Below are positions 1-64,000 of a stretch of DNA of 64,000 nt, piece after piece. Under the pieces are notes generated by a model. That model was not told the origin of the DNA and searched no databases. It saw only the letters and a program-made list of their open reading frames with translations. How positions within the stretch are numbered: position 1 is the stretch's first letter; each line of letters starts with the position of its first letter. The stretch spans positions 18,983-82,982 of the forward strand of contig PNOH01000021.1 in the NCBI GenBank assembly GCA_013824715.1, in the 5' to 3' direction. A program made the translations under genes and the position numbers. Source of the DNA: Odoribacter sp. (GTDB taxonomy: Bacteria > Bacteroidota > Bacteroidia > Bacteroidales > Prolixibacteraceae).

Positions 1-1
1 C

Positions 2-589
2 GCTTTTGAAGGAGCCAATATTTCGATGGGCATGCGGGCAGTAACAGGAGCTATTTCGTCGCTAAACCTGGTTGAAGATAAAATAGAAGCTATAGTAATT
101 GGAAACACTGCTCCGAAAGGGATATGTGGAAGCGCGTTAATTGATGCCATCGCCATTCTCCGGAAACTGGATTTGATCGGTATGTTTGGTGAGATTAATT
201 CAGGAGAAACGGCCATTCAAATTACCGGAAAAGTGAGCCTGAGCCAGAAGGACATCAACGAATTTCAATTGGCCAAAGCTGCCATTGCTACCGGACTGTC
301 AATTCTGGCCAGAAAATTATCAATCGAACTCGATGAAATTGAGACCATCTACATTGCCGGAGGATTTGGCAGTTACATCAATATCGAAAACCTTGCGGCA
401 ACCGGCATGATTGAACTTCCGCAGGAAAAAATTCATAAAATAGGAAATACAGCTTTGATCGGTGCAAAGATGTTCCTGTTTTCTGATACTGAAATGTATG
501 AAGAAATTTTAACAAAAACCAGGCATATCAACCTGGAAGGCGATCCGAACTTTCAGAATATTTATGTGGATAAGATGCTGTTTCTTTGA
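2..589 (+). CDS. C-terminal part of ASKHA-domain (DUF4445/RACo-type) corrinoid-protein reductive activator, truncated by window edge
   Basis: Frame stays open to base 2 (AFEGANISMGMRAVTG...), with GICGSALIDAIA and AGGFGSYINIENLAATGMIE motifs typical of RACo-like ASKHA domains. Confidence 0.75.
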   Translation, partial: AFEGANISMGMRAVTGAISSLNLVEDKIEAIVIGNTAPKGICGSALIDAIAILRKLDLIGMFGEINSGETAIQITGKVSLSQKDINEFQLAKAAIATGLSILARKLSIELDEIETIYIAGGFGSYINIENLAATGMIELPQEKIHKIGNTALIGAKMFLFSDTEMYEEILTKTRHINLEGDPNFQNIYVDKMLFL

Positions 590-683
590 AGATTTACAAT
601 TTATTCATTTACTATTTACCATTGATACTGCCCATTCTAGGAACAAATAGTAAATAGTAAATTGTCAAATAGTCAATCAATTT

Positions 684-1226
684 TTAATCCACCTGCTCCA
701 ACAGCGCATCGCGTTCTTTCAGGAATTCCGAAAGCCGTTCTATGGTGCTGCGCGTAAGGGCAACCCTGCCTGAGCGGATGAACTGGGTGACACCAAAAAC
801 GTTTAGTTCATCGAAGAGTTGCTGTGTTTCGTCTGAATGTCCGGTTTTTTCGATCACCACATATTCGCGGGTAAGTTCTAGGATTCGCGCCCCCGAGTTG
901 CGGACAATTTTCTCAACTTTGTCTGATTCGAACAAAAATTCGGTCGAAACTTTGTACAGGGCAATTTCCTGATAGATCATCTCATCGTTCGTGTTGGCGA
1001 AAACTTTCAAAACATCAACCACTTTTTCAAGCTGTCCAACCACTTTCTGAACCCGATCTGCCGTTTCGCTGATCACAATGGTGAATTTGAAAATCCCTGA
1101 AATGGCAGATTCAGAAACCGTTAAACTGTCGATGTTGATTTTCCGTCGGGTAAAGATGATGGTGATCCGGCTCAATAAACCAATATGGTTTTCCGAAAAA
1201 ACGGTGATGATATATTCTTGTTTCAT
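684..1226 (-). CDS. ilvN: Acetolactate synthase small (regulatory) subunit, ACT domain
   Basis: ORF MKQEYIITVFSENHIGLLSRITIIFTRRKINIDSLTVSES; lies downstream of ilvB. Confidence 0.93.
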   Translation of the reverse strand: MKQEYIITVFSENHIGLLSRITIIFTRRKINIDSLTVSESAISGIFKFTIVISETADRVQKVVGQLEKVVDVLKVFANTNDEMIYQEIALYKVSTEFLFESDKVEKIVRNSGARILELTREYVVIEKTGHSDETQQLFDELNVFGVTQFIRSGRVALTRSTIERLSEFLKERDALLEQVD

Positions 1227-1440
1227 GATAAAAAATATTTTGATGTTCTAAATTTTATTCGATGTTCCTTATCCCCAGATTTTAGAGTTGGTTCCATTTC
1301 GTCCGAAAAAAAATAATGCTTTGAACAACCAAATTGCGCGGACGATTTTCACTGTTTAATGTTTATTTCTATAAATATTTCACTCTGGAGTTGAAAAATA
1401 CTGTATCCAATTGGCTCATGTTGATATTTCAGAGCCTAAC

Positions 1441-1470
1441 CTGGAACTTGGAACCTGGAACCTGGAACTT
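1441..1470. repeat. Short degenerate tandem repeat (TGGAACYTGGAACC)n
   Basis: cctggaacttggaacctggaacctggaac between ilvB and ilvN. Confidence 0.7.
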
Positions 1471-1472
1471 TC

Positions 1473-3170
1473 CTACGGTTCTAAAATAATGTCAGAAATG
1501 GATGCTCCGGTCGGAATCATCGGGAAAACATTGTCTTCCTGTTCAACTACAACTTCGAGCACATAAGGTCCCTGGTGGTCGATCATTTCCTGAATAGCGC
1601 CTTCCAATTGATCGCGGGTAGTCACTTTTTGTGAAGCTAGTCCGTAAGCTTTGGCGATTCCGACGAAATCCGGATTTTTCATTTCAGTAAATGAATACCG
1701 TTTTTCGAAGAACAATTGCTGCCACTGACGAACCATCCCCAGAAAATTGTTGTTCAGCACAATGATTTTTACACCAATTTCGTATTGCGAAATGGTGCCG
1801 AGTTCCTGAATCGTCATCTGGAAACCACCATCGCCAACCATGGCGAACACCTCGCGGTCGGGGCGGCCAATTTTGGCTCCCATTGCTGCCGGAACCCCGT
1901 AGCCCATCGTTCCCAAACCACCGGAAGTGACATTGCTCCGTGATTGGTTAAATTTAAAATATCGGGAAGCAATCATTTGCTGCTGACCTACATCAGTAAC
2001 CAGAATTGCATCATTATTTGTTTTCTCGGAGGCTATCCGAACCACTTCGCCCATGGTTAACCCGGTTTTTTTCGGATAAACATCATGAGATACTACTTTG
2101 TCGTATTCAATCTTGTAGCAAGCATGGAATTCTTCCAGCCATGCCTTGTGAGTATTTGGGTTCACATTGTCAATCAACATCCGGAGCGATTTTTTGGCAT
2201 TTCCCAAAACCGGGGCATCAGCTTTAATGATTTTATTTATTTCCGCAGGATCTATTTCAAGGTGAACAATTTTAGCCTGCCGAGCGTAAGCTGCAACTTT
2301 TCCGGTCACCCGGTCGTCGAACCGCATTCCGATCGAAATAACCACATCAGCTTCATTGGTCTTAATATTCGGGCCATAATTTCCATGCATGCCGAGCATT
2401 CCAACATTTAGCGGGTGATTACTTGGAAGCGCTGAAAGTCCCAGTAAAGTCCAGGCAGCAGGTATCCCGGTTTTTTCGAGAAATTCTTTTAATTCGTTTT
2501 CAGCATGAGCCAGAATAACTCCGTGCCCGAACAAAACGATTGGTTTTTTAGCATTATTGATGAGGTCGGCGGCAGCTTTTACCTGAAACGGATCAACAGG
2601 ATGTTCAGGAAGATAACTCCTGATTTTGGTGCATTTTTTATATTCGAAATCAAATTGTCCAAACTGTGCATCTTTGGCAATATCAATGAGTACCGGTCCC
2701 GGCCTGCCAGTGTGTGCGATATGAAAAGCTTTTGCAATGGCTTCAGGAATTTCATCGGCTGAGGTAACCTGATAGTTCCATTTGGTTACCGGCATGGTAA
2801 TCCCCATTACATCTGATTCCTGAAAAGCATCGGTTCCCAAAAGTGGCGAAGCAACCTGACCCGTAATGCAGACCAATGGAATGGAGTCAATCAGGGCATC
2901 GGCCAAACCTGTAATCAGGTTGGTTGCTCCCGGGCCTGATGTTGCAAAGCAAACTCCAACTTTCCCGGTTACCTTGGCATAACCTTCGGCTGCATGTATT
3001 GCTCCCTGCTCGTGGCGGGTTAAATAATGGGTAACCTGTTGATCGTAGTCGTAGAGTGCGTCATAAATGGGCATGATTGCACCTCCCGGATACCCGAAAA
3101 TAGTATCAACGCCTTCTTCCAGAAGGGATTTTATAACAGCTTCTGAGCCGCTTATTCGCTGTGTCGCCAT
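1473..3170 (-). CDS. ilvB: Acetolactate synthase large subunit (biosynthetic)
   Basis: 565 aa ThDP enzyme: GYPGGAIMPIYDAL, RHEQGAIHAAEGYA, GDGGFQMT...NNNFLGMVRQWQ. Confidence 0.95.
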   Translation of the reverse strand: MATQRISGSEAVIKSLLEEGVDTIFGYPGGAIMPIYDALYDYDQQVTHYLTRHEQGAIHAAEGYAKVTGKVGVCFATSGPGATNLITGLADALIDSIPLVCITGQVASPLLGTDAFQESDVMGITMPVTKWNYQVTSADEIPEAIAKAFHIAHTGRPGPVLIDIAKDAQFGQFDFEYKKCTKIRSYLPEHPVDPFQVKAAADLINNAKKPIVLFGHGVILAHAENELKEFLEKTGIPAAWTLLGLSALPSNHPLNVGMLGMHGNYGPNIKTNEADVVISIGMRFDDRVTGKVAAYARQAKIVHLEIDPAEINKIIKADAPVLGNAKKSLRMLIDNVNPNTHKAWLEEFHACYKIEYDKVVSHDVYPKKTGLTMGEVVRIASEKTNNDAILVTDVGQQQMIASRYFKFNQSRSNVTSGGLGTMGYGVPAAMGAKIGRPDREVFAMVGDGGFQMTIQELGTISQYEIGVKIIVLNNNFLGMVRQWQQLFFEKRYSFTEMKNPDFVGIAKAYGLASQKVTTRDQLEGAIQEMIDHQGPYVLEVVVEQEDNVFPMIPTGASISDIILEP

Positions 3171-3210
3171 ATTTGTTCTTTTTATGTTATTCTTATTTAT
3201 TCCTGAAAAA

Positions 3211-3390
3211 TTTACTATTAGACGATTTACTATTTACACGTTCGAACGATCGGACTAAATAGTCAATTGTAAATGAATAAATCGTAAATATTAGTTTGAA
3301 TTTACTATTTGACGATTTACCATTTACTATTTGAAAAAACTACATCAGAGCCCCAAAATGGTAAATTGTAAATATTTAAATCGTAAATAA
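3211..3390. repeat. Two adjacent imperfect hairpins built of TTTAC(T/A)ATTT-like iterons
   Basis: tttactattagacgatttactatttac...gtaaatgaataaatcgtaaat and tttactatttgacgatttaccatttactattt...gccccaaaatggtaaattgtaaatatttaaatcgtaaat. Confidence 0.65.
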
Positions 3391-3392
3391 TT

Positions 3393-5222
3393 TTAATCTA
3401 TCATCCTTATTGCTCCCCGGTCAGCCGACGAAACCATGCTGGCGTAGGCTTTCAGCGCTTTGCTAACCTGACGGTCGCGCGGGTTTGGCATGAATGCATC
3501 TTTCCCTTTTTCGATTTCCTTTTTCCTTCTTTCTTCCAATTCTTCATTGCTGAGCAGAACGTCTATTTTGCGGGTCAGGATATCGATTTCAATTAAATCT
3601 CCATCCTGAATGAGGGCTATTTCGCCACCTGCGGCAGCTTCCGGAGAAACATGACCAATGGATAAGCCAGAAGTTCCACCTGAAAAACGACCATCGGTAA
3701 TCAACGCACAGGCCTTTCCGAGGTTCATCGATTTGATGTAGGAAGTTGGATACAACATTTCCTGCATCCCCGGACCGCCTTTTGGCCCTTCATAAATAAT
3801 CACCACCACATCGCCAGCCTGCACTTTGTCGCCAAGAATTCCGTTGCAGGCATCATCCTGCGATTGGAATACCCTGGCCGTTCCTTTAAAATGATAGACT
3901 GACGGATCGACTCCTGCTGTTTTAACGATGCAGCCGTCTCGTGCAATATTGCCGTAAAGAACAGCCAAACCGCCATCTTTGTTGTAGGCATGTTCGTAAT
4001 CGCGGATGCAACCATGAGCCCGGTCGGTATCTAATTCTTTGTAATATTTTTCCTGCGAACCCATTACGAGGTTACGGCCTCCTCCAGGCGCAGATTTATA
4101 TCTCCTGAAGGCATCTTCAATAACAGTTGGAGCCATCACATCATATTGGGCAATTGCTTCTTTCAGTGTAAGTCCATCGGCACGTGGAACAGAGGTATCG
4201 AGCATTCCGGCACGGTCAAGTTCGGCTAAAATGCCCAAAATTCCACCAGCACGGTTAACATCCTGAATGTGGTAACTGCCACTTGGCGCTACTTTGCAAA
4301 GATTGGGGGTAATCCGCGACAATTCGTCGATGTCCTTCATGGTAAAATCAACTTCACCTTCGAAAGCAATGGCCAGAATATGCAAAACGGTATTGGTTGA
4401 ACCGCCCATCGCGATATCCAGTTTCATCGCATTCTGGAAAGCCGCTTTGGTGGCTATATTTCGTGGCAGCGCATTTTCGTTGCCGTTTTTATAATAATCG
4501 TAGGTCATTTCAACAATCCGGTTGGCAGCTTCGTCGAACAGGCGTTTCCGGTTGGCATGAGTCGCCAGTATTGTTCCATTGCCCGGAAGCGCCAAACCAA
4601 GAGCTTCGGCCAGACAATTCATCGAGTTGGCTGTAAACATTCCGGAGCAAGAACCGCAGGTTGGACAAGCGATCTTCTCAACGGCTTCAATTTTTGCATC
4701 CGAAACAGAATTGTCTCCAGCCATGACCATCGCATCAACGAGGTCGTACATTTGTCCATCAATTTCACCGGCTTCCATAGGGCCACCCGATACAAAAATG
4801 GCTGGAATGTTCAAGCGCATGGCGGCCATCATCATTCCTGGAGTAATTTTATCACAGTTCGAAATGCAAACCATGGCATCGGCACGGTGCGCGTTGCACA
4901 TGTATTCAACACTATCGGCAATCACATCGCGCGATGGTAATGAATACAACATACCATCGTGCCCCATAGCAATTCCATCGTCAACAGCAATCGTATTAAA
5001 TTCTGCTGCAAAGCAACCTTTCTGTTCAACGATGCCTTTAATGTACTGACCAACATCATGAAGATGCGCGTGCCCGGGAACAAACTGTGTAAACGAATTA
5101 ACAATGGCAATTACCGGTCGCCCAAAATGTTCTTCCTTCATACCGTTCGCCCGCCAGAGGCTTCTTGCCCCGGCCATTCGCCGTCCTTCGGTTGTAGTAG
5201 CCGATCTTAATCGTTTTTGCAT
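3393..5222 (-). CDS. ilvD: Dihydroxy-acid dehydratase
   Basis: 609 aa; [65 protein letters not shown]. Confidence 0.96.
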
Positions 5223-5250
5223 ATCTTTTTTTCTGAAATTATTTTCCTTT

Positions 5251-5286
5251 AAAAAAAAGCCTTTCTCATTGGTTTGAGAAAGGCTT
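5251..5286 (-). terminator. Intrinsic terminator / attenuator hairpin before ilvD
   Basis: Minus strand AAGCCTTTCTCA-AACCAA-TGAGAAAGGCTT (perfect 12-bp stem) running into an 8-T tract, between the leader ORF and the ilvD start. Confidence 0.88.
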
Positions 5287-5314
5287 CTAAGTTTTAGCTT
5301 ACATTATACCAATC

Positions 5315-5380
5315 TCATTCAGCACGAAGGAGGACCACCACGCTGACAAGAATTAAAGATATAATGCTGATATTTTTCAT
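5315..5380 (-). CDS. ilv operon leader peptide MKNISIISLILVSVVVLLRAE
   Basis: 22-codon ORF on minus strand; 12/21 residues are Ile/Leu/Val; followed 28 nt later by an intrinsic terminator and then ilvD. Confidence 0.85.
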   Translation of the reverse strand: MKNISIISLILVSVVVLLRAE

Positions 5381-5402
5381 TTCTGTTTGCTTTTAATGCT
5401 GG

Positions 5403-5432
5403 CAAAAGTAGAAATTAAATTGAACTTCCAAA
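5403..5432 (-). promoter_or_regulatory. Putative Bacteroidota sigma-ABfr-type promoter for ilv leader-ilvDBN
   Basis: Minus strand TTTG (5432-5429), 18-nt spacer, TACTTTTG (5410-5403) matching TTTG-N19-TAnnTTTG; about 22 nt upstream of leader ATG. Confidence 0.6.
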
Positions 5433-5594
5433 ATTAATTTGAAAGTAAAATACTTGTTTGTCTGAAAAATTAAAACAAAACCATTCCTTTTTCAACAATT
5501 AAAACGTAAAAAGAACATTTTTCGATACGATTACGAATTTGGATATTTTTGTCAAACCTCAAATCTGGTAGCAGGCGATTTGTGAAGTCTAAAA

Positions 5595-6461
5595 CTATGG
5601 ACGATATGATTTACTCATCGATACCGGAGTACAAATAATAAAATTGGCCAACCCTAAACTTTCTTTTTCCAGCTCATCGATTTCATCCTGTTCGGTCGAT
5701 CCGATTGTCAATATTTTTAAATCAGGATTCGCTTTTTTGAGATACCATTCTATTCCCTGATGGCGATCACTGTGGTAAGAGCCGTTGAAATGAATCATTG
5801 TTTTTCCGGGAGAAAAATTTTTCAGGATGAAATAGGCCATCGTAGCATCTTTTACTGCCTGCGATTTTGGTAAGTTCTGTCCACCATGTCCCTCTGCTTT
5901 TTTGAAAATTTCTGCGTAGCAGGCAAGCGTGCTGTCATATTCGATCGGGAGTGGAGCTATCCATTTTTTTGCTACTTGATCAATACTGTCCAATTTTTCT
6001 AATCCTTTGGAATAAACCATATTGGCATATCGTCGTGGTATGTTGGTCGCGATAAACTTCAATTTATTCTTTTTGGCAAAATCAAGCAAAGGTTTATAGT
6101 CGGTCGTGTAATTCGTCCAGAGTTTGGCTTCGTCTTTCAATGTTTTTTCAGAAACTAAACCCGATAAATACTCATTAAGAACAATCTGATCATCTGATTC
6201 AAACATTTCGGCCCCAAGAATCAGGTCTCCCTTTTTTGCATCGTAAAGCTCTCTGGTGAGTTCATGTTCAAGCCAATGATTAATCGGATTGTCATGAAAT
6301 TCTCCAAAAAGGATCACATCGGCCTCTTTGGCCGATTCCAGAAGTTTGTCAAACTTCATTTCTTTCCCATCAGAATTATACAATACAAATGCCTTCTTAT
6401 CACTCCTGAAAGAGAACAAGGAAAGGACTACTGCAACTAAAATCAAGTTTTTTCCAATCAT
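5595..6461 (-). CDS. ChaN family haem-binding-like protein
   Basis: ADVILFGEFHDNPINHWLEHEL and HFNGSYHSDRHQGIEWYL typical of the ChaN/EreA fold. Confidence 0.8.
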   Translation of the reverse strand: MIGKNLILVAVVLSLFSFRSDKKAFVLYNSDGKEMKFDKLLESAKEADVILFGEFHDNPINHWLEHELTRELYDAKKGDLILGAEMFESDDQIVLNEYLSGLVSEKTLKDEAKLWTNYTTDYKPLLDFAKKNKLKFIATNIPRRYANMVYSKGLEKLDSIDQVAKKWIAPLPIEYDSTLACYAEIFKKAEGHGGQNLPKSQAVKDATMAYFILKNFSPGKTMIHFNGSYHSDRHQGIEWYLKKANPDLKILTIGSTEQDEIDELEKESLGLANFIICTPVSMSKSYRP

Positions 6462-6530
6462 AATATGGGTATTAAGTAGTTAGGAGCATATATTGTCGTA
6501 TTTTCCACTAATAAATGTGGCTAAATTCTT

Positions 6531-6679
6531 TCACCGCTATGCGGCTTTTATTCTTGCGGTAATTTATTTTCTACCATACTGTCACCGCAATGCGGCTGTT
6601 AAATGGTTAAGGTGCAGAGCACAGATAGTTTGGTAGATCAGTTGAACAAATATTTAAATCTTTAGCCGCATAGCGGTGA
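6531..6679. repeat. REP-like palindromic repeat cluster TCACCGCTATGCGGCT
   Basis: tcaccgctatgcggct (6531-6546), tcaccgcaatgcggct (6582-6597) and exact inverse agccgcatagcggtga (6664-6679). Confidence 0.8.
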
Positions 6680-6740
6680 CAGATTTCGTTTCAATTATGA
6701 CATTATTTCACTCGTAAAACTTTAATTACCGCTCCATGAA

Positions 6741-7511
6741 TTATAAACGTGGTATGGTCAGGCCTCCGTCAACCATGAATACCTGTCCGGTAGAGTAGGG
6801 GAAGCTGCCTGAAGCCAGAGCACCTACGGCTTTTGCAACATCTTCAGGTTGTCCCCAACGATTTTGGACACATAATCCGTTGGCGAATAACCGATCGTAT
6901 TTTTCTTTTACTCCAGAAGTCATATCAGTCTGGGTAACTCCGGGGCGGATTTCATAAACCGGTATGTCAAATTCACCCAAACGTACAGCAAATAGTTGAG
7001 TTGCCATACTAACCCCTGCTTTGGAAATGCAGTATTCTCCTCGGATAACAGAGGCAACTGTGGCTGAAATGGAGGATATATTGATAATGCAGCCATCAAA
7101 TTCCGGATCCAGCCGTTTTTGATCAATCATCCAGTTTGCAGCATCCTGAGTTAGAAAATAATTTCCTTTCAGATTGACGGAAATAACCTCGTCAAAACTT
7201 TCTTCCGTTGCATCAAGAATGTCTCGTCTCTCGGCAGGTGCGATACCAGCGTTGTTGACGAGAATATGCAGCCTGTTGAAATGTTCTTTTACCTGACTGA
7301 GAATTCTTTTTCGATCTTCATGAAGGGCAATATTTCCCTGACAGTATTTTACATCTGCCCCCAACTCTTTCACTGCCGAAATGATTTCTTCAACAGATTC
7401 TTCAGGACGAATTCCATTGATCGCCAAATCGAATCCCAGCAAGGCCAATTGTTTGACTATACCAAAACCTATTCCTCTGCTTCCGCCGGTTACCAATGCT
7501 ACTTTTTTCAT
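6741..7511 (-). CDS. SDR-family oxidoreductase (3-ketoacyl-ACP reductase-like)
   Basis: ALVTGGSRGIGFGIVKQLA, NNAGIAP, YCISKAGVSMAT. Confidence 0.88.
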   Translation of the reverse strand: MKKVALVTGGSRGIGFGIVKQLALLGFDLAINGIRPEESVEEIISAVKELGADVKYCQGNIALHEDRKRILSQVKEHFNRLHILVNNAGIAPAERRDILDATEESFDEVISVNLKGNYFLTQDAANWMIDQKRLDPEFDGCIINISSISATVASVIRGEYCISKAGVSMATQLFAVRLGEFDIPVYEIRPGVTQTDMTSGVKEKYDRLFANGLCVQNRWGQPEDVAKAVGALASGSFPYSTGQVFMVDGGLTIPRL

Positions 7512-7525
7512 CGTTATTATTTTTT

Positions 7526-7590
7526 AACCACATAGTCACATAGAACACATAGTTTTTATTTTTCTATGTGACCTATGTGGCTATGTGGTT
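7526..7590. repeat. Inverted repeat, AACCACATAGTCACATAGAACACATAG arms
   Basis: 27-nt arms, 24/27 complementary, 11-nt loop; composed of the CACATAG word. Confidence 0.75.
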
Positions 7591-7604
7591 GTTTTAATTA
7601 TTTC

Positions 7605-8750
7605 TTAAATTTCAGGAATATCAACCCAACACCGTTTTGCCCAGCTTTCCAATCCCTTTTCAGCAAGCTGAACTCCTTTCGCTCCTTCATAAAGCGTCCA
7701 TGGGAAAGGTTCGTCTTTGACAACATGTTTCAGGAATAATTCCCACTGAACTTTAAAGGCATTCTCATAAACTTCCTGCTCCGGAACCTTTGCCCAACCA
7801 TCAAAATAGTTTATAGATTGCGCTATATCCGGGTTCCAGACGGGTTTTGGAGTATTTCCATAGTGTTGAATGTAGCATTCACGAAGACCGGCCACTGCTG
7901 AGCCTTTGGTGCCATCAACCTGAAGGGTCAACAAATCGTCGCGCCGAACCCTGACTGACCACGATGAATTGAAGTGCGCGATAACGCCATTCTCCAATTC
8001 AAAAGTTGCATAGGCTGAATCATCGGCAGTACAGGCATAAGGTTTACCATTTTCATCAACCCTGTTTTTGATGTGGGTTGCACCCAGACAGGAAACAGCC
8101 TTTACTTTTCCGAATACATTGTCCAAAACATACCTCCAGTGGCAGAGCATATCGACGATAATTCCACCGTCATCTTCTTTCCGGTAATTCCACGATGGAC
8201 GCTGTGCCGGAATAGAATCGCCTTCGAAGACCCAATATCCAAATTCTCCCCGAACCGAAAGAATTTCACCAAAAAAGTCCTGCTGAATTAAGCGTTTAAG
8301 TTTCACCATTCCGGGAAGCCATAATTTATCCTGAACAACTCCGTTTTTAAGACCGGCTTTTTTACAGATTTCATACAATTCCAAAGCAACTTCTGTACTC
8401 ACCGCGATGGGTTTTTCGCAATAGATATGCTTGCCGGCTTTGACCGCCCTGCGAACAGCATCTGCTCTTCTTCCAGTGGTTTGCGCGTCGAAATAGATGA
8501 TGTTTTCAGGATTGCTGAGCGCTTCATCCAGATTCGTACTCATTTTGGTGATCCCGGTGAGTTTGCATAGTTTATTCAGTTTGTCTTCATCGCGACCGAT
8601 CAAAATAGGATCGGGCATAATGGTTTCTCCGGGTCCTACCTTTACTCCGCCTTGTTTCATGATTTCAAGGATTGACCGAAGCAGGTGCTGGTTGGTTCCC
8701 ATGCGGCCAGTTACCCCATTCATGATTATTCCGACAGTATGTTGTTTCAT
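7605..8750 (-). CDS. Gfo/Idh/MocA family oxidoreductase
   Basis: GKHIYCEKPIAVSTEVALEL, DDGGIIVDMLCHWRYVLDN. Confidence 0.88.
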   Translation of the reverse strand: MKQHTVGIIMNGVTGRMGTNQHLLRSILEIMKQGGVKVGPGETIMPDPILIGRDEDKLNKLCKLTGITKMSTNLDEALSNPENIIYFDAQTTGRRADAVRRAVKAGKHIYCEKPIAVSTEVALELYEICKKAGLKNGVVQDKLWLPGMVKLKRLIQQDFFGEILSVRGEFGYWVFEGDSIPAQRPSWNYRKEDDGGIIVDMLCHWRYVLDNVFGKVKAVSCLGATHIKNRVDENGKPYACTADDSAYATFELENGVIAHFNSSWSVRVRRDDLLTLQVDGTKGSAVAGLRECYIQHYGNTPKPVWNPDIAQSINYFDGWAKVPEQEVYENAFKVQWELFLKHVVKDEPFPWTLYEGAKGVQLAEKGLESWAKRCWVDIPEI

Positions 8751-8753
8751 GTA

Positions 8754-9584
8754 CTAGATATTTTTATATGATGTTATAATTTGTTTCAAAAACTCCGACT
8801 GATCCATTTTCCAGTATCTGGATGAAAATATTTCAACCTCATGAAATCCCTTGAAACCGGCATTTTCAACCCAAGTCCTGATTTTTCGGATCGGGATACA
8901 ACCTTCACCCACCAATCCACGATCATTCAGAAAATCGGTGGTTGGGGTTTTCCAGTCGCAGATATGAAAAGCCAGCAAGGCGTTATTTTTACCGCAGCGT
9001 TCGATTTCCTTTTCCAGGTTTGGATCCCACCAGAGATGATACACATCAACAGCAACTCCTACCCACGGCGAGTTCAATGTTTCGGTCATGTCGTTGGCTT
9101 GTGACAAGGTGTTGATGGCCGAGCGGGCATCGGCATACATCGGATGTAGCGGCTCAATGGCCAGCTTAATGCCGGCTGCAGATGCTTCAGGAATAAGTTC
9201 AGCAATACCTTCCTGGATTTGTTTCCGGGAATCTTCGAGTGATTGTGCCGGATCGGCTCCACAAACCAACACTATTAATTGTGTGCCAAGTTCAAAAGCT
9301 TCCTCAATGGCTTTCCGGTTATCATCGAGGGCAAGTTTTCTTTTTTCAGGATCGGTGTTTGGGAAAAAACCACCCCTGCATAATGAAACGATGGAAAGGT
9401 CGTGGTCACGAAGCATTTGACCAGTTTGCCTGATATTCCGTCCGGTTAACGCATCGCGCCAGACCGTTATTCCCTTTACACCGCTGGCCGCATAATTTTT
9501 TGCAGCGTCATTGATATTCCATGGTTTTGTGGTAATGGTGTGCACACAAAGTTTCGAAAGTTCACTGATCGGCTCGCGGTTCAT
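8754..9584 (-). CDS. Sugar phosphate isomerase/epimerase (xylose isomerase-like TIM barrel)
   Basis: IKLAIEPLHPMYADARSAINTL, GVAVDVYHLWWDPNL, HEVEIFS. Confidence 0.85.
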   Translation of the reverse strand: MNREPISELSKLCVHTITTKPWNINDAAKNYAASGVKGITVWRDALTGRNIRQTGQMLRDHDLSIVSLCRGGFFPNTDPEKRKLALDDNRKAIEEAFELGTQLIVLVCGADPAQSLEDSRKQIQEGIAELIPEASAAGIKLAIEPLHPMYADARSAINTLSQANDMTETLNSPWVGVAVDVYHLWWDPNLEKEIERCGKNNALLAFHICDWKTPTTDFLNDRGLVGEGCIPIRKIRTWVENAGFKGFHEVEIFSSRYWKMDQSEFLKQIITSYKNI

Positions 9585-10963
9585 TTGACACAGTTAAAAA
9601 AGGTGTAATATTTTTCCTGATTGATTATCCGATGAATGTACAAACAAACTTCGCGGATGTGATAATCGCCCCACATGCTCGATTCACCAAAAGGTATTTT
9701 ACTGCCTTTCGGAACAAAATCCCAGCCGTTTGGTCGGTGATAAATGGAGTGAAGCAGCAGCCCCTGATGGTTTTCGCTGGTACTCAAATAGGGCTCATCG
9801 AGTAAGGTATTCAGCACGGTAAGTCCAGCCTGAAAATATTTTTCTCCCGATTCTGCATCTCCTTTTTCAGCTAAATATTTTCCTAAGCGCAACAATCCTT
9901 GTGCTCCAATTGCCGCTGCTGAACTGTCAACCGGCTCAAAATCATTGAATGGATTGGATGGCTTGTTCAGGTAGTCGCCCATTTTATGCAGGTTTGGCGC
10001 TCCTGAGTCCCAATATGGAATCCCGTCGGTTGGCGTATTTTCAATATAAAAATCGCAGGTCGCTTTTGTAGCTTTCAACATAATCGCTGAAAGAACCGCT
10101 TTTCCACCGAAGCCGATCAACTCACTTTCATCAATAAAATCAAGCATTTCCAGTTGCTCCGAAAATCCACACATGGCCCAGGCCAAACCTCTGGTCCAGG
10201 TAGTGAACCCGGAATAGCCCTGTTGTGAATTCGGACACCGGTAGTTCCCGTCTTTCACATTGAAAATACTTTCGTGGGCAGTGCGGCCCCAAACATCGTA
10301 ATTATCGCGGCCTTCACCATAAAATACGGCATATTTAGCTGTAGCCTGAATGTGCTGGATGGCACGTTCCAGCAGGCTGATCTTCACATCGCCTTCACCC
10401 TGAAAAACATGACCAAGCAGGTGGCTGATCATTAAAGAACGGCAGGAGCGAATGGTATCGACAAATAAGGAATGCGCGCCATTGAACGAATGTATGAAAC
10501 CTCCGGAAGGAATGGTTGTCCAGCGTGAAACCTGCACTGCACCTGATATTTTCAAGGCAAGTTCATAGAAATTCTTCTCCCATTCGTTGAACGGAATTTT
10601 ACCTTCACGCATTAACCGCAGCAGGTTTCCGTAGGTGCTCACATTGTTGAAGCCATGATCGTGAACCCCGGTATGGCTGACATGAGGAGCCATTTTTGAA
10701 ATCGTATTCTTTCTGGCAAGCTCCAATAATTTTTGATCTTCCGAAATATCAAACTGTAGTATAGCCGATCCATACTGAAATCCCTGGGTCCATTCGGTCC
10801 ACCCACGGGTTGAATACTTTCCTTCGACGGTAAAAACCGGGGAGCCTTGTGAATCATCATACTGTTTTTCAATCAGATGGATTTTCTGATCCGAAAGTTG
10901 CCAGAACCGGTTGAGTTTGCCCGAAAGTTCTTCAGGTTTAAGTTTATCGTTTATTCGCATCAT
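9581..10963 (-). CDS. Glycoside hydrolase family 88-like (unsaturated glucuronyl hydrolase)
   Basis: TRGWTEWTQGFQYG, HDHGFNNVSTYGNLLRL, QQGYSGFTTWTRGLAWAMCGF; overlaps the isomerase by 4 nt. Confidence 0.75.
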   Translation of the reverse strand: MMRINDKLKPEELSGKLNRFWQLSDQKIHLIEKQYDDSQGSPVFTVEGKYSTRGWTEWTQGFQYGSAILQFDISEDQKLLELARKNTISKMAPHVSHTGVHDHGFNNVSTYGNLLRLMREGKIPFNEWEKNFYELALKISGAVQVSRWTTIPSGGFIHSFNGAHSLFVDTIRSCRSLMISHLLGHVFQGEGDVKISLLERAIQHIQATAKYAVFYGEGRDNYDVWGRTAHESIFNVKDGNYRCPNSQQGYSGFTTWTRGLAWAMCGFSEQLEMLDFIDESELIGFGGKAVLSAIMLKATKATCDFYIENTPTDGIPYWDSGAPNLHKMGDYLNKPSNPFNDFEPVDSSAAAIGAQGLLRLGKYLAEKGDAESGEKYFQAGLTVLNTLLDEPYLSTSENHQGLLLHSIYHRPNGWDFVPKGSKIPFGESSMWGDYHIREVCLYIHRIINQEKYYTFFNCVK

Positions 10964-11182
10964 GTTAGGTTCGTTTCAGGAGCCTAATTTACGTTTATTC
11001 AGCCTCTTTTTTTAATGCTGATGTTGTTTTTTGAGAATTATAGATTGAGTCCACTCCGAAAAGTCATCCGATGATTCTTTTGATACTATTTGAGATAATT
11101 AAAGTCAGCTAATCAGATGTTTATGAATTCATCGGATGACTAAGTCACATTACCAGTTCATATTTGGAAGCAGAAGTTATCT

Positions 11183-12142
11183 TCACATCGTTATGACTAC
11201 TTTTCCTTTGTGTTCTCCTTTACCAAAAATCCTGAAAGCTTCAGAAAATTCTGTTAGTTTGTAAGGCCCATCTATCGCAGGTTTGACTTTGCCAGCTACG
11301 AATAGTTCGTTCATATAAATTAAATCCTTGTTTGGCTTTAATGCAACGATACGTATGTGCTTTTTACTGATCATCGAAATTAACCGCCCCAGGACTAAAG
11401 CCTGAAAAAGCCTGGACATGGAACCTCCAACGGTCACATAAATTCCATTGGGACATAAAACACGGAGATAATCGAATATCGAACGATTCGTCTTTACATC
11501 AAGGATCAGGTCATACGACAGGCCATTTCTGGTGAAATCTTCCCGGGTATAATCAACGACATAATCAAAGCCTATTGATCGCATCATGTCCAATTTACTT
11601 GTGCGGTCAACGCCAGTTGTTTCAACCCCGTGTAATTTGGCAATCTGCACTGCAAAAGTGCCAACACCTCCACCAGCGCCATTAATCAACAGCTTTTGTC
11701 CCGGTTGAATTTTCCCTATATCAATAAGGCCCTGTACGGCCAGCATTGCTGCCTGAGGGATTGCCGCTGCTTCGATGAAACTCATGCTGGCCGGCTTCAG
11801 CGCCAATGATTTTTCAGGAGCGCAGGTGTACTCGGCGAAGCCTCCCCAGCGACCGCTCAAATCACCATACACCTCATCACCTGTTTTAAACAGAGTTACA
11901 TTTTTACCAACTGCTTCAATTCGTCCAGCAATATCGGAGCCGAGTATTTTTTTCTTCGGTTTCAGAAGACCGTTTAGCAAGCGATTGATGAAGTCGCCTT
12001 CCATGAGGCCAAAGTCCCAATCATTTATTGATACCGCATAAATTTTTATCAAAACTTCGTCGTCCTTCGGAAAAGGTTTTTCTATTTCGTTGATCTGTAG
12101 AACTTCAGGCCCTCCGTATTTTGTGTAAACAATTGCCTTCAA
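11183..12142 (-). CDS. NAD(P)-dependent alcohol dehydrogenase / quinone reductase-like MDR protein
   Basis: MKAIVYTKYGGPEVLQINEIEKP, LGSDIAGRIEAVG, LLINGAGGGVGTFAVQIAK. Confidence 0.88.
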   Translation of the reverse strand: MKAIVYTKYGGPEVLQINEIEKPFPKDDEVLIKIYAVSINDWDFGLMEGDFINRLLNGLLKPKKKILGSDIAGRIEAVGKNVTLFKTGDEVYGDLSGRWGGFAEYTCAPEKSLALKPASMSFIEAAAIPQAAMLAVQGLIDIGKIQPGQKLLINGAGGGVGTFAVQIAKLHGVETTGVDRTSKLDMMRSIGFDYVVDYTREDFTRNGLSYDLILDVKTNRSIFDYLRVLCPNGIYVTVGGSMSRLFQALVLGRLISMISKKHIRIVALKPNKDLIYMNELFVAGKVKPAIDGPYKLTEFSEAFRIFGKGEHKGKVVITM

Positions 12143-12308
12143 GGTATTAAGATTTAATTTTTAAAAATGACGTACAACTTTCCGAATCTACACGCAGGGC
12201 AGAGCTTCCCGATGATTTTCCTGCGAATAGTTGCTTGCCACCCCGATTACCCGGGGCTAATTTTTGAGAAGCACCGAACCCCAGGTACCTTTCTATTAGG
12301 ACTAGTAT

Positions 12309-13106
12309 TTAAATTAACTTACTCACCGGAGTTAAAAAATAATGGTAATCAGTTCCATTTACAATCAGCCCTTGCAATAAGTGAATTTCTTCCGTAAAAT
12401 CTGAACTTGTATCAATGAAAAAATCTCCAAAATCCTTTATTATTGATGAATCAGTCCAGATAATTGGAAATAATTTCAAGTTAGTAATCACTGCATTATT
12501 TAGATTGTTTTTGCTTTTATCTTTGAATTTATCTAAATAACGTTGAATAAAAAAAGTGGTTAATCCATCTTTTGATTTAATTTTAACATTATCCGGATGA
12601 ATGTTGATTACCTCAAGTAAAAGATATTCGCCCGTCTTATTATTTCTAAAAAGAAAATCAATTGGTTTCATATCTGGAAGCTCAACCTCTATTCTGCCAA
12701 GAGAATAATCTCTTTTTAGATAATAGTCAATTACAAAAATTTCTCCAATGCCATTAGTTGTCCTTTTCCCATCTTCGTTATCAAAGTTGCCAATAACTTG
12801 TTTAACTATAGTTCTAAGTTTTCCATGTAATTTTCTAGGAATCTGGTTCAATATCTCAGCAACGATTTTATCAATATATTTCAAAAAGGAATTAGACTCT
12901 TCATCTCCAATTTTATGCAGAAGCCAATTGTCTAAGAACATTTTGCTAAAAGTAGCATTACCCTTCTTTTCAACTTCATTTTTAATGTAATTAATCCGAG
13001 ATATATATTTAACTGAAATCTTATTCCAGATTTCGTTTTTCTCTCCAATTAATTCACAAATAGAAGGACAAAATTCTTTCAATATGCTATACAATGGCAC
13101 GGTCAT
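12309..13106 (-). CDS. Hypothetical protein with possible PD-(D/E)XK-like core
   Basis: 265-aa ORF; segment KPIDFLFRNNKTGEYLLLEVINIHP resembles D-x(n)-ExVI strand pattern; no confident family. Confidence 0.6.
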   Translation of the reverse strand: MTVPLYSILKEFCPSICELIGEKNEIWNKISVKYISRINYIKNEVEKKGNATFSKMFLDNWLLHKIGDEESNSFLKYIDKIVAEILNQIPRKLHGKLRTIVKQVIGNFDNEDGKRTTNGIGEIFVIDYYLKRDYSLGRIEVELPDMKPIDFLFRNNKTGEYLLLEVINIHPDNVKIKSKDGLTTFFIQRYLDKFKDKSKNNLNNAVITNLKLFPIIWTDSSIIKDFGDFFIDTSSDFTEEIHLLQGLIVNGTDYHYFLTPVSKLI

Positions 13107-13357
13107 AATATTGGTGCTTACTTCAGTAATTTACGCATAGTAATCCAAATTTAAGAATATTATCCGATCACCATATTATGGATAATAATAATTTTAAGTA
13201 ATTGAAAATTAATTTTTTGTGATTTCGAAACTGAATGGTTTACCGCTGTGTTTCAGTAGCGTAGCACTATTATAAAACAATACAAAATTAGAAGATACTG
13301 ACCTGTAATTTGAAGAAAAAACCTCTAAGACTGATCTAACAGCGTTCCAGAGGTATA

Positions 13358-13448
13358 AAAAAAACGCTTACAATTTTTACCTTGTAAGCGCCTGATTGGT
13401 TGGTCGGTCTGCTGGGATTCGAACCCAGGGCCCGCTGATCAGGAGTCA
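13358..13448 (-). repeat. Distal duplicate of tRNA-Lys 3' part plus terminator (att-like repeat)
   Basis: 91 bp ungapped alignment to 14461-14551 with 6 mismatches; contains CCA end, acceptor 3' strand, T-arm, variable loop, anticodon-arm 3' half, and terminator hairpin. Confidence 0.9.
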
Positions 13449-13567
13449 TATTTTTTGATACGAATCAATGAAAGTTAAAATGCTTTCATGATAGTATTTA
13501 AAGAGAATTAACTTTGCTGATAAAGGTCGTTAAGTGGGGATAGGTAAATAAAAAATCGAATATCAAT

Positions 13568-13598
13568 TTTGAAAATGGTATATATTTATATACCTTTA
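13568..13598 (+). promoter_or_regulatory. Putative promoter of hicAB cassette
   Basis: TTTG (13568-13571)-N19-TACCTTTA (13591-13598), near match to TTTG-N19-TAnnTTTG. Confidence 0.5.
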
Positions 13599-13616
13599 CG
13601 CCATAAAACACAAAAG

Positions 13617-13709
13617 ATGAAACGAGTCATGAGACGTAATCTCACAGTCGCACGATCCCGAGTACTTGGGATGGCGAGTTCCATGTGGCAATTAAAAAAC
13701 AAATTATAA
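13617..13709 (+). CDS. Putative 30-aa basic microprotein upstream of hicA
   Basis: ATG...TAA: MKRVMRRNLTVARSRVLGMASSMWQLKNKL; stop is 4 nt before hicA ATG; downstream of promoter-like sequence. Confidence 0.45.
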   Translation: MKRVMRRNLTVARSRVLGMASSMWQLKNKL

Positions 13710-13713
13710 TCAC

Positions 13714-13896
13714 ATGAAATATTCAGAGTTTCACAGAAAGATTATACGGAATGGGTGGAAATTTAGCCATGCCGATGGAAGCCACTATTTTTATACAAAA
13801 GAAGGAATTCTTTCAGAGCCTGTACCCTATCATGGGAGCAAAGAGTTTTACGAACCGTTAAGAAAGAAAATTGCAAAGAACATGGGGCTTAAATAA
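13714..13896 (+). CDS. hicA: HicA-family mRNA interferase toxin
   Basis: 60 aa: IIRNGWKFSHADGSHYFYTKEG...PVPYHGSKEFYEPLRKKIAKNMGLK; GSH and PVPxHGxKE motifs. Confidence 0.85.
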   Translation: MKYSEFHRKIIRNGWKFSHADGSHYFYTKEGILSEPVPYHGSKEFYEPLRKKIAKNMGLK

Positions 13897-13923
13897 CCAC
13901 ACTCTTTAAAAAAAATTACGAAC

Positions 13924-14334
13924 ATGGAAAAATTAATTATTCAAATCGGAGCAAGTTCCGATCATTTTGGCGGTTTTGCTGTAAATGTTGACGGAATTAA
14001 TGGAGCTGGAAACACTGTTGAAGAATGTAAAGCCAACATATTAGAGGGCTTAAAACTAATGATTAGTTATAGCAGCAAAAGTTATTGCAAAGCTCCTCAG
14101 TGGCTGGTTGACAGTGAATACGAAATTGAATATCAGTACGACATTCAAAGTATCCTAAGTTACTATGCCAATGTATTTACCAAACCTGCCCTTGAAAGGC
14201 TGACAGGTATCAATCAAAAACAACTTCACCACTACGCCACCGGCCTTAAAAAGCCGCGCGAACCCCAACGAAAGAAAATTGAACAGGCGTTGCACCGTCT
14301 GGGCAGTGAGTTAATGTCCGTTCGTTTCGTTTGA
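13924..14334 (+). CDS. hicB: HicB-family antitoxin with C-terminal helix-turn-helix
   Basis: GGFAVNVDGINGAGNTVEECKANILEGLKL followed by LERLTGINQKQLHHYATGLKKPR...IEQALHRLG. Confidence 0.85.
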   Translation: MEKLIIQIGASSDHFGGFAVNVDGINGAGNTVEECKANILEGLKLMISYSSKSYCKAPQWLVDSEYEIEYQYDIQSILSYYANVFTKPALERLTGINQKQLHHYATGLKKPREPQRKKIEQALHRLGSELMSVRFV

Positions 14335-14460
14335 TATGGTTTTGCATTTTTATCAATGGCCACTGCTATAACGAATTAAGCCTGGAAATATGCCCGGCTT
14401 TTTTTAAATTAATCAAAATTGACAAAAACGGGGATTGAGTGTTTCAAATCGTGTATCAAT

Positions 14461-14493
14461 AAAAAAACGCTTACAAATTTCACCTTGTAAGCG
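14461..14493 (-). terminator. Intrinsic terminator of tRNA-Lys
   Basis: Minus strand CGCTTACAA...TTGTAAGCG stem followed by T7. Confidence 0.8.
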
Positions 14494-14503
14494 CCTGATT
14501 GGT

Positions 14504-14579
<76 letters not shown>

Positions 14580-14739
14580 AATCGGCGACAAAAGTAACAG
14601 ATTGTTTGGCATTTTCAAAAATCGGCTCCGAAAATGGCAATTATTTGTTTTGATCAAAGAATTTGATGTTAACTGCCTTTTATGTTATACCGGTTCGGTG
14701 AAATAAGTCTATCTTCGCGCTTCATTTTACAAAAATTGT

Positions 14740-15651
14740 ATGGGGCACTATGGTGGTGAGATTGCTGCGTTGTTGACTGCCGTCTTTTGGACGGTAACAA
14801 GTCTTTCATTCGAATCCGCAGGCAAAAAAATTGGATCGCTTCAGGTCAATCTTATTCGTTTGGTAGTTGCATTTTTCATTTACGGAGTGGTAAATTATTT
14901 CAGGAGAGGCCTGATTTTACCATTGGATGCCAGTGCCGAAAGTTGGTTATGGCTGGCTGCATCAGGAGTGGTTGGCTTTGTTATCGGCGATTTGCTTCTT
15001 TTTCAGTCGTTTGTTGTCATCGGTGCACGAATTGCCATGTTGATCATGGCGCTGACTCCTCCTATTACAGCCTTCATGGGCTGGATGATTTTAGGGGAGG
15101 TTCTGAGTCCCATGAATTGGGTCGGTATGATTGTCACCCTGACCGGAATTTCAATCGTTATCCTGAAGCGCGAAAAACACGAAGATTCTTTATCGAAAAA
15201 GCATAAGATAACGACCAGTTATAGTATCAAAGGAATTTTACTGGCATTTGGGGGAGCCATTGGTCAGGGCGTTGGCCTGGTACTGAGCAAAAAGGGGATG
15301 GGCGAATATGATGCCTTTGCAGCATCGCACATTCGGGTAATAACGGGCATGATTGGATTTGCCATCATTATCCTGTTTACCAAACGATATGGGAAAGTAT
15401 GGAAAGCGCTACATCATAAATCTGCCATGAAACGGGTAGCGTTGGGATCAGTTTTCGGGCCTTTTCTGGGCGTTTCATTTTCGCTGCTCGCCATTCAGCA
15501 CACCCAGGCCGGTATTGCAGCTACTATCATGTCCATTGTTCCTGTACTAATCATTCCTCCTGCAATTTTCCTTTTTCATGAAAAGGTAAACTGGAAGGAA
15601 ATTATTGGAGCCATGATAACTGTTGGGGGTGTGGCCATTTTCTTTTTATAG
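14740..15651 (+). CDS. EamA-family (DMT) transporter
   Basis: 303 aa, 10 hydrophobic segments in two repeats, ALTPPITAFMGWMILGEVLSPMNWVGMIVTLTGI. Confidence 0.88.
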   Translation: MGHYGGEIAALLTAVFWTVTSLSFESAGKKIGSLQVNLIRLVVAFFIYGVVNYFRRGLILPLDASAESWLWLAASGVVGFVIGDLLLFQSFVVIGARIAMLIMALTPPITAFMGWMILGEVLSPMNWVGMIVTLTGISIVILKREKHEDSLSKKHKITTSYSIKGILLAFGGAIGQGVGLVLSKKGMGEYDAFAASHIRVITGMIGFAIIILFTKRYGKVWKALHHKSAMKRVALGSVFGPFLGVSFSLLAIQHTQAGIAATIMSIVPVLIIPPAIFLFHEKVNWKEIIGAMITVGGVAIFFL

Positions 15652-15653
15652 TT

Positions 15654-16532
15654 CTATTGCTTCGTCTTCAGTGGATTTTCTGATTCATCGAAGAATTGCT
15701 TTTGAAGTGCAGGAACGACCTCATCCTTTTTCACATCCTGAATCATCTTTATCAACTGAGTAACCGTTGAATTGATCAGCAATTCGCCTGCTTGTGCATT
15801 TGCTTTGGTACCAATGCCTCCGTAATGGTTAGGATATTTGGCATACCACCATATTCCGGTATAAACATTGGACAGATTCTTCAGCCTCTCCTGATCAATC
15901 CCGGATTGTTGTCCGGCCCGCTCCAGATGTACTACTTCAGGAACTATCGCCTTAATTACCGAAGATTCTTCGTTGCCTGCATGGGCATTAGACGGATCAT
16001 GCTGAGTCAGTTCTTCAGCCTTCTTTGCCACTTCAGGATCGTCGGTTGGCTGAAACCAGTACAAACTGTATGAACGCCGTTCGGACAATTGAGCCATTCC
16101 GAAAAAATTCAGAAAAGCATTGTTTCCGCCATGTCCGTTTACAATAATGATTTTATCGAATCCATTACGGGCAAGTTCGTTCAGTGTTTCCTGAAGGGCC
16201 TTCCAGATTAGTTCCGGACTGTAGGCAATTGTTCCGGGCTGATGTTTGGCTTCGTTAATCTGGCTGAAATAGTACCAGGGATATACAACCGTATATTCTT
16301 TTTCGGCTGCTCGCAAAGCAAATTCACGGGCAATAAAGAGATCGGTTCCCAAGGGAAGATGTGGCCCGTGTTTTTCAAAAACTCCGATAGGCAAAATACA
16401 GGTTTTCGATGATTTTTCGACAGCCTTGATGAAATCGGGGGCAGTCAATTCTTCGAGACGGAATGGAAGCTGCTGAGAATGTGCAGAAAACGCAAATAAA
16501 ATTAAAAGTACAACAGGAAACAGATTTTTCAT
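15654..16532 (-). CDS. Creatininase family protein (secreted)
   Basis: Signal peptide; ILPIGVFEKHGPHLPLGTDLFIA, IIVNGHGGNNAFLN. Confidence 0.88.
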   Translation of the reverse strand: MKNLFPVVLLILFAFSAHSQQLPFRLEELTAPDFIKAVEKSSKTCILPIGVFEKHGPHLPLGTDLFIAREFALRAAEKEYTVVYPWYYFSQINEAKHQPGTIAYSPELIWKALQETLNELARNGFDKIIIVNGHGGNNAFLNFFGMAQLSERRSYSLYWFQPTDDPEVAKKAEELTQHDPSNAHAGNEESSVIKAIVPEVVHLERAGQQSGIDQERLKNLSNVYTGIWWYAKYPNHYGGIGTKANAQAGELLINSTVTQLIKMIQDVKKDEVVPALQKQFFDESENPLKTKQ

Positions 16533-16536
16533 GATT

Positions 16537-18030
16537 TTATTCTGATTTTAATTTTCGTCTTGGATTCATGTACATTTCGTTTGCAAACGGTTTGAAGGCA
16601 TGACTGCCGGTTACTTTTATCAAACCCATCTGTGCTGATTTTAAGGTCTTTCCGGTTATGGCATTACCTTTCATATCAGCCAAAACCACACTGAGCAATG
16701 CTTCGTTTGGATCGCCGAAAGGCAACAGGTTGGCAATATCTTCATCTGCCTCTATGTTGGGGGCCAATCCGTTAACATAGTCAGAATCACCCACCGAATT
16801 GGCATATTTGACTACAATTGGCTGCATGGCGTACTTGTGGTTGGGATTAACATTCCCCTTTTCGTCCCAGTCTTTAATAGTCATAGAGCCTGTATATTTT
16901 CCTACCGTGTTGATTCCTACAACGGTCACTTTCATATATGGTTTCAAACCGTTGATTAATAATTCACTGGCCGAAGCGGTATTGTCTGAAACAATGATAT
17001 AGATTTTCTTAAGATTGAGCGTCTGAATTGGAGTAGCCGGATTCTTATCAGTTTTTGCAATGGTAGTAACAAAATAATCTTTGAGGGAATTGGCTCCGTA
17101 TTGTTGCACGAAATATGCTTCCAAGCCAGCATTGTACTGGCTTTGGGAAAATACTTTTGAATCATCGGTTCCATAAAGCATACTGGCCAGATAAACGCTG
17201 CTTTGCACCGAACCGCCCCCGTTGTATCGCAAATCGAGCACCATCTGGTTTATCGCGGCATCTTTGAATTTCTTAAATACATTGTTTAACTGAATATCAA
17301 AGTCGGCAGTAAAAGCATTATAAACCAGGTACCCGATTTTTTGATTATTAAATTGGAATACGGTATCTTTTTGAATGGGGTTTTCCTGCATTTCGATGGC
17401 TGTCATCGTAATTGTTTTACTGCTTGGCGATATGGTATTGTTTACGATGGTAGCAAAACCCATGGTGTAGGTTTTGTTGGTAAAAAGCAAAGTCCGGTAG
17501 TTTGAAACGGTCAATTGCTGATCGTTGATTTTAAGAAAAACATCGCCACGTTTCACTCCTGCTTTTTCTGCCGGTGAACCTTTATATACATACCTGACAA
17601 AACCAAATACGTTATCTGAAGTTCCTATTCTTCCAAGCATAAAGTCGTAACCCATTGTTTCCGAAATGCCGGCAATCCAATCATCAATGGTTTTGGAGTT
17701 ATCAACCAAAAATGACCATTTGTCAATTTCCTTGTATTTATACAGCAAACTGGCGAATAGTTTTTGAGGATCGGAATACCTGTTCAGGAATACGTTTAAA
17801 GTATCCGTATTTTTATACTTTGCCGATGTCAGTGCAGGTATCTGTTCGTTCCATAGGTAGTAGTCGCGCAGGCCTTTAAAAACAAAAGTATTAACCTCGG
17901 AGGCCTTAGGAATAATAACAGGCACTTCCTCTTTGCGGCAGCCCGAAATCCATATTCCTGTAATCAGAACAAGTGGAATGAAGTATTTAAATGCTAGATT
18001 TTTCATATTATTTGATAAAAAATTGTACAA
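16537..18030 (-). CDS. S41 family C-terminal processing peptidase, lipoprotein
   Basis: Lipobox ISGC; PDZ region GSPAEKAGVKRGDVFLKIN; DLRYNGGGSVQSSVYLA; SDNTASASELLINGLKPY. Confidence 0.88.
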   Translation of the reverse strand: MYNFLSNNMKNLAFKYFIPLVLITGIWISGCRKEEVPVIIPKASEVNTFVFKGLRDYYLWNEQIPALTSAKYKNTDTLNVFLNRYSDPQKLFASLLYKYKEIDKWSFLVDNSKTIDDWIAGISETMGYDFMLGRIGTSDNVFGFVRYVYKGSPAEKAGVKRGDVFLKINDQQLTVSNYRTLLFTNKTYTMGFATIVNNTISPSSKTITMTAIEMQENPIQKDTVFQFNNQKIGYLVYNAFTADFDIQLNNVFKKFKDAAINQMVLDLRYNGGGSVQSSVYLASMLYGTDDSKVFSQSQYNAGLEAYFVQQYGANSLKDYFVTTIAKTDKNPATPIQTLNLKKIYIIVSDNTASASELLINGLKPYMKVTVVGINTVGKYTGSMTIKDWDEKGNVNPNHKYAMQPIVVKYANSVGDSDYVNGLAPNIEADEDIANLLPFGDPNEALLSVVLADMKGNAITGKTLKSAQMGLIKVTGSHAFKPFANEMYMNPRRKLKSE

Positions 18031-18050
18031 TTATTCAGAAAATTAAAAGG

Positions 18051-19331
18051 TCAAAGTAAATAAAAGATTATAGACATAAATAATCCTGCGGCAATAAGGA
18101 TAGAAAAATTTAGAATTAAATTTCTTCTGATATTTTTACTGCCCAACGAAATGGCATAAATCATTTTTAACAGGTTGTTACTGTTGGTGGCATTAAATAT
18201 TGCGATGGCAATAGTTGTTTGCCCGATTCCTGCTTTCTGCTGCAGAAGGTTGAGTAAAAATGGATCAATATCTGTAACTCCAACTACAAAGGCTAATTGG
18301 GTAACTCCGGCACTTCCGTATCTTTTCAGTACAAAATCGGTAACCACAGCGAAAACGACAAATAATATTCCAAAAATAGCTGCAGTCCTGAATTCCAATG
18401 GATTTTTGCCTGAAGCCTGATCCACTTCCGGAGTAGTTTCTGAAAGATTTGCGGCATTTCTCCCGGAAAAAAAGCGTGAAAGCATATAAGAAACCACGAA
18501 CATGGCAATAAAAGGAATTGATAGTTGTACTGCTACCGGTCTGTTAAAAATGAAAGCCAGGATCAAAATCCGCAAATACATCATTCCGTTGGCAATCATT
18601 ATGGCCGAAACTGTTGACGAACCTGACAATCCCTTTTTTTCCTGCCGGGCTAAAATTACCGTGGTGGCTGTACTGCTGTAAATACCTCCTAAAACTCCGG
18701 TTAGAAATATTCCTGAATTGGGAAAAACAAATTTCTTCAGTAAATAGCTTGCATAAGAAATACTGGAAACAACGACAATAGCCAACCACAGGTGATACGC
18801 TGAAATCGGAATTTGATCTGAAATATTTTCTTCAGGAAGTAACGGTAAAACAATACCAGCCAAGGCAATGAATTTGGCCAGAGTAATGAACTCTTCCTCC
18901 GATGCCTTTTGGGACAGGGATATAAAATGATTTTTTAATTCGGTAACCATCAGCAACACTACAATAAACGAAAGAATAAGCCACCCCGGTTGTGTAAAAA
19001 CCATAATGGGAATGCAATAGGTGAGAAGCGCCAGTATTGTGCTGGTTAACCCATATTTGCCATTTTGCCCGATTTTATGAAAATATTGAATTCCCAGCAA
19101 AATGCCGATCAGTACAAACCCGATCAGGAATGGAATATATTTTACCGGGTCGGCGATAAAAAGCACGTAAGCGAGCAATCCTATGAATGTAAAAGTACGA
19201 TCGGTCCCAAACAAAAGGTCGTCGTTCTCGTTGATGTGGTGCCGCCGCTGTTCAAGTCCGATGAGCAACGAAAAAATAAGCACCAAAATAAATTTCACAA
19301 ATTCATCCGGTATGTAATTCAGGATTTGCAT
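18051..19331 (-). CDS. MgtC/SapB-family membrane protein with DUF4010 region
   Basis: FVKFILVLIFSLLIGLEQRRH...GTDRTFTFIGLLAYVLF; multiple TM helices. Confidence 0.82.
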   Translation of the reverse strand: MQILNYIPDEFVKFILVLIFSLLIGLEQRRHHINENDDLLFGTDRTFTFIGLLAYVLFIADPVKYIPFLIGFVLIGILLGIQYFHKIGQNGKYGLTSTILALLTYCIPIMVFTQPGWLILSFIVVLLMVTELKNHFISLSQKASEEEFITLAKFIALAGIVLPLLPEENISDQIPISAYHLWLAIVVVSSISYASYLLKKFVFPNSGIFLTGVLGGIYSSTATTVILARQEKKGLSGSSTVSAIMIANGMMYLRILILAFIFNRPVAVQLSIPFIAMFVVSYMLSRFFSGRNAANLSETTPEVDQASGKNPLEFRTAAIFGILFVVFAVVTDFVLKRYGSAGVTQLAFVVGVTDIDPFLLNLLQQKAGIGQTTIAIAIFNATNSNNLLKMIYAISLGSKNIRRNLILNFSILIAAGLFMSIIFYLL

Positions 19332-19420
19332 TTGATTCAGATGATTGAGAACAAAGATAATCTTTCAAAATCGCTAAAACAAAACACTTGCACTTCATTT
19401 CAAGTTGCTGAAATTTGTTC

Positions 19421-19810
19421 CTATTCCATATCGCTGAGGTGCAAATCTAGCGCTTTTACCGAAATTTGAATTTCGCGGATGGAAATAGCAAGCGACAGAA
19501 TAAGCAACACCAGGGCGATGCCAAACAGGATTTCAGCCCAGATCATAAAATGTACATAGATCAGAAACATACAAATTACACAAAGGAGCAGGCTCGATAT
19601 TCCCAAAACCTGCATGGTCTGCGTTAGACGAAGCCGTTTTCTTAAATTCTGAATTTGCCCAAGCAGAATGAAATTCGGGTTTTTCTTAAAACTGGTATGC
19701 AGGCTCCGAACCACAGAAGCATAAGCCAGAAACCGGTTCGTATAGGCAAGTGTAATAAGCGATACTGCTGAAAACAACAAGGCGGGTGTGGTCAAGGTCA
19801 ATTGCTCCAT
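19421..19810 (-). CDS. DUF2721-like membrane protein
   Basis: 129 aa, TM helices, ALLFSAVSLITLAYTNRFLAYASVVRSLH pattern. Confidence 0.65.
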   Translation of the reverse strand: MEQLTLTTPALLFSAVSLITLAYTNRFLAYASVVRSLHTSFKKNPNFILLGQIQNLRKRLRLTQTMQVLGISSLLLCVICMFLIYVHFMIWAEILFGIALVLLILSLAISIREIQISVKALDLHLSDME

Positions 19811-19840
19811 GATAAAAGTTTTAAGTGCCTAAAGTGAAAA

Positions 19841-19934
19841 CTATTTACTATTTAATCATTTACAATTTACTATTATGGATTGCCGTTGATTTGCCCCAAA
19901 ATAGTAAATAGTAAATAGTCCAATCGTAAATCGA
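19841..19934. repeat. Imperfect hairpin of TTTAC-iterons, GCCCCAAAA loop
   Basis: ctatttactatttaatcatttacaatttactatt...ttgccccaaaatagtaaatagtaaatagtccaatcgtaaat. Confidence 0.65.
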
Positions 19935-19939
19935 TTCTA

Positions 19940-21031
19940 TTATTTCAATAAACCAGATATCGTCACTCCCAGTTTTTCTTCACGAAGGTTTCTCCCAATA
20001 ATTTTACCGGTTTTATCGAGCAGTAAATTGGCTGGTATTGAATTCACCGCATATAAGGCAGCAGCTTCGTTTTTCCAACCTTTCAGATCAGAAACGTGGG
20101 GCCAGGTAAGCTGATCGTCGGCAATGGCTTTCAACCATTTATCCTTACTGGTATCGAGCGATACACCAAATACGCCAAAACCTTTAGCTTTGTTACTGTT
20201 ATAAACAGCTACCACGTTAGGATTTTCGCGGCGGCACGGACCACACCATGATGCCCAGAAATCAATCAGTGTATATTCGTTTTTTGAATAGATATCACTC
20301 AGTTTAACCGGATTTCCTTCAGCATCGTTCATGGTAAAATCAGGGGCTGTTTGACCGATAGCAACTATTTTAAGCTTGGCAACACGATCTTTCATAGAAA
20401 CAACCGTCGGGACCGAATCGAGTTTGGCATCAAATCCTGCCAGATAACCTTCCAGAACATCGGCTTCCATATCGTAATATACGCGTCCTAAAAGATATGG
20501 CGAAACAAACGAAGCCGGATTTGCTTTGATATATTCTTTTTGCTGAGTATCAATATCGTTGAAGATATTTTCGGCCAGAACCATCAAACTGTCTGACTGG
20601 TTATTCGCACCACTTTTCCCTGCTTCCTTTGATTGTTTAAAAAATGCCATACCCAGTTCGTCCATTTCGTCAAGTTTATCCTGAAGGGTCTGGAATTCAT
20701 TATGAACGATTGAACCTGAAACTTTTGCTGCAGACAACGAATCAATTGAACCGGCAATCGAAATATTGGAGTTTTCAATAAAAAACATCAACTTGTCTTT
20801 TTTGGAGCTAATGCCCAAATAATATACTTCAGGATTTTTAACAGCACCTTTAAATTGACATTCGCCGTTTTTAAACTCAGTTGAATCGAGTTTCACCCAT
20901 TCGCCTTTAATCCGTTGGGTAAGAAATGCTTTTCCTTCGGCATTGGCCAGTTTTACTTTTACCTGGTAGGAAGGTTTTTGGGTACAGGCAAAAAATCCAA
21001 ATAGCAATGCAATCAGTATGAAATTTTTCAT
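19940..21031 (-). CDS. TlpA-family thiol:disulfide oxidoreductase with N-terminal DUF4369
   Basis: LIDFWASWCGPCRRENPNVVAVY; lipoprotein signal LFGFFACTQ. Confidence 0.9.
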   Translation of the reverse strand: MKNFILIALLFGFFACTQKPSYQVKVKLANAEGKAFLTQRIKGEWVKLDSTEFKNGECQFKGAVKNPEVYYLGISSKKDKLMFFIENSNISIAGSIDSLSAAKVSGSIVHNEFQTLQDKLDEMDELGMAFFKQSKEAGKSGANNQSDSLMVLAENIFNDIDTQQKEYIKANPASFVSPYLLGRVYYDMEADVLEGYLAGFDAKLDSVPTVVSMKDRVAKLKIVAIGQTAPDFTMNDAEGNPVKLSDIYSKNEYTLIDFWASWCGPCRRENPNVVAVYNSNKAKGFGVFGVSLDTSKDKWLKAIADDQLTWPHVSDLKGWKNEAAALYAVNSIPANLLLDKTGKIIGRNLREEKLGVTISGLLK

Positions 21032-21103
21032 AGTTGTATTTTTATTAGTTGAAAAGTATTTGATTAATCATTAGCAAAATAAAAGAAATTAATTGAACAA
21101 AAA

Positions 21104-21127
21104 AACCGGGACGAAGATCCCGGTTTT
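21104..21127 (-). terminator. Intrinsic terminator of asnB
   Basis: aaaaaccggg-acgaaga-tcccggtttt; T-run on minus-strand transcript. Confidence 0.7.
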
Positions 21128-21165
21128 CCTGTTTCAATATAAGCGATTTAAAAACAAATTAACGA

Positions 21166-22839
21166 TTATTTTTTTTCATACCCTTCCAAATGAACGCTGC
21201 CTACCGAACGGCCCGAAGGATCGGCATTGTTCCTGAAACTGGCATCCCATTCCAGGGCAATTGGCGTACTGCAAGCGATTGACGGCACTGAGGGCACACA
21301 ACTTGCAGCCGAATCGGACGGAAAATGCTCGGTAAAAATGGAACGATAGAAATACTCTTCTTTCGACATGGGTGTATTGATCGGGAAACGGTATTTCGAG
21401 GTACTCATCATTTCGTCTGTCACTTTTTCAGCAACCATCGCTTTCAGCGAATCAATCCAATTGTAACCGACACCATCCGAGAATTGTTCTTTCTGCCGCC
21501 AAACCACACTTTCAGGCAAATAATCTTCGAATGCCTTGCGAACCACCCATTTTTCCATGCGACCGTTTTTGGCCATTTTTTCTTCCGGATTAATCCGCAT
21601 GGCCACATCCAGGAATTCTTTATCGAGGAATGGAACGCGGCCTTCAACACCCCAGGCAGCCAGCGATTTGTTGGCGCGCAGGCAATCATACAAATGTAAT
21701 TTGCCCAGTTTGCGAACTGTTTCTTCGTGAAAAGCCCTTGCATTTGGCGCCTTGTGGAAATACAGGTAGCCGCCAAAAATCTCATCTGCGCCTTCGCCCG
21801 AAAGCACCATTTTTACGCCCATGGATTTGATTACCCGTGACAAAAGGTACATTGGCGTTGATGCCCGGACAGTTGTCACGTCATAAGTTTCGAGGTGATA
21901 GATCACATCGCGGATGGCATCCAAACCTTCCTGAACAGTGAAATGGATTTGATGATGGACCGTTCCGATATGATCAGCGACTTTCCGGGCTGCTGCCAAA
22001 TCGGGCGAACCAACCAACCCAACGGCAAACGAGTGCAACTGCGGCCAATAGGCCGTTTCCGAATCATGAGATTCGATCCGGAAAGCCGCGTATTTTTTCG
22101 CAATGGCCGAAATTACCGACGAGTCAAGGCCGCCTGAAAGTAAAACCCCATAAGGAACATCCGACATTAGTTGGCGGTGTACAGCGGCTTCGAGCGCAGT
22201 TCGCAGCTCATCCATATCAAAGCCGTTGTCCTTTACAGCGTCAAACGATTTCCATTCCCGGTCGTACCAGGTTTTTATTTCACCATCTGCGCTGAACAAA
22301 TATTGTCCGGGCAAAAACTCTTCAATTTTACTGCAATGGCCTTCCAATGCTTTCAACTCAGAAGCCACGTAATAATTGCCATGCTTATCCCATCCCTGGT
22401 ACAACGGAATGATTCCGATATGGTCTCGTGCAATCAGATAAACATCTTTTTCGAGATCGTATAATGCAAAAGCAAAAATTCCGTTCAGGTCTTCCAGAAA
22501 ATCAACTCCTTTTTCGCGGTATAAAGCCAAAATAACTTCACAGTCGGAATGGGTCAGAAATTCGTACGAATCGCCGATCCGTTCACGGATTTCAAGATGG
22601 TTATATATTTCACCATTTACGGCCAAAACCAGTTTACGGTCTTTGCTGTACAAAGGCTGACCACCTGATTCGGGGTCAACAACCGACAAACGCTCGTGTG
22701 AAAGAATTGCCTTGTCGCACGAAAAAATGCCCGACCAATCGGGACCACGATGACGAATTTTCTTCGACATCTTCAAAACCTGAGGACGCAATTCATGCGC
22801 CGGAACTTTTAAATCAAATACACCTACAAATCCGCACAT
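21166..22839 (-). CDS. asnB: Asparagine synthase B (glutamine-hydrolysing)
   Basis: MCGFVGVFDL N-terminal Cys nucleophile; SGGLDSSVISAIAKKYA PP-loop; GEGADEIFGGYLYFHKAP. Confidence 0.95.
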   Translation of the reverse strand: MCGFVGVFDLKVPAHELRPQVLKMSKKIRHRGPDWSGIFSCDKAILSHERLSVVDPESGGQPLYSKDRKLVLAVNGEIYNHLEIRERIGDSYEFLTHSDCEVILALYREKGVDFLEDLNGIFAFALYDLEKDVYLIARDHIGIIPLYQGWDKHGNYYVASELKALEGHCSKIEEFLPGQYLFSADGEIKTWYDREWKSFDAVKDNGFDMDELRTALEAAVHRQLMSDVPYGVLLSGGLDSSVISAIAKKYAAFRIESHDSETAYWPQLHSFAVGLVGSPDLAAARKVADHIGTVHHQIHFTVQEGLDAIRDVIYHLETYDVTTVRASTPMYLLSRVIKSMGVKMVLSGEGADEIFGGYLYFHKAPNARAFHEETVRKLGKLHLYDCLRANKSLAAWGVEGRVPFLDKEFLDVAMRINPEEKMAKNGRMEKWVVRKAFEDYLPESVVWRQKEQFSDGVGYNWIDSLKAMVAEKVTDEMMSTSKYRFPINTPMSKEEYFYRSIFTEHFPSDSAASCVPSVPSIACSTPIALEWDASFRNNADPSGRSVGSVHLEGYEKK

Positions 22840-23204
22840 AGTATTTTGGGTTTAAATATTAACTTTATTGAAATATAATTTGCGTTCAAAAATAGTCATT
22901 TTGATTTATTTCAGAAAGAATAACTGACATATTTCTTATTTCTATTCAGTTTGCTATCAAATAAATCAATTCTGGTTCATTTTTGTAGAATTGATGAATT
23001 TTGATTTTTCGAATGCCTCCCTTATTTTGCTATCAACAAATCTGTAAAAATCCAACTATATTTTCTTTACCCCCTCATTTCAACAACAAAACAACTAAAA
23101 CAACAATCTGTTTTCCCAGCATACCCATTCAGGAGAATATTGTTGCACGATTGTTACGAAAATGTAAAAAGGCTGCCAAAACTGACTGCCTTTCCCCATA
23201 TTTT

Positions 23205-23554
23205 GGTTCTATAATGTTTGGTGTGGGTAAGAATTTTTACTGACTACAAAGTAAATCTTAAACAAGGAAATTCTTTGCTAAGAAAAACCTAATTTTTATT
23301 TAAACAACCTTAGTAGTAAGCATAATTTTCCTTGTTTTTTTAACCTTATTTATTCATCTATAAATCAATCAGGTAATAAGGTCAAATTCATATTCACGAA
23401 CAATTACTACTGAGGTTTCTCAGACAAATAAGGTTTTAAAAAATGAAAATTCCTGTACCCATGACAAATGAGACTACTCCGGATAAAGCTATAATACCCA
23501 CAGCATTCGTTAATGAACCATTTTATCTTTACCCAAACGAATCGTTATAGAACC
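23205..23554. mobile_element. ~350-bp non-autonomous transposable element (MITE-like; ISL3-like ends are a guess)
   Basis: TIRs GGTTCTATAATGTTTGGTGTGGGTAA / reverse complement of ttacccaaacgaatcgttatagaacc, 22/26 match; flanking repeat (C)ATATTTT on both sides; no transposase. Confidence 0.8.
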
Positions 23555-23572
23555 ATATTTTTTCAATCAAGG

Positions 23573-24673
23573 CTAAACATTAAACCTAAAGTGCATAATA
23601 TCGCCATCCTGAACCACATATTCTTTGCCTTCGATACCAATTTTACCGGCCTCGCGGCAAGCAGCTTCAGAACCTAGACGGATATAGTCTTTGTATTTGA
23701 TCACTTCGGCACGGATAAAACCCCTTTCAAAATCGGTATGAATAATACCTGCTGCCTGGGGAGCTTTTGTTCCATGAACATAAGTCCAGGCACGGCTTTC
23801 GTCGGCGCCGGTGGTAAAATAAGTTTCGAGGTTCAGCAATTTATACGCAGCGTGAATCAGCATATTGACTCCAGGCTCGGCTAAGCCAAGTTCTTCCAGG
23901 AACATTTGTTTTTCTTCGTAGGTCTCCAGTTCAGCAATATCCGATTCGGTTGCTGCTGCAATCACCAAAATTCCGGCATTCTCGTCTTTCACAGCTTCTC
24001 GAACCATCTCAACATACCGGTTGCCATTCTTTGCCGAACCTTCGTCAACGTTGCAGGCATACAAAACAGGTTTGTTGGTAAGCAAAAAGAAATCATGTGT
24101 TAGCTTTTTCTCTTCCGGATGAAGTTCGACCGTGCGTGCCGATTTGCCCTGGATAAGCGCATCGCGGTAACGATGACTGATTTCGACTATCTTTTTGGCC
24201 GAACTATCTGCTCCATGTTTTGCTACCTTTTCCCACTTTGAAATACGGGCTTCGACGGTTTCGAGGTCTTTCAACTGCAGTTCGAAATCAACAATTTCTT
24301 TATCCCTGATCGGATTAATTGATCCGTCAACATGCGCTATGTTGTCGTTATCGAAACAGCGCAAAACATGGATGATTGCATCGGTTTCACGAATAGTTGC
24401 AAGGAACTGATTCCCCAGGCCTTCGCCTTTACTGGCCCCTTTCACCAATCCGGCAATGTCAACAATTTCGATGGTCGTTGGAACGACCTTTTTTGGATTA
24501 TCAATCCGTTGAAGTTCAATCAACCGGTTGTCGGGAACAGTAATTACCCCAATATTGGGTTCGATCGTACAAAACGGATAATTTGCCGACTGCGCTTTTG
24601 CGCTCGACAAACAATTGAACAAGGTTGACTTTCCTACATTCGGAAGCCCAACAATTCCACATTTTAAAGTCAT
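23573..24673 (-). CDS. ychF: Redox-regulated/ribosome-binding ATPase YchF (Obg family)
   Basis: MTLKCGIVGLPNVGKSTLFNCLSSAKAQSANYPFCTIEPNIGVI; C-terminal TGS domain. Confidence 0.95.
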   Translation of the reverse strand: MTLKCGIVGLPNVGKSTLFNCLSSAKAQSANYPFCTIEPNIGVITVPDNRLIELQRIDNPKKVVPTTIEIVDIAGLVKGASKGEGLGNQFLATIRETDAIIHVLRCFDNDNIAHVDGSINPIRDKEIVDFELQLKDLETVEARISKWEKVAKHGADSSAKKIVEISHRYRDALIQGKSARTVELHPEEKKLTHDFFLLTNKPVLYACNVDEGSAKNGNRYVEMVREAVKDENAGILVIAAATESDIAELETYEEKQMFLEELGLAEPGVNMLIHAAYKLLNLETYFTTGADESRAWTYVHGTKAPQAAGIIHTDFERGFIRAEVIKYKDYIRLGSEAACREAGKIGIEGKEYVVQDGDIMHFRFNV

Positions 24674-24758
24674 TCCACTTTATCTTTTGATATATGGTGT
24701 AAAGATAAACGATTCAACCAACTAAAAAGCAATTATTATCAACACAATGAGAGAGATT

Positions 24759-24780
24759 ATATTCCGGAATATTACTTTTG
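24759..24780 (+). promoter_or_regulatory. 14-bp perfect palindrome abutting a -7 element, putative operator/promoter
   Basis: ATATTCCGGAATAT (24759-24772) directly next to TACTTTTG (24773-24780), about 20 nt upstream of the Nudix-like regulator ATG. Confidence 0.55.
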
Positions 24781-24799
24781 CGTTCAAAGCTTATGCTCC

Positions 24800-25549
24800 A
24801 TGATTTTAAATTCAGTTTCAGTTGATTGCGTTATTTTCGGTTTCGACAAATCCGGATTAAAAGTTTTACTTGTACAAACTGACAAAGAAATCCTTAAACA
24901 GGTTCTTCCTGAACAGGCCAGCTCTGATCAGATCAGGCAGATTTATGAAAAACATCCGGTATTTACGAGTGATGTTGATTGGAGCTTATTTGGCGGACAT
25001 GTTCCCGAACAACAGGATTTGGATGAATTTGCCAAAGACCTTCTTTTTCAGGCAACCGGACTGAATGATGTTTTTCTTCAGCAAATTAATGCTTTTGGCT
25101 CGCTTGAACGTGTTCCATATATCAGGGTAATTACTATCGGCTATTACGCATTGATTAATCCTGACTATTACGACCTGAAACAATCGAAACTGGCCAAATC
25201 GTTGCAGTGGTTTAACCTGAATGAAATACCAACTCTATGTTTCGATCATGATAAAATCATTCAGCAAGCCCTCCTGAAATTGCGCCAGCAAGTCATGTAC
25301 CATCCAATTGGATTTCACCTTTTGCCCGACAAATTTACATTGACCGAAATTCAGTCGCTCTATGAAGTCATCCTGAATAAAAAGATGGACACGCGTAACT
25401 TCAGGAAGAAACTGGCCAAAATGGAATTATTAATTGATTCGGGCCAAAAACAGCAGAACGTGGCCCATCGCGCGGCCAAATTATATCAGTTTGATATTCA
25501 GGTTTACGAAAAGCTTAAGGATGAGGGATTGAATTTCAGGATTGAATAA
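24800..25549 (+). CDS. NrtR/AraR-type transcriptional regulator: degenerate Nudix domain plus winged helix
   Basis: Nudix-like N-terminus; Nudix box position GGHVPEQQDLDEFAKDLLFQATGL lacks the catalytic REUxEE residues; C-terminus LTEIQSLYEVILNKKMDTRNFRKKLAKMELL is NrtR-like wHTH. Confidence 0.82.
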   Translation: MILNSVSVDCVIFGFDKSGLKVLLVQTDKEILKQVLPEQASSDQIRQIYEKHPVFTSDVDWSLFGGHVPEQQDLDEFAKDLLFQATGLNDVFLQQINAFGSLERVPYIRVITIGYYALINPDYYDLKQSKLAKSLQWFNLNEIPTLCFDHDKIIQQALLKLRQQVMYHPIGFHLLPDKFTLTEIQSLYEVILNKKMDTRNFRKKLAKMELLIDSGQKQQNVAHRAAKLYQFDIQVYEKLKDEGLNFRIE

Positions 25550-25553
25550 TAAA

Positions 25554-25645
25554 AGTCAGAAGATGGAAGTTAGAAGTCAGAAGACGGAAGTTAGAAGTCA
25601 GAAGACGGAAGTCAGAAGTTGGAAGGCGGAAGTTAGAAGTTAGAA
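25554..25645. repeat. Degenerate tandem repeat (GAAGTCAGAAGACGGAAGTTA)n
   Basis: agtcagaagatggaagttagaagtcagaagacggaagttagaagtcagaagacggaag... Confidence 0.8.
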
Positions 25646-25654
25646 GAAAACTAT

Positions 25655-25742
25655 ATAATTGTCAAATTGCCAAATTGTTTAATTGTCGAATCTTCGATTT
25701 GCCAAATTGTTTCATTGTCGAATCTTCGAATTGTCAAATTAA
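25655..25742. repeat. Degenerate tandem repeat (AATTGTC(A/G)AAT..)n
   Basis: attgtcaaattgccaaattgtttaattgtcgaatcttcgatttgccaaattgtttcattgtcgaatcttcgaattgtcaaatt. Confidence 0.8.
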
Positions 25743-25787
25743 ACCATTTCTCCCTATTCCTGTCTTACCATCAACGATTGTTTTTGT

Positions 25788-26348
25788 ATGACCAACGACC
25801 AGCAAATATTGGATAGTCTGAAAGACCCTTCAACCAGGGAACTGGCTTTCAGGCATCTGATTTCCAAATACAAGGAAAGGCTTTACTGGCACATCCGAAA
25901 AATCGTGTTAAACCATGATGATACCGACGATGTCCTTCAAAATACTTTTATCAAGATATGGAACGGAATTGGCTCTTTCAGGGCCGAATCGAGTCTGTTT
26001 ACCTGGCTGTACCGCATTGCTACCAACGAATCAATCACTTTTCTGAATCAGCGAAAGCGCAAAGCAATGTCGGGTTTGAATGATGAAAACCAATTTTTAA
26101 TTGATAACCTGGAAAGTGACTCTTATTTTGATGGCGACGAATGGCAAATGATTTTACAAAAGGCTATTGCAACCCTGCCCGAAAAACAAAGGCTGGTATT
26201 CAACCTGAAGTACTTTGAGGAAATCAAATATGAAGAAATGTCGCAAATTCTGGAGACATCGGTGGGCGCCCTGAAAGCATCGTACCACCACGCGGTGAAA
26301 AAAGTTGAAGAATACGTTAAGTCGCACGAAACAAGAATAGAACCTTAA
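25788..26348 (+). CDS. ECF RNA polymerase sigma factor (sigma-70 family)
   Basis: DDTDDVLQNTFIKIWNGIGSFRAESSLFTWLYRIATNESITFLNQRKRK; LPEKQRLVFNLKYFEEIKYEEMSQILETSVGALKASYHHAVKKV. Confidence 0.92.
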   Translation: MTNDQQILDSLKDPSTRELAFRHLISKYKERLYWHIRKIVLNHDDTDDVLQNTFIKIWNGIGSFRAESSLFTWLYRIATNESITFLNQRKRKAMSGLNDENQFLIDNLESDSYFDGDEWQMILQKAIATLPEKQRLVFNLKYFEEIKYEEMSQILETSVGALKASYHHAVKKVEEYVKSHETRIEP

Positions 26349-26422
26349 TGGATGAAAATTAAACAGGTTGAAAATTAAACTATTTGAAATTAAAGATGTC
26401 AAAGCCATATAATTAGAAGATC

Positions 26423-26878
26423 ATGTACGAAGAAGAAAATATAGAACCCGATTTTATGAAACGGCCCCCAAAAAATCCGTTTCGAACTCCTGATTCCTAT
26501 TTTGAGTCACTCGAAGACCGGATTATGGGGAATATTAAAGACCAGACGAAGAAAAGTTCTTCAACCAGAATAATACGGTTCCTGAAACCTGCGCTGGGTA
26601 TAGCAGCCAGCATTACCCTGGTTTATATGCTGGCTTATTATCCAATTAATAAGTTCCTGCTGAAAGACACTGTCCAAACAGAACTAACAGATACTACCGG
26701 CACCGACTTGCTAAATGATTATTCCATCAATATAGCTTCAATTGATGATAATTCATTGATAAATGCCATTTTTACTGATGAGACAAACATTTTCGCTGAA
26801 ACTAATCCGGATGAATTTCTGGCTTATCTTTCTACCGGCTTGAATGATGTTGAAATTTATTCTGAAATTCAAAATTAA
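26423..26878 (+). CDS. Single-TM protein, putative membrane partner (anti-sigma-like) of the upstream ECF sigma factor
   Basis: 151 aa with one TM (ALGIAASITLVYMLAYYPI) immediately downstream of the sigma gene. Confidence 0.6.
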   Translation: MYEEENIEPDFMKRPPKNPFRTPDSYFESLEDRIMGNIKDQTKKSSSTRIIRFLKPALGIAASITLVYMLAYYPINKFLLKDTVQTELTDTTGTDLLNDYSINIASIDDNSLINAIFTDETNIFAETNPDEFLAYLSTGLNDVEIYSEIQN

Positions 26879-26884
26879 TTAATA

Positions 26885-27343
26885 ATGAAGAAGTTATTCC
26901 TGATAAGCATTTTGTCGATCTTTACGTTTACCGTATTGGTTGCACAGGAAAGAAGAGGCCCAAGTCCTGAAATGTTTGAAAAAATAAAGGCTGAAAAAAT
27001 ATCCTTTTTTACCAGTAAGTTAGACCTGACACCTTCTGAAGCACAAACTTTCTGGCCGGTTTACAACGAATTTGAAAAGAAAAGATTTGATATTCAGCGG
27101 CAGATTCATGAATTTGAACGTATGCCTGATGAAAAATTCACCAATCTTTCAGAATCTGAAATCGAAAAAATGACCAGTAATTACATTGGTTCATTCGAAA
27201 AAGAAGCGCTGCTTTTGAAAGAATACAATTCGCAATTTCTGAAAGTACTTCCAAAGAAAAAGGTATTGATGATGTACCGGACCGAAAATGAATTCAGGTC
27301 ACATTTGATCAGGGAATTCAGGAAGAATCAAAAGAAAGAATAA
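26885..27343 (+). CDS. Secreted Spy/CpxP-like periplasmic protein
   Basis: Signal peptide; LDLTPSEAQTFWPVYNEFEKKRFDIQRQ LTxxQ-like repeat region. Confidence 0.65.
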   Translation: MKKLFLISILSIFTFTVLVAQERRGPSPEMFEKIKAEKISFFTSKLDLTPSEAQTFWPVYNEFEKKRFDIQRQIHEFERMPDEKFTNLSESEIEKMTSNYIGSFEKEALLLKEYNSQFLKVLPKKKVLMMYRTENEFRSHLIREFRKNQKKE

Positions 27344-27345
27344 AC

Positions 27346-27369
27346 AAAAGCCGGATTTTCCGGCTTTTA
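27346..27369. terminator. Bidirectional intrinsic terminator between Spy-like gene and hisS
   Basis: aaaagccggattttccggctttta. Confidence 0.75.
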
Positions 27370-28734
27370 TTATTCTGAAAGTATTTTGATCAATTCCTGT
27401 GGATCAACCAACTGTTGTTCGCCGGAAAGCATGTTTTTTAAATTGATTTTGCCCTGCGCCAGTTCGTTTTCGCCGACAATGGCCACAAATGGTATTTTTT
27501 TGTTGTTGGCCCAGGCCATTTGCTTGGCCATTTTGCTCTTATCGGGAAAAATTTCGGCATTGATTCCGGCCCTGCGCACAGCCGCTAAAACGGGCAGACA
27601 AAAAGCTTCTTCAGCCGGGCCAAAATTCACAAACATTAATTTAGTCGAATCAACCGTTTCGGAAGGGAACAGTTGCAATTGGGTCAGTACATCATAAATC
27701 CGGTCGGCGCCAAATGAAATTCCAACTCCGGAAACACCCGGCATTCCAAAGTTTCCGGTCAGGTCGTCGTAACGGCCACCGCCTGCGATGCTGCCCATTG
27801 TAGAATCTTTGGCTTTCACTTCGAAAATTGCTCCGGTATAATAATTCAATCCACGGGCAAGTGTCAAATCCAGTTCAACTTCGGTTGTCAATTGCAAAGT
27901 TCCCAAATAGGCAAATAAAGTTCGTACTTCAGCAATTCCTTTCGCTCCAATTTCGGATTGACCAATTGCCGATGTCAACTGTGCCAGTTTTTCTGAAACC
28001 GACCCCGACAAATGCAAAATCGGCTGCAACTTATCAACAGCATTTTGCGGAATGCCTTTTTCGAGCAATTCTTCATTCACTTTTTCCAGACCGATTTTCT
28101 CCAGCTTATCTATGGCAATGGTAATATCCACAATCCGGTCTTTTTCGCCAATTACCTCAGCAATTCCGGCGAGAATTTTTCGGTTGTTGATCTTCACCAC
28201 GGTATTAATCTTCAGCCTGGCAAAAATCTGGTCAACAATCTGCACCAACTCCATTTCGTTGAGCAGCGAATCACTTCCCACAATATCCACATCGCACTGA
28301 TAAAACTCTCGGTAGCGGCCTTTTTGCGGACGGTCGGCCCGCCAAACAGGCTGAATCTGATAGCGTTTAAAGGGAAATGAAATGTCATTTCTATACTGAA
28401 CCACATATCTGGCAAAAGGCACAGTCAGGTCATATCGCAAACCCTTTTCCGATATTCTATTGGTGAGCCGGATGCTGTTTCTTTCAAGCAATTCCTGTTC
28501 GGTTGGAGCCGCAGCAAAATCGCCTGAATTCAGAATTTTGAACAGCAATTTATCACCTTCTTCTCCGTATTTTCCCATCAAAGTCGAAAGGTTTTCCATT
28601 GCCGGAGTTTCAATGGGTTGAAATCCGTACAATCGAAAAATACTTTTGATGGTGTCGAAAATATAGTTCCGGTTGGTCATTTCAGCCGGTGAAAAATCAC
28701 GTGTTCCTTTTGGAATCGAAGGTTTCTGTGCCAT
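27370..28734 (-). CDS. hisS: Histidyl-tRNA synthetase
   Basis: [61 protein letters not shown]. Confidence 0.96.
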
Positions 28735-28790
28735 GGTTGTTTATTTCGGAAGGGGCAAAATTAAGGAAATTCAGGAAAAACCGGCCATAT

Positions 28791-29633
28791 TTATTGGTTA
28801 TCAATCCCTTTATTCTTTTTAGGGGCCAGTTGCTTTGCATTTTGTTTGGTTACTACTCTCTTTCCTGTTGTTTTCTCCAATTGCAAACGGGCAGCTTTGG
28901 CCACATTGCCACCTTTTTTGGCTACAGTTTTATTTTCTCCGAATGTCTTTGGCTTTTTATCTTTCGAAATCTCGGTGGTTGATGCTTCGGCCAGCATATT
29001 CAGTACCAGTTCCAGATTGGTCATGTGATCGCGAAGGTTTTCTTTCTTCAAGTCTTTGTACGATTTGTACTGTTTGGTGGTTAACCCACTCCATGCCTTG
29101 GTAATCTCATCGGTCAGGATTGCAAATTCCTGTCCTTTCTTTACGCCACGATCTTCCCATTCATCGGTCAGTTCCTTGCGAATTTCAATACTTTTCAGCC
29201 TCTGGTTGATCCATTCTTTGGAGTAACCTTTGCGTAAATAAGTTTCCATCAGCCGGTCGATACCTATTTCCGGGTCCTCAATTTCGTCAATCCGCTCGCG
29301 CCCAACCTGCGCCAACCACATTTTAAACGGCTCTGCTTTGGGCGAAGGGATGCTCTGGATTAAACGGAACAACTGTTCGGTATCAGCCACATCGGTCAAG
29401 CGCATTTTGCCATCGGCGGCAAGCATTTTCAAACCGTTACAATTTGTAACGGTTTCATTACCTTCGTCTAATAGCCTCTTCTTTAGAACCCTCCAATAGA
29501 TCTGTGGGTTTTCACTTCCTGTGAGAACTGCTATTACGTCAACAATCGAGAAATACCATTTCTCCTGCTCGCTGTCCCATAACGAGCGAACCTGTTTTTG
29601 TTCAAATAGTTGAATGGCTGATTCTTTGGTCAT
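28791..29633 (-). CDS. BRO-N family / DinD-like protein
   Basis: VRSLWDSEQEKWYFSIVDVIAVLTGSENPQIYWRVLKKRL; MTNLELVLNMLAEASTTEISK. Confidence 0.8.
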   Translation of the reverse strand: MTKESAIQLFEQKQVRSLWDSEQEKWYFSIVDVIAVLTGSENPQIYWRVLKKRLLDEGNETVTNCNGLKMLAADGKMRLTDVADTEQLFRLIQSIPSPKAEPFKMWLAQVGRERIDEIEDPEIGIDRLMETYLRKGYSKEWINQRLKSIEIRKELTDEWEDRGVKKGQEFAILTDEITKAWSGLTTKQYKSYKDLKKENLRDHMTNLELVLNMLAEASTTEISKDKKPKTFGENKTVAKKGGNVAKAARLQLEKTTGKRVVTKQNAKQLAPKKNKGIDNQ

Positions 29634-29938
29634 ATTTGGGAAGTTAATTTTTATTTAGATGTTGTGTTTCATTGATAAAACCTTACTTTGTTTATCATCA
29701 ACCAGGGGACAAATTGTACCCCAGTTGCTTTTTATTCACCATTCTCGTAAGTATTCATTCCAAACCGACCGTATTTGCTTGCTTTCAAAAAGCTTAATAT
29801 TGCTCATGCTTTCATTATCTGAAGTGAACCTCAAACGAAGAGTTGCATTTCAAATACAAATTTCCTGTCAACGAAGTAACCAAGCCCGACTGGGTAGTTT
29901 GCTGTTATTCCAGAGTGTCTTAATTTTTCTTTAGAAAC

Positions 29939-30487
29939 TTACCAATTTTCATTATTAGTTTTAGTTTGTCCTTTAACTGCCAGTTCTAATGAACTAAGTA
30001 ATTCTGTCAACTGAGAATCTATTTTGTCTTTGGTCTCTTGATATTTCTTACCTGATTTTAGCTCACCACCTTTTTTATAAATAATTTCTAAAGATGTACT
30101 CGTAAATGGAGATGATTGCGCAACTTGTTTTAAATCTGTAGCAATAAATCGTAATTTACCATCCTTTATGTCCAGTTGTATTTTATAGGAAAGATCAAAA
30201 TAAAAACCCATGATAGGGCCAAGAGCAGATTTAGAAATTCCGTTAATACGTATCATCTTATTCTCAATCTTTGCCTGAATTACACTTTCTGTATTATTAA
30301 AGGTATAGGAAACCCAATCAATGGAAGAATTATAAATCTGAGCAGCAGATTTATCCTTAAAAACAATTATAGACTCTCCCGTCAGAGTGCCATTCTTATC
30401 AAGGTTTGTTTTAATACCTTCTGCTTCTTGTCCTTGTGAAGAAAAGTACCCGCATAAAAGAAATAATAATAAAAATGTAATTTTCAT
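29939..30487 (-). CDS. DUF4468 domain-containing secreted protein
   Basis: Signal peptide; IIVFKDKSAAQIYNSSIDWVSYTFNN...VIQAKIENKMIRINGIS. Confidence 0.65.
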   Translation of the reverse strand: MKITFLLLFLLCGYFSSQGQEAEGIKTNLDKNGTLTGESIIVFKDKSAAQIYNSSIDWVSYTFNNTESVIQAKIENKMIRINGISKSALGPIMGFYFDLSYKIQLDIKDGKLRFIATDLKQVAQSSPFTSTSLEIIYKKGGELKSGKKYQETKDKIDSQLTELLSSLELAVKGQTKTNNENW

Positions 30488-30533
30488 GAATATAGGTTTA
30501 TCTGGTGAATAATTTAAACTATGTAGTGGTGTC

Positions 30534-31082
30534 TTAAATTATTGGTATGTCAATACAAAATATCACCTCAATTATTTTAAAAAATGAATAAATTATGACT
30601 AAAATGCTCATTATCTGAATAATCGAATTTTCCGCAAGTCTGTTTATTATACTTTTAGGCTTGGGGCTTTTTGACAAAGAATGACTATCAACTACAAGCT
30701 TTATATCTTGTATTTCTTGTCGGTTTAAATTTTCTAGATTTTCTTCTTTTTCTTGTTTCTGCTGTAATTCCTGAAACTCTTGCAGTTTCTGAAGTTCATG
30801 AAATTTAAAATACTCTGTCAAAGAACCGTGATCATTGATAATCTGTCTGGCAGATTGAGTAATTTTCAACCTGTCAATATTCTCCTTAGTGAAATAAATA
30901 TTTTCGTAAAGTGCTATGAAATTATTTTTCTCATCATAATTGAACTCAATATTAGTCAACTGCTTATAATCAGTCAAAATGAGTCTAAACATGATTCCTG
31001 ACGGTTTCTCGTTGCAAAGCTTAACTAATAAAAAGTCCAGTAATTCTAAATGCTTTTTGTCCATAAATATAGGTTTAGTCAT
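30534..31082 (-). CDS. Hypothetical protein with C-terminal TM segment
   Basis: 182-aa ORF; Glu/Gln-rich middle, IIQIMSILVIIYSFFKIIEVIFCI C-terminus. Confidence 0.55.
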   Translation of the reverse strand: MTKPIFMDKKHLELLDFLLVKLCNEKPSGIMFRLILTDYKQLTNIEFNYDEKNNFIALYENIYFTKENIDRLKITQSARQIINDHGSLTEYFKFHELQKLQEFQELQQKQEKEENLENLNRQEIQDIKLVVDSHSLSKSPKPKSIINRLAENSIIQIMSILVIIYSFFKIIEVIFCIDIPII

Positions 31083-31334
31083 GTCAATGGCGACTTTTTG
31101 GCATTAGGCAACAGTTGTACACCATCCAATTGCAGGTATTTTTTCAATATGCGCAATTGTAAAAAAATTCTGTTTGATAAAAACTCCTTAATGTTTCTTA
31201 CCAAATTTAACCCATTCACCCCACTAATCAAAGCCACTTTACAAGAAGTTATAAACATTAATTGCAACCCAAAACCCTGAAAATAAGAATGTCCGAAGCG
31301 ATTACCCGCTCCGGACTATGTATTTGATTTGTAA

Positions 31335-31366
31335 ACTCCGGGGGCGACTCAAAGTCGCCCCGGAGT
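31335..31366. terminator. Strong GC-rich hairpin, putative terminator
   Basis: ACTCCGGGGGCGACT-CAA-AGTCGCCCCGGAGT, 14 bp with one bulge. Confidence 0.6.
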
Positions 31367-31372
31367 AATAGA

Positions 31373-31435
31373 CTACTCTAATACCAGCTTTTTGTATTTC
31401 ACCCGTTGTGGATCAACATCACCCATGCGTTTCAT
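31373..31435 (-). pseudogene. Duplicate 3' tail of ettA (MKRMGDVDPQRVKYKKLVLE*)
   Basis: Same C-terminal peptide as ettA KRMGDVGPQRVKYKKLV*, with mostly third-codon-position differences; start ATG overlaps MNT stop (ATGA). Confidence 0.85.
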
Positions 31436-31737
31436 TTTATTTCAATACCCGTAGTCTGGATTTCATAAGCAAATGGATTTTGTATATTAAAATCGCCTTC
31501 CCAAATCGGATGTGGTTCGATTCTTAAATCAACTGTTCTTCTCAGCCGCATTAATTGCATCTGAACGGAAAAGAAATCATCCATCTTACCAATCACAATA
31601 GCAATATCAATATCACTATCTTTATGCTCATTCCCTTTGGCATAAGAACCAAACAAAAAAGCTTTCTTTAACTCCATATTCTCGGGAATCCTCTGAATAT
31701 ATAGCTTTGCAGTATCTATAATTGATTGATCAACCAT
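31432..31737 (-). CDS. MNT-type minimal nucleotidyltransferase (putative antitoxin)
   Basis: LFGSYAKGNEHKDSDIDIAIVIG = GSx10DxD motif. Confidence 0.88.
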   Translation of the reverse strand: MVDQSIIDTAKLYIQRIPENMELKKAFLFGSYAKGNEHKDSDIDIAIVIGKMDDFFSVQMQLMRLRRTVDLRIEPHPIWEGDFNIQNPFAYEIQTTGIEIK

Positions 31738-32135
31738 TGTCTTAGCGTTTCAATTTTAGAAATCCATTCGTTAGAAAAGTCAACTGTGCAAAGTTTTTGA
31801 AAATTTTGTTTATAGCCGTCATATCTGGCATTTATATTAAAAGTTGTTATTTCATCCAGCCATTCATCATAGCCCTCTGGTAACTCAACATCAATCTTCT
31901 TCGCCAATCTAAGTAAATCATGAGAAAACGCCGGGTGTTTTTGCAATCTTTTAACATACAGTGCCTTTAGCAACTTTTCGATTACTAAATGTCCTAAAAA
32001 CAAAGCCCATGAGTACTCTTTGGTTTTTATTAAATTCTGCATTGACGCGTAATTCTGTTCTGAAGATTCACGCCAATGATTAATTATAGAATCAATATTT
32101 CGAATTTCTTCTTCCATAATGAACCAAAAATACAA
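31716..32135 (-). CDS. HEPN domain protein (partner of MNT); start probably at MEEEIRN (32117)
   Basis: SWALFLGHLVIEKLLKALYVKRLQKHPAFSHDLLRLAKK...FNINARYDGYKQNF; overlaps MNT by 22 nt. Confidence 0.85.
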   Translation of the reverse strand: MYFWFIMEEEIRNIDSIINHWRESSEQNYASMQNLIKTKEYSWALFLGHLVIEKLLKALYVKRLQKHPAFSHDLLRLAKKIDVELPEGYDEWLDEITTFNINARYDGYKQNFQKLCTVDFSNEWISKIETLRQWLINQL

Positions 32136-32188
32136 AATTCAACCATAGAAATCTACATGCAATGATTTTTAACTGGGCTGTACTAACC

Positions 32189-33871
32189 TTACACCAGCTT
32201 TTTGTATTTCACTCGCTGCGGGCCAACATCGCCCATACGTTTTTTGCGGTTTTCTTCGTAGTCGGTAAATCCGCCTTCGAAGAACACCACTTTCGAATCT
32301 CCTTCAAAAGCCAGAATGTGCGTGGCAATGCGGTCGAGGAACCAGCGGTCGTGCGAAATAACCACGGCGCAACCGGCAAAGTTGTCCAAACCTTCTTCCA
32401 GCGCACGCAAAGTATTGATGTCAATATCGTTGGTCGGCTCATCAAGTAACAGTACGTTTCCTTCTTCTTTCAGGGCCAAAGCCAGGTGCAGACGGTTCTT
32501 TTCTCCACCCGAAAGATATCCGCATTTCTTTTCCTGATCGGCGCCTCCAAAATTAAACCTCGAAACATAGGCTCGGGCATTCAGTTGTTTCCCGCCCACT
32601 GAAATGAGGTCGCTTCCTCCGGTTATCACCTGAAATACGGTTTTCTCCGGATCAATCGTCTTGTGAGTTTGGTCAACGTATGCAATTTTCACTGTTTCGC
32701 CCACTTCAAAAGTACCTTTATTGGCTTTTTCCAAACCCATAATCAACTTAAACAGTGTGGTTTTACCGGCGCCATTCGGGCCGATAACGCCAACAATTCC
32801 GTTTGGAGGCAACACAAAATTCAGGTCTTCGAACAACAGGCGGTCGCCGTAACCTTTGGCGACATCTGTAGCAGAAATAACCTTCTCGCCTAAACGTGGG
32901 CCATTCGGGATAAATATTTCCAGCTTTTCTTCCTTCGTTTTCACATCTTCATTAACCATACGGTCGTAGGCTCCCATGCGGGCCTTCGATTTTGCCTGAC
33001 GGGCTTTGGGTGCCATCCGGATCCACTCCAACTCGCGTTCAAGCGATTTTCGCCGCTTGGATGCAACCTTTTCTTCCTGCTCCATCCGTTTCGATTTCTG
33101 TTCGAGCCAGGATGTATAATTTCCTTTCCATGGTATTCCTTCGCCACGGTCGAGTTCCAGAATCCATCCAGCCACATTGTCGAGGAAATAGCGGTCGTGA
33201 GTAATACAAATTACGGTACCCTTGTATTGCTGCAGATGCATTTCGAGCCACTGGATTGATTCTGCGTCCAAATGGTTGGTTGGTTCATCGAGAAGTAAAA
33301 CATCCGGTTCTTTCAGCAGCAAACGGCACAAGGCAACCCGGCGGCGTTCACCTCCTGAAAGCTCTCCGACAAGCTGTTCGTCAGGTGGGCACTGTAAAGC
33401 ATCCATGGCACGTTCGAGTTTGGTATCGAGGTTCCAGGCATCAAAGTGATCAATTTTATCCTGAAGGACGGCCTGTTCAGCGATCATTTTATCCATGACA
33501 TCAGGATTTTCATATACTTCAGGATCACCAAATTTCAGGTTGATATCTTCGTAGGCTTTCAGAACATCAACAATTTCCTGAGCCCCTTCCTGAACAATTT
33601 CTTTTACAGTCTTAGTTTCGTCTAATTTTGGATCTTGTTCCAGATAACCAACCGTATAACCGGGAGCAAAAACCAATTCGCCCTGAAACGACCCTTCGAG
33701 TCCGGCAATAATTTTGAGCAGCGTAGATTTTCCTGATCCGTTCAATCCGATAATGCCAATTTTAGCGCCCAGAAAAAACGACAATGAAATATCTTTCAGG
33801 ACTTGCTTTTGAGGAGGATAGGTTTTACTTACCCGATACATCGAGAAAATAATCTTTTTATCGTCGGCCAT
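32189..33871 (-). CDS. ettA: Energy-dependent translational throttle protein EttA (ABC-F ATPase)
   Basis: Two ABC domains, GLNGSGKSTLLKIIAGLE and GPNGAGKTTLFKLIMGLE, LSGGERRRVALCRLLL, PtIM linker region. Confidence 0.93.
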   Translation of the reverse strand: MADDKKIIFSMYRVSKTYPPQKQVLKDISLSFFLGAKIGIIGLNGSGKSTLLKIIAGLEGSFQGELVFAPGYTVGYLEQDPKLDETKTVKEIVQEGAQEIVDVLKAYEDINLKFGDPEVYENPDVMDKMIAEQAVLQDKIDHFDAWNLDTKLERAMDALQCPPDEQLVGELSGGERRRVALCRLLLKEPDVLLLDEPTNHLDAESIQWLEMHLQQYKGTVICITHDRYFLDNVAGWILELDRGEGIPWKGNYTSWLEQKSKRMEQEEKVASKRRKSLERELEWIRMAPKARQAKSKARMGAYDRMVNEDVKTKEEKLEIFIPNGPRLGEKVISATDVAKGYGDRLLFEDLNFVLPPNGIVGVIGPNGAGKTTLFKLIMGLEKANKGTFEVGETVKIAYVDQTHKTIDPEKTVFQVITGGSDLISVGGKQLNARAYVSRFNFGGADQEKKCGYLSGGEKNRLHLALALKEEGNVLLLDEPTNDIDINTLRALEEGLDNFAGCAVVISHDRWFLDRIATHILAFEGDSKVVFFEGGFTDYEENRKKRMGDVGPQRVKYKKLV

Positions 33872-34003
33872 ATTTATAGTTTTTTGGGTTTATATTTCAA
33901 ACGTATGATATCAGCTATCCAAAACAGGATTTGAGTTATCAAAAATAGTGCTTTTTAAGTTTTTAATTCATTAGTTTTACTTTAAGAAATAAAAAACAGC
34001 TTT

Positions 34004-34393
34004 GTGAAATTATTAATCGTTGATGATAATCCGATCAATCAGAAATTTCTAAGTTACTCTTTGAATAAGTACTTTGAAATTGAGACTGCTTTAAACGGAC
34101 TGGAAGCTATAAATATGCTTAATAATCATGATTATGATGTTGTTTTGATGGATCTGTCGATGCCAGTGATGGATGGTGCCGAAGCTACCCGAAGAATCAG
34201 ACAATCCTTGCTTTTCAGGAATAGACATATTCCAATTATTTTTGTTACAACTAATGATATTGATGAAGAGCGTAAACGTTGCATGGAAATTGGCGGTGAT
34301 GATTATTTTATTAAACCTGTAAGAATTAAAGAACTAAAAACCAGTATAGATTATTACCTCCGACAGAAACTGGATTTAACTTTTCAGGATTAA
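34004..34393 (+). CDS. Single-domain response regulator (CheY-like receiver)
   Basis: LLIVDDNPINQKFL, DVVLMDLSMPVMDGAEATRRIR, GGDDYFIKPVRIKEL. Confidence 0.92.
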   Translation: MKLLIVDDNPINQKFLSYSLNKYFEIETALNGLEAINMLNNHDYDVVLMDLSMPVMDGAEATRRIRQSLLFRNRHIPIIFVTTNDIDEERKRCMEIGGDDYFIKPVRIKELKTSIDYYLRQKLDLTFQD

Positions 34394-34451
34394 ATTGGAA
34401 ATAGAACTTAATACCCGATATTTCTCATTATTGCATTTCAAAAATGGAAAC

Positions 34452-34483
34452 AAAAAAGGCTGATTTAATATCAGCCTTTTTTT
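34452..34483. terminator. Bidirectional intrinsic terminator at end of ribosomal superoperon
   Basis: aaaaaaggctgat-ttaat-atcagccttttttt. Confidence 0.85.
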
Positions 34484-34500
34484 ATACTTCGAATATGATC

Positions 34501-35022
34501 TTATTCTTCAGGTTTAACTTCCGGTTCAGTTTCAACTTTAGGAGCAACAGGCGCTTTTGCTACTGATGCTTTGGTAGCTGGAACTTTGTCGGCGACTTTC
34601 TTCTTTCCACCACGGCGCGATTTTACTGGTTTTGCCTTGCCTTCTTTAGCTGCCAACATGTTTTCGTTGAAGTCAACCAACTCGATGATGCACATTTCGG
34701 CATTATCACCCAATCTGTTTCCTGTCTTCAGAATCCTTGTATAACCACCCGGGCGGTCACCTACTTTTTCTGCCACATCACGGAATAACATAGCCACTGC
34801 GGTTTTGCTTTTCAGGTATTCAAAAACCACCCTGCGCGAATGTGTTGCGTCGTCTTTAGCTTTGGTGATAAGAGGCTCAACATATAATCTCAGAGCTTTG
34901 GCTTTGGCCAAAGTCGTAGTGATACGTTTGTGGAAAATCAATGAATTAGCCATATTGGACAACATCGCTTTCCGATGAGAGCTTGTTCTTCCTAAATGGT
35001 TGAATTTTTTACTATGTCTCAT
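34501..35022 (-). CDS. rplQ: 50S ribosomal protein L17
   Basis: [29 protein letters not shown]. Confidence 0.96.
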
Positions 35023-35028
35023 TTTTAC

Positions 35029-36021
35029 TTATTCCTTATCAAGTTTATATTTACTGATGTCCATTCCGAAAGTCAGGTTCAAACTCACCAACAAATCATC
35101 GAGTTCGGTGAGTGATTTTTTGCCGAAATTACGGAATTTGAGCAAGTCGTTCCGGTTATAGGTAACCAGTTCGCCCAATGTTTCAACATCTGCTGCCTTG
35201 AGGCAGTTTAATGCACGTACCGAAAGATCCATGTCAACCAATTTGGTTTTCAGGAGTTGACGCATGTGCAAAACTTCTTCATCAAACTCTTCGTTTGCAA
35301 ATTTTTCGTCCGAATCAATAGTGATTTTTTCGTCAGAAAACAACATGAAGTGATAAATCAGAATTTTTGCTGCTTCTTTCAGCGCATCTTTCGGATGTAT
35401 TGAACCATCGGTAGTGATTTCGAAAACTAATTTTTCGTAGTCAGTTTTTTGCTCAACACGGTAATTTTCGACAGCATATTTCACATTTTTAATAGGTGTG
35501 AAAATTGAATCGATCGGAATTACTCCAAACTCAGCATCGATAGGCTTATTTTCAGCGCTTGGGACATATCCGCGACCTTTATTGATCGTGAGTTCCATTT
35601 GCAGCTTAACTTCTGGTTCCAACCGGCAAATAATTAATTCCGGATTTAAAACACGGAAGCCGGTCATGAATTTATTAATATCTCCGGCGGTAAACGTATC
35701 CTGGCCGGAAATTGAGATTGAAACCTTTTCGCTGTCAAAATCTTCGACTTCGCGTTTAAACCGGATTTGCTTCAGGTTAAGGATGATTTCAGTAACATCT
35801 TCCATCACTCCTTTAATAGTCGCAAATTCATGGTCAACTTTGTCAATTTTGACTGTAGTTACTGCATATCCTTCTAAAGAGGATAACAGAATTCTACGTA
35901 AGGCATTTCCAATCGTAATGCCATAACCTGGTTCCAATGGACGGAATTCGAATTTACCGTACTTCTCATCGGTTTCAACCATTATAACTTTGTCGGGTTT
36001 CTGGAACGCTAATATTGCCAT
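35029..36021 (-). CDS. rpoA: RNA polymerase alpha subunit
   Basis: [41 protein letters not shown]. Confidence 0.97.
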
Positions 36022-36040
36022 AATAATACTGAGTAATTGA

Positions 36041-36649
36041 TTATTTAGAATACAACTCTACTATAAGTTGTTCTTTAATGTTTTCAGGGATTTCTGATCT
36101 TTCAGGACGGGCAAGGAATTTACCTGTCAATTGAGAGCTATCCCATTCCAACCATGCATATTTATTATAACGACGCGAGTTCACCGAAGCAGTGATCACT
36201 TCGAGTGATTTTGATTTTTCACGAACGCCAACAACTTCACCGGCACGTAAATGATAGGAAGGTATATTTACTACTTCGCCGTTTACCGTGATGTGTTTAT
36301 GAGAAACTAACTGACGCGCGGCTGAACGGGTAGGAGCGATCCCTAAACGGAATACTACATTGTCCAAACGGGCTTCGAGCAGTTGCAACAGAACTTCACC
36401 GGTAACACCTTTTGATGCGGATGCTTTCTTAAACAAATTAGAGAATTGTTTTTCCAAAACACCATACATGTATTTGGCTTTTTGTTTTTCTCTTAACTGT
36501 AAACCATATTCAGATTTTTTACGTCTGCGGCTGGCCAACCCGTGAAATCCGGGCGGGTAATTTTTCTTTTCAAGTACTTTGTCAGGTCCGAAAATTGGTT
36601 CACCGAATTTCCGGGCGATTCTGGATTGAGGTCCTCTATATCTTGCCAT
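36041..36649 (-). CDS. rpsD: 30S ribosomal protein S4
   Basis: [21 protein letters not shown]4 domain [10 protein letters not shown]. Confidence 0.96.
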
Positions 36650-36669
36650 TACTGTCTTAATTAATTAGA

Positions 36670-37059
36670 TTATACACGTCTTCTTTTTGCAGGACGACAT
36701 CCATTGTGTGGTAACGGGGTAACGTCAACAATTTCACTTACCTGAATGCCAACGCTGCTTATCGCACGAATAGCAGATTCACGGCCATTACCCGGACCTT
36801 TTACATATACTTTTACTTTCCGGAGTCCAAGATCATAAGCGGTCTTGGCACATTCTTCGGAAGCAACCTGAGCAGCATAGGGAGTATTCTTTTTAGAACC
36901 TCTGAACCCTTTTTTACCGGCAGACGACCACGAAATAACTTCACCATTACCATTGGTCAACGACACAATGATGTTATTGAATGAAGAATGAATGTGTGCC
37001 TGTCCGATTGCTTCAACGACTACAACTCGTTTTTTTGTAGAACCAGTCTTTTTTGCCAT
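36670..37059 (-). CDS. rpsK: 30S ribosomal protein S11
   Basis: [46 protein letters not shown]. Confidence 0.97.
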
Positions 37060-37073
37060 AATTCAAATATCAA

Positions 37074-37451
37074 TTATTTAGTGGCTTTTTTCTTGTTAGC
37101 AACAGTTTTTCTTTTTCCTTTACGTGTTCGCGCATTGTTTTTTGTGCTTTGTCCACGGGTAGGTAAGCCTACACGATGACGGATACCACGGTAACAACCG
37201 ATGTCCATCAAACGTTTAATATTCATCTGAGTTTCAGAACGCAGTTCGCCTTCCACTTTGATGCTTCCACTGATAGCCGCGCGAATGGCAGCTAAATGTT
37301 CATCAGTCCAATCCTGAACTTTGATGTTTCGATCAACGCCGGCTTTTTCGAAAAGAGTCTTTGAAAGATTGCGGCCAATACCAAAGATATAGGTTAATGC
37401 TATTTCTCCTCTTTTATTATTAGGGATGTCAACACCACTTATACGAGCCAT
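37074..37451 (-). CDS. rpsM: 30S ribosomal protein S13
   Basis: [44 protein letters not shown]. Confidence 0.97.
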
Positions 37452-37479
37452 AAAATAAATTTTTTACAAAGTTAATTAA

Positions 37480-37596
37480 TTATCCCTGACGTTGTTTGTA
37501 CTTAGGATTCTTCTTGTTAATCACGTACAAACGGCCTTTTCTGCGTACTATTTTGCATTCGGCGCTACGCTTCTTAATGGATGTTCTTACTTTCAT
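37480..37596 (-). CDS. rpmJ: 50S ribosomal protein L36
   Basis: [38 protein letters not shown] read directly; not in supplied ORF track. Confidence 0.95.
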
Positions 37597-37607
37597 TATT
37601 TTGTGCT

Positions 37608-37829
37608 TTAGTTTTTATATCTAAAAGAAATTCTTCCTTTTGTCAGGTCGTATGGCGACATTTCGACTTTCACTTTATCGCCAGGTAAAATTTTGATGTA
37701 GTGCATCCTCATTTTTCCTGAAATATGTGCAGTTACGATATGCCCATTTTCCAATTCAACCCTGAACATTGCATTCGATAATGATTCAATGATTGTTCCG
37801 TCTTGTTCTATTGAAGACTGTTTTGCCAT
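37608..37829 (-). CDS. infA: Translation initiation factor IF-1
   Basis: [52 protein letters not shown]. Confidence 0.96.
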
Positions 37830-37891
37830 AAAATTATACTTATCTTATCAAGTTTAGAACGTTCATCAATCCAAGACAATAATGTCTGTTA

Positions 37892-39235
37892 CTAGTACAT
37901 TGCCCCACCAGTTCCTGATCGGCCTTTAATGCGGCCTGATTTCATCAAACCATCATAGTGACGCATCAAAAGGTGACTTTCAATCTGCTGGAGGGTATCC
38001 AGAACAACTCCTACCAAAATCAACAGCGACGTCCCGCCAAAGAAATAGGCGAACTGTTGGTTGATACCTGCCAGCATTGCAAATGCGGGCAGGATAGTTA
38101 CAATACCCAGGAAAATTGATCCCGGAAGTGTAATTCTCGACATGATGGTATCAAGGAACTCAACAGTTTTCTTTCCTGGTTTTACACCGGGAATAAAACC
38201 ACCGTTCTTCTTCATATCTTCAGCCATTTGCATCGGATTTACTGTAATTGCAGTATAAAAGTATGTGAATAGGATAACCAGCAGGAACTGGGTCAAATTA
38301 TACCAAAAACCAGTATGGTTTGAAAATGCAGCCGCGAAGCCACTCAAACTGTCGGATTTGGCAAACCCGGCAAGGCTAATCGGAATAAACATGATTGCCT
38401 GAGCAAAAATGATAGGCATAACTCCTGCAGCATTCACTTTCAAAGGTATATACTGACGAACACCACCATATTGTTTGTTGCCAACAATTCTCTTTGCGTA
38501 TTGAACAGGTATTTTGCGGGTTCCCTGAACCAGTAAAATAGAACCCATGAATACAAAGAAAAGGACTACAAACTCTAAAAGGAACATTACCATTCCACCA
38601 CCTTGTTGTTCGATGCGTGAAGCGAATTCAGCAACGATAGAGTGGGGCAGACGGGCAATAATTCCGATCATGATGATCATTGATATACCATTTCCAACAC
38701 CTTTATCAGTAATACGTTCACCAAGCCACATGACGAACATCGAACCGGCTGTTAAAATCAGGGTTGATGATACGGTAAAGAGTGTTCCGGTTATTGCAAA
38801 GGCTGATTCGGGTAATTGAACATGCAGATTAACTAAATATGCAGGCGCCTGGAAGATCAGGATGATAACAGTCAGGTAACGGGTTAACTGATTGATTTTA
38901 CGTCGTCCTGATTCACCTTCTTTTTGCAACCGCTGGAAATAGGGTACCGCGATACCCAACAACTGGATCACAATAGAAGCGGAAATATAAGGCATAATAC
39001 CCAAAGCAAAAATAGATGCTTTTGAGAATGCGCCTCCTGAAAACATATCCAACAGTCCGAGCAACCCCTCAGATGTTTGACTTTCGAGTTGACTCAACTG
39101 GGCCGGGTCAACTCCGGGTAAAGAAACATACGAACCTAAACGATAAATTAAAAGCAAAAACAAGGTAATCCCCAACCGGGACCGCAAGTCTTCAATCTTA
39201 TAAATATTCTTTAGGGTTTCTATAAACTTTTTCAT
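37892..39235 (-). CDS. secY: Preprotein translocase subunit SecY
   Basis: GIMPYISASIVIQLLG; multiple TM helices; position after rplO. Confidence 0.96.
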   Translation of the reverse strand: MKKFIETLKNIYKIEDLRSRLGITLFLLLIYRLGSYVSLPGVDPAQLSQLESQTSEGLLGLLDMFSGGAFSKASIFALGIMPYISASIVIQLLGIAVPYFQRLQKEGESGRRKINQLTRYLTVIILIFQAPAYLVNLHVQLPESAFAITGTLFTVSSTLILTAGSMFVMWLGERITDKGVGNGISMIIMIGIIARLPHSIVAEFASRIEQQGGGMVMFLLEFVVLFFVFMGSILLVQGTRKIPVQYAKRIVGNKQYGGVRQYIPLKVNAAGVMPIIFAQAIMFIPISLAGFAKSDSLSGFAAAFSNHTGFWYNLTQFLLVILFTYFYTAITVNPMQMAEDMKKNGGFIPGVKPGKKTVEFLDTIMSRITLPGSIFLGIVTILPAFAMLAGINQQFAYFFGGTSLLILVGVVLDTLQQIESHLLMRHYDGLMKSGRIKGRSGTGGAMY

Positions 39236-39240
39236 CAGGT

Positions 39241-39687
39241 TTAGAGTATTTCGGTGGTTCCTTCTAGTTTCTCAATGGTCTCTTTAGCTCTTTTCGAAAA
39301 AGCGTGGGCTTTAACTTCAAGTTTCAGGGTTAAAACTCCATCACCAAGGATTTTTATTTTGTCCCTTTTCGAAGCCATTCCAGCTTCAACTAAAGTATTC
39401 TCATCGATAATGGTCAGGTTTAATGACTCGGCCAATTCCTGAATAACATCCAGGTTGATCGCCTTAAACTCTTTCCTGTTTACATTTTTAAAGCCAGATT
39501 TTGGCACAACACGCTGTAAAGGCATTTGGCCTCCTTCGAAACCACGGCGGGTTTTATAACCTGATCTTGATTTAGCACCTTTGTGTCCTTTTGTGGAGGT
39601 GCCACCATGACCTGAGCCCTGACCGCGTCCTATGCGCTTTTCGCTGTGTGTTGAACCTTCAGCAGGTTTAAGATTACTTAAATCCAT
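39241..39687 (-). CDS. rplO: 50S ribosomal protein L15
   Basis: [44 protein letters not shown]. Confidence 0.96.
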
Positions 39688-39707
39688 ATTTCTTGTTCTT
39701 AATAAGT

Positions 39708-39887
39708 TTAAACTTTTTCAACAATTACGAGATGTTGCACTTTATTTACCATCCCCAAAATCTGAGGGGTAGCTTCGTGTTCAACCGAATGGTTAAGTTT
39801 CTTGATTCCTAACGCGATTAGCGTAGCTTTCTGCGTATAATCCGAACCAATTTTACTTCTAACTTGTGTAATTTTTATCTTAGCCAT
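39708..39887 (-). CDS. rpmD: 50S ribosomal protein L30
   Basis: [59 protein letters not shown] read directly; not in ORF track. Confidence 0.95.
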
Positions 39888-39893
39888 AATTGC

Positions 39894-40409
39894 TTATCCA
39901 TTAAATACTTTATCCAAAGTTACACCACGGTGTTCGGCAACGGTATGCGCATCGCGCAATTCGAGAAGGGCATTCATAGTTGCTTTTACCAGATTGTGCG
40001 GGTTCGACGATCCTTTTGATTTGGCGAGGATGTTATGAACTCCGACACTTTCCAATACAGAGCGCATAGCGCCTCCGGCTTTCACCCCGGTACCTGATGT
40101 GGCTGGTTTTAGGAATACAACAGCTCCACCAAATTTGGCTTCCTGTTCGTGAGGAATGGTGCCTTTAAAAATAGGAACCTTGATCAGGTTCTTTTTTGCA
40201 GCATCAACCCCTTTTGAAATTGCGGTGGTAACTTCACTGGCTTTGCCCAGGCCCCAGCCTACAACACCATCTTCGTTACCTACTACAACAATAGCCGAGA
40301 AGCTAAATGTACGGCCCCCTTTGGTTACTTTGGTTACACGGTTAATAGCTACCAACCGGTCTTTCAGTTCCAAATCACTGGTTTTTACTTTTCTGATATC
40401 TCCTGTCAT
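39894..40409 (-). CDS. rpsE: 30S ribosomal protein S5
   Basis: [46 protein letters not shown]. Confidence 0.96.
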
Positions 40410-40414
40410 AACTA

Positions 40415-40771
40415 TTAAAATTTAAGGCCACCTTCACGGGCAGCATCAGCTAATTGTTTAACTCTTCCGTGATACAGATAACCATTACGGTCAAATACAA
40501 CAGCAGAGATACCGGCTGCCAGAGCCTTTTCTGCAATTGCTTTTCCGATTACTGCAGCGATTTCGGTTTTGGTACCCTCGGCACCTGCGAAATCTTTATT
40601 AAGTGAAGAAACTGCCATTAGCGTTTTTCCTGTCAAATCATCAATCAACTGGGCATAAATCTGCTTGTTGCTCCTGAAAACATTTAAACGGGGTCTTTCG
40701 GCAGTGCCGGAAACGATTTTCCGGATCCTTTTCTTAATCCTATATCTTCTTTCTTGCTTCGTTAAAGCCAT
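40415..40771 (-). CDS. rplR: 50S ribosomal protein L18
   Basis: [48 protein letters not shown]. Confidence 0.96.
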
Positions 40772-40786
40772 GGTTTTTAAATTTTA

Positions 40787-41344
40787 CTATTTAGCTCCTG
40801 CCGATTTACCGGCTTTGCGCCTAAGAATTTCACCAACAAACTTAACACCTTTTCCTTTGTAAGGCTCAGGTTTTCTGAATGATCTGATTTTTGCCGCGAT
40901 ATGGCCAATCAATTGCTTATCACAGCTTTTCAGAGTTACGATCGGGTTGCTACGTTTATCACTTTTTGCCTCAACCTGAACTTCGTTTGGAAGTTGAAGA
41001 TAAGTGTGGTGCGAATAACCTAAAACCAAATCGAGTACCTGACCGTCGTTTTCAGCACGATATCCAACACCAACCAATTCGAGTTTTATTTCGTAGCCTT
41101 TTGAAACACCGATAATCATATTGTTGACCAGTGAACGATAAAGGCCATGAATGGCGCGATGTTTTTTCTCATCTGATGGACGATTTGCTGTTAAAATATT
41201 ACCATCCTGTACGAAAGTAATATCCGGATCGACCTGTTGTGATAGTTCGCCCAGCGGGCCTTTTACGGTAACCAAATTGGTATCGCTTACTGTAAATTTT
41301 ACTCCTGCCGGTATTTCAATGGGTAGTTTACCTATCCTTGACAT
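40787..41344 (-). CDS. rplF: 50S ribosomal protein L6
   Basis: MSRIGKLPIEIPAGVKFTV; EPYKGKGVKFVGEILRRKAGKSAGAK. Confidence 0.96.
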   Translation of the reverse strand: MSRIGKLPIEIPAGVKFTVSDTNLVTVKGPLGELSQQVDPDITFVQDGNILTANRPSDEKKHRAIHGLYRSLVNNMIIGVSKGYEIKLELVGVGYRAENDGQVLDLVLGYSHHTYLQLPNEVQVEAKSDKRSNPIVTLKSCDKQLIGHIAAKIRSFRKPEPYKGKGVKFVGEILRRKAGKSAGAK

Positions 41345-41361
41345 TATTATTCCTCCTTAGA

Positions 41362-41769
41362 TTAATAAACGTAACATAAGACTTCACCGCCAACGCCTAA
41401 TTCCCGAGCTTCTTTATCGGTAATTACGCCTTTAGAGGTTGAGATTACTGCAATTCCCAAACCATTGAGCACACGGGGTATGCTGTCGATGTGGCAATAT
41501 TTACGCAAACCAGGTTTACTGATTCTTCTGATTGCTTTAATAGCAGGAATCCGTGTCTCTGGATTATATTTCAAAGCAATTTTAATGTTGCCCTGAAAAT
41601 TCACTTCTTCCTCGAACTTATAGTTGAGGATATATCCTTTATCTTTCAAAATTTTGGTAATTTCTTTCTTGATATTGGATGCAGGGATATCAACAACACG
41701 ATGTTTTGCTTTCTGGGCATTTCTGATTCGTGTCAGATAATCTGCTATTGGATCTGTAATTTTGCTCAT
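41362..41769 (-). CDS. rpsH: 30S ribosomal protein S8
   Basis: [51 protein letters not shown]. Confidence 0.96.
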
Positions 41770-41786
41770 TACTTCTTAATTATGAA

Positions 41787-42056
41787 TTACCAACTTGCTT
41801 TTTTAATACCCGGAATTAAACCTGAAGAAGCCATTTCGCGGAAATTAATCCTGCTGACTCCGAACTGTCGCATATATCCTTTCGGACGTCCGGTTAATTT
41901 ACATCTGTTATGCAAACGAATTTTGGAAGAGTTCTTAGGTAACTTCTGAAGTCCGACATAATCGCCTTCAGCCTTAAGTTTGGCTCTTTTTTCGGCATAC
42001 TTTTCAACAAGTGCAGCTCTTTTCACTTCACGAGCTTTCATTGATTCCTTAGCCAT
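41787..42056 (-). CDS. rpsN: 30S ribosomal protein S14
   Basis: [52 protein letters not shown]. Confidence 0.96.
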
Positions 42057-42059
42057 ATC

Positions 42060-42617
42060 TTAAATCTTTTTAGCATTTTTAAAAGGTAAACCTAACTCTT
42101 TCAATAAAGCGTAGCCTTCTTCGTCTGATTCGGCTGTTGTTACGAAAGTAATATTCATTCCGTTGATGCGGGTTACTTTGTCGAGTACGATTTCAGGAAA
42201 AATGATCTGCTCAGGAACTCCAAGGGTGTAATTCCCTCTTCCATCCATTTTGCCTTCAATTCCTTTAAAATCACGAATACGGGGAAGAGATACACTGATT
42301 AAACGATCCAGGAATTCATACATGCGCTCTCTGCGTAGGGTAACACGAACCCCGATCGGCATTTTTTTCCTTAGTTTGAAGTTAGAGATGTCTTTCTTAG
42401 ATTTGGTTTGGACTGCCTTCTGACCGGCGATATTTGTAATCTCTTCTGTTGCCAGTTCGATTAACTTTTTATCGGCGATAGCAGCTCCAACTCCCTGGTT
42501 GATGACAACTTTCTCTAACCTTGGCGCCTGCATGGCATTTTTGTAGGAAAAATCCTTGACCAATGCAGGTACTACTTCGTTTAAATATTTTTTCTTAAGT
42601 GTTGGTACGTAAGCCAT
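42060..42617 (-). CDS. rplE: 50S ribosomal protein L5
   Basis: [48 protein letters not shown]. Confidence 0.96.
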
Positions 42618-42958
42618 TACTTAATCTCCTCTCCTGATTTTTTTGAATACCGTACTAATTTACCCTTATCATTAAGCTTCCTTCCAATACGAGTAGGTTT
42701 CCCGGTTTTTGGGTCCTTGTTCATGAGGTTAGAAATGTGAATAGGTGCTTCCTTCTCCACAATACCACCCTGCGGATGTGCCGCGTTTGGTTTTGTGTGT
42801 TTTTTAACCATATTAACACCTTCCACAATAGCTTTCTCGGTTGCTCTGATTACTTCGAGCACTTTGCCTTCCTTACCGTTGTAATTGCCAGCAATTACAA
42901 CCACAGTGTCGCCTTTTTTTATGTGTAATTTTTTCTGCATCGTTTTTATTTTATGCAT
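42617..42958 (-). CDS. rplX: 50S ribosomal protein L24 (start likely [11 protein letters not shown] at 42940)
   Basis: [30 protein letters not shown] motif. Confidence 0.95.
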
Positions 42959-43323
42959 TAAAGTACTTCAGGAGCAAGTGAAATGATCTTCATATTCTGA
43001 TCACGAAGTTCTCTTGCCACGGGTCCGAATATACGGGTTCCGCGCATTTCACCAGTATTGTTCAGCAAAACTACTGCGTTGTCATCAAAACGGATATATG
43101 ATCCATCCGGACGGCGAACTTCTTTAGTAGTACGAACAATAATTGCTTTCGACACGGCGCCTTTTTTCATATCACTACCCGCTATAGCACTTTTTACCGT
43201 AACTACAATGGTGTCGCCTAATGATGCGTAGCGCTTTCTTGTTCCGCCTAAAACGCGGATACAAAGCACTTCTTTGGCACCACTGTTATCGGCAACTGTA
43301 CATCTTGATTCTTGTTGTATCAT
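42958..43323 (-). CDS. rplN: 50S ribosomal protein L14
   Basis: [27 protein letters not shown]. Confidence 0.97.
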
Positions 43324-43325
43324 GA

Positions 43326-43583
43326 TTACTTAGCTCTTTCTATGATTTCCACTAATCTCCAACATTTCTGTTTACTGATAGGCCGTGTTTCCATGATCTT
43401 TACAGTATCGCCGATGTTGCAGGTGTTCTTCTCATCGTGGGCGTAATATTTGGATGTTTTGTTGACGAACTTTCCATAAATGGGATGTTTTTCTTTGCGG
43501 TGTTCGGCCACAATGATTGTGCATTCCATTTTGTTGCTCACAACAACTCCAATACGCTCCTTCCTTAGATTTCTTGATTCCAT
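43326..43583 (-). CDS. rpsQ: 30S ribosomal protein S17
   Basis: [34 protein letters not shown]. Confidence 0.96.
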
Positions 43584-43585
43584 TA

Positions 43586-43789
43586 CTAACTCTGTTTTGC
43601 GTTAATTTCCCTTTGACGTAGCATGGTTTTCAGTCGTGCAATATTTCTTCTCACACCAACGATAACCTGTGGGTTGTCGAGAGGCGAAATTGCATGGTTC
43701 ATTTTCATCCGTAACAAGGAATCCTGATCGGTCTGGATTCTTTCCAGAATCTCAGCTTTTGATAATTCTTTAATTTCTGATGTCTTCAT
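43586..43789 (-). CDS. rpmC: 50S ribosomal protein L29
   Basis: [40 protein letters not shown]. Confidence 0.95.
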
Positions 43790-44223
43790 TATTCAGCGAT
43801 TTCAGATTCAACATAGTCACGTCTAACAATGAACTTAGTAGTTACTGGTAGTTTTTGTGCAGCCAGACGAAGCGCTTCCTTAGCAACCTCAAAAGGAACT
43901 CCTTCTGCCTCAATCAATATTCTACCTGGTGTAATCGGAGCAACGAATGCTTCCGGAGCGCCTTTACCTTTACCCATACGTACCTCTGCAGGTTTTTTAG
44001 TAATCGGTTTATCGGGGAAAACACGGATCCAAATTTGACCCTGACGTTGCATATGACGTGTTACGGCAACACGGGCAGCCTCAATCTGGCGTCCGGTAAG
44101 CCACGTCTCTTCCAACGATTTAATACCAAAAGATCCAAATGCCAACTGGTTGCCGCGTTGAGCCAGTCCTTTCATTTTTCCCTTTTGTACTCTTCTGAAT
44201 TTTGTCTTTTTCGGTTGTAACAT
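43789..44223 (-). CDS. rplP: 50S ribosomal protein L16
   Basis: [38 protein letters not shown]. Confidence 0.97.
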
Positions 44224-44250
44224 CCTTCTATACTTCTGAAAGGTTTACAC

Positions 44251-44973
44251 TTATTTTTTTCTTTTCTTAAATCCGCCACCTTTTGGGCCACCTTCGTTAG
44301 GACGTCTTCCATCTGGTTTTTGTCCTACATTTGGTGAAAGGTCACGCTTTCCATAAATCTCGCCTTTGCAAATCCAGACTTTTACACCGAGTAAACCGGT
44401 TTTAGTCAGGGCTTCTGCAAGCGCATAATCTATATCAGCTCTCAGAGTATGCAACGGAGTACGACCATCTTTGTACATTTCTGAACGTGCCATTTCAGCG
44501 CCGTTTAATCGGCCTGAAACCTGAATTTTGATGCCTTGTGCCCCCATTCTCATGGTTGAAGCAATAGCCATTTTGGTTGCGCGACGGTAGGCAATTTTAC
44601 CTTCAATCTGGCGTGCAATGTTTACAGCTACAATTTTTGCATCTAATTCCGGACGTTTGATTTCAAAAATATTGATCTGAACTTCCTTGTTGGTGATCTT
44701 CTTTAACTCTTCTTTTAGTTTATCAACTTCCTGACCACCTTTGCCAATAATAATACCTGGGCGTGAGGTGTGAACAGTGATGGTAATCAGCTTGAGTGTT
44801 CGTTCAATGATAATCTTGGAAATACTTGCTTTTGCCAGACGGGCATTCAAATACTCCCTGATCCTGAAATCTTCCACGAGCTTTTCGCCATAGTTGTTTC
44901 CACCGTACCAATTGGAATCCCATCCTTTGATGATTCCTAAACGATTAGCGATTGGATTGACTTTTTGTCCCAT
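44251..44973 (-). CDS. rpsC: 30S ribosomal protein S3
   Basis: [27 protein letters not shown] domain [14 protein letters not shown]. Confidence 0.97.
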
Positions 44974-44983
44974 GTATTATTAT

Positions 44984-45397
44984 TTATTCTGTTTCTTTAA
45001 CTTGAGTTAAACTACCAAGACTAACCGTCACGTGATTGGACCGTTTTTTGATCCGGTGTGCACGTCCTTGCGGAGCTGGCATTAGTCTTTTTAATATTCT
45101 TCCTGAATCAACAGAAATAGTTTTCACCACCAAATTACTTTCTTCCAACCTGCTTCCTTCGTTTTTAGCCTGCCAGTTTGCAATGGCCGACATAACCAAT
45201 TTTTCAAGCCTGCGTGAAGATTCTTTTGAGGAAAACTTAAGTACATCAAGAGCTCTGTTCACTTCCATTCCGCGGACCATATCGGCAACAAGCCTCATTT
45301 TTCGCGGTGAAGTAGGACAATTCTTCAAAACGGCAAAATACTGCTGTTTCTTAGCTTCCTTTAGTTCGTTTGCACTATTTCTTTTTCTAGCACCCAT
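44984..45397 (-). CDS. rplV: 50S ribosomal protein L22
   Basis: [48 protein letters not shown]. Confidence 0.96.
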
Positions 45398-45434
45398 CGT
45401 GAATTCTTTTAATAGTAATTAAGGATCTCATGCC

Positions 45435-45701
45435 TTATTTTTTTCCTTTGGAATGACCCCTGAAGGTTCTTGTAGGTGCAAATTCACCAAATTTATGGCC
45501 TACCATATTTTCAGTCAGATAAACCGGAATGAATTTGTTCCCGTTGTGAACTGCAATGGTATGTCCTACAAAATCAGGAGAAATTACTGATGCCCTGGCC
45601 CAGGTTTTGATTACCGATTTTTTGTTTGTTTCATTCATGCCCAGAACTTTACGTTCGAGCTTGAAATCGATAAAAGGCCCTTTCTTTAATGAACGACTCA
45701 T
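45435..45701 (-). CDS. rpsS: 30S ribosomal protein S19
   Basis: [42 protein letters not shown]. Confidence 0.97.
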
Positions 45702-45717
45702 ATTCTTCTCCTTTTAA

Positions 45718-46542
45718 TTATTTCTTGCGTTTTTCTACAATATACCTGTTGGAAGCTTTCTTCTTCGCACGGGTTTTGAAGCCTTTAGCTAACAAGCCTT
45801 TGCGTGAACGCGGATGTCCACCAGAAGAGCGACCTTCGCCACCACCCATCGGGTGATCGACCGGGTTCATAGCAACACCCCGAACACGAGGTCTTCTACC
45901 AAGCCATCTCGAACGACCAGCTTTCCCCGACCGCTCAAGGTTATGTTCTGTATTTCCAACTATGCCAACTGTAGCGCGGCATGTTACGAGCACCATTCTG
46001 GATTCGCCCGAAGGCAATTTCACGATAGCATACTTTCCTTCTCTGGAAGTTAACTGAGCGTACGTTCCGGCACTACGAGCCATCACACCTCCCTGACTGG
46101 GATGAAGTTCAATGTTGTGGATCAGCGTTCCCAGAGGTATTTCAGCAAGTGGCAATGTATTTCCTATTTCAGGTGCAACTCCGGTTCCGCTCTCGATTTT
46201 CTGGCCAACTTTTAATCCGTTGGGCGCCAGCATGTACCTTTTTTCGCCATCAGGAAAAACCAAAAGGGCGATTCGAGCGGTACGGTTTGGATCGTACTGA
46301 ATAGATTCTACAACAGCAACAATACCATCTTTATCGCGTTTGAAATCGATAAAACGGTATTTGCGTTTGTGGCCACCACCTATATACCTCATTGTCATGC
46401 GACCCTGGCTGTTTCGTCCGCCAGAACTCGTCATGGGCTTCAACAATGATTTTTCAGGTGTTGATGCAGTAATGGTATCAAAGGAACCAGCAATCTTGTG
46501 CCTTTGACCCGGAGTAACTGGATTTAATTTTCTTACTGCCAT
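45718..46542 (-). CDS. rplB: 50S ribosomal protein L2
   Basis: [46 protein letters not shown]. Confidence 0.97.
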
Positions 46543-46550
46543 TTTTTTAA

Positions 46551-46841
46551 TTAAATATTACTGTAAAAATCAATAGATTCTCCTTTTGCTATAGTTACTA
46601 TAGCTTTTTTGCTCATCCCGGTACTACCCGAAATGACTCCGGCTTTGGTAAAACGTGATTTCCGTTTACCAGCGTTAATTAACGTATTAACAGATTCCAC
46701 TGAAACATTGTATAATCCTTCAATGGCTTTCTTGATCTGCAATTTATTGGCATTCCGATTGACAATAAAACCGTAGCGGTTAAGACCTTCGGCCTGACCT
46801 GTCATCTTTTCGGTAACGATCGGTTTAATTAAAATTTCCAT
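46551..46841 (-). CDS. rplW: 50S ribosomal protein L23
   Basis: [46 protein letters not shown]. Confidence 0.96.
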
Positions 46842-46853
46842 TTTCCAAGCCTT

Positions 46854-47483
46854 TTAAATCTTAAACAATTCTTCAATTTTACTTACTGAACTTTCCAGAA
46901 CTATTACTTTTTTAGCATTTAATATCTGATAAGTATTTAATTCTGAAGCAGTTATAACGGAAACTGCCTGTAAATTTCTGGAGGACAAATATATATTTTT
47001 ATTTTCTTCCGGTAAAACGAAAAGTGACTTTTTATCATTAATTTTCAGATTATTACTGATTTGCACCATTTCGCGGGTTTTTGGAGTTTCAAAAGAGAAA
47101 TCTTCAATGACCAGAATTGCCTCTTCCAGGGCTTTATAGGTTAATGCCGACTTACGTGCAAGCGACTTAACTTTTTTGTTTAATTTAAAGTCGTAGTTCC
47201 TTGGGCGTGGTCCGAATACACGGCCTCCACCCCTGAAAACAGGCGATTTTATACTACCTGCCCTTGCAGTACCTGTACCTTTTTGCTTTTTGATCTTCCG
47301 GGTACTCCCCGATACTTCAGCACGCTCTTTCGAGCTGTGGGTTCCTTGTCTTTTGTTGGCCAGAATTTGTTTGACATCCAGATAAATGGCATGGTCATTT
47401 GGCTCAATACCGAAAATCTGTTCATCTAACGTAACAGTTCTTCCGGTTTCCTGTCCTGCTGTATTTAAAACTTTTATTTCCAT
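46854..47483 (-). CDS. rplD: 50S ribosomal protein L4
   Basis: [50 protein letters not shown]. Confidence 0.97.
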
Positions 47484-48100
47484 TACTGATAAATAATTAC
47501 GTATGAACCTTTAGCACCAGGAACTGATCCTTTAACTACCAATAAATTTGACTCTGGCATTACTTTCAAGACTTTTAAATTCTGAACGGTAATATTGTCA
47601 TTGCCATCGCGACCAGCCATACGTATTCCTTTAAATACGCGGGATGGATAAGAAGATGCCCCCAAAGAACCCGGAGCCCTCAGTCGGTTGTGCTGACCGT
47701 GTGTCTGGCCGCCTACTCCTTGAAAACCGTGACGTTTAACTACTCCCTGGAACCCTTTACCTTTGGTTACTCCCTGAATGTCAACCCATCCTTCTTCATC
47801 GATGGTATCAACGCCAACAGTATCACCAAGTTTCAATTCCCCGGTCAGTTCTTTGAACTCAACAATTTTTCTTTTGGGTTCTGATGCGGCCTTTTTAAAA
47901 TGACCCAATTCAGCTTTGTTCGTGTGCTTCTCCTTCTTGTCGTCGAAGCCCAACTGAATGGAATCATAGCCGTCAGTTGCCACCGATTTCACTTGTGTAA
48001 CCACACAAGGACCGGCTTGAATCACAGTGCATGGGATGTTTTTCCCCTCAACACTGAATACGGAAGTCATTCCGATTTTTTTACCGATTAATCCTGCCAT
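47483..48100 (-). CDS. rplC: 50S ribosomal protein L3
   Basis: [51 protein letters not shown]. Confidence 0.97.
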
Positions 48101-48122
48101 TTTTTTTGTTTTTTACAGGTTA

Positions 48123-48428
48123 TCAAACTTTAATTTCTACTTCAACGCCACTTGGTAATTCAAGCTTCATTAAGGCGTCGATTGTTTTTGCTGTTGAACT
48201 GTAAATGTCGATCAAACGTTTGTAAGACGACAGCTCGAATTGTTCCCTTGATTTTTTATTTACAAAGGTTGAGCGTAATACAGTGAAAATACGTTTGTGC
48301 GTAGGAAGTGGAATTGGCCCGCTTACTATTGCACCGGTAGTTTTAACTGTTTTTACGATCTTTTCAGCCGACTTGTCCACCAAGTTGTGATCATACGATT
48401 TCAGCTTAATTCTGATCTTTTGACTCAT
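48123..48428 (-). CDS. rpsJ: 30S ribosomal protein S10
   Basis: [40 protein letters not shown]. Confidence 0.97.
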
Positions 48429-48455
48429 AGTGAGAAATAATAATACAGTTTATAA

Positions 48456-50564
48456 TTATAATAAGTCTGTTCTTCCTTTAAGGTCTTCAAGGACCTTCAA
48501 CGCAAGTAATTTTGGCAACTCAACGTATTTCGAAAATTCCATTGATGAAGTTGCCCGTCCTGACGATAAGGTTCGTAATACAGTGACGTAACCGAATAAT
48601 TCGGAAAGTGGCACCATTGCTTTGATTACACGTGCTCCGGCTTTTTCTTCCATACCTTCGATTTGCCCGCGACGACGGTTCAGATCTCCGATAATGTCAC
48701 CCATGTATTCTTCAGGAGTAACAATTTCGCATTTCATGACAGGTTCGAGTAATCTTGGTCCTGCTTTACCCGCTGCATTTTTAAATGCCTGGCGTGCGCA
48801 GATTTCGAATGATAACGAATCAGAGTCAACGGCATGGTAGCTGCCATCGAGTAAGGTCACTTTCAGGCTATCTACATTGAACCCGGCTAAAGGACCATTA
48901 AATAGAGCTGATTCAAAACCTTTCTGTACAGATGGGATATATTCGCGTGGAATGTTTCCGCCTTTTACAGCATCAACAAACTGAAGTCCGGTTTTACCTT
49001 CATCAGCAGGTTCAACGCGAACACTGATATCAGCAAATTTACCACGGCCTCCGGATTGTTTCTTGAATACTTCGCGAAGCTCAACCATTTTGGTGATACA
49101 TTCTTTGTAGGCAACCTGGGGCGCTCCCTGGTTACATTCTACTTTGAACTCACGGCGTAAACGGTCAACAATAATTTCGAGGTGAAGCTCACCCATACCA
49201 CGGATGATCGTCTGACCTGAATCAGGATCAGTATTTACTTTGAAAGTAGGATCTTCTTCCGCAAGTTTATATAAGCCCTGGTTCAATTTATCGAGATCTT
49301 TCTGAGTTTTTGGCTCAATGGCAATTCCGATAACTGGTTCAGGGAAGTCCATGCTTTCCAGAACAACCGGATTGTCTAAATCAGATAATGTATCACCTGT
49401 GCGGATATCTTTGAATCCAACTGCAGCACAAATATCACCGGCTTCGATTACATCGATTGGGTTTTGTTTGTTGGAATGCATCTGGTAAATACGTGAAATA
49501 CGCTCTTTTTTACCTGTTCTTGAATTGAACACAGAATCGCCTGCAGTAATTTTTCCTGAATAAACACGGATGAAACACAACCTGCCAACATAAGGGTCGG
49601 TAGCAATTTTAAATGCAAGGGCTGCGAGGGGTTCGTTAACATCAGCATGACGAATAACTTCGTCAGTGTCGTTATATTCGGTTGCAATAATATCACCTTT
49701 ATCGAGCGGGCTTGGCAGAAAAGCACAAACAGCATCGAGCAAGCGCTGAACGCCTTTGTTTTTGAATGCAGAACCACACATCATCGGAATAATTGCACCG
49801 CTAATGGTAGCTTTACGGATTACGGTCAACATTTGATCAACTGTAATTGATTCCGGATCTTCGAAGAACCGTTCGAGTAATTCATCATCGAATTCGGCAA
49901 CAGCTTCAACCAGTTTTGCCCGGTATTCGGCAGAAATTTCCTTCATATCAGCAGGAATTTCCTCCAAATAATAGGTAGTTCCTAAAGTTGCGTCGTCTCT
50001 CCAGCGAATGGCTTTCATTTCAATCAAATCAACCACGCCTTCAAATTTTTCTTCAGCGCCAATTGGGATAGTAATCGGAACCGGATTTGCACCCAGTTTT
50101 TCTCTCACTTCAGAAATTACATTATAAAAATCGGCTCCTGAACGGTCCATCTTATTTACGAAACCGATACGTGGAACACCATATTTTTCAGCCTGACGCC
50201 ATACCGTTTCCGATTGGGCTTCAACGCCACCAACGGCACAGAAAAGTGCAACAGCGCCATCCAATACCCTTAACGAACGCTCTACTTCAACCGTAAAGTC
50301 AACGTGTCCGGGAGTATCAATAATGTTGATTTTGTGTTCTGTATCCTGATATTTCCAAAAGGTTGTGGTGGCAGCAGAGGTAATTGTTATGCCACGCTCC
50401 TGCTCCTGCTCCATCCAGTCCATAGTGGCGGCCCCATCATGGACCTCTCCAATCCGGTGAGTGATACCCGTATAATACAGGATTCGCTCCGAGGTGGTCG
50501 TTTTGCCGGCATCAATGTGTGCCATGATGCCAATGTTTCTAGTAAAATTTAAATCTTTTGCCAT
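48456..50564 (-). CDS. fusA: Translation elongation factor G
   Basis: [44 protein letters not shown]. Confidence 0.97.
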
Positions 50565-50617
50565 TATAAAACCAATATCTATCTAAACTAAAACGATCTA
50601 TCTATTCGAACTAAATA

Positions 50618-51094
50618 CTAAAAACGGAAGTGTGCAAATGCGCGGTTTGCTTCAGCCATACGGTGCGTATCTTCTTTTTTCTTGTAAGCTCCGCCTTCTT
50701 CGTTGTATGCTGCAACAATTTCGCCGGCAAGTTTTTCAGCCATTGAACGGCCTGAACGTTTGCGGGCATATAAAATCATATTTTTTACTGAAATTGAAGT
50801 TTTTCTTTCAGGGCGGATTTCCATTGGAACCTGGAAGTTTGCTCCACCAACGCGGCGGCTTTTTACTTCAACATGAGGGGTAATTTTCTCGAGTGCTTTT
50901 TTAAACACATCAACCGGACTGACTTCTGAGTCTTTCATTTTCGTGCCAACGATTTCCATGGCATCGTAGAAAATTTGATATGCGATTGACTTTTTCCCGT
51001 CGTACATTAAATCGTTTACGAAGCGGGTAACCAATGTGTCATTGAACTTTGGATCGGGCAGAATGATCCTCTTCTTTGGTTTCGATTTTCTCAT
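50618..51094 (-). CDS. rpsG: 30S ribosomal protein S7
   Basis: [45 protein letters not shown]. Confidence 0.97.
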
Positions 51095-51218
51095 TACAAT
51101 TTGCTTTAGTGTTACTTAAATTAGCTGTCGATTTGTGGGCTTCAATCGGCCTGGGGCCTCTTTACTCAACTCAAACCACTAAGCTAGAACGTCAATAAAT
51201 TAAAAAACTAGCGAAAAA

Positions 51219-51599
51219 TTATTTTTTCACTTTTGGTCTCTTTGTACCGTATTTAGACCGTCTTTGAGTACGACCTTCAACACCTGCGGTATCGAGAGCG
51301 CCACGAATTAAATGGTAACGGACACCTGGAAGGTCTTTAACCCTGCCACCACGTACCAATACAATGGAATGTTCCTGAAGGTTATGACCTTCTCCCGGAA
51401 TGTAAGCGTTTACTTCCTTGCCATTTGTTAAACGAACCCTGGCCACTTTACGCATAGCTGAGTTTGGTTTTTTTGGAGTTGTGGTATAAACACGAACACA
51501 AACTCCTCTTCTTTGTGGGCAAGAATCCAATGCCGGAGATTTACTTTTCTCCGCATTACTTTGTCGTCCTTTTCTAACTAACTGCTGAATCGTTGGCAT
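51219..51599 (-). CDS. rpsL: 30S ribosomal protein S12
   Basis: [66 protein letters not shown]. Confidence 0.98.
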
Positions 51600-51824
51600 A
51601 TAGCAACTCTTAATTTTAATAATACAATACGCAAAAAATTGGTCTGCAAAGGTATCCTAATTTTGCACAATTCCAATACCTTACAATCCGATCTTAAGAG
51701 ATTTTCCTTAAAAACGGCTCGCAAAAGTACTAATTGCCAATAGAAAACCCAATAAAACTTTGAAAATAATTGATCTTTTTTCGATTATTCTTAACGTAGG
51801 TGAAAACCTGAAGGAAAGTAAAAC

Positions 51825-52418
51825 TTAATTAGCAGATGAAATCCGGTGTTTTAGAAGGGATTTTACCGGATTGATGAAGCGTTGGATCAATCTTAAATCT
51901 TCTGTAATTATTTCTGCTGAACCCATCATTTCCTGATCAAATTTTAACGGAATGTTATAATTGGTCTTTAAATCCGTTGGAAGTTCCACTTCTATTAAAT
52001 AGTTTCCATTATCGGGACTTAATGAGATGCTTTTAACTCTTCCTGTTATCAATCCATATTCCATGGATGGATAGTCGTCGAACCGAATGTTAACTTTCTG
52101 CCCATTGGCGACTTTACGTGAGTCTTTTAATGATAATATGATCCTTCCGGTAATTGGAGATTGATTTTCAGATACTGATTGTTGTTTTGGAGAAGAAAGC
52201 AATTCAATCTGTTCCTTTATACTGTTTTTCGAAATTATAATTTTGGCTTCAATTATATCAGGATACCTGAAGAACCAGCTTCCGGCAAGTAATAAGACCA
52301 AAAAACCGAAAATGAGGGTAATTCCCGATCGAATCATCCATCGTGGAGATTGCTGCACAATCTCCTGGAATTCATCGCTTCGAAGTTCAATTTCGATGGG
52401 TTTTTTGTCTTTCTCCAT
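51825..52418 (-). CDS. Short HlyD-like membrane-fusion protein lacking the coiled-coil/lipoyl region
   Basis: 197 aa; N-terminal TM then YPDIIEAKIII and C-terminal beta-barrel NGQKVNIRFDDYPSMEYGLITGRVKSISLSPD; adjacent to PCAT exporter. Confidence 0.7.
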   Translation of the reverse strand: MEKDKKPIEIELRSDEFQEIVQQSPRWMIRSGITLIFGFLVLLLAGSWFFRYPDIIEAKIIISKNSIKEQIELLSSPKQQSVSENQSPITGRIILSLKDSRKVANGQKVNIRFDDYPSMEYGLITGRVKSISLSPDNGNYLIEVELPTDLKTNYNIPLKFDQEMMGSAEIITEDLRLIQRFINPVKSLLKHRISSAN

Positions 52419-52440
52419 TTTTTTTAGTATTCAGTTTGTT

Positions 52441-52500
52441 CCGAGTTTCGAGTTTCGAGTTCCGTGATTCGACACCACGTAACCTGTAACCCGCAACCCG
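52441..52500. repeat. Degenerate short tandem repeats (CGAGTTT)n and (AACCYGYAACC)n between exporter genes
   Basis: ccgagtttcgagtttcgagttccgtgattcgacaccacgtaacctgtaacccgcaacccg. Confidence 0.65.
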
Positions 52501-52502
52501 AA

Positions 52503-54689
52503 TCAGTTCCCCAACTCAAGCTGGTTTTTTACCAGATTATAATAGGCTCCACGTTTCAGTGTCAAATCTTCATGTGTGCCGACTTCAATAATACTACCTT
52601 TCTCGATGACAATAATCTGACTGGCATTTTTAACCGTACTTAACCGGTGAGCTACTACCACTACAGTTTTTCCGGTAAAAAATTCATCCAGATTTTCCAA
52701 AATAACCTTCTCGTTATTTGCATCCAAAGCATTGGTTGCCTCATCGAAAAATATAAATTCAGGATTTTTATAAATGGCCCGTGCAATTAAAATGCGTTGT
52801 TTCTGTCCCTGGCTTAGTCCAACTCCTTCGGGACCGATTTTGGTATTGTAATTTAAAGGTAATGATTCGATAAACTCCTGAATATTGGCCATCCTAACTG
52901 CGTATGCAAGTCGTTCCTTGTCAGGTTCTTCGTCGCCAATGGCAATATTATTGGCAATGGTATCCGAAAAGATAAATCCATCCTGCATGACTGCACCACA
53001 TTTATCGCGCCACCAGTGTTGCCTGAATGCCGATAAATCGGAATCCCCGACTTTAATTTGACCTGATACGGGAGGATAAAATCCGAGCAGAAGTTTGACC
53101 AGTGTCGTCTTTCCGCTTCCACTTGTACCGACAATGGCCGTTACTTTTCCCTGGGAAATTACCAGGTTAATGTTATTTAGAACTTTGGGCGAATGTGGCC
53201 CTTCGTATTGAAATATTAAATCAGAAATATGAATATCCGGTGAAGCTGGTAAAACGTCCAGTTTTCCACCCTGATCCTGTTCTTCATCCTGTTGGTTATG
53301 AATCTCGCTCAACCGCTCCAAACTGATTTTGGCATCCTGCGATATCTGCATAAATTCGATCATCTGATCGAGCGGACTGTTCATTTGTCCTATTATATAT
53401 TGTACGGCCAACATCATACCTAAGGTCATGTTGCCATGAACAACTGCAGTAGCTGCGAGTACGGTAATCACAATATTTTTGGTTTCGTTGATGAAAACCG
53501 AGCCTGCCTGCTGGTATTGTTGTAAAGATAAATTGCTGATGTTTACTTTAAATAAACGCGCCTGAATCCGCTCCCATTCCCATCTTTTCTGACGTTCGTA
53601 ATTGTTCAGTTTGATTTCCTGCATCCCGTTGATCAACTGAATCAGTTTACTCTGGTTATCGGCCAACTGTGCAAATCGTTTAAAATCAAGTTCACGGCGT
53701 TTCTTCAGAAATAAAAATACCCAACCAATATATAAAGCTGAACTGAGTAGAAAAACGAGGAAAATGACCAAATTATAAAAAACAAGCACGACGCTGAAAA
53801 TTACTATGTTGAACACTGAAAAGACCACATTCAGCGATTGTGAAGTCAGAAACCGTTCTATTCGTTTATGATCGCCAATGCGTTGAAGCAAGTCTCCAAT
53901 CATTTTGGTGTCGAAAAAGCCAATGGGCATCTTCATCAGCTTGATCAGAAAATCGGAAATAATACTGATATTAATACGGGTACTGATGTGAAGCAAAATC
54001 CACGACCGGATAAAATCAACTGTCATTCGGCTCAGGAACAGCATCATCTGTGCCGCCAGCACTAAATAAATAAAATTAATATCCTGGGTATTGATACCAA
54101 CATCGACGATGCTTTGTGTCAAAAAAGGAAAGATCAGTTGAATCAGGCTTCCAACCAGAAATCCAATCACTAACTGGATCACAAGTTTCCGGTGTGGTTT
54201 CAGGTATTTCAGCAAAAACCTGAAATTATTGCGGTTTGATAATTCTCCTTCCAGTTCAAAGAATTTTGGGGTTGGATCAAATAGCAAACAAATTCCTTTT
54301 TGCTCGCCATGCCTGACTGTGGCCAGCCAATGCTTTTTAAATTCTGTTTCTGAATATTTGACCAGTCCAAATGCCGGATCGGCCACAAAAACTTTTCCCT
54401 TCCAGATGTTGTAAACCACTACAAAATGATCCTGATCCCAATGAACCACACATGGTTTGGGAGCTTCCATTAATTGTTCGAGGGTAATGCGAGCGCCAAT
54501 TGTCCGAAATCCGATAGCCTCGGCAGCGTCGCTAAGGCCGAGCAAAGAAACACCTTCGCGACTGATATGTGCCAGTTCCCTGAGTTTTTGAAGTGAATAG
54601 GTTTTCCCGTAAAATGCGGCAATCATGCGGAGGCATGAAGGTCCGCAATCCATAGCATCGTATTGTTTAAAAAAGGGAAATTTAGGCAT
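52503..54689 (-). CDS. C39 peptidase domain-containing ABC transporter (PCAT)
   Basis: DAMDCGPSCLRMIAAFYGK + HWDQDHFVVVYNI + DPAFG (C39); GTSGSGKTTLVKLLLGFYPP, LSQGQKQRILIARAIYKNPEFIFFDEATNALD. Confidence 0.93.
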   Translation of the reverse strand: MPKFPFFKQYDAMDCGPSCLRMIAAFYGKTYSLQKLRELAHISREGVSLLGLSDAAEAIGFRTIGARITLEQLMEAPKPCVVHWDQDHFVVVYNIWKGKVFVADPAFGLVKYSETEFKKHWLATVRHGEQKGICLLFDPTPKFFELEGELSNRNNFRFLLKYLKPHRKLVIQLVIGFLVGSLIQLIFPFLTQSIVDVGINTQDINFIYLVLAAQMMLFLSRMTVDFIRSWILLHISTRINISIISDFLIKLMKMPIGFFDTKMIGDLLQRIGDHKRIERFLTSQSLNVVFSVFNIVIFSVVLVFYNLVIFLVFLLSSALYIGWVFLFLKKRRELDFKRFAQLADNQSKLIQLINGMQEIKLNNYERQKRWEWERIQARLFKVNISNLSLQQYQQAGSVFINETKNIVITVLAATAVVHGNMTLGMMLAVQYIIGQMNSPLDQMIEFMQISQDAKISLERLSEIHNQQDEEQDQGGKLDVLPASPDIHISDLIFQYEGPHSPKVLNNINLVISQGKVTAIVGTSGSGKTTLVKLLLGFYPPVSGQIKVGDSDLSAFRQHWWRDKCGAVMQDGFIFSDTIANNIAIGDEEPDKERLAYAVRMANIQEFIESLPLNYNTKIGPEGVGLSQGQKQRILIARAIYKNPEFIFFDEATNALDANNEKVILENLDEFFTGKTVVVVAHRLSTVKNASQIIVIEKGSIIEVGTHEDLTLKRGAYYNLVKNQLELGN

Positions 54690-54739
54690 ACCGCGGGTTG
54701 ATTGATGCTCAAAAATAGCAGAATAAATTGAAAAGGCGA

Positions 54740-56323
54740 TTATTTCCCGATTTTCACCATCACAACTCCCTGCGCCGGAACCTGGGCAGCATATTTATTC
54801 TGATATTTGCCAAGATCTTTCTGTCGCCATAAATCACGAACGGTCTGTTTTCCTGAAATCTCCAATTCACTCCAGTTTACCTCAACTTCAGCTTCACTTT
54901 TGCCGCGGTTGAACAAACCGACAGCTTTTGAGCCATCAACCAGGTTTTTTACCATCAAAAATGTTTGATCTGATTTTTTGATCACCAGTCCGCATTCGCC
55001 CAGCGGATCCTGATTGACTTCAATCACTTCAGGATTACAAAGTACATTCAGGGTAAATTCGTCGAGTTTCGACATGTCGCCACTATAAATCAAAGGTGCG
55101 GCCATCAGGCACCACAGCGACATGTAGGCATATTGCATATTGGCAGGCATGGGTGTCAATTCAGGGATTCCCATGTTGTTGGCATTTCCGATCCAGCCAA
55201 TCTGGATATAATCCGGATCGTTCCATTCGCCGGGTTTTGAATATTCACGATGTTCACTGTTTTTCAGGGCAACATCGAAAATACGGTCAAGTTCGAAGCC
55301 CAGATCCCCGGAAGTCCTCCAGCAATGACCTCCCACTCCGCCTCCCCATTTCCAGACGTCGCCCATTCCATATTGGCAAAGGTTAAAAACCACATCGCGG
55401 TCAAGCTTTTTCAGGATGTCGCCCATCAATTTGTACGGATACTGGTAACCTTCCAAAGTTGGCGCACCTTTGCCCCATGTAGGGATATTTTTATCTTCAG
55501 GACTTCCGCCTGATGCAATGTGTCCGTAGCTACACCAGTCGTACTTCAGAAAATCAAACCCCCAGGCCGCAAATTGTCTGGCATCCTGCTCCTCGTGTTT
55601 AAATGCCCCGGCAAAACCGCCGCAGGTTAATGTTCCGGGTGATGTATAAATTCCGGCTTTCAAACCTTTGGCATGAATATAATCGGTTAAACCCTTCATA
55701 TCAGGAAAATAACTATTTGGAATAATATTTCCCTGGGCGTTACGGATTGGGCCAACCCGTTTTGGATCATTATTTTTTGGCGCATTCATCCAGCAATCGT
55801 CAATATTCACGTACTGGTAACCAACGTCGGCCATCCCGCTGTTGATTAGAACGTCGGCTGCTTCGCGCATCATCTGGTCCGTAATCCGGTCGTAATGGGC
55901 GTACCAGTGGTTATAACCCATAGGTGGGGTGAGGGCGAGTTTGTCTCCAGACACAATTTTCAGTTTCCTGATGTCTTTTCCTTTTGAGTTTTTTGCCTGA
56001 ATAATAAGCTCATAGTCACCTTTTGCCGGAACTATTCCTGAAATAATACCGGTTGAAGCATCCAGCTTTAATCCGGAAGGCAAACCTTTTACCGAAAAGC
56101 TGATAGGACGCTCGCCCTGACAGGGAATCCGGTACAGAAACGGGTGTCCGGGACGGCAACCATAAACCAGCGGGCCATTGATTCTAGGTTCAGGTTTCGG
56201 ACCTGGGGTATATAACTCACTGGGCAGGTTTGATTTCTGATCTGATTTTTCTGAACTAAACGAAGTTAATGGAATGACGGCCAGAAAAAAAAGCGATAAA
56301 TAAAGGATTAAGTTTCTTTTCAT
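54740..56323 (-). CDS. Alpha-galactosidase, glycoside hydrolase family 27
   Basis: LTPPMGYNHWYAHYDRITDQMM; GYQYVNIDDCWM; FLKYDWCSYG; signal peptide and putative Ig-like N-terminus. Confidence 0.88.
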   Translation of the reverse strand: MKRNLILYLSLFFLAVIPLTSFSSEKSDQKSNLPSELYTPGPKPEPRINGPLVYGCRPGHPFLYRIPCQGERPISFSVKGLPSGLKLDASTGIISGIVPAKGDYELIIQAKNSKGKDIRKLKIVSGDKLALTPPMGYNHWYAHYDRITDQMMREAADVLINSGMADVGYQYVNIDDCWMNAPKNNDPKRVGPIRNAQGNIIPNSYFPDMKGLTDYIHAKGLKAGIYTSPGTLTCGGFAGAFKHEEQDARQFAAWGFDFLKYDWCSYGHIASGGSPEDKNIPTWGKGAPTLEGYQYPYKLMGDILKKLDRDVVFNLCQYGMGDVWKWGGGVGGHCWRTSGDLGFELDRIFDVALKNSEHREYSKPGEWNDPDYIQIGWIGNANNMGIPELTPMPANMQYAYMSLWCLMAAPLIYSGDMSKLDEFTLNVLCNPEVIEVNQDPLGECGLVIKKSDQTFLMVKNLVDGSKAVGLFNRGKSEAEVEVNWSELEISGKQTVRDLWRQKDLGKYQNKYAAQVPAQGVVMVKIGK

Positions 56324-56360
56324 GATGGTATTTTTAGATTAGTTGGTTCGAACTCATTTA

Positions 56361-56535
56361 TTTTGGCTCTATGACGTTTGGCGTTGGTAAGAATTTTTAT
56401 TGACCACAAAGTAAATTCAAAAAGAGAAAATGCTGTGCTAAAAAAAACCTTATTTTTATCTGAATAACCTCAGTAGAAATTATAATCCTACTTGATTCAA
56501 ACCTTATTAATCTATCTGTAATTCAATAAGGTTAA
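56361..56535. repeat. Second, partial copy of the 23.2-kb TIR element (left end)
   Basis: ttttggctctatgacgtttggcgttggtaagaatttttattgaccacaaagtaaatt... aligns along 23201-23384 including the AACCTTATT...AATAAGGTT hairpin. Confidence 0.75.
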
Positions 56536-56589
56536 ACATTCTTTCACCTCCTGGTTCGCTTATGTAACTACATTTTTTGAAGGCCAATG

Positions 56590-56830
56590 CTGTTTCGTCC
56601 GAAAGTAGGCCAAAGCCTTGTTCTACTATGTCCCGCGGACGACTGTCATCATCTATTTCTTCTTTCTATAAATATTTTGATCTTCTGGAGCAAGAACCAA
56701 TTAGACGTTTCGGTCGATTAGAACGAATTAGTGCCAGAGGCACGAAATATTTGTAGAACAACGCCTAGCAGCAAAGTCTGGAGTGCCGTAGGTACGAAAC
56801 ATATCGATTTCAATATGCACCAACTGCCTT
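56590..56830. repeat. Cluster of short palindromic/REP-like repeats
   Basis: gtgccagaggcacgaaatatttgtagaac and gtgccgtaggtacgaaacatat related units; tttcgtccgaaa palindrome. Confidence 0.6.
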
Positions 56831-56997
56831 CACCCGTTTCCCTTGCATCCTCCAGTTATTCATTTATGGGCTGTATGCCACCATACTTAGGGACTACTAA
56901 AGCCTCTTCCGAAAATAAGGTTTCAAAGCAATTCATCTTGCTATAACCCAAGTTAAAACAGTTGCCCAATGATAAATTTTATTAGCCACACTGTCCG

Positions 56998-59823
56998 TTA
57001 AAGAGCCTTTATTTCCCCCAAACCCAGTTCAACCTGCGGATTAAATTTTTCTCCAGCCATATATTTTTTCAAACTGAAAAGCAGTTGCTGCGCTTCGGGA
57101 CGTTTGTCCAATTCGGTAGTCAGATCAATTCCTGAAATCAGGATTTTCCCTCTGCCAACTTTAGCTTCGAAAACCAAAGCCAGTGGGCGGTTCGTGACCC
57201 AATCGTCAATTACACGGACAATCGGTTGTATTTCAGAAGGAAAACTGGTCAGGTTGATTGCTCCCGAATGGCTCATGGCATCCCACCACTGGTAATTGCT
57301 GTGGTATTCGGTTGGGAAATCGGCCAGCGCCGGGTGTTTCGGATTGCACAAAATTCCCAGCGTGTGCGGCGCCTGTCCTCTTGTCCACGCAGTATTCCAG
57401 AAAATGCTTGAGAAACCAATTTTGATGTCGCCCCCCATTTCTTTCGGAAGCGTTCCTTTTTTCAGGCTCAGCAAAACTGAACCACCGTTCTTCAGGAATT
57501 GAACAGTCTGTGCATCCAACTTCTGAACAACCTTGATTTTTTCTTCTCCGGAAACAATTTCCTTTTTCGTTGGATAAACCCAGAAATCCCAGGAATTGCT
57601 CAAACCATTCACTGTTACTTCAAGTTTCAACATTTCAGGAGTGGAAATTGCAACCAGTGTAAATGTAATGTTTCCCAATTTAAAACCATTTCCCAGTGGA
57701 ATATCAGTTTGAGCAAATTTTCCTTTCTGAATTGTCTTCCCGGTTTTATCGGTAACTTTCCATTCAGGAGTACATGCAGCAATTGATCCATCGCCAAAAT
57801 GAGCCACCTCAACAGATGCTTCGAAGGTTTCGTTGTTGGTGAAAATACATTTCTTCATACGCGCCAGCGGAACTGTCGAATTGCAAAACCGCTTGTATTC
57901 AGCCGGCGAAATGTATCCCTTTTCGCCCCAGAACGGATCGAGCACGCCAACTAAAGCCGTTCCTTGTCCAGGGAAATCGTGCAGGTCGAGCAACTGAAAT
58001 CCGCCGAAATCTTTGGTACGCAACGCTGCTTCGATGTCGGCTTTATAGCAAAGAGCCTGCAATTTTCCGGAAGCGAGCAAAAAACTTTCGGCCAGTTGTG
58101 CCATGCCATGATCTTTCAGTGTTTCCTGAAAAAGTTCGAAGTTCTGGGCTTTCAGTACACCATTGTATTTGGAAATTTCCTTAAAATTGGGATACACGCA
58201 CCATTGGCCAATTTCGTGACTGACCATTGGCTGCTGGAATTTGGCATTATAATCAGACCAATCGTAATCGGTGCGCGGAGCTTCTACGTTGATGACACTT
58301 TTCAGTTCCTGACCCCAACCCTGAATGCGCGGATTAGAGTCACTCAAAAAATCGTTTACCGGCAAATTGGGCCAGCCCGCTCCCGAAGTATAGATGCGGC
58401 GGTTGTCTTTACTTTTCCAATAATTGACAAACTCAGTAAGAAAAGGAACCTGATTGGCACCGCCGGGTTCGTTTCCGTAAACCATCATGCAAAACGACGG
58501 ATGGTTTCCGTATTCTTCAACCATTCGTTGGCTTTCCTCATAAAGATAGTTATCGAATGGTTTTCCGTCTCCAATGGTGGTTGATTGGTTGGCCCACGAC
58601 GAACATTCCACATGCAGGTAAAATCCCGTTTGGTCGGCAGCATCGAAAGCTGCTTTTGGCGGACACCACGAATGAAACCGCATGTGATTGAGTCCATGAG
58701 CGCGGCATACATTAAATATCCGGAGCCACTCGGCGATATATGTCGCCGGATATCCGGTTCTGGGGAAAATGGCACATTCCAAAGTTCCACGCAAAAAAGT
58801 TGGCTGGCCATTAATCAGGATTTGTTTTCCTACGGCTTTAAATTCACGCATCCCGAAAGTGGTAGTCAAAATATCCGTTTGTCCCGAAGTTTTATCTTTC
58901 AGACTGGCTTTCAGCGAATAAATATCTGGATGAAATTCGTTCCAAAGTTTCACATCAGCGCCCATGTCCAGAATCATCACCAATATATTTTCGCCTTCTT
59001 TCAGATTAAAACTTTCCCCGTTCCCCGTTCCATTTTCCTTTACATTCAGGTTCAGTTTCACCGAAGTTGTTTTTCCGGTTAGGTTCTGAACTTTCACTTT
59101 TACAGCTATTTTTTTATTCTGAACATCGGGATAAACCTGAATATTCTGGATTTTTACCAATGGCCGCGCTTCGAGGTATAGTTGCCCGACTATCCCATTC
59201 CAGTTGGTTTGGGTATGATCTGAAATACTGTGCGAATTAACGCCGGGATCAATGTCTTTCACCCGGTTATCGATGCAAAGGGTTAACCGGTGTTTGCCGG
59301 GTGGCAGAATATTGGTCAAGTCGTATTGATGCGGTGTTCCAAGCGAATTTCTCATTCCCACTTCTTTATCGTCAACCCATAAACGGCTTTCCCAGTGGCA
59401 GCGTTCGAGGAACAAACCAACCGATTTTCCGCTCCAGTCTTCAGGAATGGCAACCTCTTTCTGATACCATGATGCGCCTTTGTAATATTTTACCGGCTGC
59501 AGCCAGAACGGAATTTTAATATTTCCCTTCTCGCGGAATTTGGCAAATTCCGGATTTTTATAAAACGAACTGTCAACAATTTGCCCAATCCAGGGGGTTT
59601 TCAGTGTGATGTCGTCTCCCTTTCCGTTGGTTGTAAGTGAGCCGGGAAGAGTCAGGGTGTCGTTTAAAGTCTGATTGAACCAGGCTTCAGAAACTCCTTT
59701 GTCTGAAGGATCCATAGCGAATTGCCAGGTTCCTGAAAGGTCTATCTTTTGCTGAATGGCAGGTTTTTGACAGGAAATAGCCAAAATTGCCAGCACGACA
59801 AACAGGATAAATTTGTGTTTCAT
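56998..59823 (-). CDS. Glycoside hydrolase family 2-like protein (beta-galactosidase/glucuronidase type), lipoprotein
   Basis: SCQKP lipobox; jelly-roll ASWYQKEVAIPEDWSGKSVGLFLERCHWESRLWVDDKEVG; ...MRFHSWCPPKAAFDAADQTGFYLHVECSSW; GNEPGG. Confidence 0.85.
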   Translation of the reverse strand: MKHKFILFVVLAILAISCQKPAIQQKIDLSGTWQFAMDPSDKGVSEAWFNQTLNDTLTLPGSLTTNGKGDDITLKTPWIGQIVDSSFYKNPEFAKFREKGNIKIPFWLQPVKYYKGASWYQKEVAIPEDWSGKSVGLFLERCHWESRLWVDDKEVGMRNSLGTPHQYDLTNILPPGKHRLTLCIDNRVKDIDPGVNSHSISDHTQTNWNGIVGQLYLEARPLVKIQNIQVYPDVQNKKIAVKVKVQNLTGKTTSVKLNLNVKENGTGNGESFNLKEGENILVMILDMGADVKLWNEFHPDIYSLKASLKDKTSGQTDILTTTFGMREFKAVGKQILINGQPTFLRGTLECAIFPRTGYPATYIAEWLRIFNVCRAHGLNHMRFHSWCPPKAAFDAADQTGFYLHVECSSWANQSTTIGDGKPFDNYLYEESQRMVEEYGNHPSFCMMVYGNEPGGANQVPFLTEFVNYWKSKDNRRIYTSGAGWPNLPVNDFLSDSNPRIQGWGQELKSVINVEAPRTDYDWSDYNAKFQQPMVSHEIGQWCVYPNFKEISKYNGVLKAQNFELFQETLKDHGMAQLAESFLLASGKLQALCYKADIEAALRTKDFGGFQLLDLHDFPGQGTALVGVLDPFWGEKGYISPAEYKRFCNSTVPLARMKKCIFTNNETFEASVEVAHFGDGSIAACTPEWKVTDKTGKTIQKGKFAQTDIPLGNGFKLGNITFTLVAISTPEMLKLEVTVNGLSNSWDFWVYPTKKEIVSGEEKIKVVQKLDAQTVQFLKNGGSVLLSLKKGTLPKEMGGDIKIGFSSIFWNTAWTRGQAPHTLGILCNPKHPALADFPTEYHSNYQWWDAMSHSGAINLTSFPSEIQPIVRVIDDWVTNRPLALVFEAKVGRGKILISGIDLTTELDKRPEAQQLLFSLKKYMAGEKFNPQVELGLGEIKAL

Positions 59824-59904
59824 ATTGTTGGTTTGTTAGGTTCCATAAGTTTTTTTAACGCCAAAGGTGTGTCATGATTATAGATATATGGTCTAATCTT
59901 AGAC

Positions 59905-60003
59905 ATGAATCCCGAAGGGATTGTATTATCTCTGTCATCCCTTCGGGATTTAGCCTCTTTTCATAACCTTGATTCTATAATCATGTCATCCTTTCAGGAT
60001 TAA
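59905..60003. repeat. REP-like palindromes ATCCCGAAGGGAT
   Basis: gaatcccgaagggatt (59907-59922), gtcatcccttcgggatt (59934-59950), gtcatcctttcaggatt (59985-60001). Confidence 0.75.
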
Positions 60004-60025
60004 CAACAATTATACAGTTTAAACC

Positions 60026-61435
60026 CTACATCTTCTCAATTTCCTCCAGTGATTTGCCTTTGGTCTCTGGAAGCTTTTTCAGGATAAACAGAAACCCTGA
60101 GAAACAAATGAAGGCATATAACCAGAATGTTCCGCTTGCATTCAATAGTTTATTCAGGATTGGGAAGGTGTAAGTCAGCACAAAACAAGCGATCCACAAA
60201 GCAGTTGTGGCAATGGCCATGGCAGTGCCCCGCACACTGTTCGGAAAAATTTCGGAAAGCACCACCCATGTAATAGGCCCCAGTGTCATAGCAAAAATGG
60301 CAATGGCCAGCATGACCAGGACTAATATTGCCAGACCTTTCAGTTCAAAAAAGTAGCTGGTTCCAAGCATAAAATAGATCACTGCCAAACCGATGGAGCC
60401 CAGTAACATCAGTTTGCGCCGGCCCCAGCTATCAACCATCCGCATAGCGAGGAAGGTAAAGATGAGGTTGACTGTTCCGGTTATCACAATATTGAAAAGC
60501 ATATCGCCAACTGAATATCCGGCCGAAGTGAAAACCTCTTCGGCATAATTAAAAATCACATTGATGCCGCACCATTGCTGAAATACAGCCAGAATGATTC
60601 CCAAAATCAGGACGGGCCGAACCTTTCCGGACTTCAAGACTTTCCAGTCGATTTTTGAACTGGTTCCCTGCAAGGTTTCGGCGATTTCCTTTTGGCCCAG
60701 GGTGGCATATTGAGTTCCGCCAATACGCCCCAGAATTGAATTTGCAGCTTTCCAGTTTCCTGATTTAGCAAGGAATCGTGGACTTTCAGGAATGAAAAAT
60801 GAGAAGATAAAGAATATCAGCGCCGGAAGTGTTCCCACCCAAAACATCCAGCGCCACCCGGATTGGCCGTTCCACGAATTCAGGATAAATTCGTCGGTTG
60901 AACCGGCAGGTATTTGATCTGCGATCAAATAATTAGCAAGTTGAGCCGCCAGAATCCCAATTACTATGGTAAGCTGATTAATGGAAACCAAGCGCCCCCG
61001 CATTTTCGCAGGTGAAATCTCGGCAATGTACATGGGCGAGATTGCCGATGCCAGACCAATTCCCAGTCCGCCAATCAGACGGTAAATGATAAAAGGAGTG
61101 AATTGACTGGCAGCGCCGGTTCCAATAGCGGCAATGGTAAAAAGTGCCGCTGAGGTAATCAGCGGTAATTTACGCCCGAAACGATCGGAAAAATATCCTG
61201 AAGCAAAAGCCCCAATCAGGCAACCGATAAGCGCGCTGCTCATGGCCCAGCCTTGCATGTAAGGTGAATTGGTAATCTCAAAAAAACGTTCGTAAAACGG
61301 TTTGGCGCCACCTATAACTACAAAGTCGTACCCAAAAAGCAAACCACCCATGGCCGATACCAGAGTGATGCCCAGAATGAACTGATTGTTATATTTGATT
61401 TTATCCATACTCATCGAATTTGTTTCTGCAAACAT
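60026..61435 (-). CDS. MFS sugar porter family transporter
   Basis: SAMGGLLFGYDFVVIGGAKPFYERFF; YFSDRFGRKLPL; RLIGGLGIGLASAISPMYIAEISPAKMRGRLVSINQL; PESPRFLA; PETKGKSLEEIE. Confidence 0.93.
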   Translation of the reverse strand: MFAETNSMSMDKIKYNNQFILGITLVSAMGGLLFGYDFVVIGGAKPFYERFFEITNSPYMQGWAMSSALIGCLIGAFASGYFSDRFGRKLPLITSAALFTIAAIGTGAASQFTPFIIYRLIGGLGIGLASAISPMYIAEISPAKMRGRLVSINQLTIVIGILAAQLANYLIADQIPAGSTDEFILNSWNGQSGWRWMFWVGTLPALIFFIFSFFIPESPRFLAKSGNWKAANSILGRIGGTQYATLGQKEIAETLQGTSSKIDWKVLKSGKVRPVLILGIILAVFQQWCGINVIFNYAEEVFTSAGYSVGDMLFNIVITGTVNLIFTFLAMRMVDSWGRRKLMLLGSIGLAVIYFMLGTSYFFELKGLAILVLVMLAIAIFAMTLGPITWVVLSEIFPNSVRGTAMAIATTALWIACFVLTYTFPILNKLLNASGTFWLYAFICFSGFLFILKKLPETKGKSLEEIEKM

Positions 61436-61722
61436 TGGCTTCAGGCTTAAAAAAAGTCACGACAATATAGTAAAGAGATAGGGTAATCATACTCATTTAT
61501 GCTAAAAAAATACGACCAACAAACGCCTTTCCGGAACTCCTGCAATTTTTACAGCTAAAAAAAAATATTCAAAAACATGTAATTGGCACATCTGTTTGTC
61601 TATCTGCCATTTATATTCAGAGGTTAATTTATCTTAAAAACACAATTCGTTGATTCTCTTAATCTTTATTGAAGGGATAAATCTCCGCCGTGCCTAACAA
61701 ATTCAAGTAATCTCACCCTATC

Positions 61723-61752
61723 TTGATAGTTTAGTAATTATTACTAATTTTG
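61723..61752 (+). promoter_or_regulatory. Putative promoter of EF-G paralog
   Basis: TTG (61723-61725)-N19-TAATTTTG (61745-61752), matches Bacteroidota TTTG-N19-TAnnTTTG. Confidence 0.6.
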
Positions 61753-61823
61753 GTCGCTTCTCAGAAATAGGGCAACGCAAAGTTGAGCCAGAATGAGTAA
61801 AAAAACAATATAACTATCTAAAT

Positions 61824-63980
61824 ATGAAAGTCTATAAAACAGATGAGGTTCGCAACATTACACTAATTGGTAATGCTGGCAGTGGGAAAACCACCCTTGC
61901 TGAAGCTATGCTTTTCGAGGGTGGAGTAATTAACCGCAGAGGTGACGTTGGAAGTAAAAATACGGTATCCGACTACCATCTGATTGAGCAGGAATACGGC
62001 AATTCCGTATTTTCATCGCTCATGTACACCGAAGTCAACGGCAAAAAAATCAACATTCTGGATACACCCGGTATGGACGATTTTTGCGGTGGTGTGGTTT
62101 CTTCGCTTCAGGTAGCCGCGATGGGACTGATGGTGGTTGATGCTTCAGCCGGTATTGGTGCCGGAACCGAAGCTGCAAACCGACATGCCGAGGCTGCCAA
62201 CGCTAAAATGATTTTTGTAATAAACCACCTGGATACCGAAAATGCCAATTTTGACCAGACTATTGACAATCTGAAAACAAAATTTGGAAACAAAGTTACC
62301 ATCGTTCAGTATCCGGTTGAAACAGGTATGGGATTCAACTCCATCATCGACGTATTGAAAATGAAAATGTATAAATACGGACCTGATGGAGGAAAACCTG
62401 AAGTATCGGAAATCCCGGCTTCAGAAAAAGAACGTGCAGAAGAATTGCACAACGAATTGATTGAAATGGCTGCTGAAAATGAAGAATCCCTGATGGAAAT
62501 GTATTTCGAACAGGGTTCACTGTCGGAAGACGATATGCGTAAAGGAATGCGGATCGGAATGGTTAAACGCGACCTTTTTCCCGTATTCTGTGTCTCAGCC
62601 AAAAAAAATATGGGCGTTGGCCGTTTGCTCGAATTTGTATGCAACATTGCTCCTGCCCCAAGTGAAGTGCCCATGCGCGAAATCGTCCAGGGAAAGACCG
62701 TCGTCATGAACGAAACAAGCCCGACCTCATTGTTTGTTTTTAAAACTTCACTGGAGCCACACGTAGGCGAGGTTACTTATTTCAAAGTAATGTCGGGAAA
62801 ACTGACCGAAGGGAAAGATTTATACAACACATTCAACAACGGAAAAGAACGTATTTCGCAGCTTTTTGTAACTGCCGGAAAAACCCGTCATGCTGTTTCG
62901 GAAATAGTTGCCGGAGACATTGGTTGTACCGTGAAACTGAAAGATACCAAATTCAACCAAACGCTTTGTGAAAAAGAACTGGACCTGAAATTTGCCCCGA
63001 TTAAATTCCCGGATCCCAAATTCAGGGTTGCCATTAAAGCTGTATCGGAAACTGATGATGAAAAAGTAGGGGAAATCCTTCATCGTGTGAAAGAAGAAGA
63101 TCCGACCTATCTGGTACAGTACTCCAAAGAATTAAGGCAACTGATCGTTGAAGGACAGGGCGAATACCACCTGAACACTTTAAAATGGTATTTCGACCAC
63201 ATCCACAAAATTGACATCGAATTTAAAACTCCGAAGATCCCATATCGCGAAACCATTACCAAATCTGCAACAGGCGATTACCGCCACAAAAAACAATCGG
63301 GTGGATCGGGTCAGTTTGGTGAGGTTCACATGATTATTGAACCTTTTGAAGAAGGCAGCCAGCCTAAAAGCATGTTTACCATGAATGGCAAGGAACAGAA
63401 GATTTCAGTTCGTGATACTCAGGAAAATCCACTTCCATGGGGCGGAAAACTGGTTTTCCACAACTGTATTGTAGGCGGTTCAATCGACCTCCGTTTCCTT
63501 CCGGCTATTTTAAAAGGCATCATGGAGAAAATGGAAGAAGGTCCGCTTACCGGTTCGTATGCCCGTGATATCCGTGTGTACATTTATGACGGCAAAATGC
63601 ACCCGGTCGACTCTAACGAAATCTCTTTCCGTTTGGCTGGCCGTAACGCGTTCAGTATTGCTTTCAGGGATGCCGGTGCAAAAATTCTGGAGCCAATTTA
63701 TGATCTGGATGTTTGGGTTCAAGGCGACCGAATGGGTGATGTGATGAGCGATTTGCAGGGTCGCCGGGCAATAATAATGGGGATGGGCAGCGAAAGAGGC
63801 TACGAAAAAATTACAGCCCGTGTTCCACTGAAAGAAATGAACAAATACTCGACTTCGTTGAGTTCGCTGACTGGCGGACGAGGCGTTTTCAATATGAAAT
63901 TTGCCGCCTACGAAAAAGTACCTCAGGAAGTTCAGGAAGAATTGTTGGCAGCCTACGCAGCCGAAGAAAAAGACGAATAA
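61824..63980 (+). CDS. Elongation factor G paralog (EF-G2-like)
   Basis: EF-G-like domains II-V, but G1 GNAGSGKTT, G3 DTPGMDDF, G4 NHLD instead of canonical AHIDAGKTT / DTPGHVDF / NKMD. Confidence 0.9.
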   Translation: MKVYKTDEVRNITLIGNAGSGKTTLAEAMLFEGGVINRRGDVGSKNTVSDYHLIEQEYGNSVFSSLMYTEVNGKKINILDTPGMDDFCGGVVSSLQVAAMGLMVVDASAGIGAGTEAANRHAEAANAKMIFVINHLDTENANFDQTIDNLKTKFGNKVTIVQYPVETGMGFNSIIDVLKMKMYKYGPDGGKPEVSEIPASEKERAEELHNELIEMAAENEESLMEMYFEQGSLSEDDMRKGMRIGMVKRDLFPVFCVSAKKNMGVGRLLEFVCNIAPAPSEVPMREIVQGKTVVMNETSPTSLFVFKTSLEPHVGEVTYFKVMSGKLTEGKDLYNTFNNGKERISQLFVTAGKTRHAVSEIVAGDIGCTVKLKDTKFNQTLCEKELDLKFAPIKFPDPKFRVAIKAVSETDDEKVGEILHRVKEEDPTYLVQYSKELRQLIVEGQGEYHLNTLKWYFDHIHKIDIEFKTPKIPYRETITKSATGDYRHKKQSGGSGQFGEVHMIIEPFEEGSQPKSMFTMNGKEQKISVRDTQENPLPWGGKLVFHNCIVGGSIDLRFLPAILKGIMEKMEEGPLTGSYARDIRVYIYDGKMHPVDSNEISFRLAGRNAFSIAFRDAGAKILEPIYDLDVWVQGDRMGDVMSDLQGRRAIIMGMGSERGYEKITARVPLKEMNKYSTSLSSLTGGRGVFNMKFAAYEKVPQEVQEELLAAYAAEEKDE

Positions 63981-64000
63981 ATATCGGTTCTATATAATCT

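What the first reader, a model, noticed from the sequence alone, without database searches (positions are those of the whole stretch)
13358..32246. Candidate shared architecture: integrase-less TA cassettes that duplicate the 3' end of the gene they sit behind
Two unrelated toxin-antitoxin modules (hicAB, HEPN-MNT) 18 kb apart have the same geometry. Each sits directly downstream of a conserved minus-strand gene (tRNA-Lys, ettA). Each is about 0.8-1.1 kb and contains only TA genes plus at most a microORF. Each ends in a foreign-looking but constrained copy of that gene's 3' end. The repaired gene stays intact, so insertion is neutral. This suggests a recurring route, either site-specific integration in trans or Campbell-type or transformation-mediated recombination through a carried homologous tail. 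I do not know of this being described as a class; that part is inference.
Basis: inference. Interest (0 to 1): 0.78.

Follow-up and report, generated by a model that had tools for sequence, protein, structure and literature searches.

The report
Toxin–antitoxin cassettes flanked by gene tails
In this bacterial genus, small toxin–antitoxin and nuclease cassettes with no recombinase gene sit directly behind conserved genes and are flanked by a second, differently spelled copy of that gene's last 50–190 bases, which suggests that addictive genes spread and persist by recombining through the ends of their neighbours.

Summary
Both repeats are real: a 91-bp copy (93%) of the tRNA-Lys 3' half plus terminator around hicAB, and a 61-bp copy (82%) of the ettA 3' end around HEPN–MNT. 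They probably differ in origin.

The tRNA-Lys case looks conventional. Integrase-bearing elements and prophages in relatives use the same tRNA half; the window's copy ends at the same base, with the same adjacent CAAAAAATA as two of them.

In the genus, different cassettes lie behind ettA, an 827-aa gene, a nuoB-like gene, an FMN reductase, serS, fabD, lysC and mfd, mostly between the intact 3' end and a second, largely in-frame copy. Differences fall mainly at third codon positions (58/34/137): two orthologous ends, not a decayed duplicate.

Flanking repeats occur at 24/78 TA loci and 0/23 acetyltransferase loci. In 1.26 Mb of this genome, 11 of 14 repeat-flanked loci carry TA, restriction–modification, nuclease, candidate-defence or TA-like genes.

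Best mechanism (inferred): one-sided homologous recombination through the carried gene end, with addiction preventing repeat-mediated loss. Closest precedent: mobile ORFs with C-terminal duplication in fungal mtDNA.

The parts
32189..33871 (-). ettA (energy-dependent translational throttle-type ABC-F ATPase), intact
   Evidence: 93-95% identical proteins in genus mates, 75-79% across Bacteroidales
32182..32242 (-). proximal copy of the ettA 3' end (part of the intact gene, runs 7 bp past the stop)
31716..32135 (-). HEPN-domain protein, putative toxin (ATG start near 32117)
   Evidence: PF05168 6.2e-17
31432..31737 (-). MNT (minimal nucleotidyltransferase), putative antitoxin; GSX10DXD motif readable in the sequence
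   Evidence: PF18765 1.9e-12, PF01909 2e-9; MntA 4.9e-12 but below cut-off; PADLOC PDC-S09
31372..31432 (-). distal copy of the ettA 3' end, in frame, followed by the native terminator; read as the displaced original end
31200..31371 (-). native ettA downstream region with terminator; in empty-site relatives (G021, G009, G011, G004, G012) it follows ettA directly
14504..14579 (-). tRNA-Lys (anticodon ctt), intact
   Evidence: ARAGORN; Rfam tRNA 74 bits
14461..14503 (-). tRNA-Lys downstream terminator hairpin, also present in the distal copy
13924..14334 (+). HicB-like antitoxin with a C-terminal helix-turn-helix-like region (assigned by position)
   Evidence: no family hit; orthologues behind tRNA-Lys in G010 and G007
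13714..13896 (+). hicA toxin
   Evidence: PF07927 5.2e-8
13617..13719 (+). leader shared with at least six other genes of this genome; hairpin arms covary
13449..13457 (-). TATTTTTTG on the + strand (CAAAAAATA in tRNA orientation): element-side arm next to the tRNA copy, identical in integrase-bearing elements of G020 and G004
13358..13448 (-). distal copy of the tRNA-Lys 3' half plus terminator; probable attachment-site remnant

Best explanation
The ettA/HEPN-MNT segment is a recombinase-free addiction cassette that entered by one-sided homologous recombination. Incoming DNA (a circle, or a linear fragment) carried the 3' end of another lineage's ettA followed directly by the TA genes. Recombination in the gene end joined ettA to the incoming end and TA genes, and pushed the recipient's own last ~50 bases downstream, where they still precede the native terminator. 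Shown: empty and filled sites in the genus, a second in-frame end, a mostly synonymous spelling difference between the ends, different payloads at one target, different targets for one payload, variable junctions, no integrase in the ettA cassette. Inferred: the import of the end from another lineage, the recombination step (Campbell-type circle or homology-facilitated illegitimate recombination), and the reason for the payload bias, namely that direct repeats make such inserts deletable, so only payloads that punish loss (TA, restriction-modification, perhaps some nuclease and ATPase genes) persist. The tRNA-Lys/hicAB segment looks alike but is most likely a decayed or trans-mobilised tyrosine-recombinase element at a tRNA-Lys attachment site.
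For: Empty ettA sites in G021, G009, G011, G012, G004; the same MNT insert in G010 with HEPN truncated; DUF4160-DUF2442 with a tail copy in G015; MNT-HEPN without a tail copy in G020. One 827-aa gene carries an unnamed gene pair in G000/G007, a Fic protein in G013 and a 177+68-aa pair in G015, and is empty in G022. FMN reductase carries HEPN-MNT in G013 and DUF4160-DUF2442 in G010. A nuoB-like gene in G009 has three tail copies around two successive cassettes. Differences between copies at codon positions 1/2/3 = 58/34/137, p 4e-16; codons 118 synonymous, 71 non-synonymous. Enrichment: TA loci 24/78 against GNAT 0/23, p 0.0014; 24 of 693 genes of 60-350 aa in 1.26 Mb are repeat-flanked, all within a handful of TA/nuclease cassettes. 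For hicAB: attachment-site match.
Against: Which copy is foreign could not be settled by distance to relatives; both tails sit at the usual between-species distance. In the 827-aa gene the divergence does not stop at the repeat, so a small circle and a longer linear donor cannot be told apart. Most TA loci (54/78) show no flanking repeat by this test, so the route is not the only one, or traces are lost. HicA loci have flanking repeats (4/25) but none of the gene-tail type. Single pairs (EamA, lysC partly) lack clear third-position bias or have a broken distal frame. Addiction by these particular modules is untested.
Confidence: 0.58

Rival explanations
1. Site-specific integration: each gene 3' end is the attachment site of a tyrosine-recombinase element that later lost everything but its TA genes (or the cassette is moved in trans).
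For: Probably true for tRNA-Lys: genes of Phage_integrase type lie next to near-identical 46-bp tRNA halves in G016, G028, G020, G004. Many islands are known to use gene 3' ends (general knowledge).
Against: About 11 unrelated targets; junctions vary within one target; no integrase noticed in the ettA 3' flanks read in genus mates (not every ORF was scanned against families); repeat lengths of 50-190 bp vary.
Confidence: 0.17
2. Homing-like spread: a nuclease in or near the cassette cuts the gene end of empty alleles, and repair copies the cassette together with a recoded, resistant gene end, as for mobile ORFs in fungal mitochondrial DNA.
For: Same architecture and synonymous recoding in Allomyces and Glomus mtDNA mORFs (PMC3630166); some payloads are nuclease-like (YhcG, GxxExxY, GmrSD/HNH).
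Against: Most payloads are RNase or nucleotidyltransferase TA genes (HEPN, MNT, ParE, HicA) not known to cut DNA at a site; one payload family sits behind many unrelated genes.
Confidence: 0.1
3. Local duplication of the gene end during a repair event that captured the TA genes, followed by decay of the copy.
For: Explains tail copies adjacent to the gene without a donor; a few pairs are about 95% identical (mfd, nuoB-like G006, 827-aa gene in G013).
Against: Third-position and synonymous bias over 16 pairs and largely intact distal reading frames; no gene-tail copy without payload within 250 bp in 1.26 Mb.
Confidence: 0.1
4. Assembly artefacts of metagenome bins.
For: Some contigs end at or near these repeats (G022:C49, G009:C53).
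Against: Same inserts in separate genomes (G000/G010, G000/G007, G001/G021) and deep inside long contigs (G011:C56, G013:C42).
Confidence: 0.03

Closest known systems
Mobile ORF (mORF) elements with C-terminal duplication in fungal mtDNA (Allomyces atp6; Glomus atp6, atp9, cox2, nad3; PMC3630166)
   Same: Gene core, second in-frame 3' end, small selfish ORF, then displaced native 3' end; the two ends differ largely synonymously; no integrase
   Different: Payload there is a LAGLIDADG or GIY-YIG endonuclease held to drive its own mobility; here TA, RM or other genes, in bacterial chromosomes, at many targets
Displaced effector-immunity modules of T6SS and C-terminal displacement in Rhs (PMC5361080, homology-facilitated illegitimate recombination)
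   Same: One-sided homology inserts a toxin-immunity module behind a conserved gene part and leaves the old 3' part downstream
   Different: There the conserved gene is itself the toxin carrier and the old end is a different toxin or immunity gene; here the gene is an unrelated conserved gene and the ends are orthologous
Integrase-less elements flanked by attachment sites (tRNA-gene islands, CIME-type remnants; general knowledge)
   Same: Direct repeats, one completing the gene; fits the tRNA-Lys/hicAB case
   Different: ettA-type cases have variable junctions, many targets and no related integrase element found
pdif modules of Acinetobacter plasmids (e.g. PMC6449649)
   Same: Short cassettes, some of them TA, without their own recombinase
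   Different: Flanked by XerCD recombination sites and moved by XerCD; here the flanks are gene ends
Minimal mobile elements of naturally transformable bacteria (general knowledge)
   Same: Different gene sets between conserved genes exchanged by homologous recombination without mobility genes
   Different: A duplicated gene end is not part of that definition

Membership tests
HEPN-MNT toxin-antitoxin (HepT-MntA-like) | Adjacent HEPN and MNT genes above family thresholds | tested here: met
   PF05168 and PF18765/PF01909 above gathering score; MntA equivalog below cut-off
HEPN-MNT toxin-antitoxin (HepT-MntA-like) | Toxicity neutralised by the partner | not testable with these tools
   needs expression assays
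HicAB toxin-antitoxin | HicA domain with adjacent HicB | tested here: inconclusive
   HicA met; the partner has no family hit
Tyrosine-recombinase island at tRNA-Lys (hicAB case) | Direct repeat of the tRNA 3' half with the boundary used by integrase elements | tested here: met
   same boundary base, and the same CAAAAAATA arm as the G020/G004 elements
Tyrosine-recombinase island at tRNA-Lys (hicAB case) | Integrase gene within the element | tested here: not met
   no integrase ORF between 13449 and 14460
Tyrosine-recombinase island (ettA case) | Fixed crossover position in the target gene | tested here: not met
   junctions at about -51 (G000) and -72 (G015) in ettA; -151, -110, -156 in the 827-aa gene
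Mobile ORF with C-terminal duplication | Gene core, second orthologous 3' end, inserted ORF, displaced 3' end | tested here: met
Mobile ORF with C-terminal duplication | Insert encodes a homing endonuclease | tested here: not met
   only HEPN and MNT in the ettA insert
Integron or pdif cassette | attC or dif sites at cassette borders | not tested
   borders are gene ends; no attC or dif model was run

The most novel reading that the evidence does not exclude
A recombinase-free class of mobile addiction cassettes spreads between species by recombination through the 3' end of whatever conserved gene it sits behind. The duplicated gene end is both the mobility handle and the loss trap: repeat-mediated deletion would remove the cassette, so only genes that punish their own loss survive there. 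A position between gene-tail repeats would then be a detector for unknown addiction modules (for example GxxExxY, YhcG, AAA_14-DUF4143, and the unnamed 156+54-aa and 177+68-aa pairs).
Probability: 0.42. Interest if true: 0.83.

Novelty: new variant of a known kind. Interest (0 to 1): 0.7.

Why it matters
How chromosomal TA modules reach and stay in intergenic sites without transposases or integrases is a long-standing question. Here the traces give a concrete route with a testable rule for persistence. It also offers a simple genome-scan criterion (payload between an intact gene end and a synonymously different second end) for finding mobile addiction modules, including new ones, and it warns that the 3' ends of conserved genes can be foreign.

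Tried and rejected
Polarity (which copy is foreign) by nearest relative: unresolved for ettA and for the 827-aa gene because all species are about equally distant. A swap of copies between G000 and G010 in ettA (proximal G000 to distal G010: 4 differences in 48, others 7-10) is suggestive but too short to claim. DUF4160 loci across the phylum have flanking repeats (9/28), but these are mostly cassette-to-cassette repeats in TA arrays, none of the gene-tail type by the test. HEPN loci in other genera of the family: 6/17 with repeats, 2 flagged as tail type but with short or doubtful target ORFs, so not counted. A weak ettA tail match downstream in Bacteroides ihuae was read directly and not accepted as a second gene end. 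5' tRNA-like tandem repeats in G009/G011/G013 were considered as an explanation for the tRNA copy and rejected: they lie on the 5' side. In one search the ettA G015 row is mis-phased (gene end off by two bases); one search gives 4/3/8 for it, which would strengthen the bias.
Full report
Setting. The window is contig 21 of a 4.6-Mb genome (98.9% complete) of the Bacteroidales family Prolixibacteraceae, judging from the record titles of close relatives. Twenty-two genomes of the same genus (G001-G022) and others of the family were available for comparison.

The observation. Both repeats are present as described. The tRNA-Lys gene (14504-14579, minus) and its terminator are matched by 13358-13448 over 91 bp at 93%. 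The ettA 3' end (32182-32242) is matched by 31372-31432 over 61 bp at 82%. The first segment carries hicA and a HicB-like gene, the second HEPN and MNT. No integrase ORF lies in either.

Empty and filled ettA sites. In G021, G009, G011, G004 and G012 the ettA stop is followed directly by the sequence that in the window follows the distal copy. So the distal copy stands in the native context, and the inserted material is the proximal end plus the TA genes. The sister genome G010 has the same MNT insert with HEPN truncated, and its own distal copy. Two other relatives have unrelated payloads at the same site: G015 a DUF4160-DUF2442 pair followed by a second ettA end and terminator, and G020 an MNT-HEPN pair in the opposite gene order and without a second end (payloads read from the translation, G015's DUF4160 also). 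Across 80 Bacteroidales ettA loci with up to 10 kb of flank, no further convincing copy was found.

A class in the genus. Ninety loci of HEPN, HicA and DUF4160 genes were fetched from the 23 genomes. Reading their flanks showed gene-tail repeats around TA genes behind a nuoB-like gene (three species; in G009 three tails around two cassettes), fabD, serS, lysC, an FMN reductase, an EamA-like transporter and a DUF5009-like gene. NCBIfam names the nuoB-like gene, fabD, serS, lysC, FMN reductase and mfd (nuoB-like and FMN reductase below their cut-offs); the others were named by eye. With one fixed test, 24 of 78 TA loci lie between direct repeats and 11 are of the gene-tail type. GNAT acetyltransferases, a control family of roughly similar size in the same genomes, give 0 of 23 (Fisher p 0.0014). 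The PDDEXK_3 (GxxExxY) family gives 4 of 26, one of them gene-tail type.

Unbiased scan. In 1.26 Mb of the window's own genome there are 24 direct-repeat pairs of at least 40 bp and 75% identity spaced 250-5000 bp. Four are repeats inside proteins. The rest fall in 14 loci. Six carry TA genes: DUF4160-DUF2442; HEPN-MNT behind mfd; HEPN-MNT behind ettA; hicAB at tRNA-Lys; two successive ParE-type pairs behind a leuS-like gene; and a cluster with YoeB, ParE, PIN and MNT-HEPN genes. One carries an unnamed 156+54-aa pair, one a GmrSD/HNH gene plus an EcoRI-type methylase, one YhcG, one GxxExxY, one AAA_14-DUF4143 (families; YhcG, AAA_14-DUF4143 and MNT match PADLOC candidate families PDC-S02, S01 and S09). 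Three loci (two on C2 with sensor-kinase-like or unnamed genes, one on C5 with an epimerase) are unexplained and may be unrelated. Of 693 genes of 60-350 aa, 24 lie between flanking repeats, all in these cassettes or in spurious ORFs inside them.

One target, several payloads. The 827-aa gene of C3 carries the 156+54-aa pair in G000 (and its larger gene in G007), a Fic protein in G013 and a 177+68-aa pair in G015, each followed by a second in-frame end of that gene, and it is empty in G022. The junctions lie at -151, -110 and -156 from the stop. Variable junctions and unrelated targets speak against a site-specific recombinase for this group.

Two orthologous ends, not a decayed duplicate. Over 16 tail pairs the differences fall at codon positions 1/2/3 as 58/34/137 (binomial p 4e-16), with 118 synonymous against 71 non-synonymous codons (one row is mis-phased, see Tried and rejected). 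In ettA itself it is 0/1/7. Many distal copies still read as complete C-termini (serS, the three 827-aa cases, ettA). Copies at 80-85% identity differ by about as much as the genes of different species of the genus. The simplest reading, an inference, is that one end was imported with the cassette. Pairs are not fully independent (some targets recur), so the p-values are indicative.

The tRNA-Lys case differs. In G016 and G028 prophage-like elements of 14-17 kb, and in G020 and G004 integrase-bearing contigs, carry a 46-47-bp copy of the tRNA-Lys 3' half ending at the same base as the window's copy, with a Phage_integrase gene close by. Next to that base the window reads CAAAAAATA, identical to G020 and G004 and unlike G016 and G028. 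So hicAB is most likely flanked by attachment sites of a tyrosine-recombinase element, now without its integrase, or was mobilised in trans. Its copy also includes the terminator and shares a T-stem variant with the true tRNA of G010, which the simplest phage-attachment reading does not explain. G010 and G007 have hicAB remnants behind tRNA-Lys but no distal copy (the G007 contig ends soon after).

Mechanism. Proposed: one-sided homologous recombination through a carried gene end, either Campbell-type from a circle or homology-facilitated illegitimate recombination from linear DNA, the latter already proposed for displaced T6SS modules (PMC5361080). G020, with no second end, fits an illegitimate junction beyond the stop. 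Direct repeats of 50-190 bp should allow deletion, so persistence of addictive payloads is expected; this selection step is inferred and untested. The closest architecture known to me is the mobile ORF with C-terminal duplication in fungal mtDNA (PMC3630166), where the payload is a homing-type endonuclease. No description for TA cassettes was found in the open-access library, which does not hold most subscription papers.

Noticed in passing
window 13617-13719; L002-L004 and L006-L008 (own genome): A ~100-nt leader (ATGAAACGAGC...GAGTTCCATCTGGCAATTAAAAAACAAATTATA..CAGATGAAA) precedes hicA and at least six other genes. Its closing hairpin covaries (CATGTG/CACATG, CATCTG/CAGATG, CATCCG/CGGATG). 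No Rfam match: possibly an undescribed cis-regulatory RNA.
   Followed up: partly
L043:7623-7963, L041:8042-8176, L042:8418-8464: In G013, G009 and G011, tRNA-Lys is preceded by one to three tandem tRNA-like units: an intact 5' third of tRNA-Lys, then a hairpin CATCCCGATTTTATCGGGAGG and a decayed T-arm region.
   Followed up: no
own genome C5:75293-79946 (L319): A 4.6-kb cluster of MNT-HEPN, YoeB, ParE-like and PIN genes separated by several families of 59-129-bp direct repeats, cassette-array-like.
   Followed up: partly
own genome C4:127799-129330 (L315): Two ParE-type pairs in tandem behind a leuS-like gene, with three copies of a post-stop repeat: successive insertions at one site.
   Followed up: partly
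own genome C3:107298-107950 (L307); L353:753-1485; L193:2271-2795: Unnamed small gene pairs (156+54 aa; 177+68 aa, a relative also at L193) in TA-type positions without Pfam or PADLOC hits: candidate new addiction modules.
   Followed up: partly
window 13217-13502: A 286-bp stretch holding the distal tRNA copy is absent from sister genome G010, with a short AATTAA match at the breakpoint: a deletion in G010 or an insertion here.
   Followed up: partly
window 28791-29633: BRO-N protein weakly resembling DNA-damage-inducible protein D; a similar-looking ORF also begins behind ettA in G009 (by eye).
   Followed up: no
own genome C10:14608-16167 (L328): AAA_14-DUF4143 gene between repeats of the 5' end (not the 3' end) of a YitT-like gene: the mirror-image geometry.
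   Followed up: no
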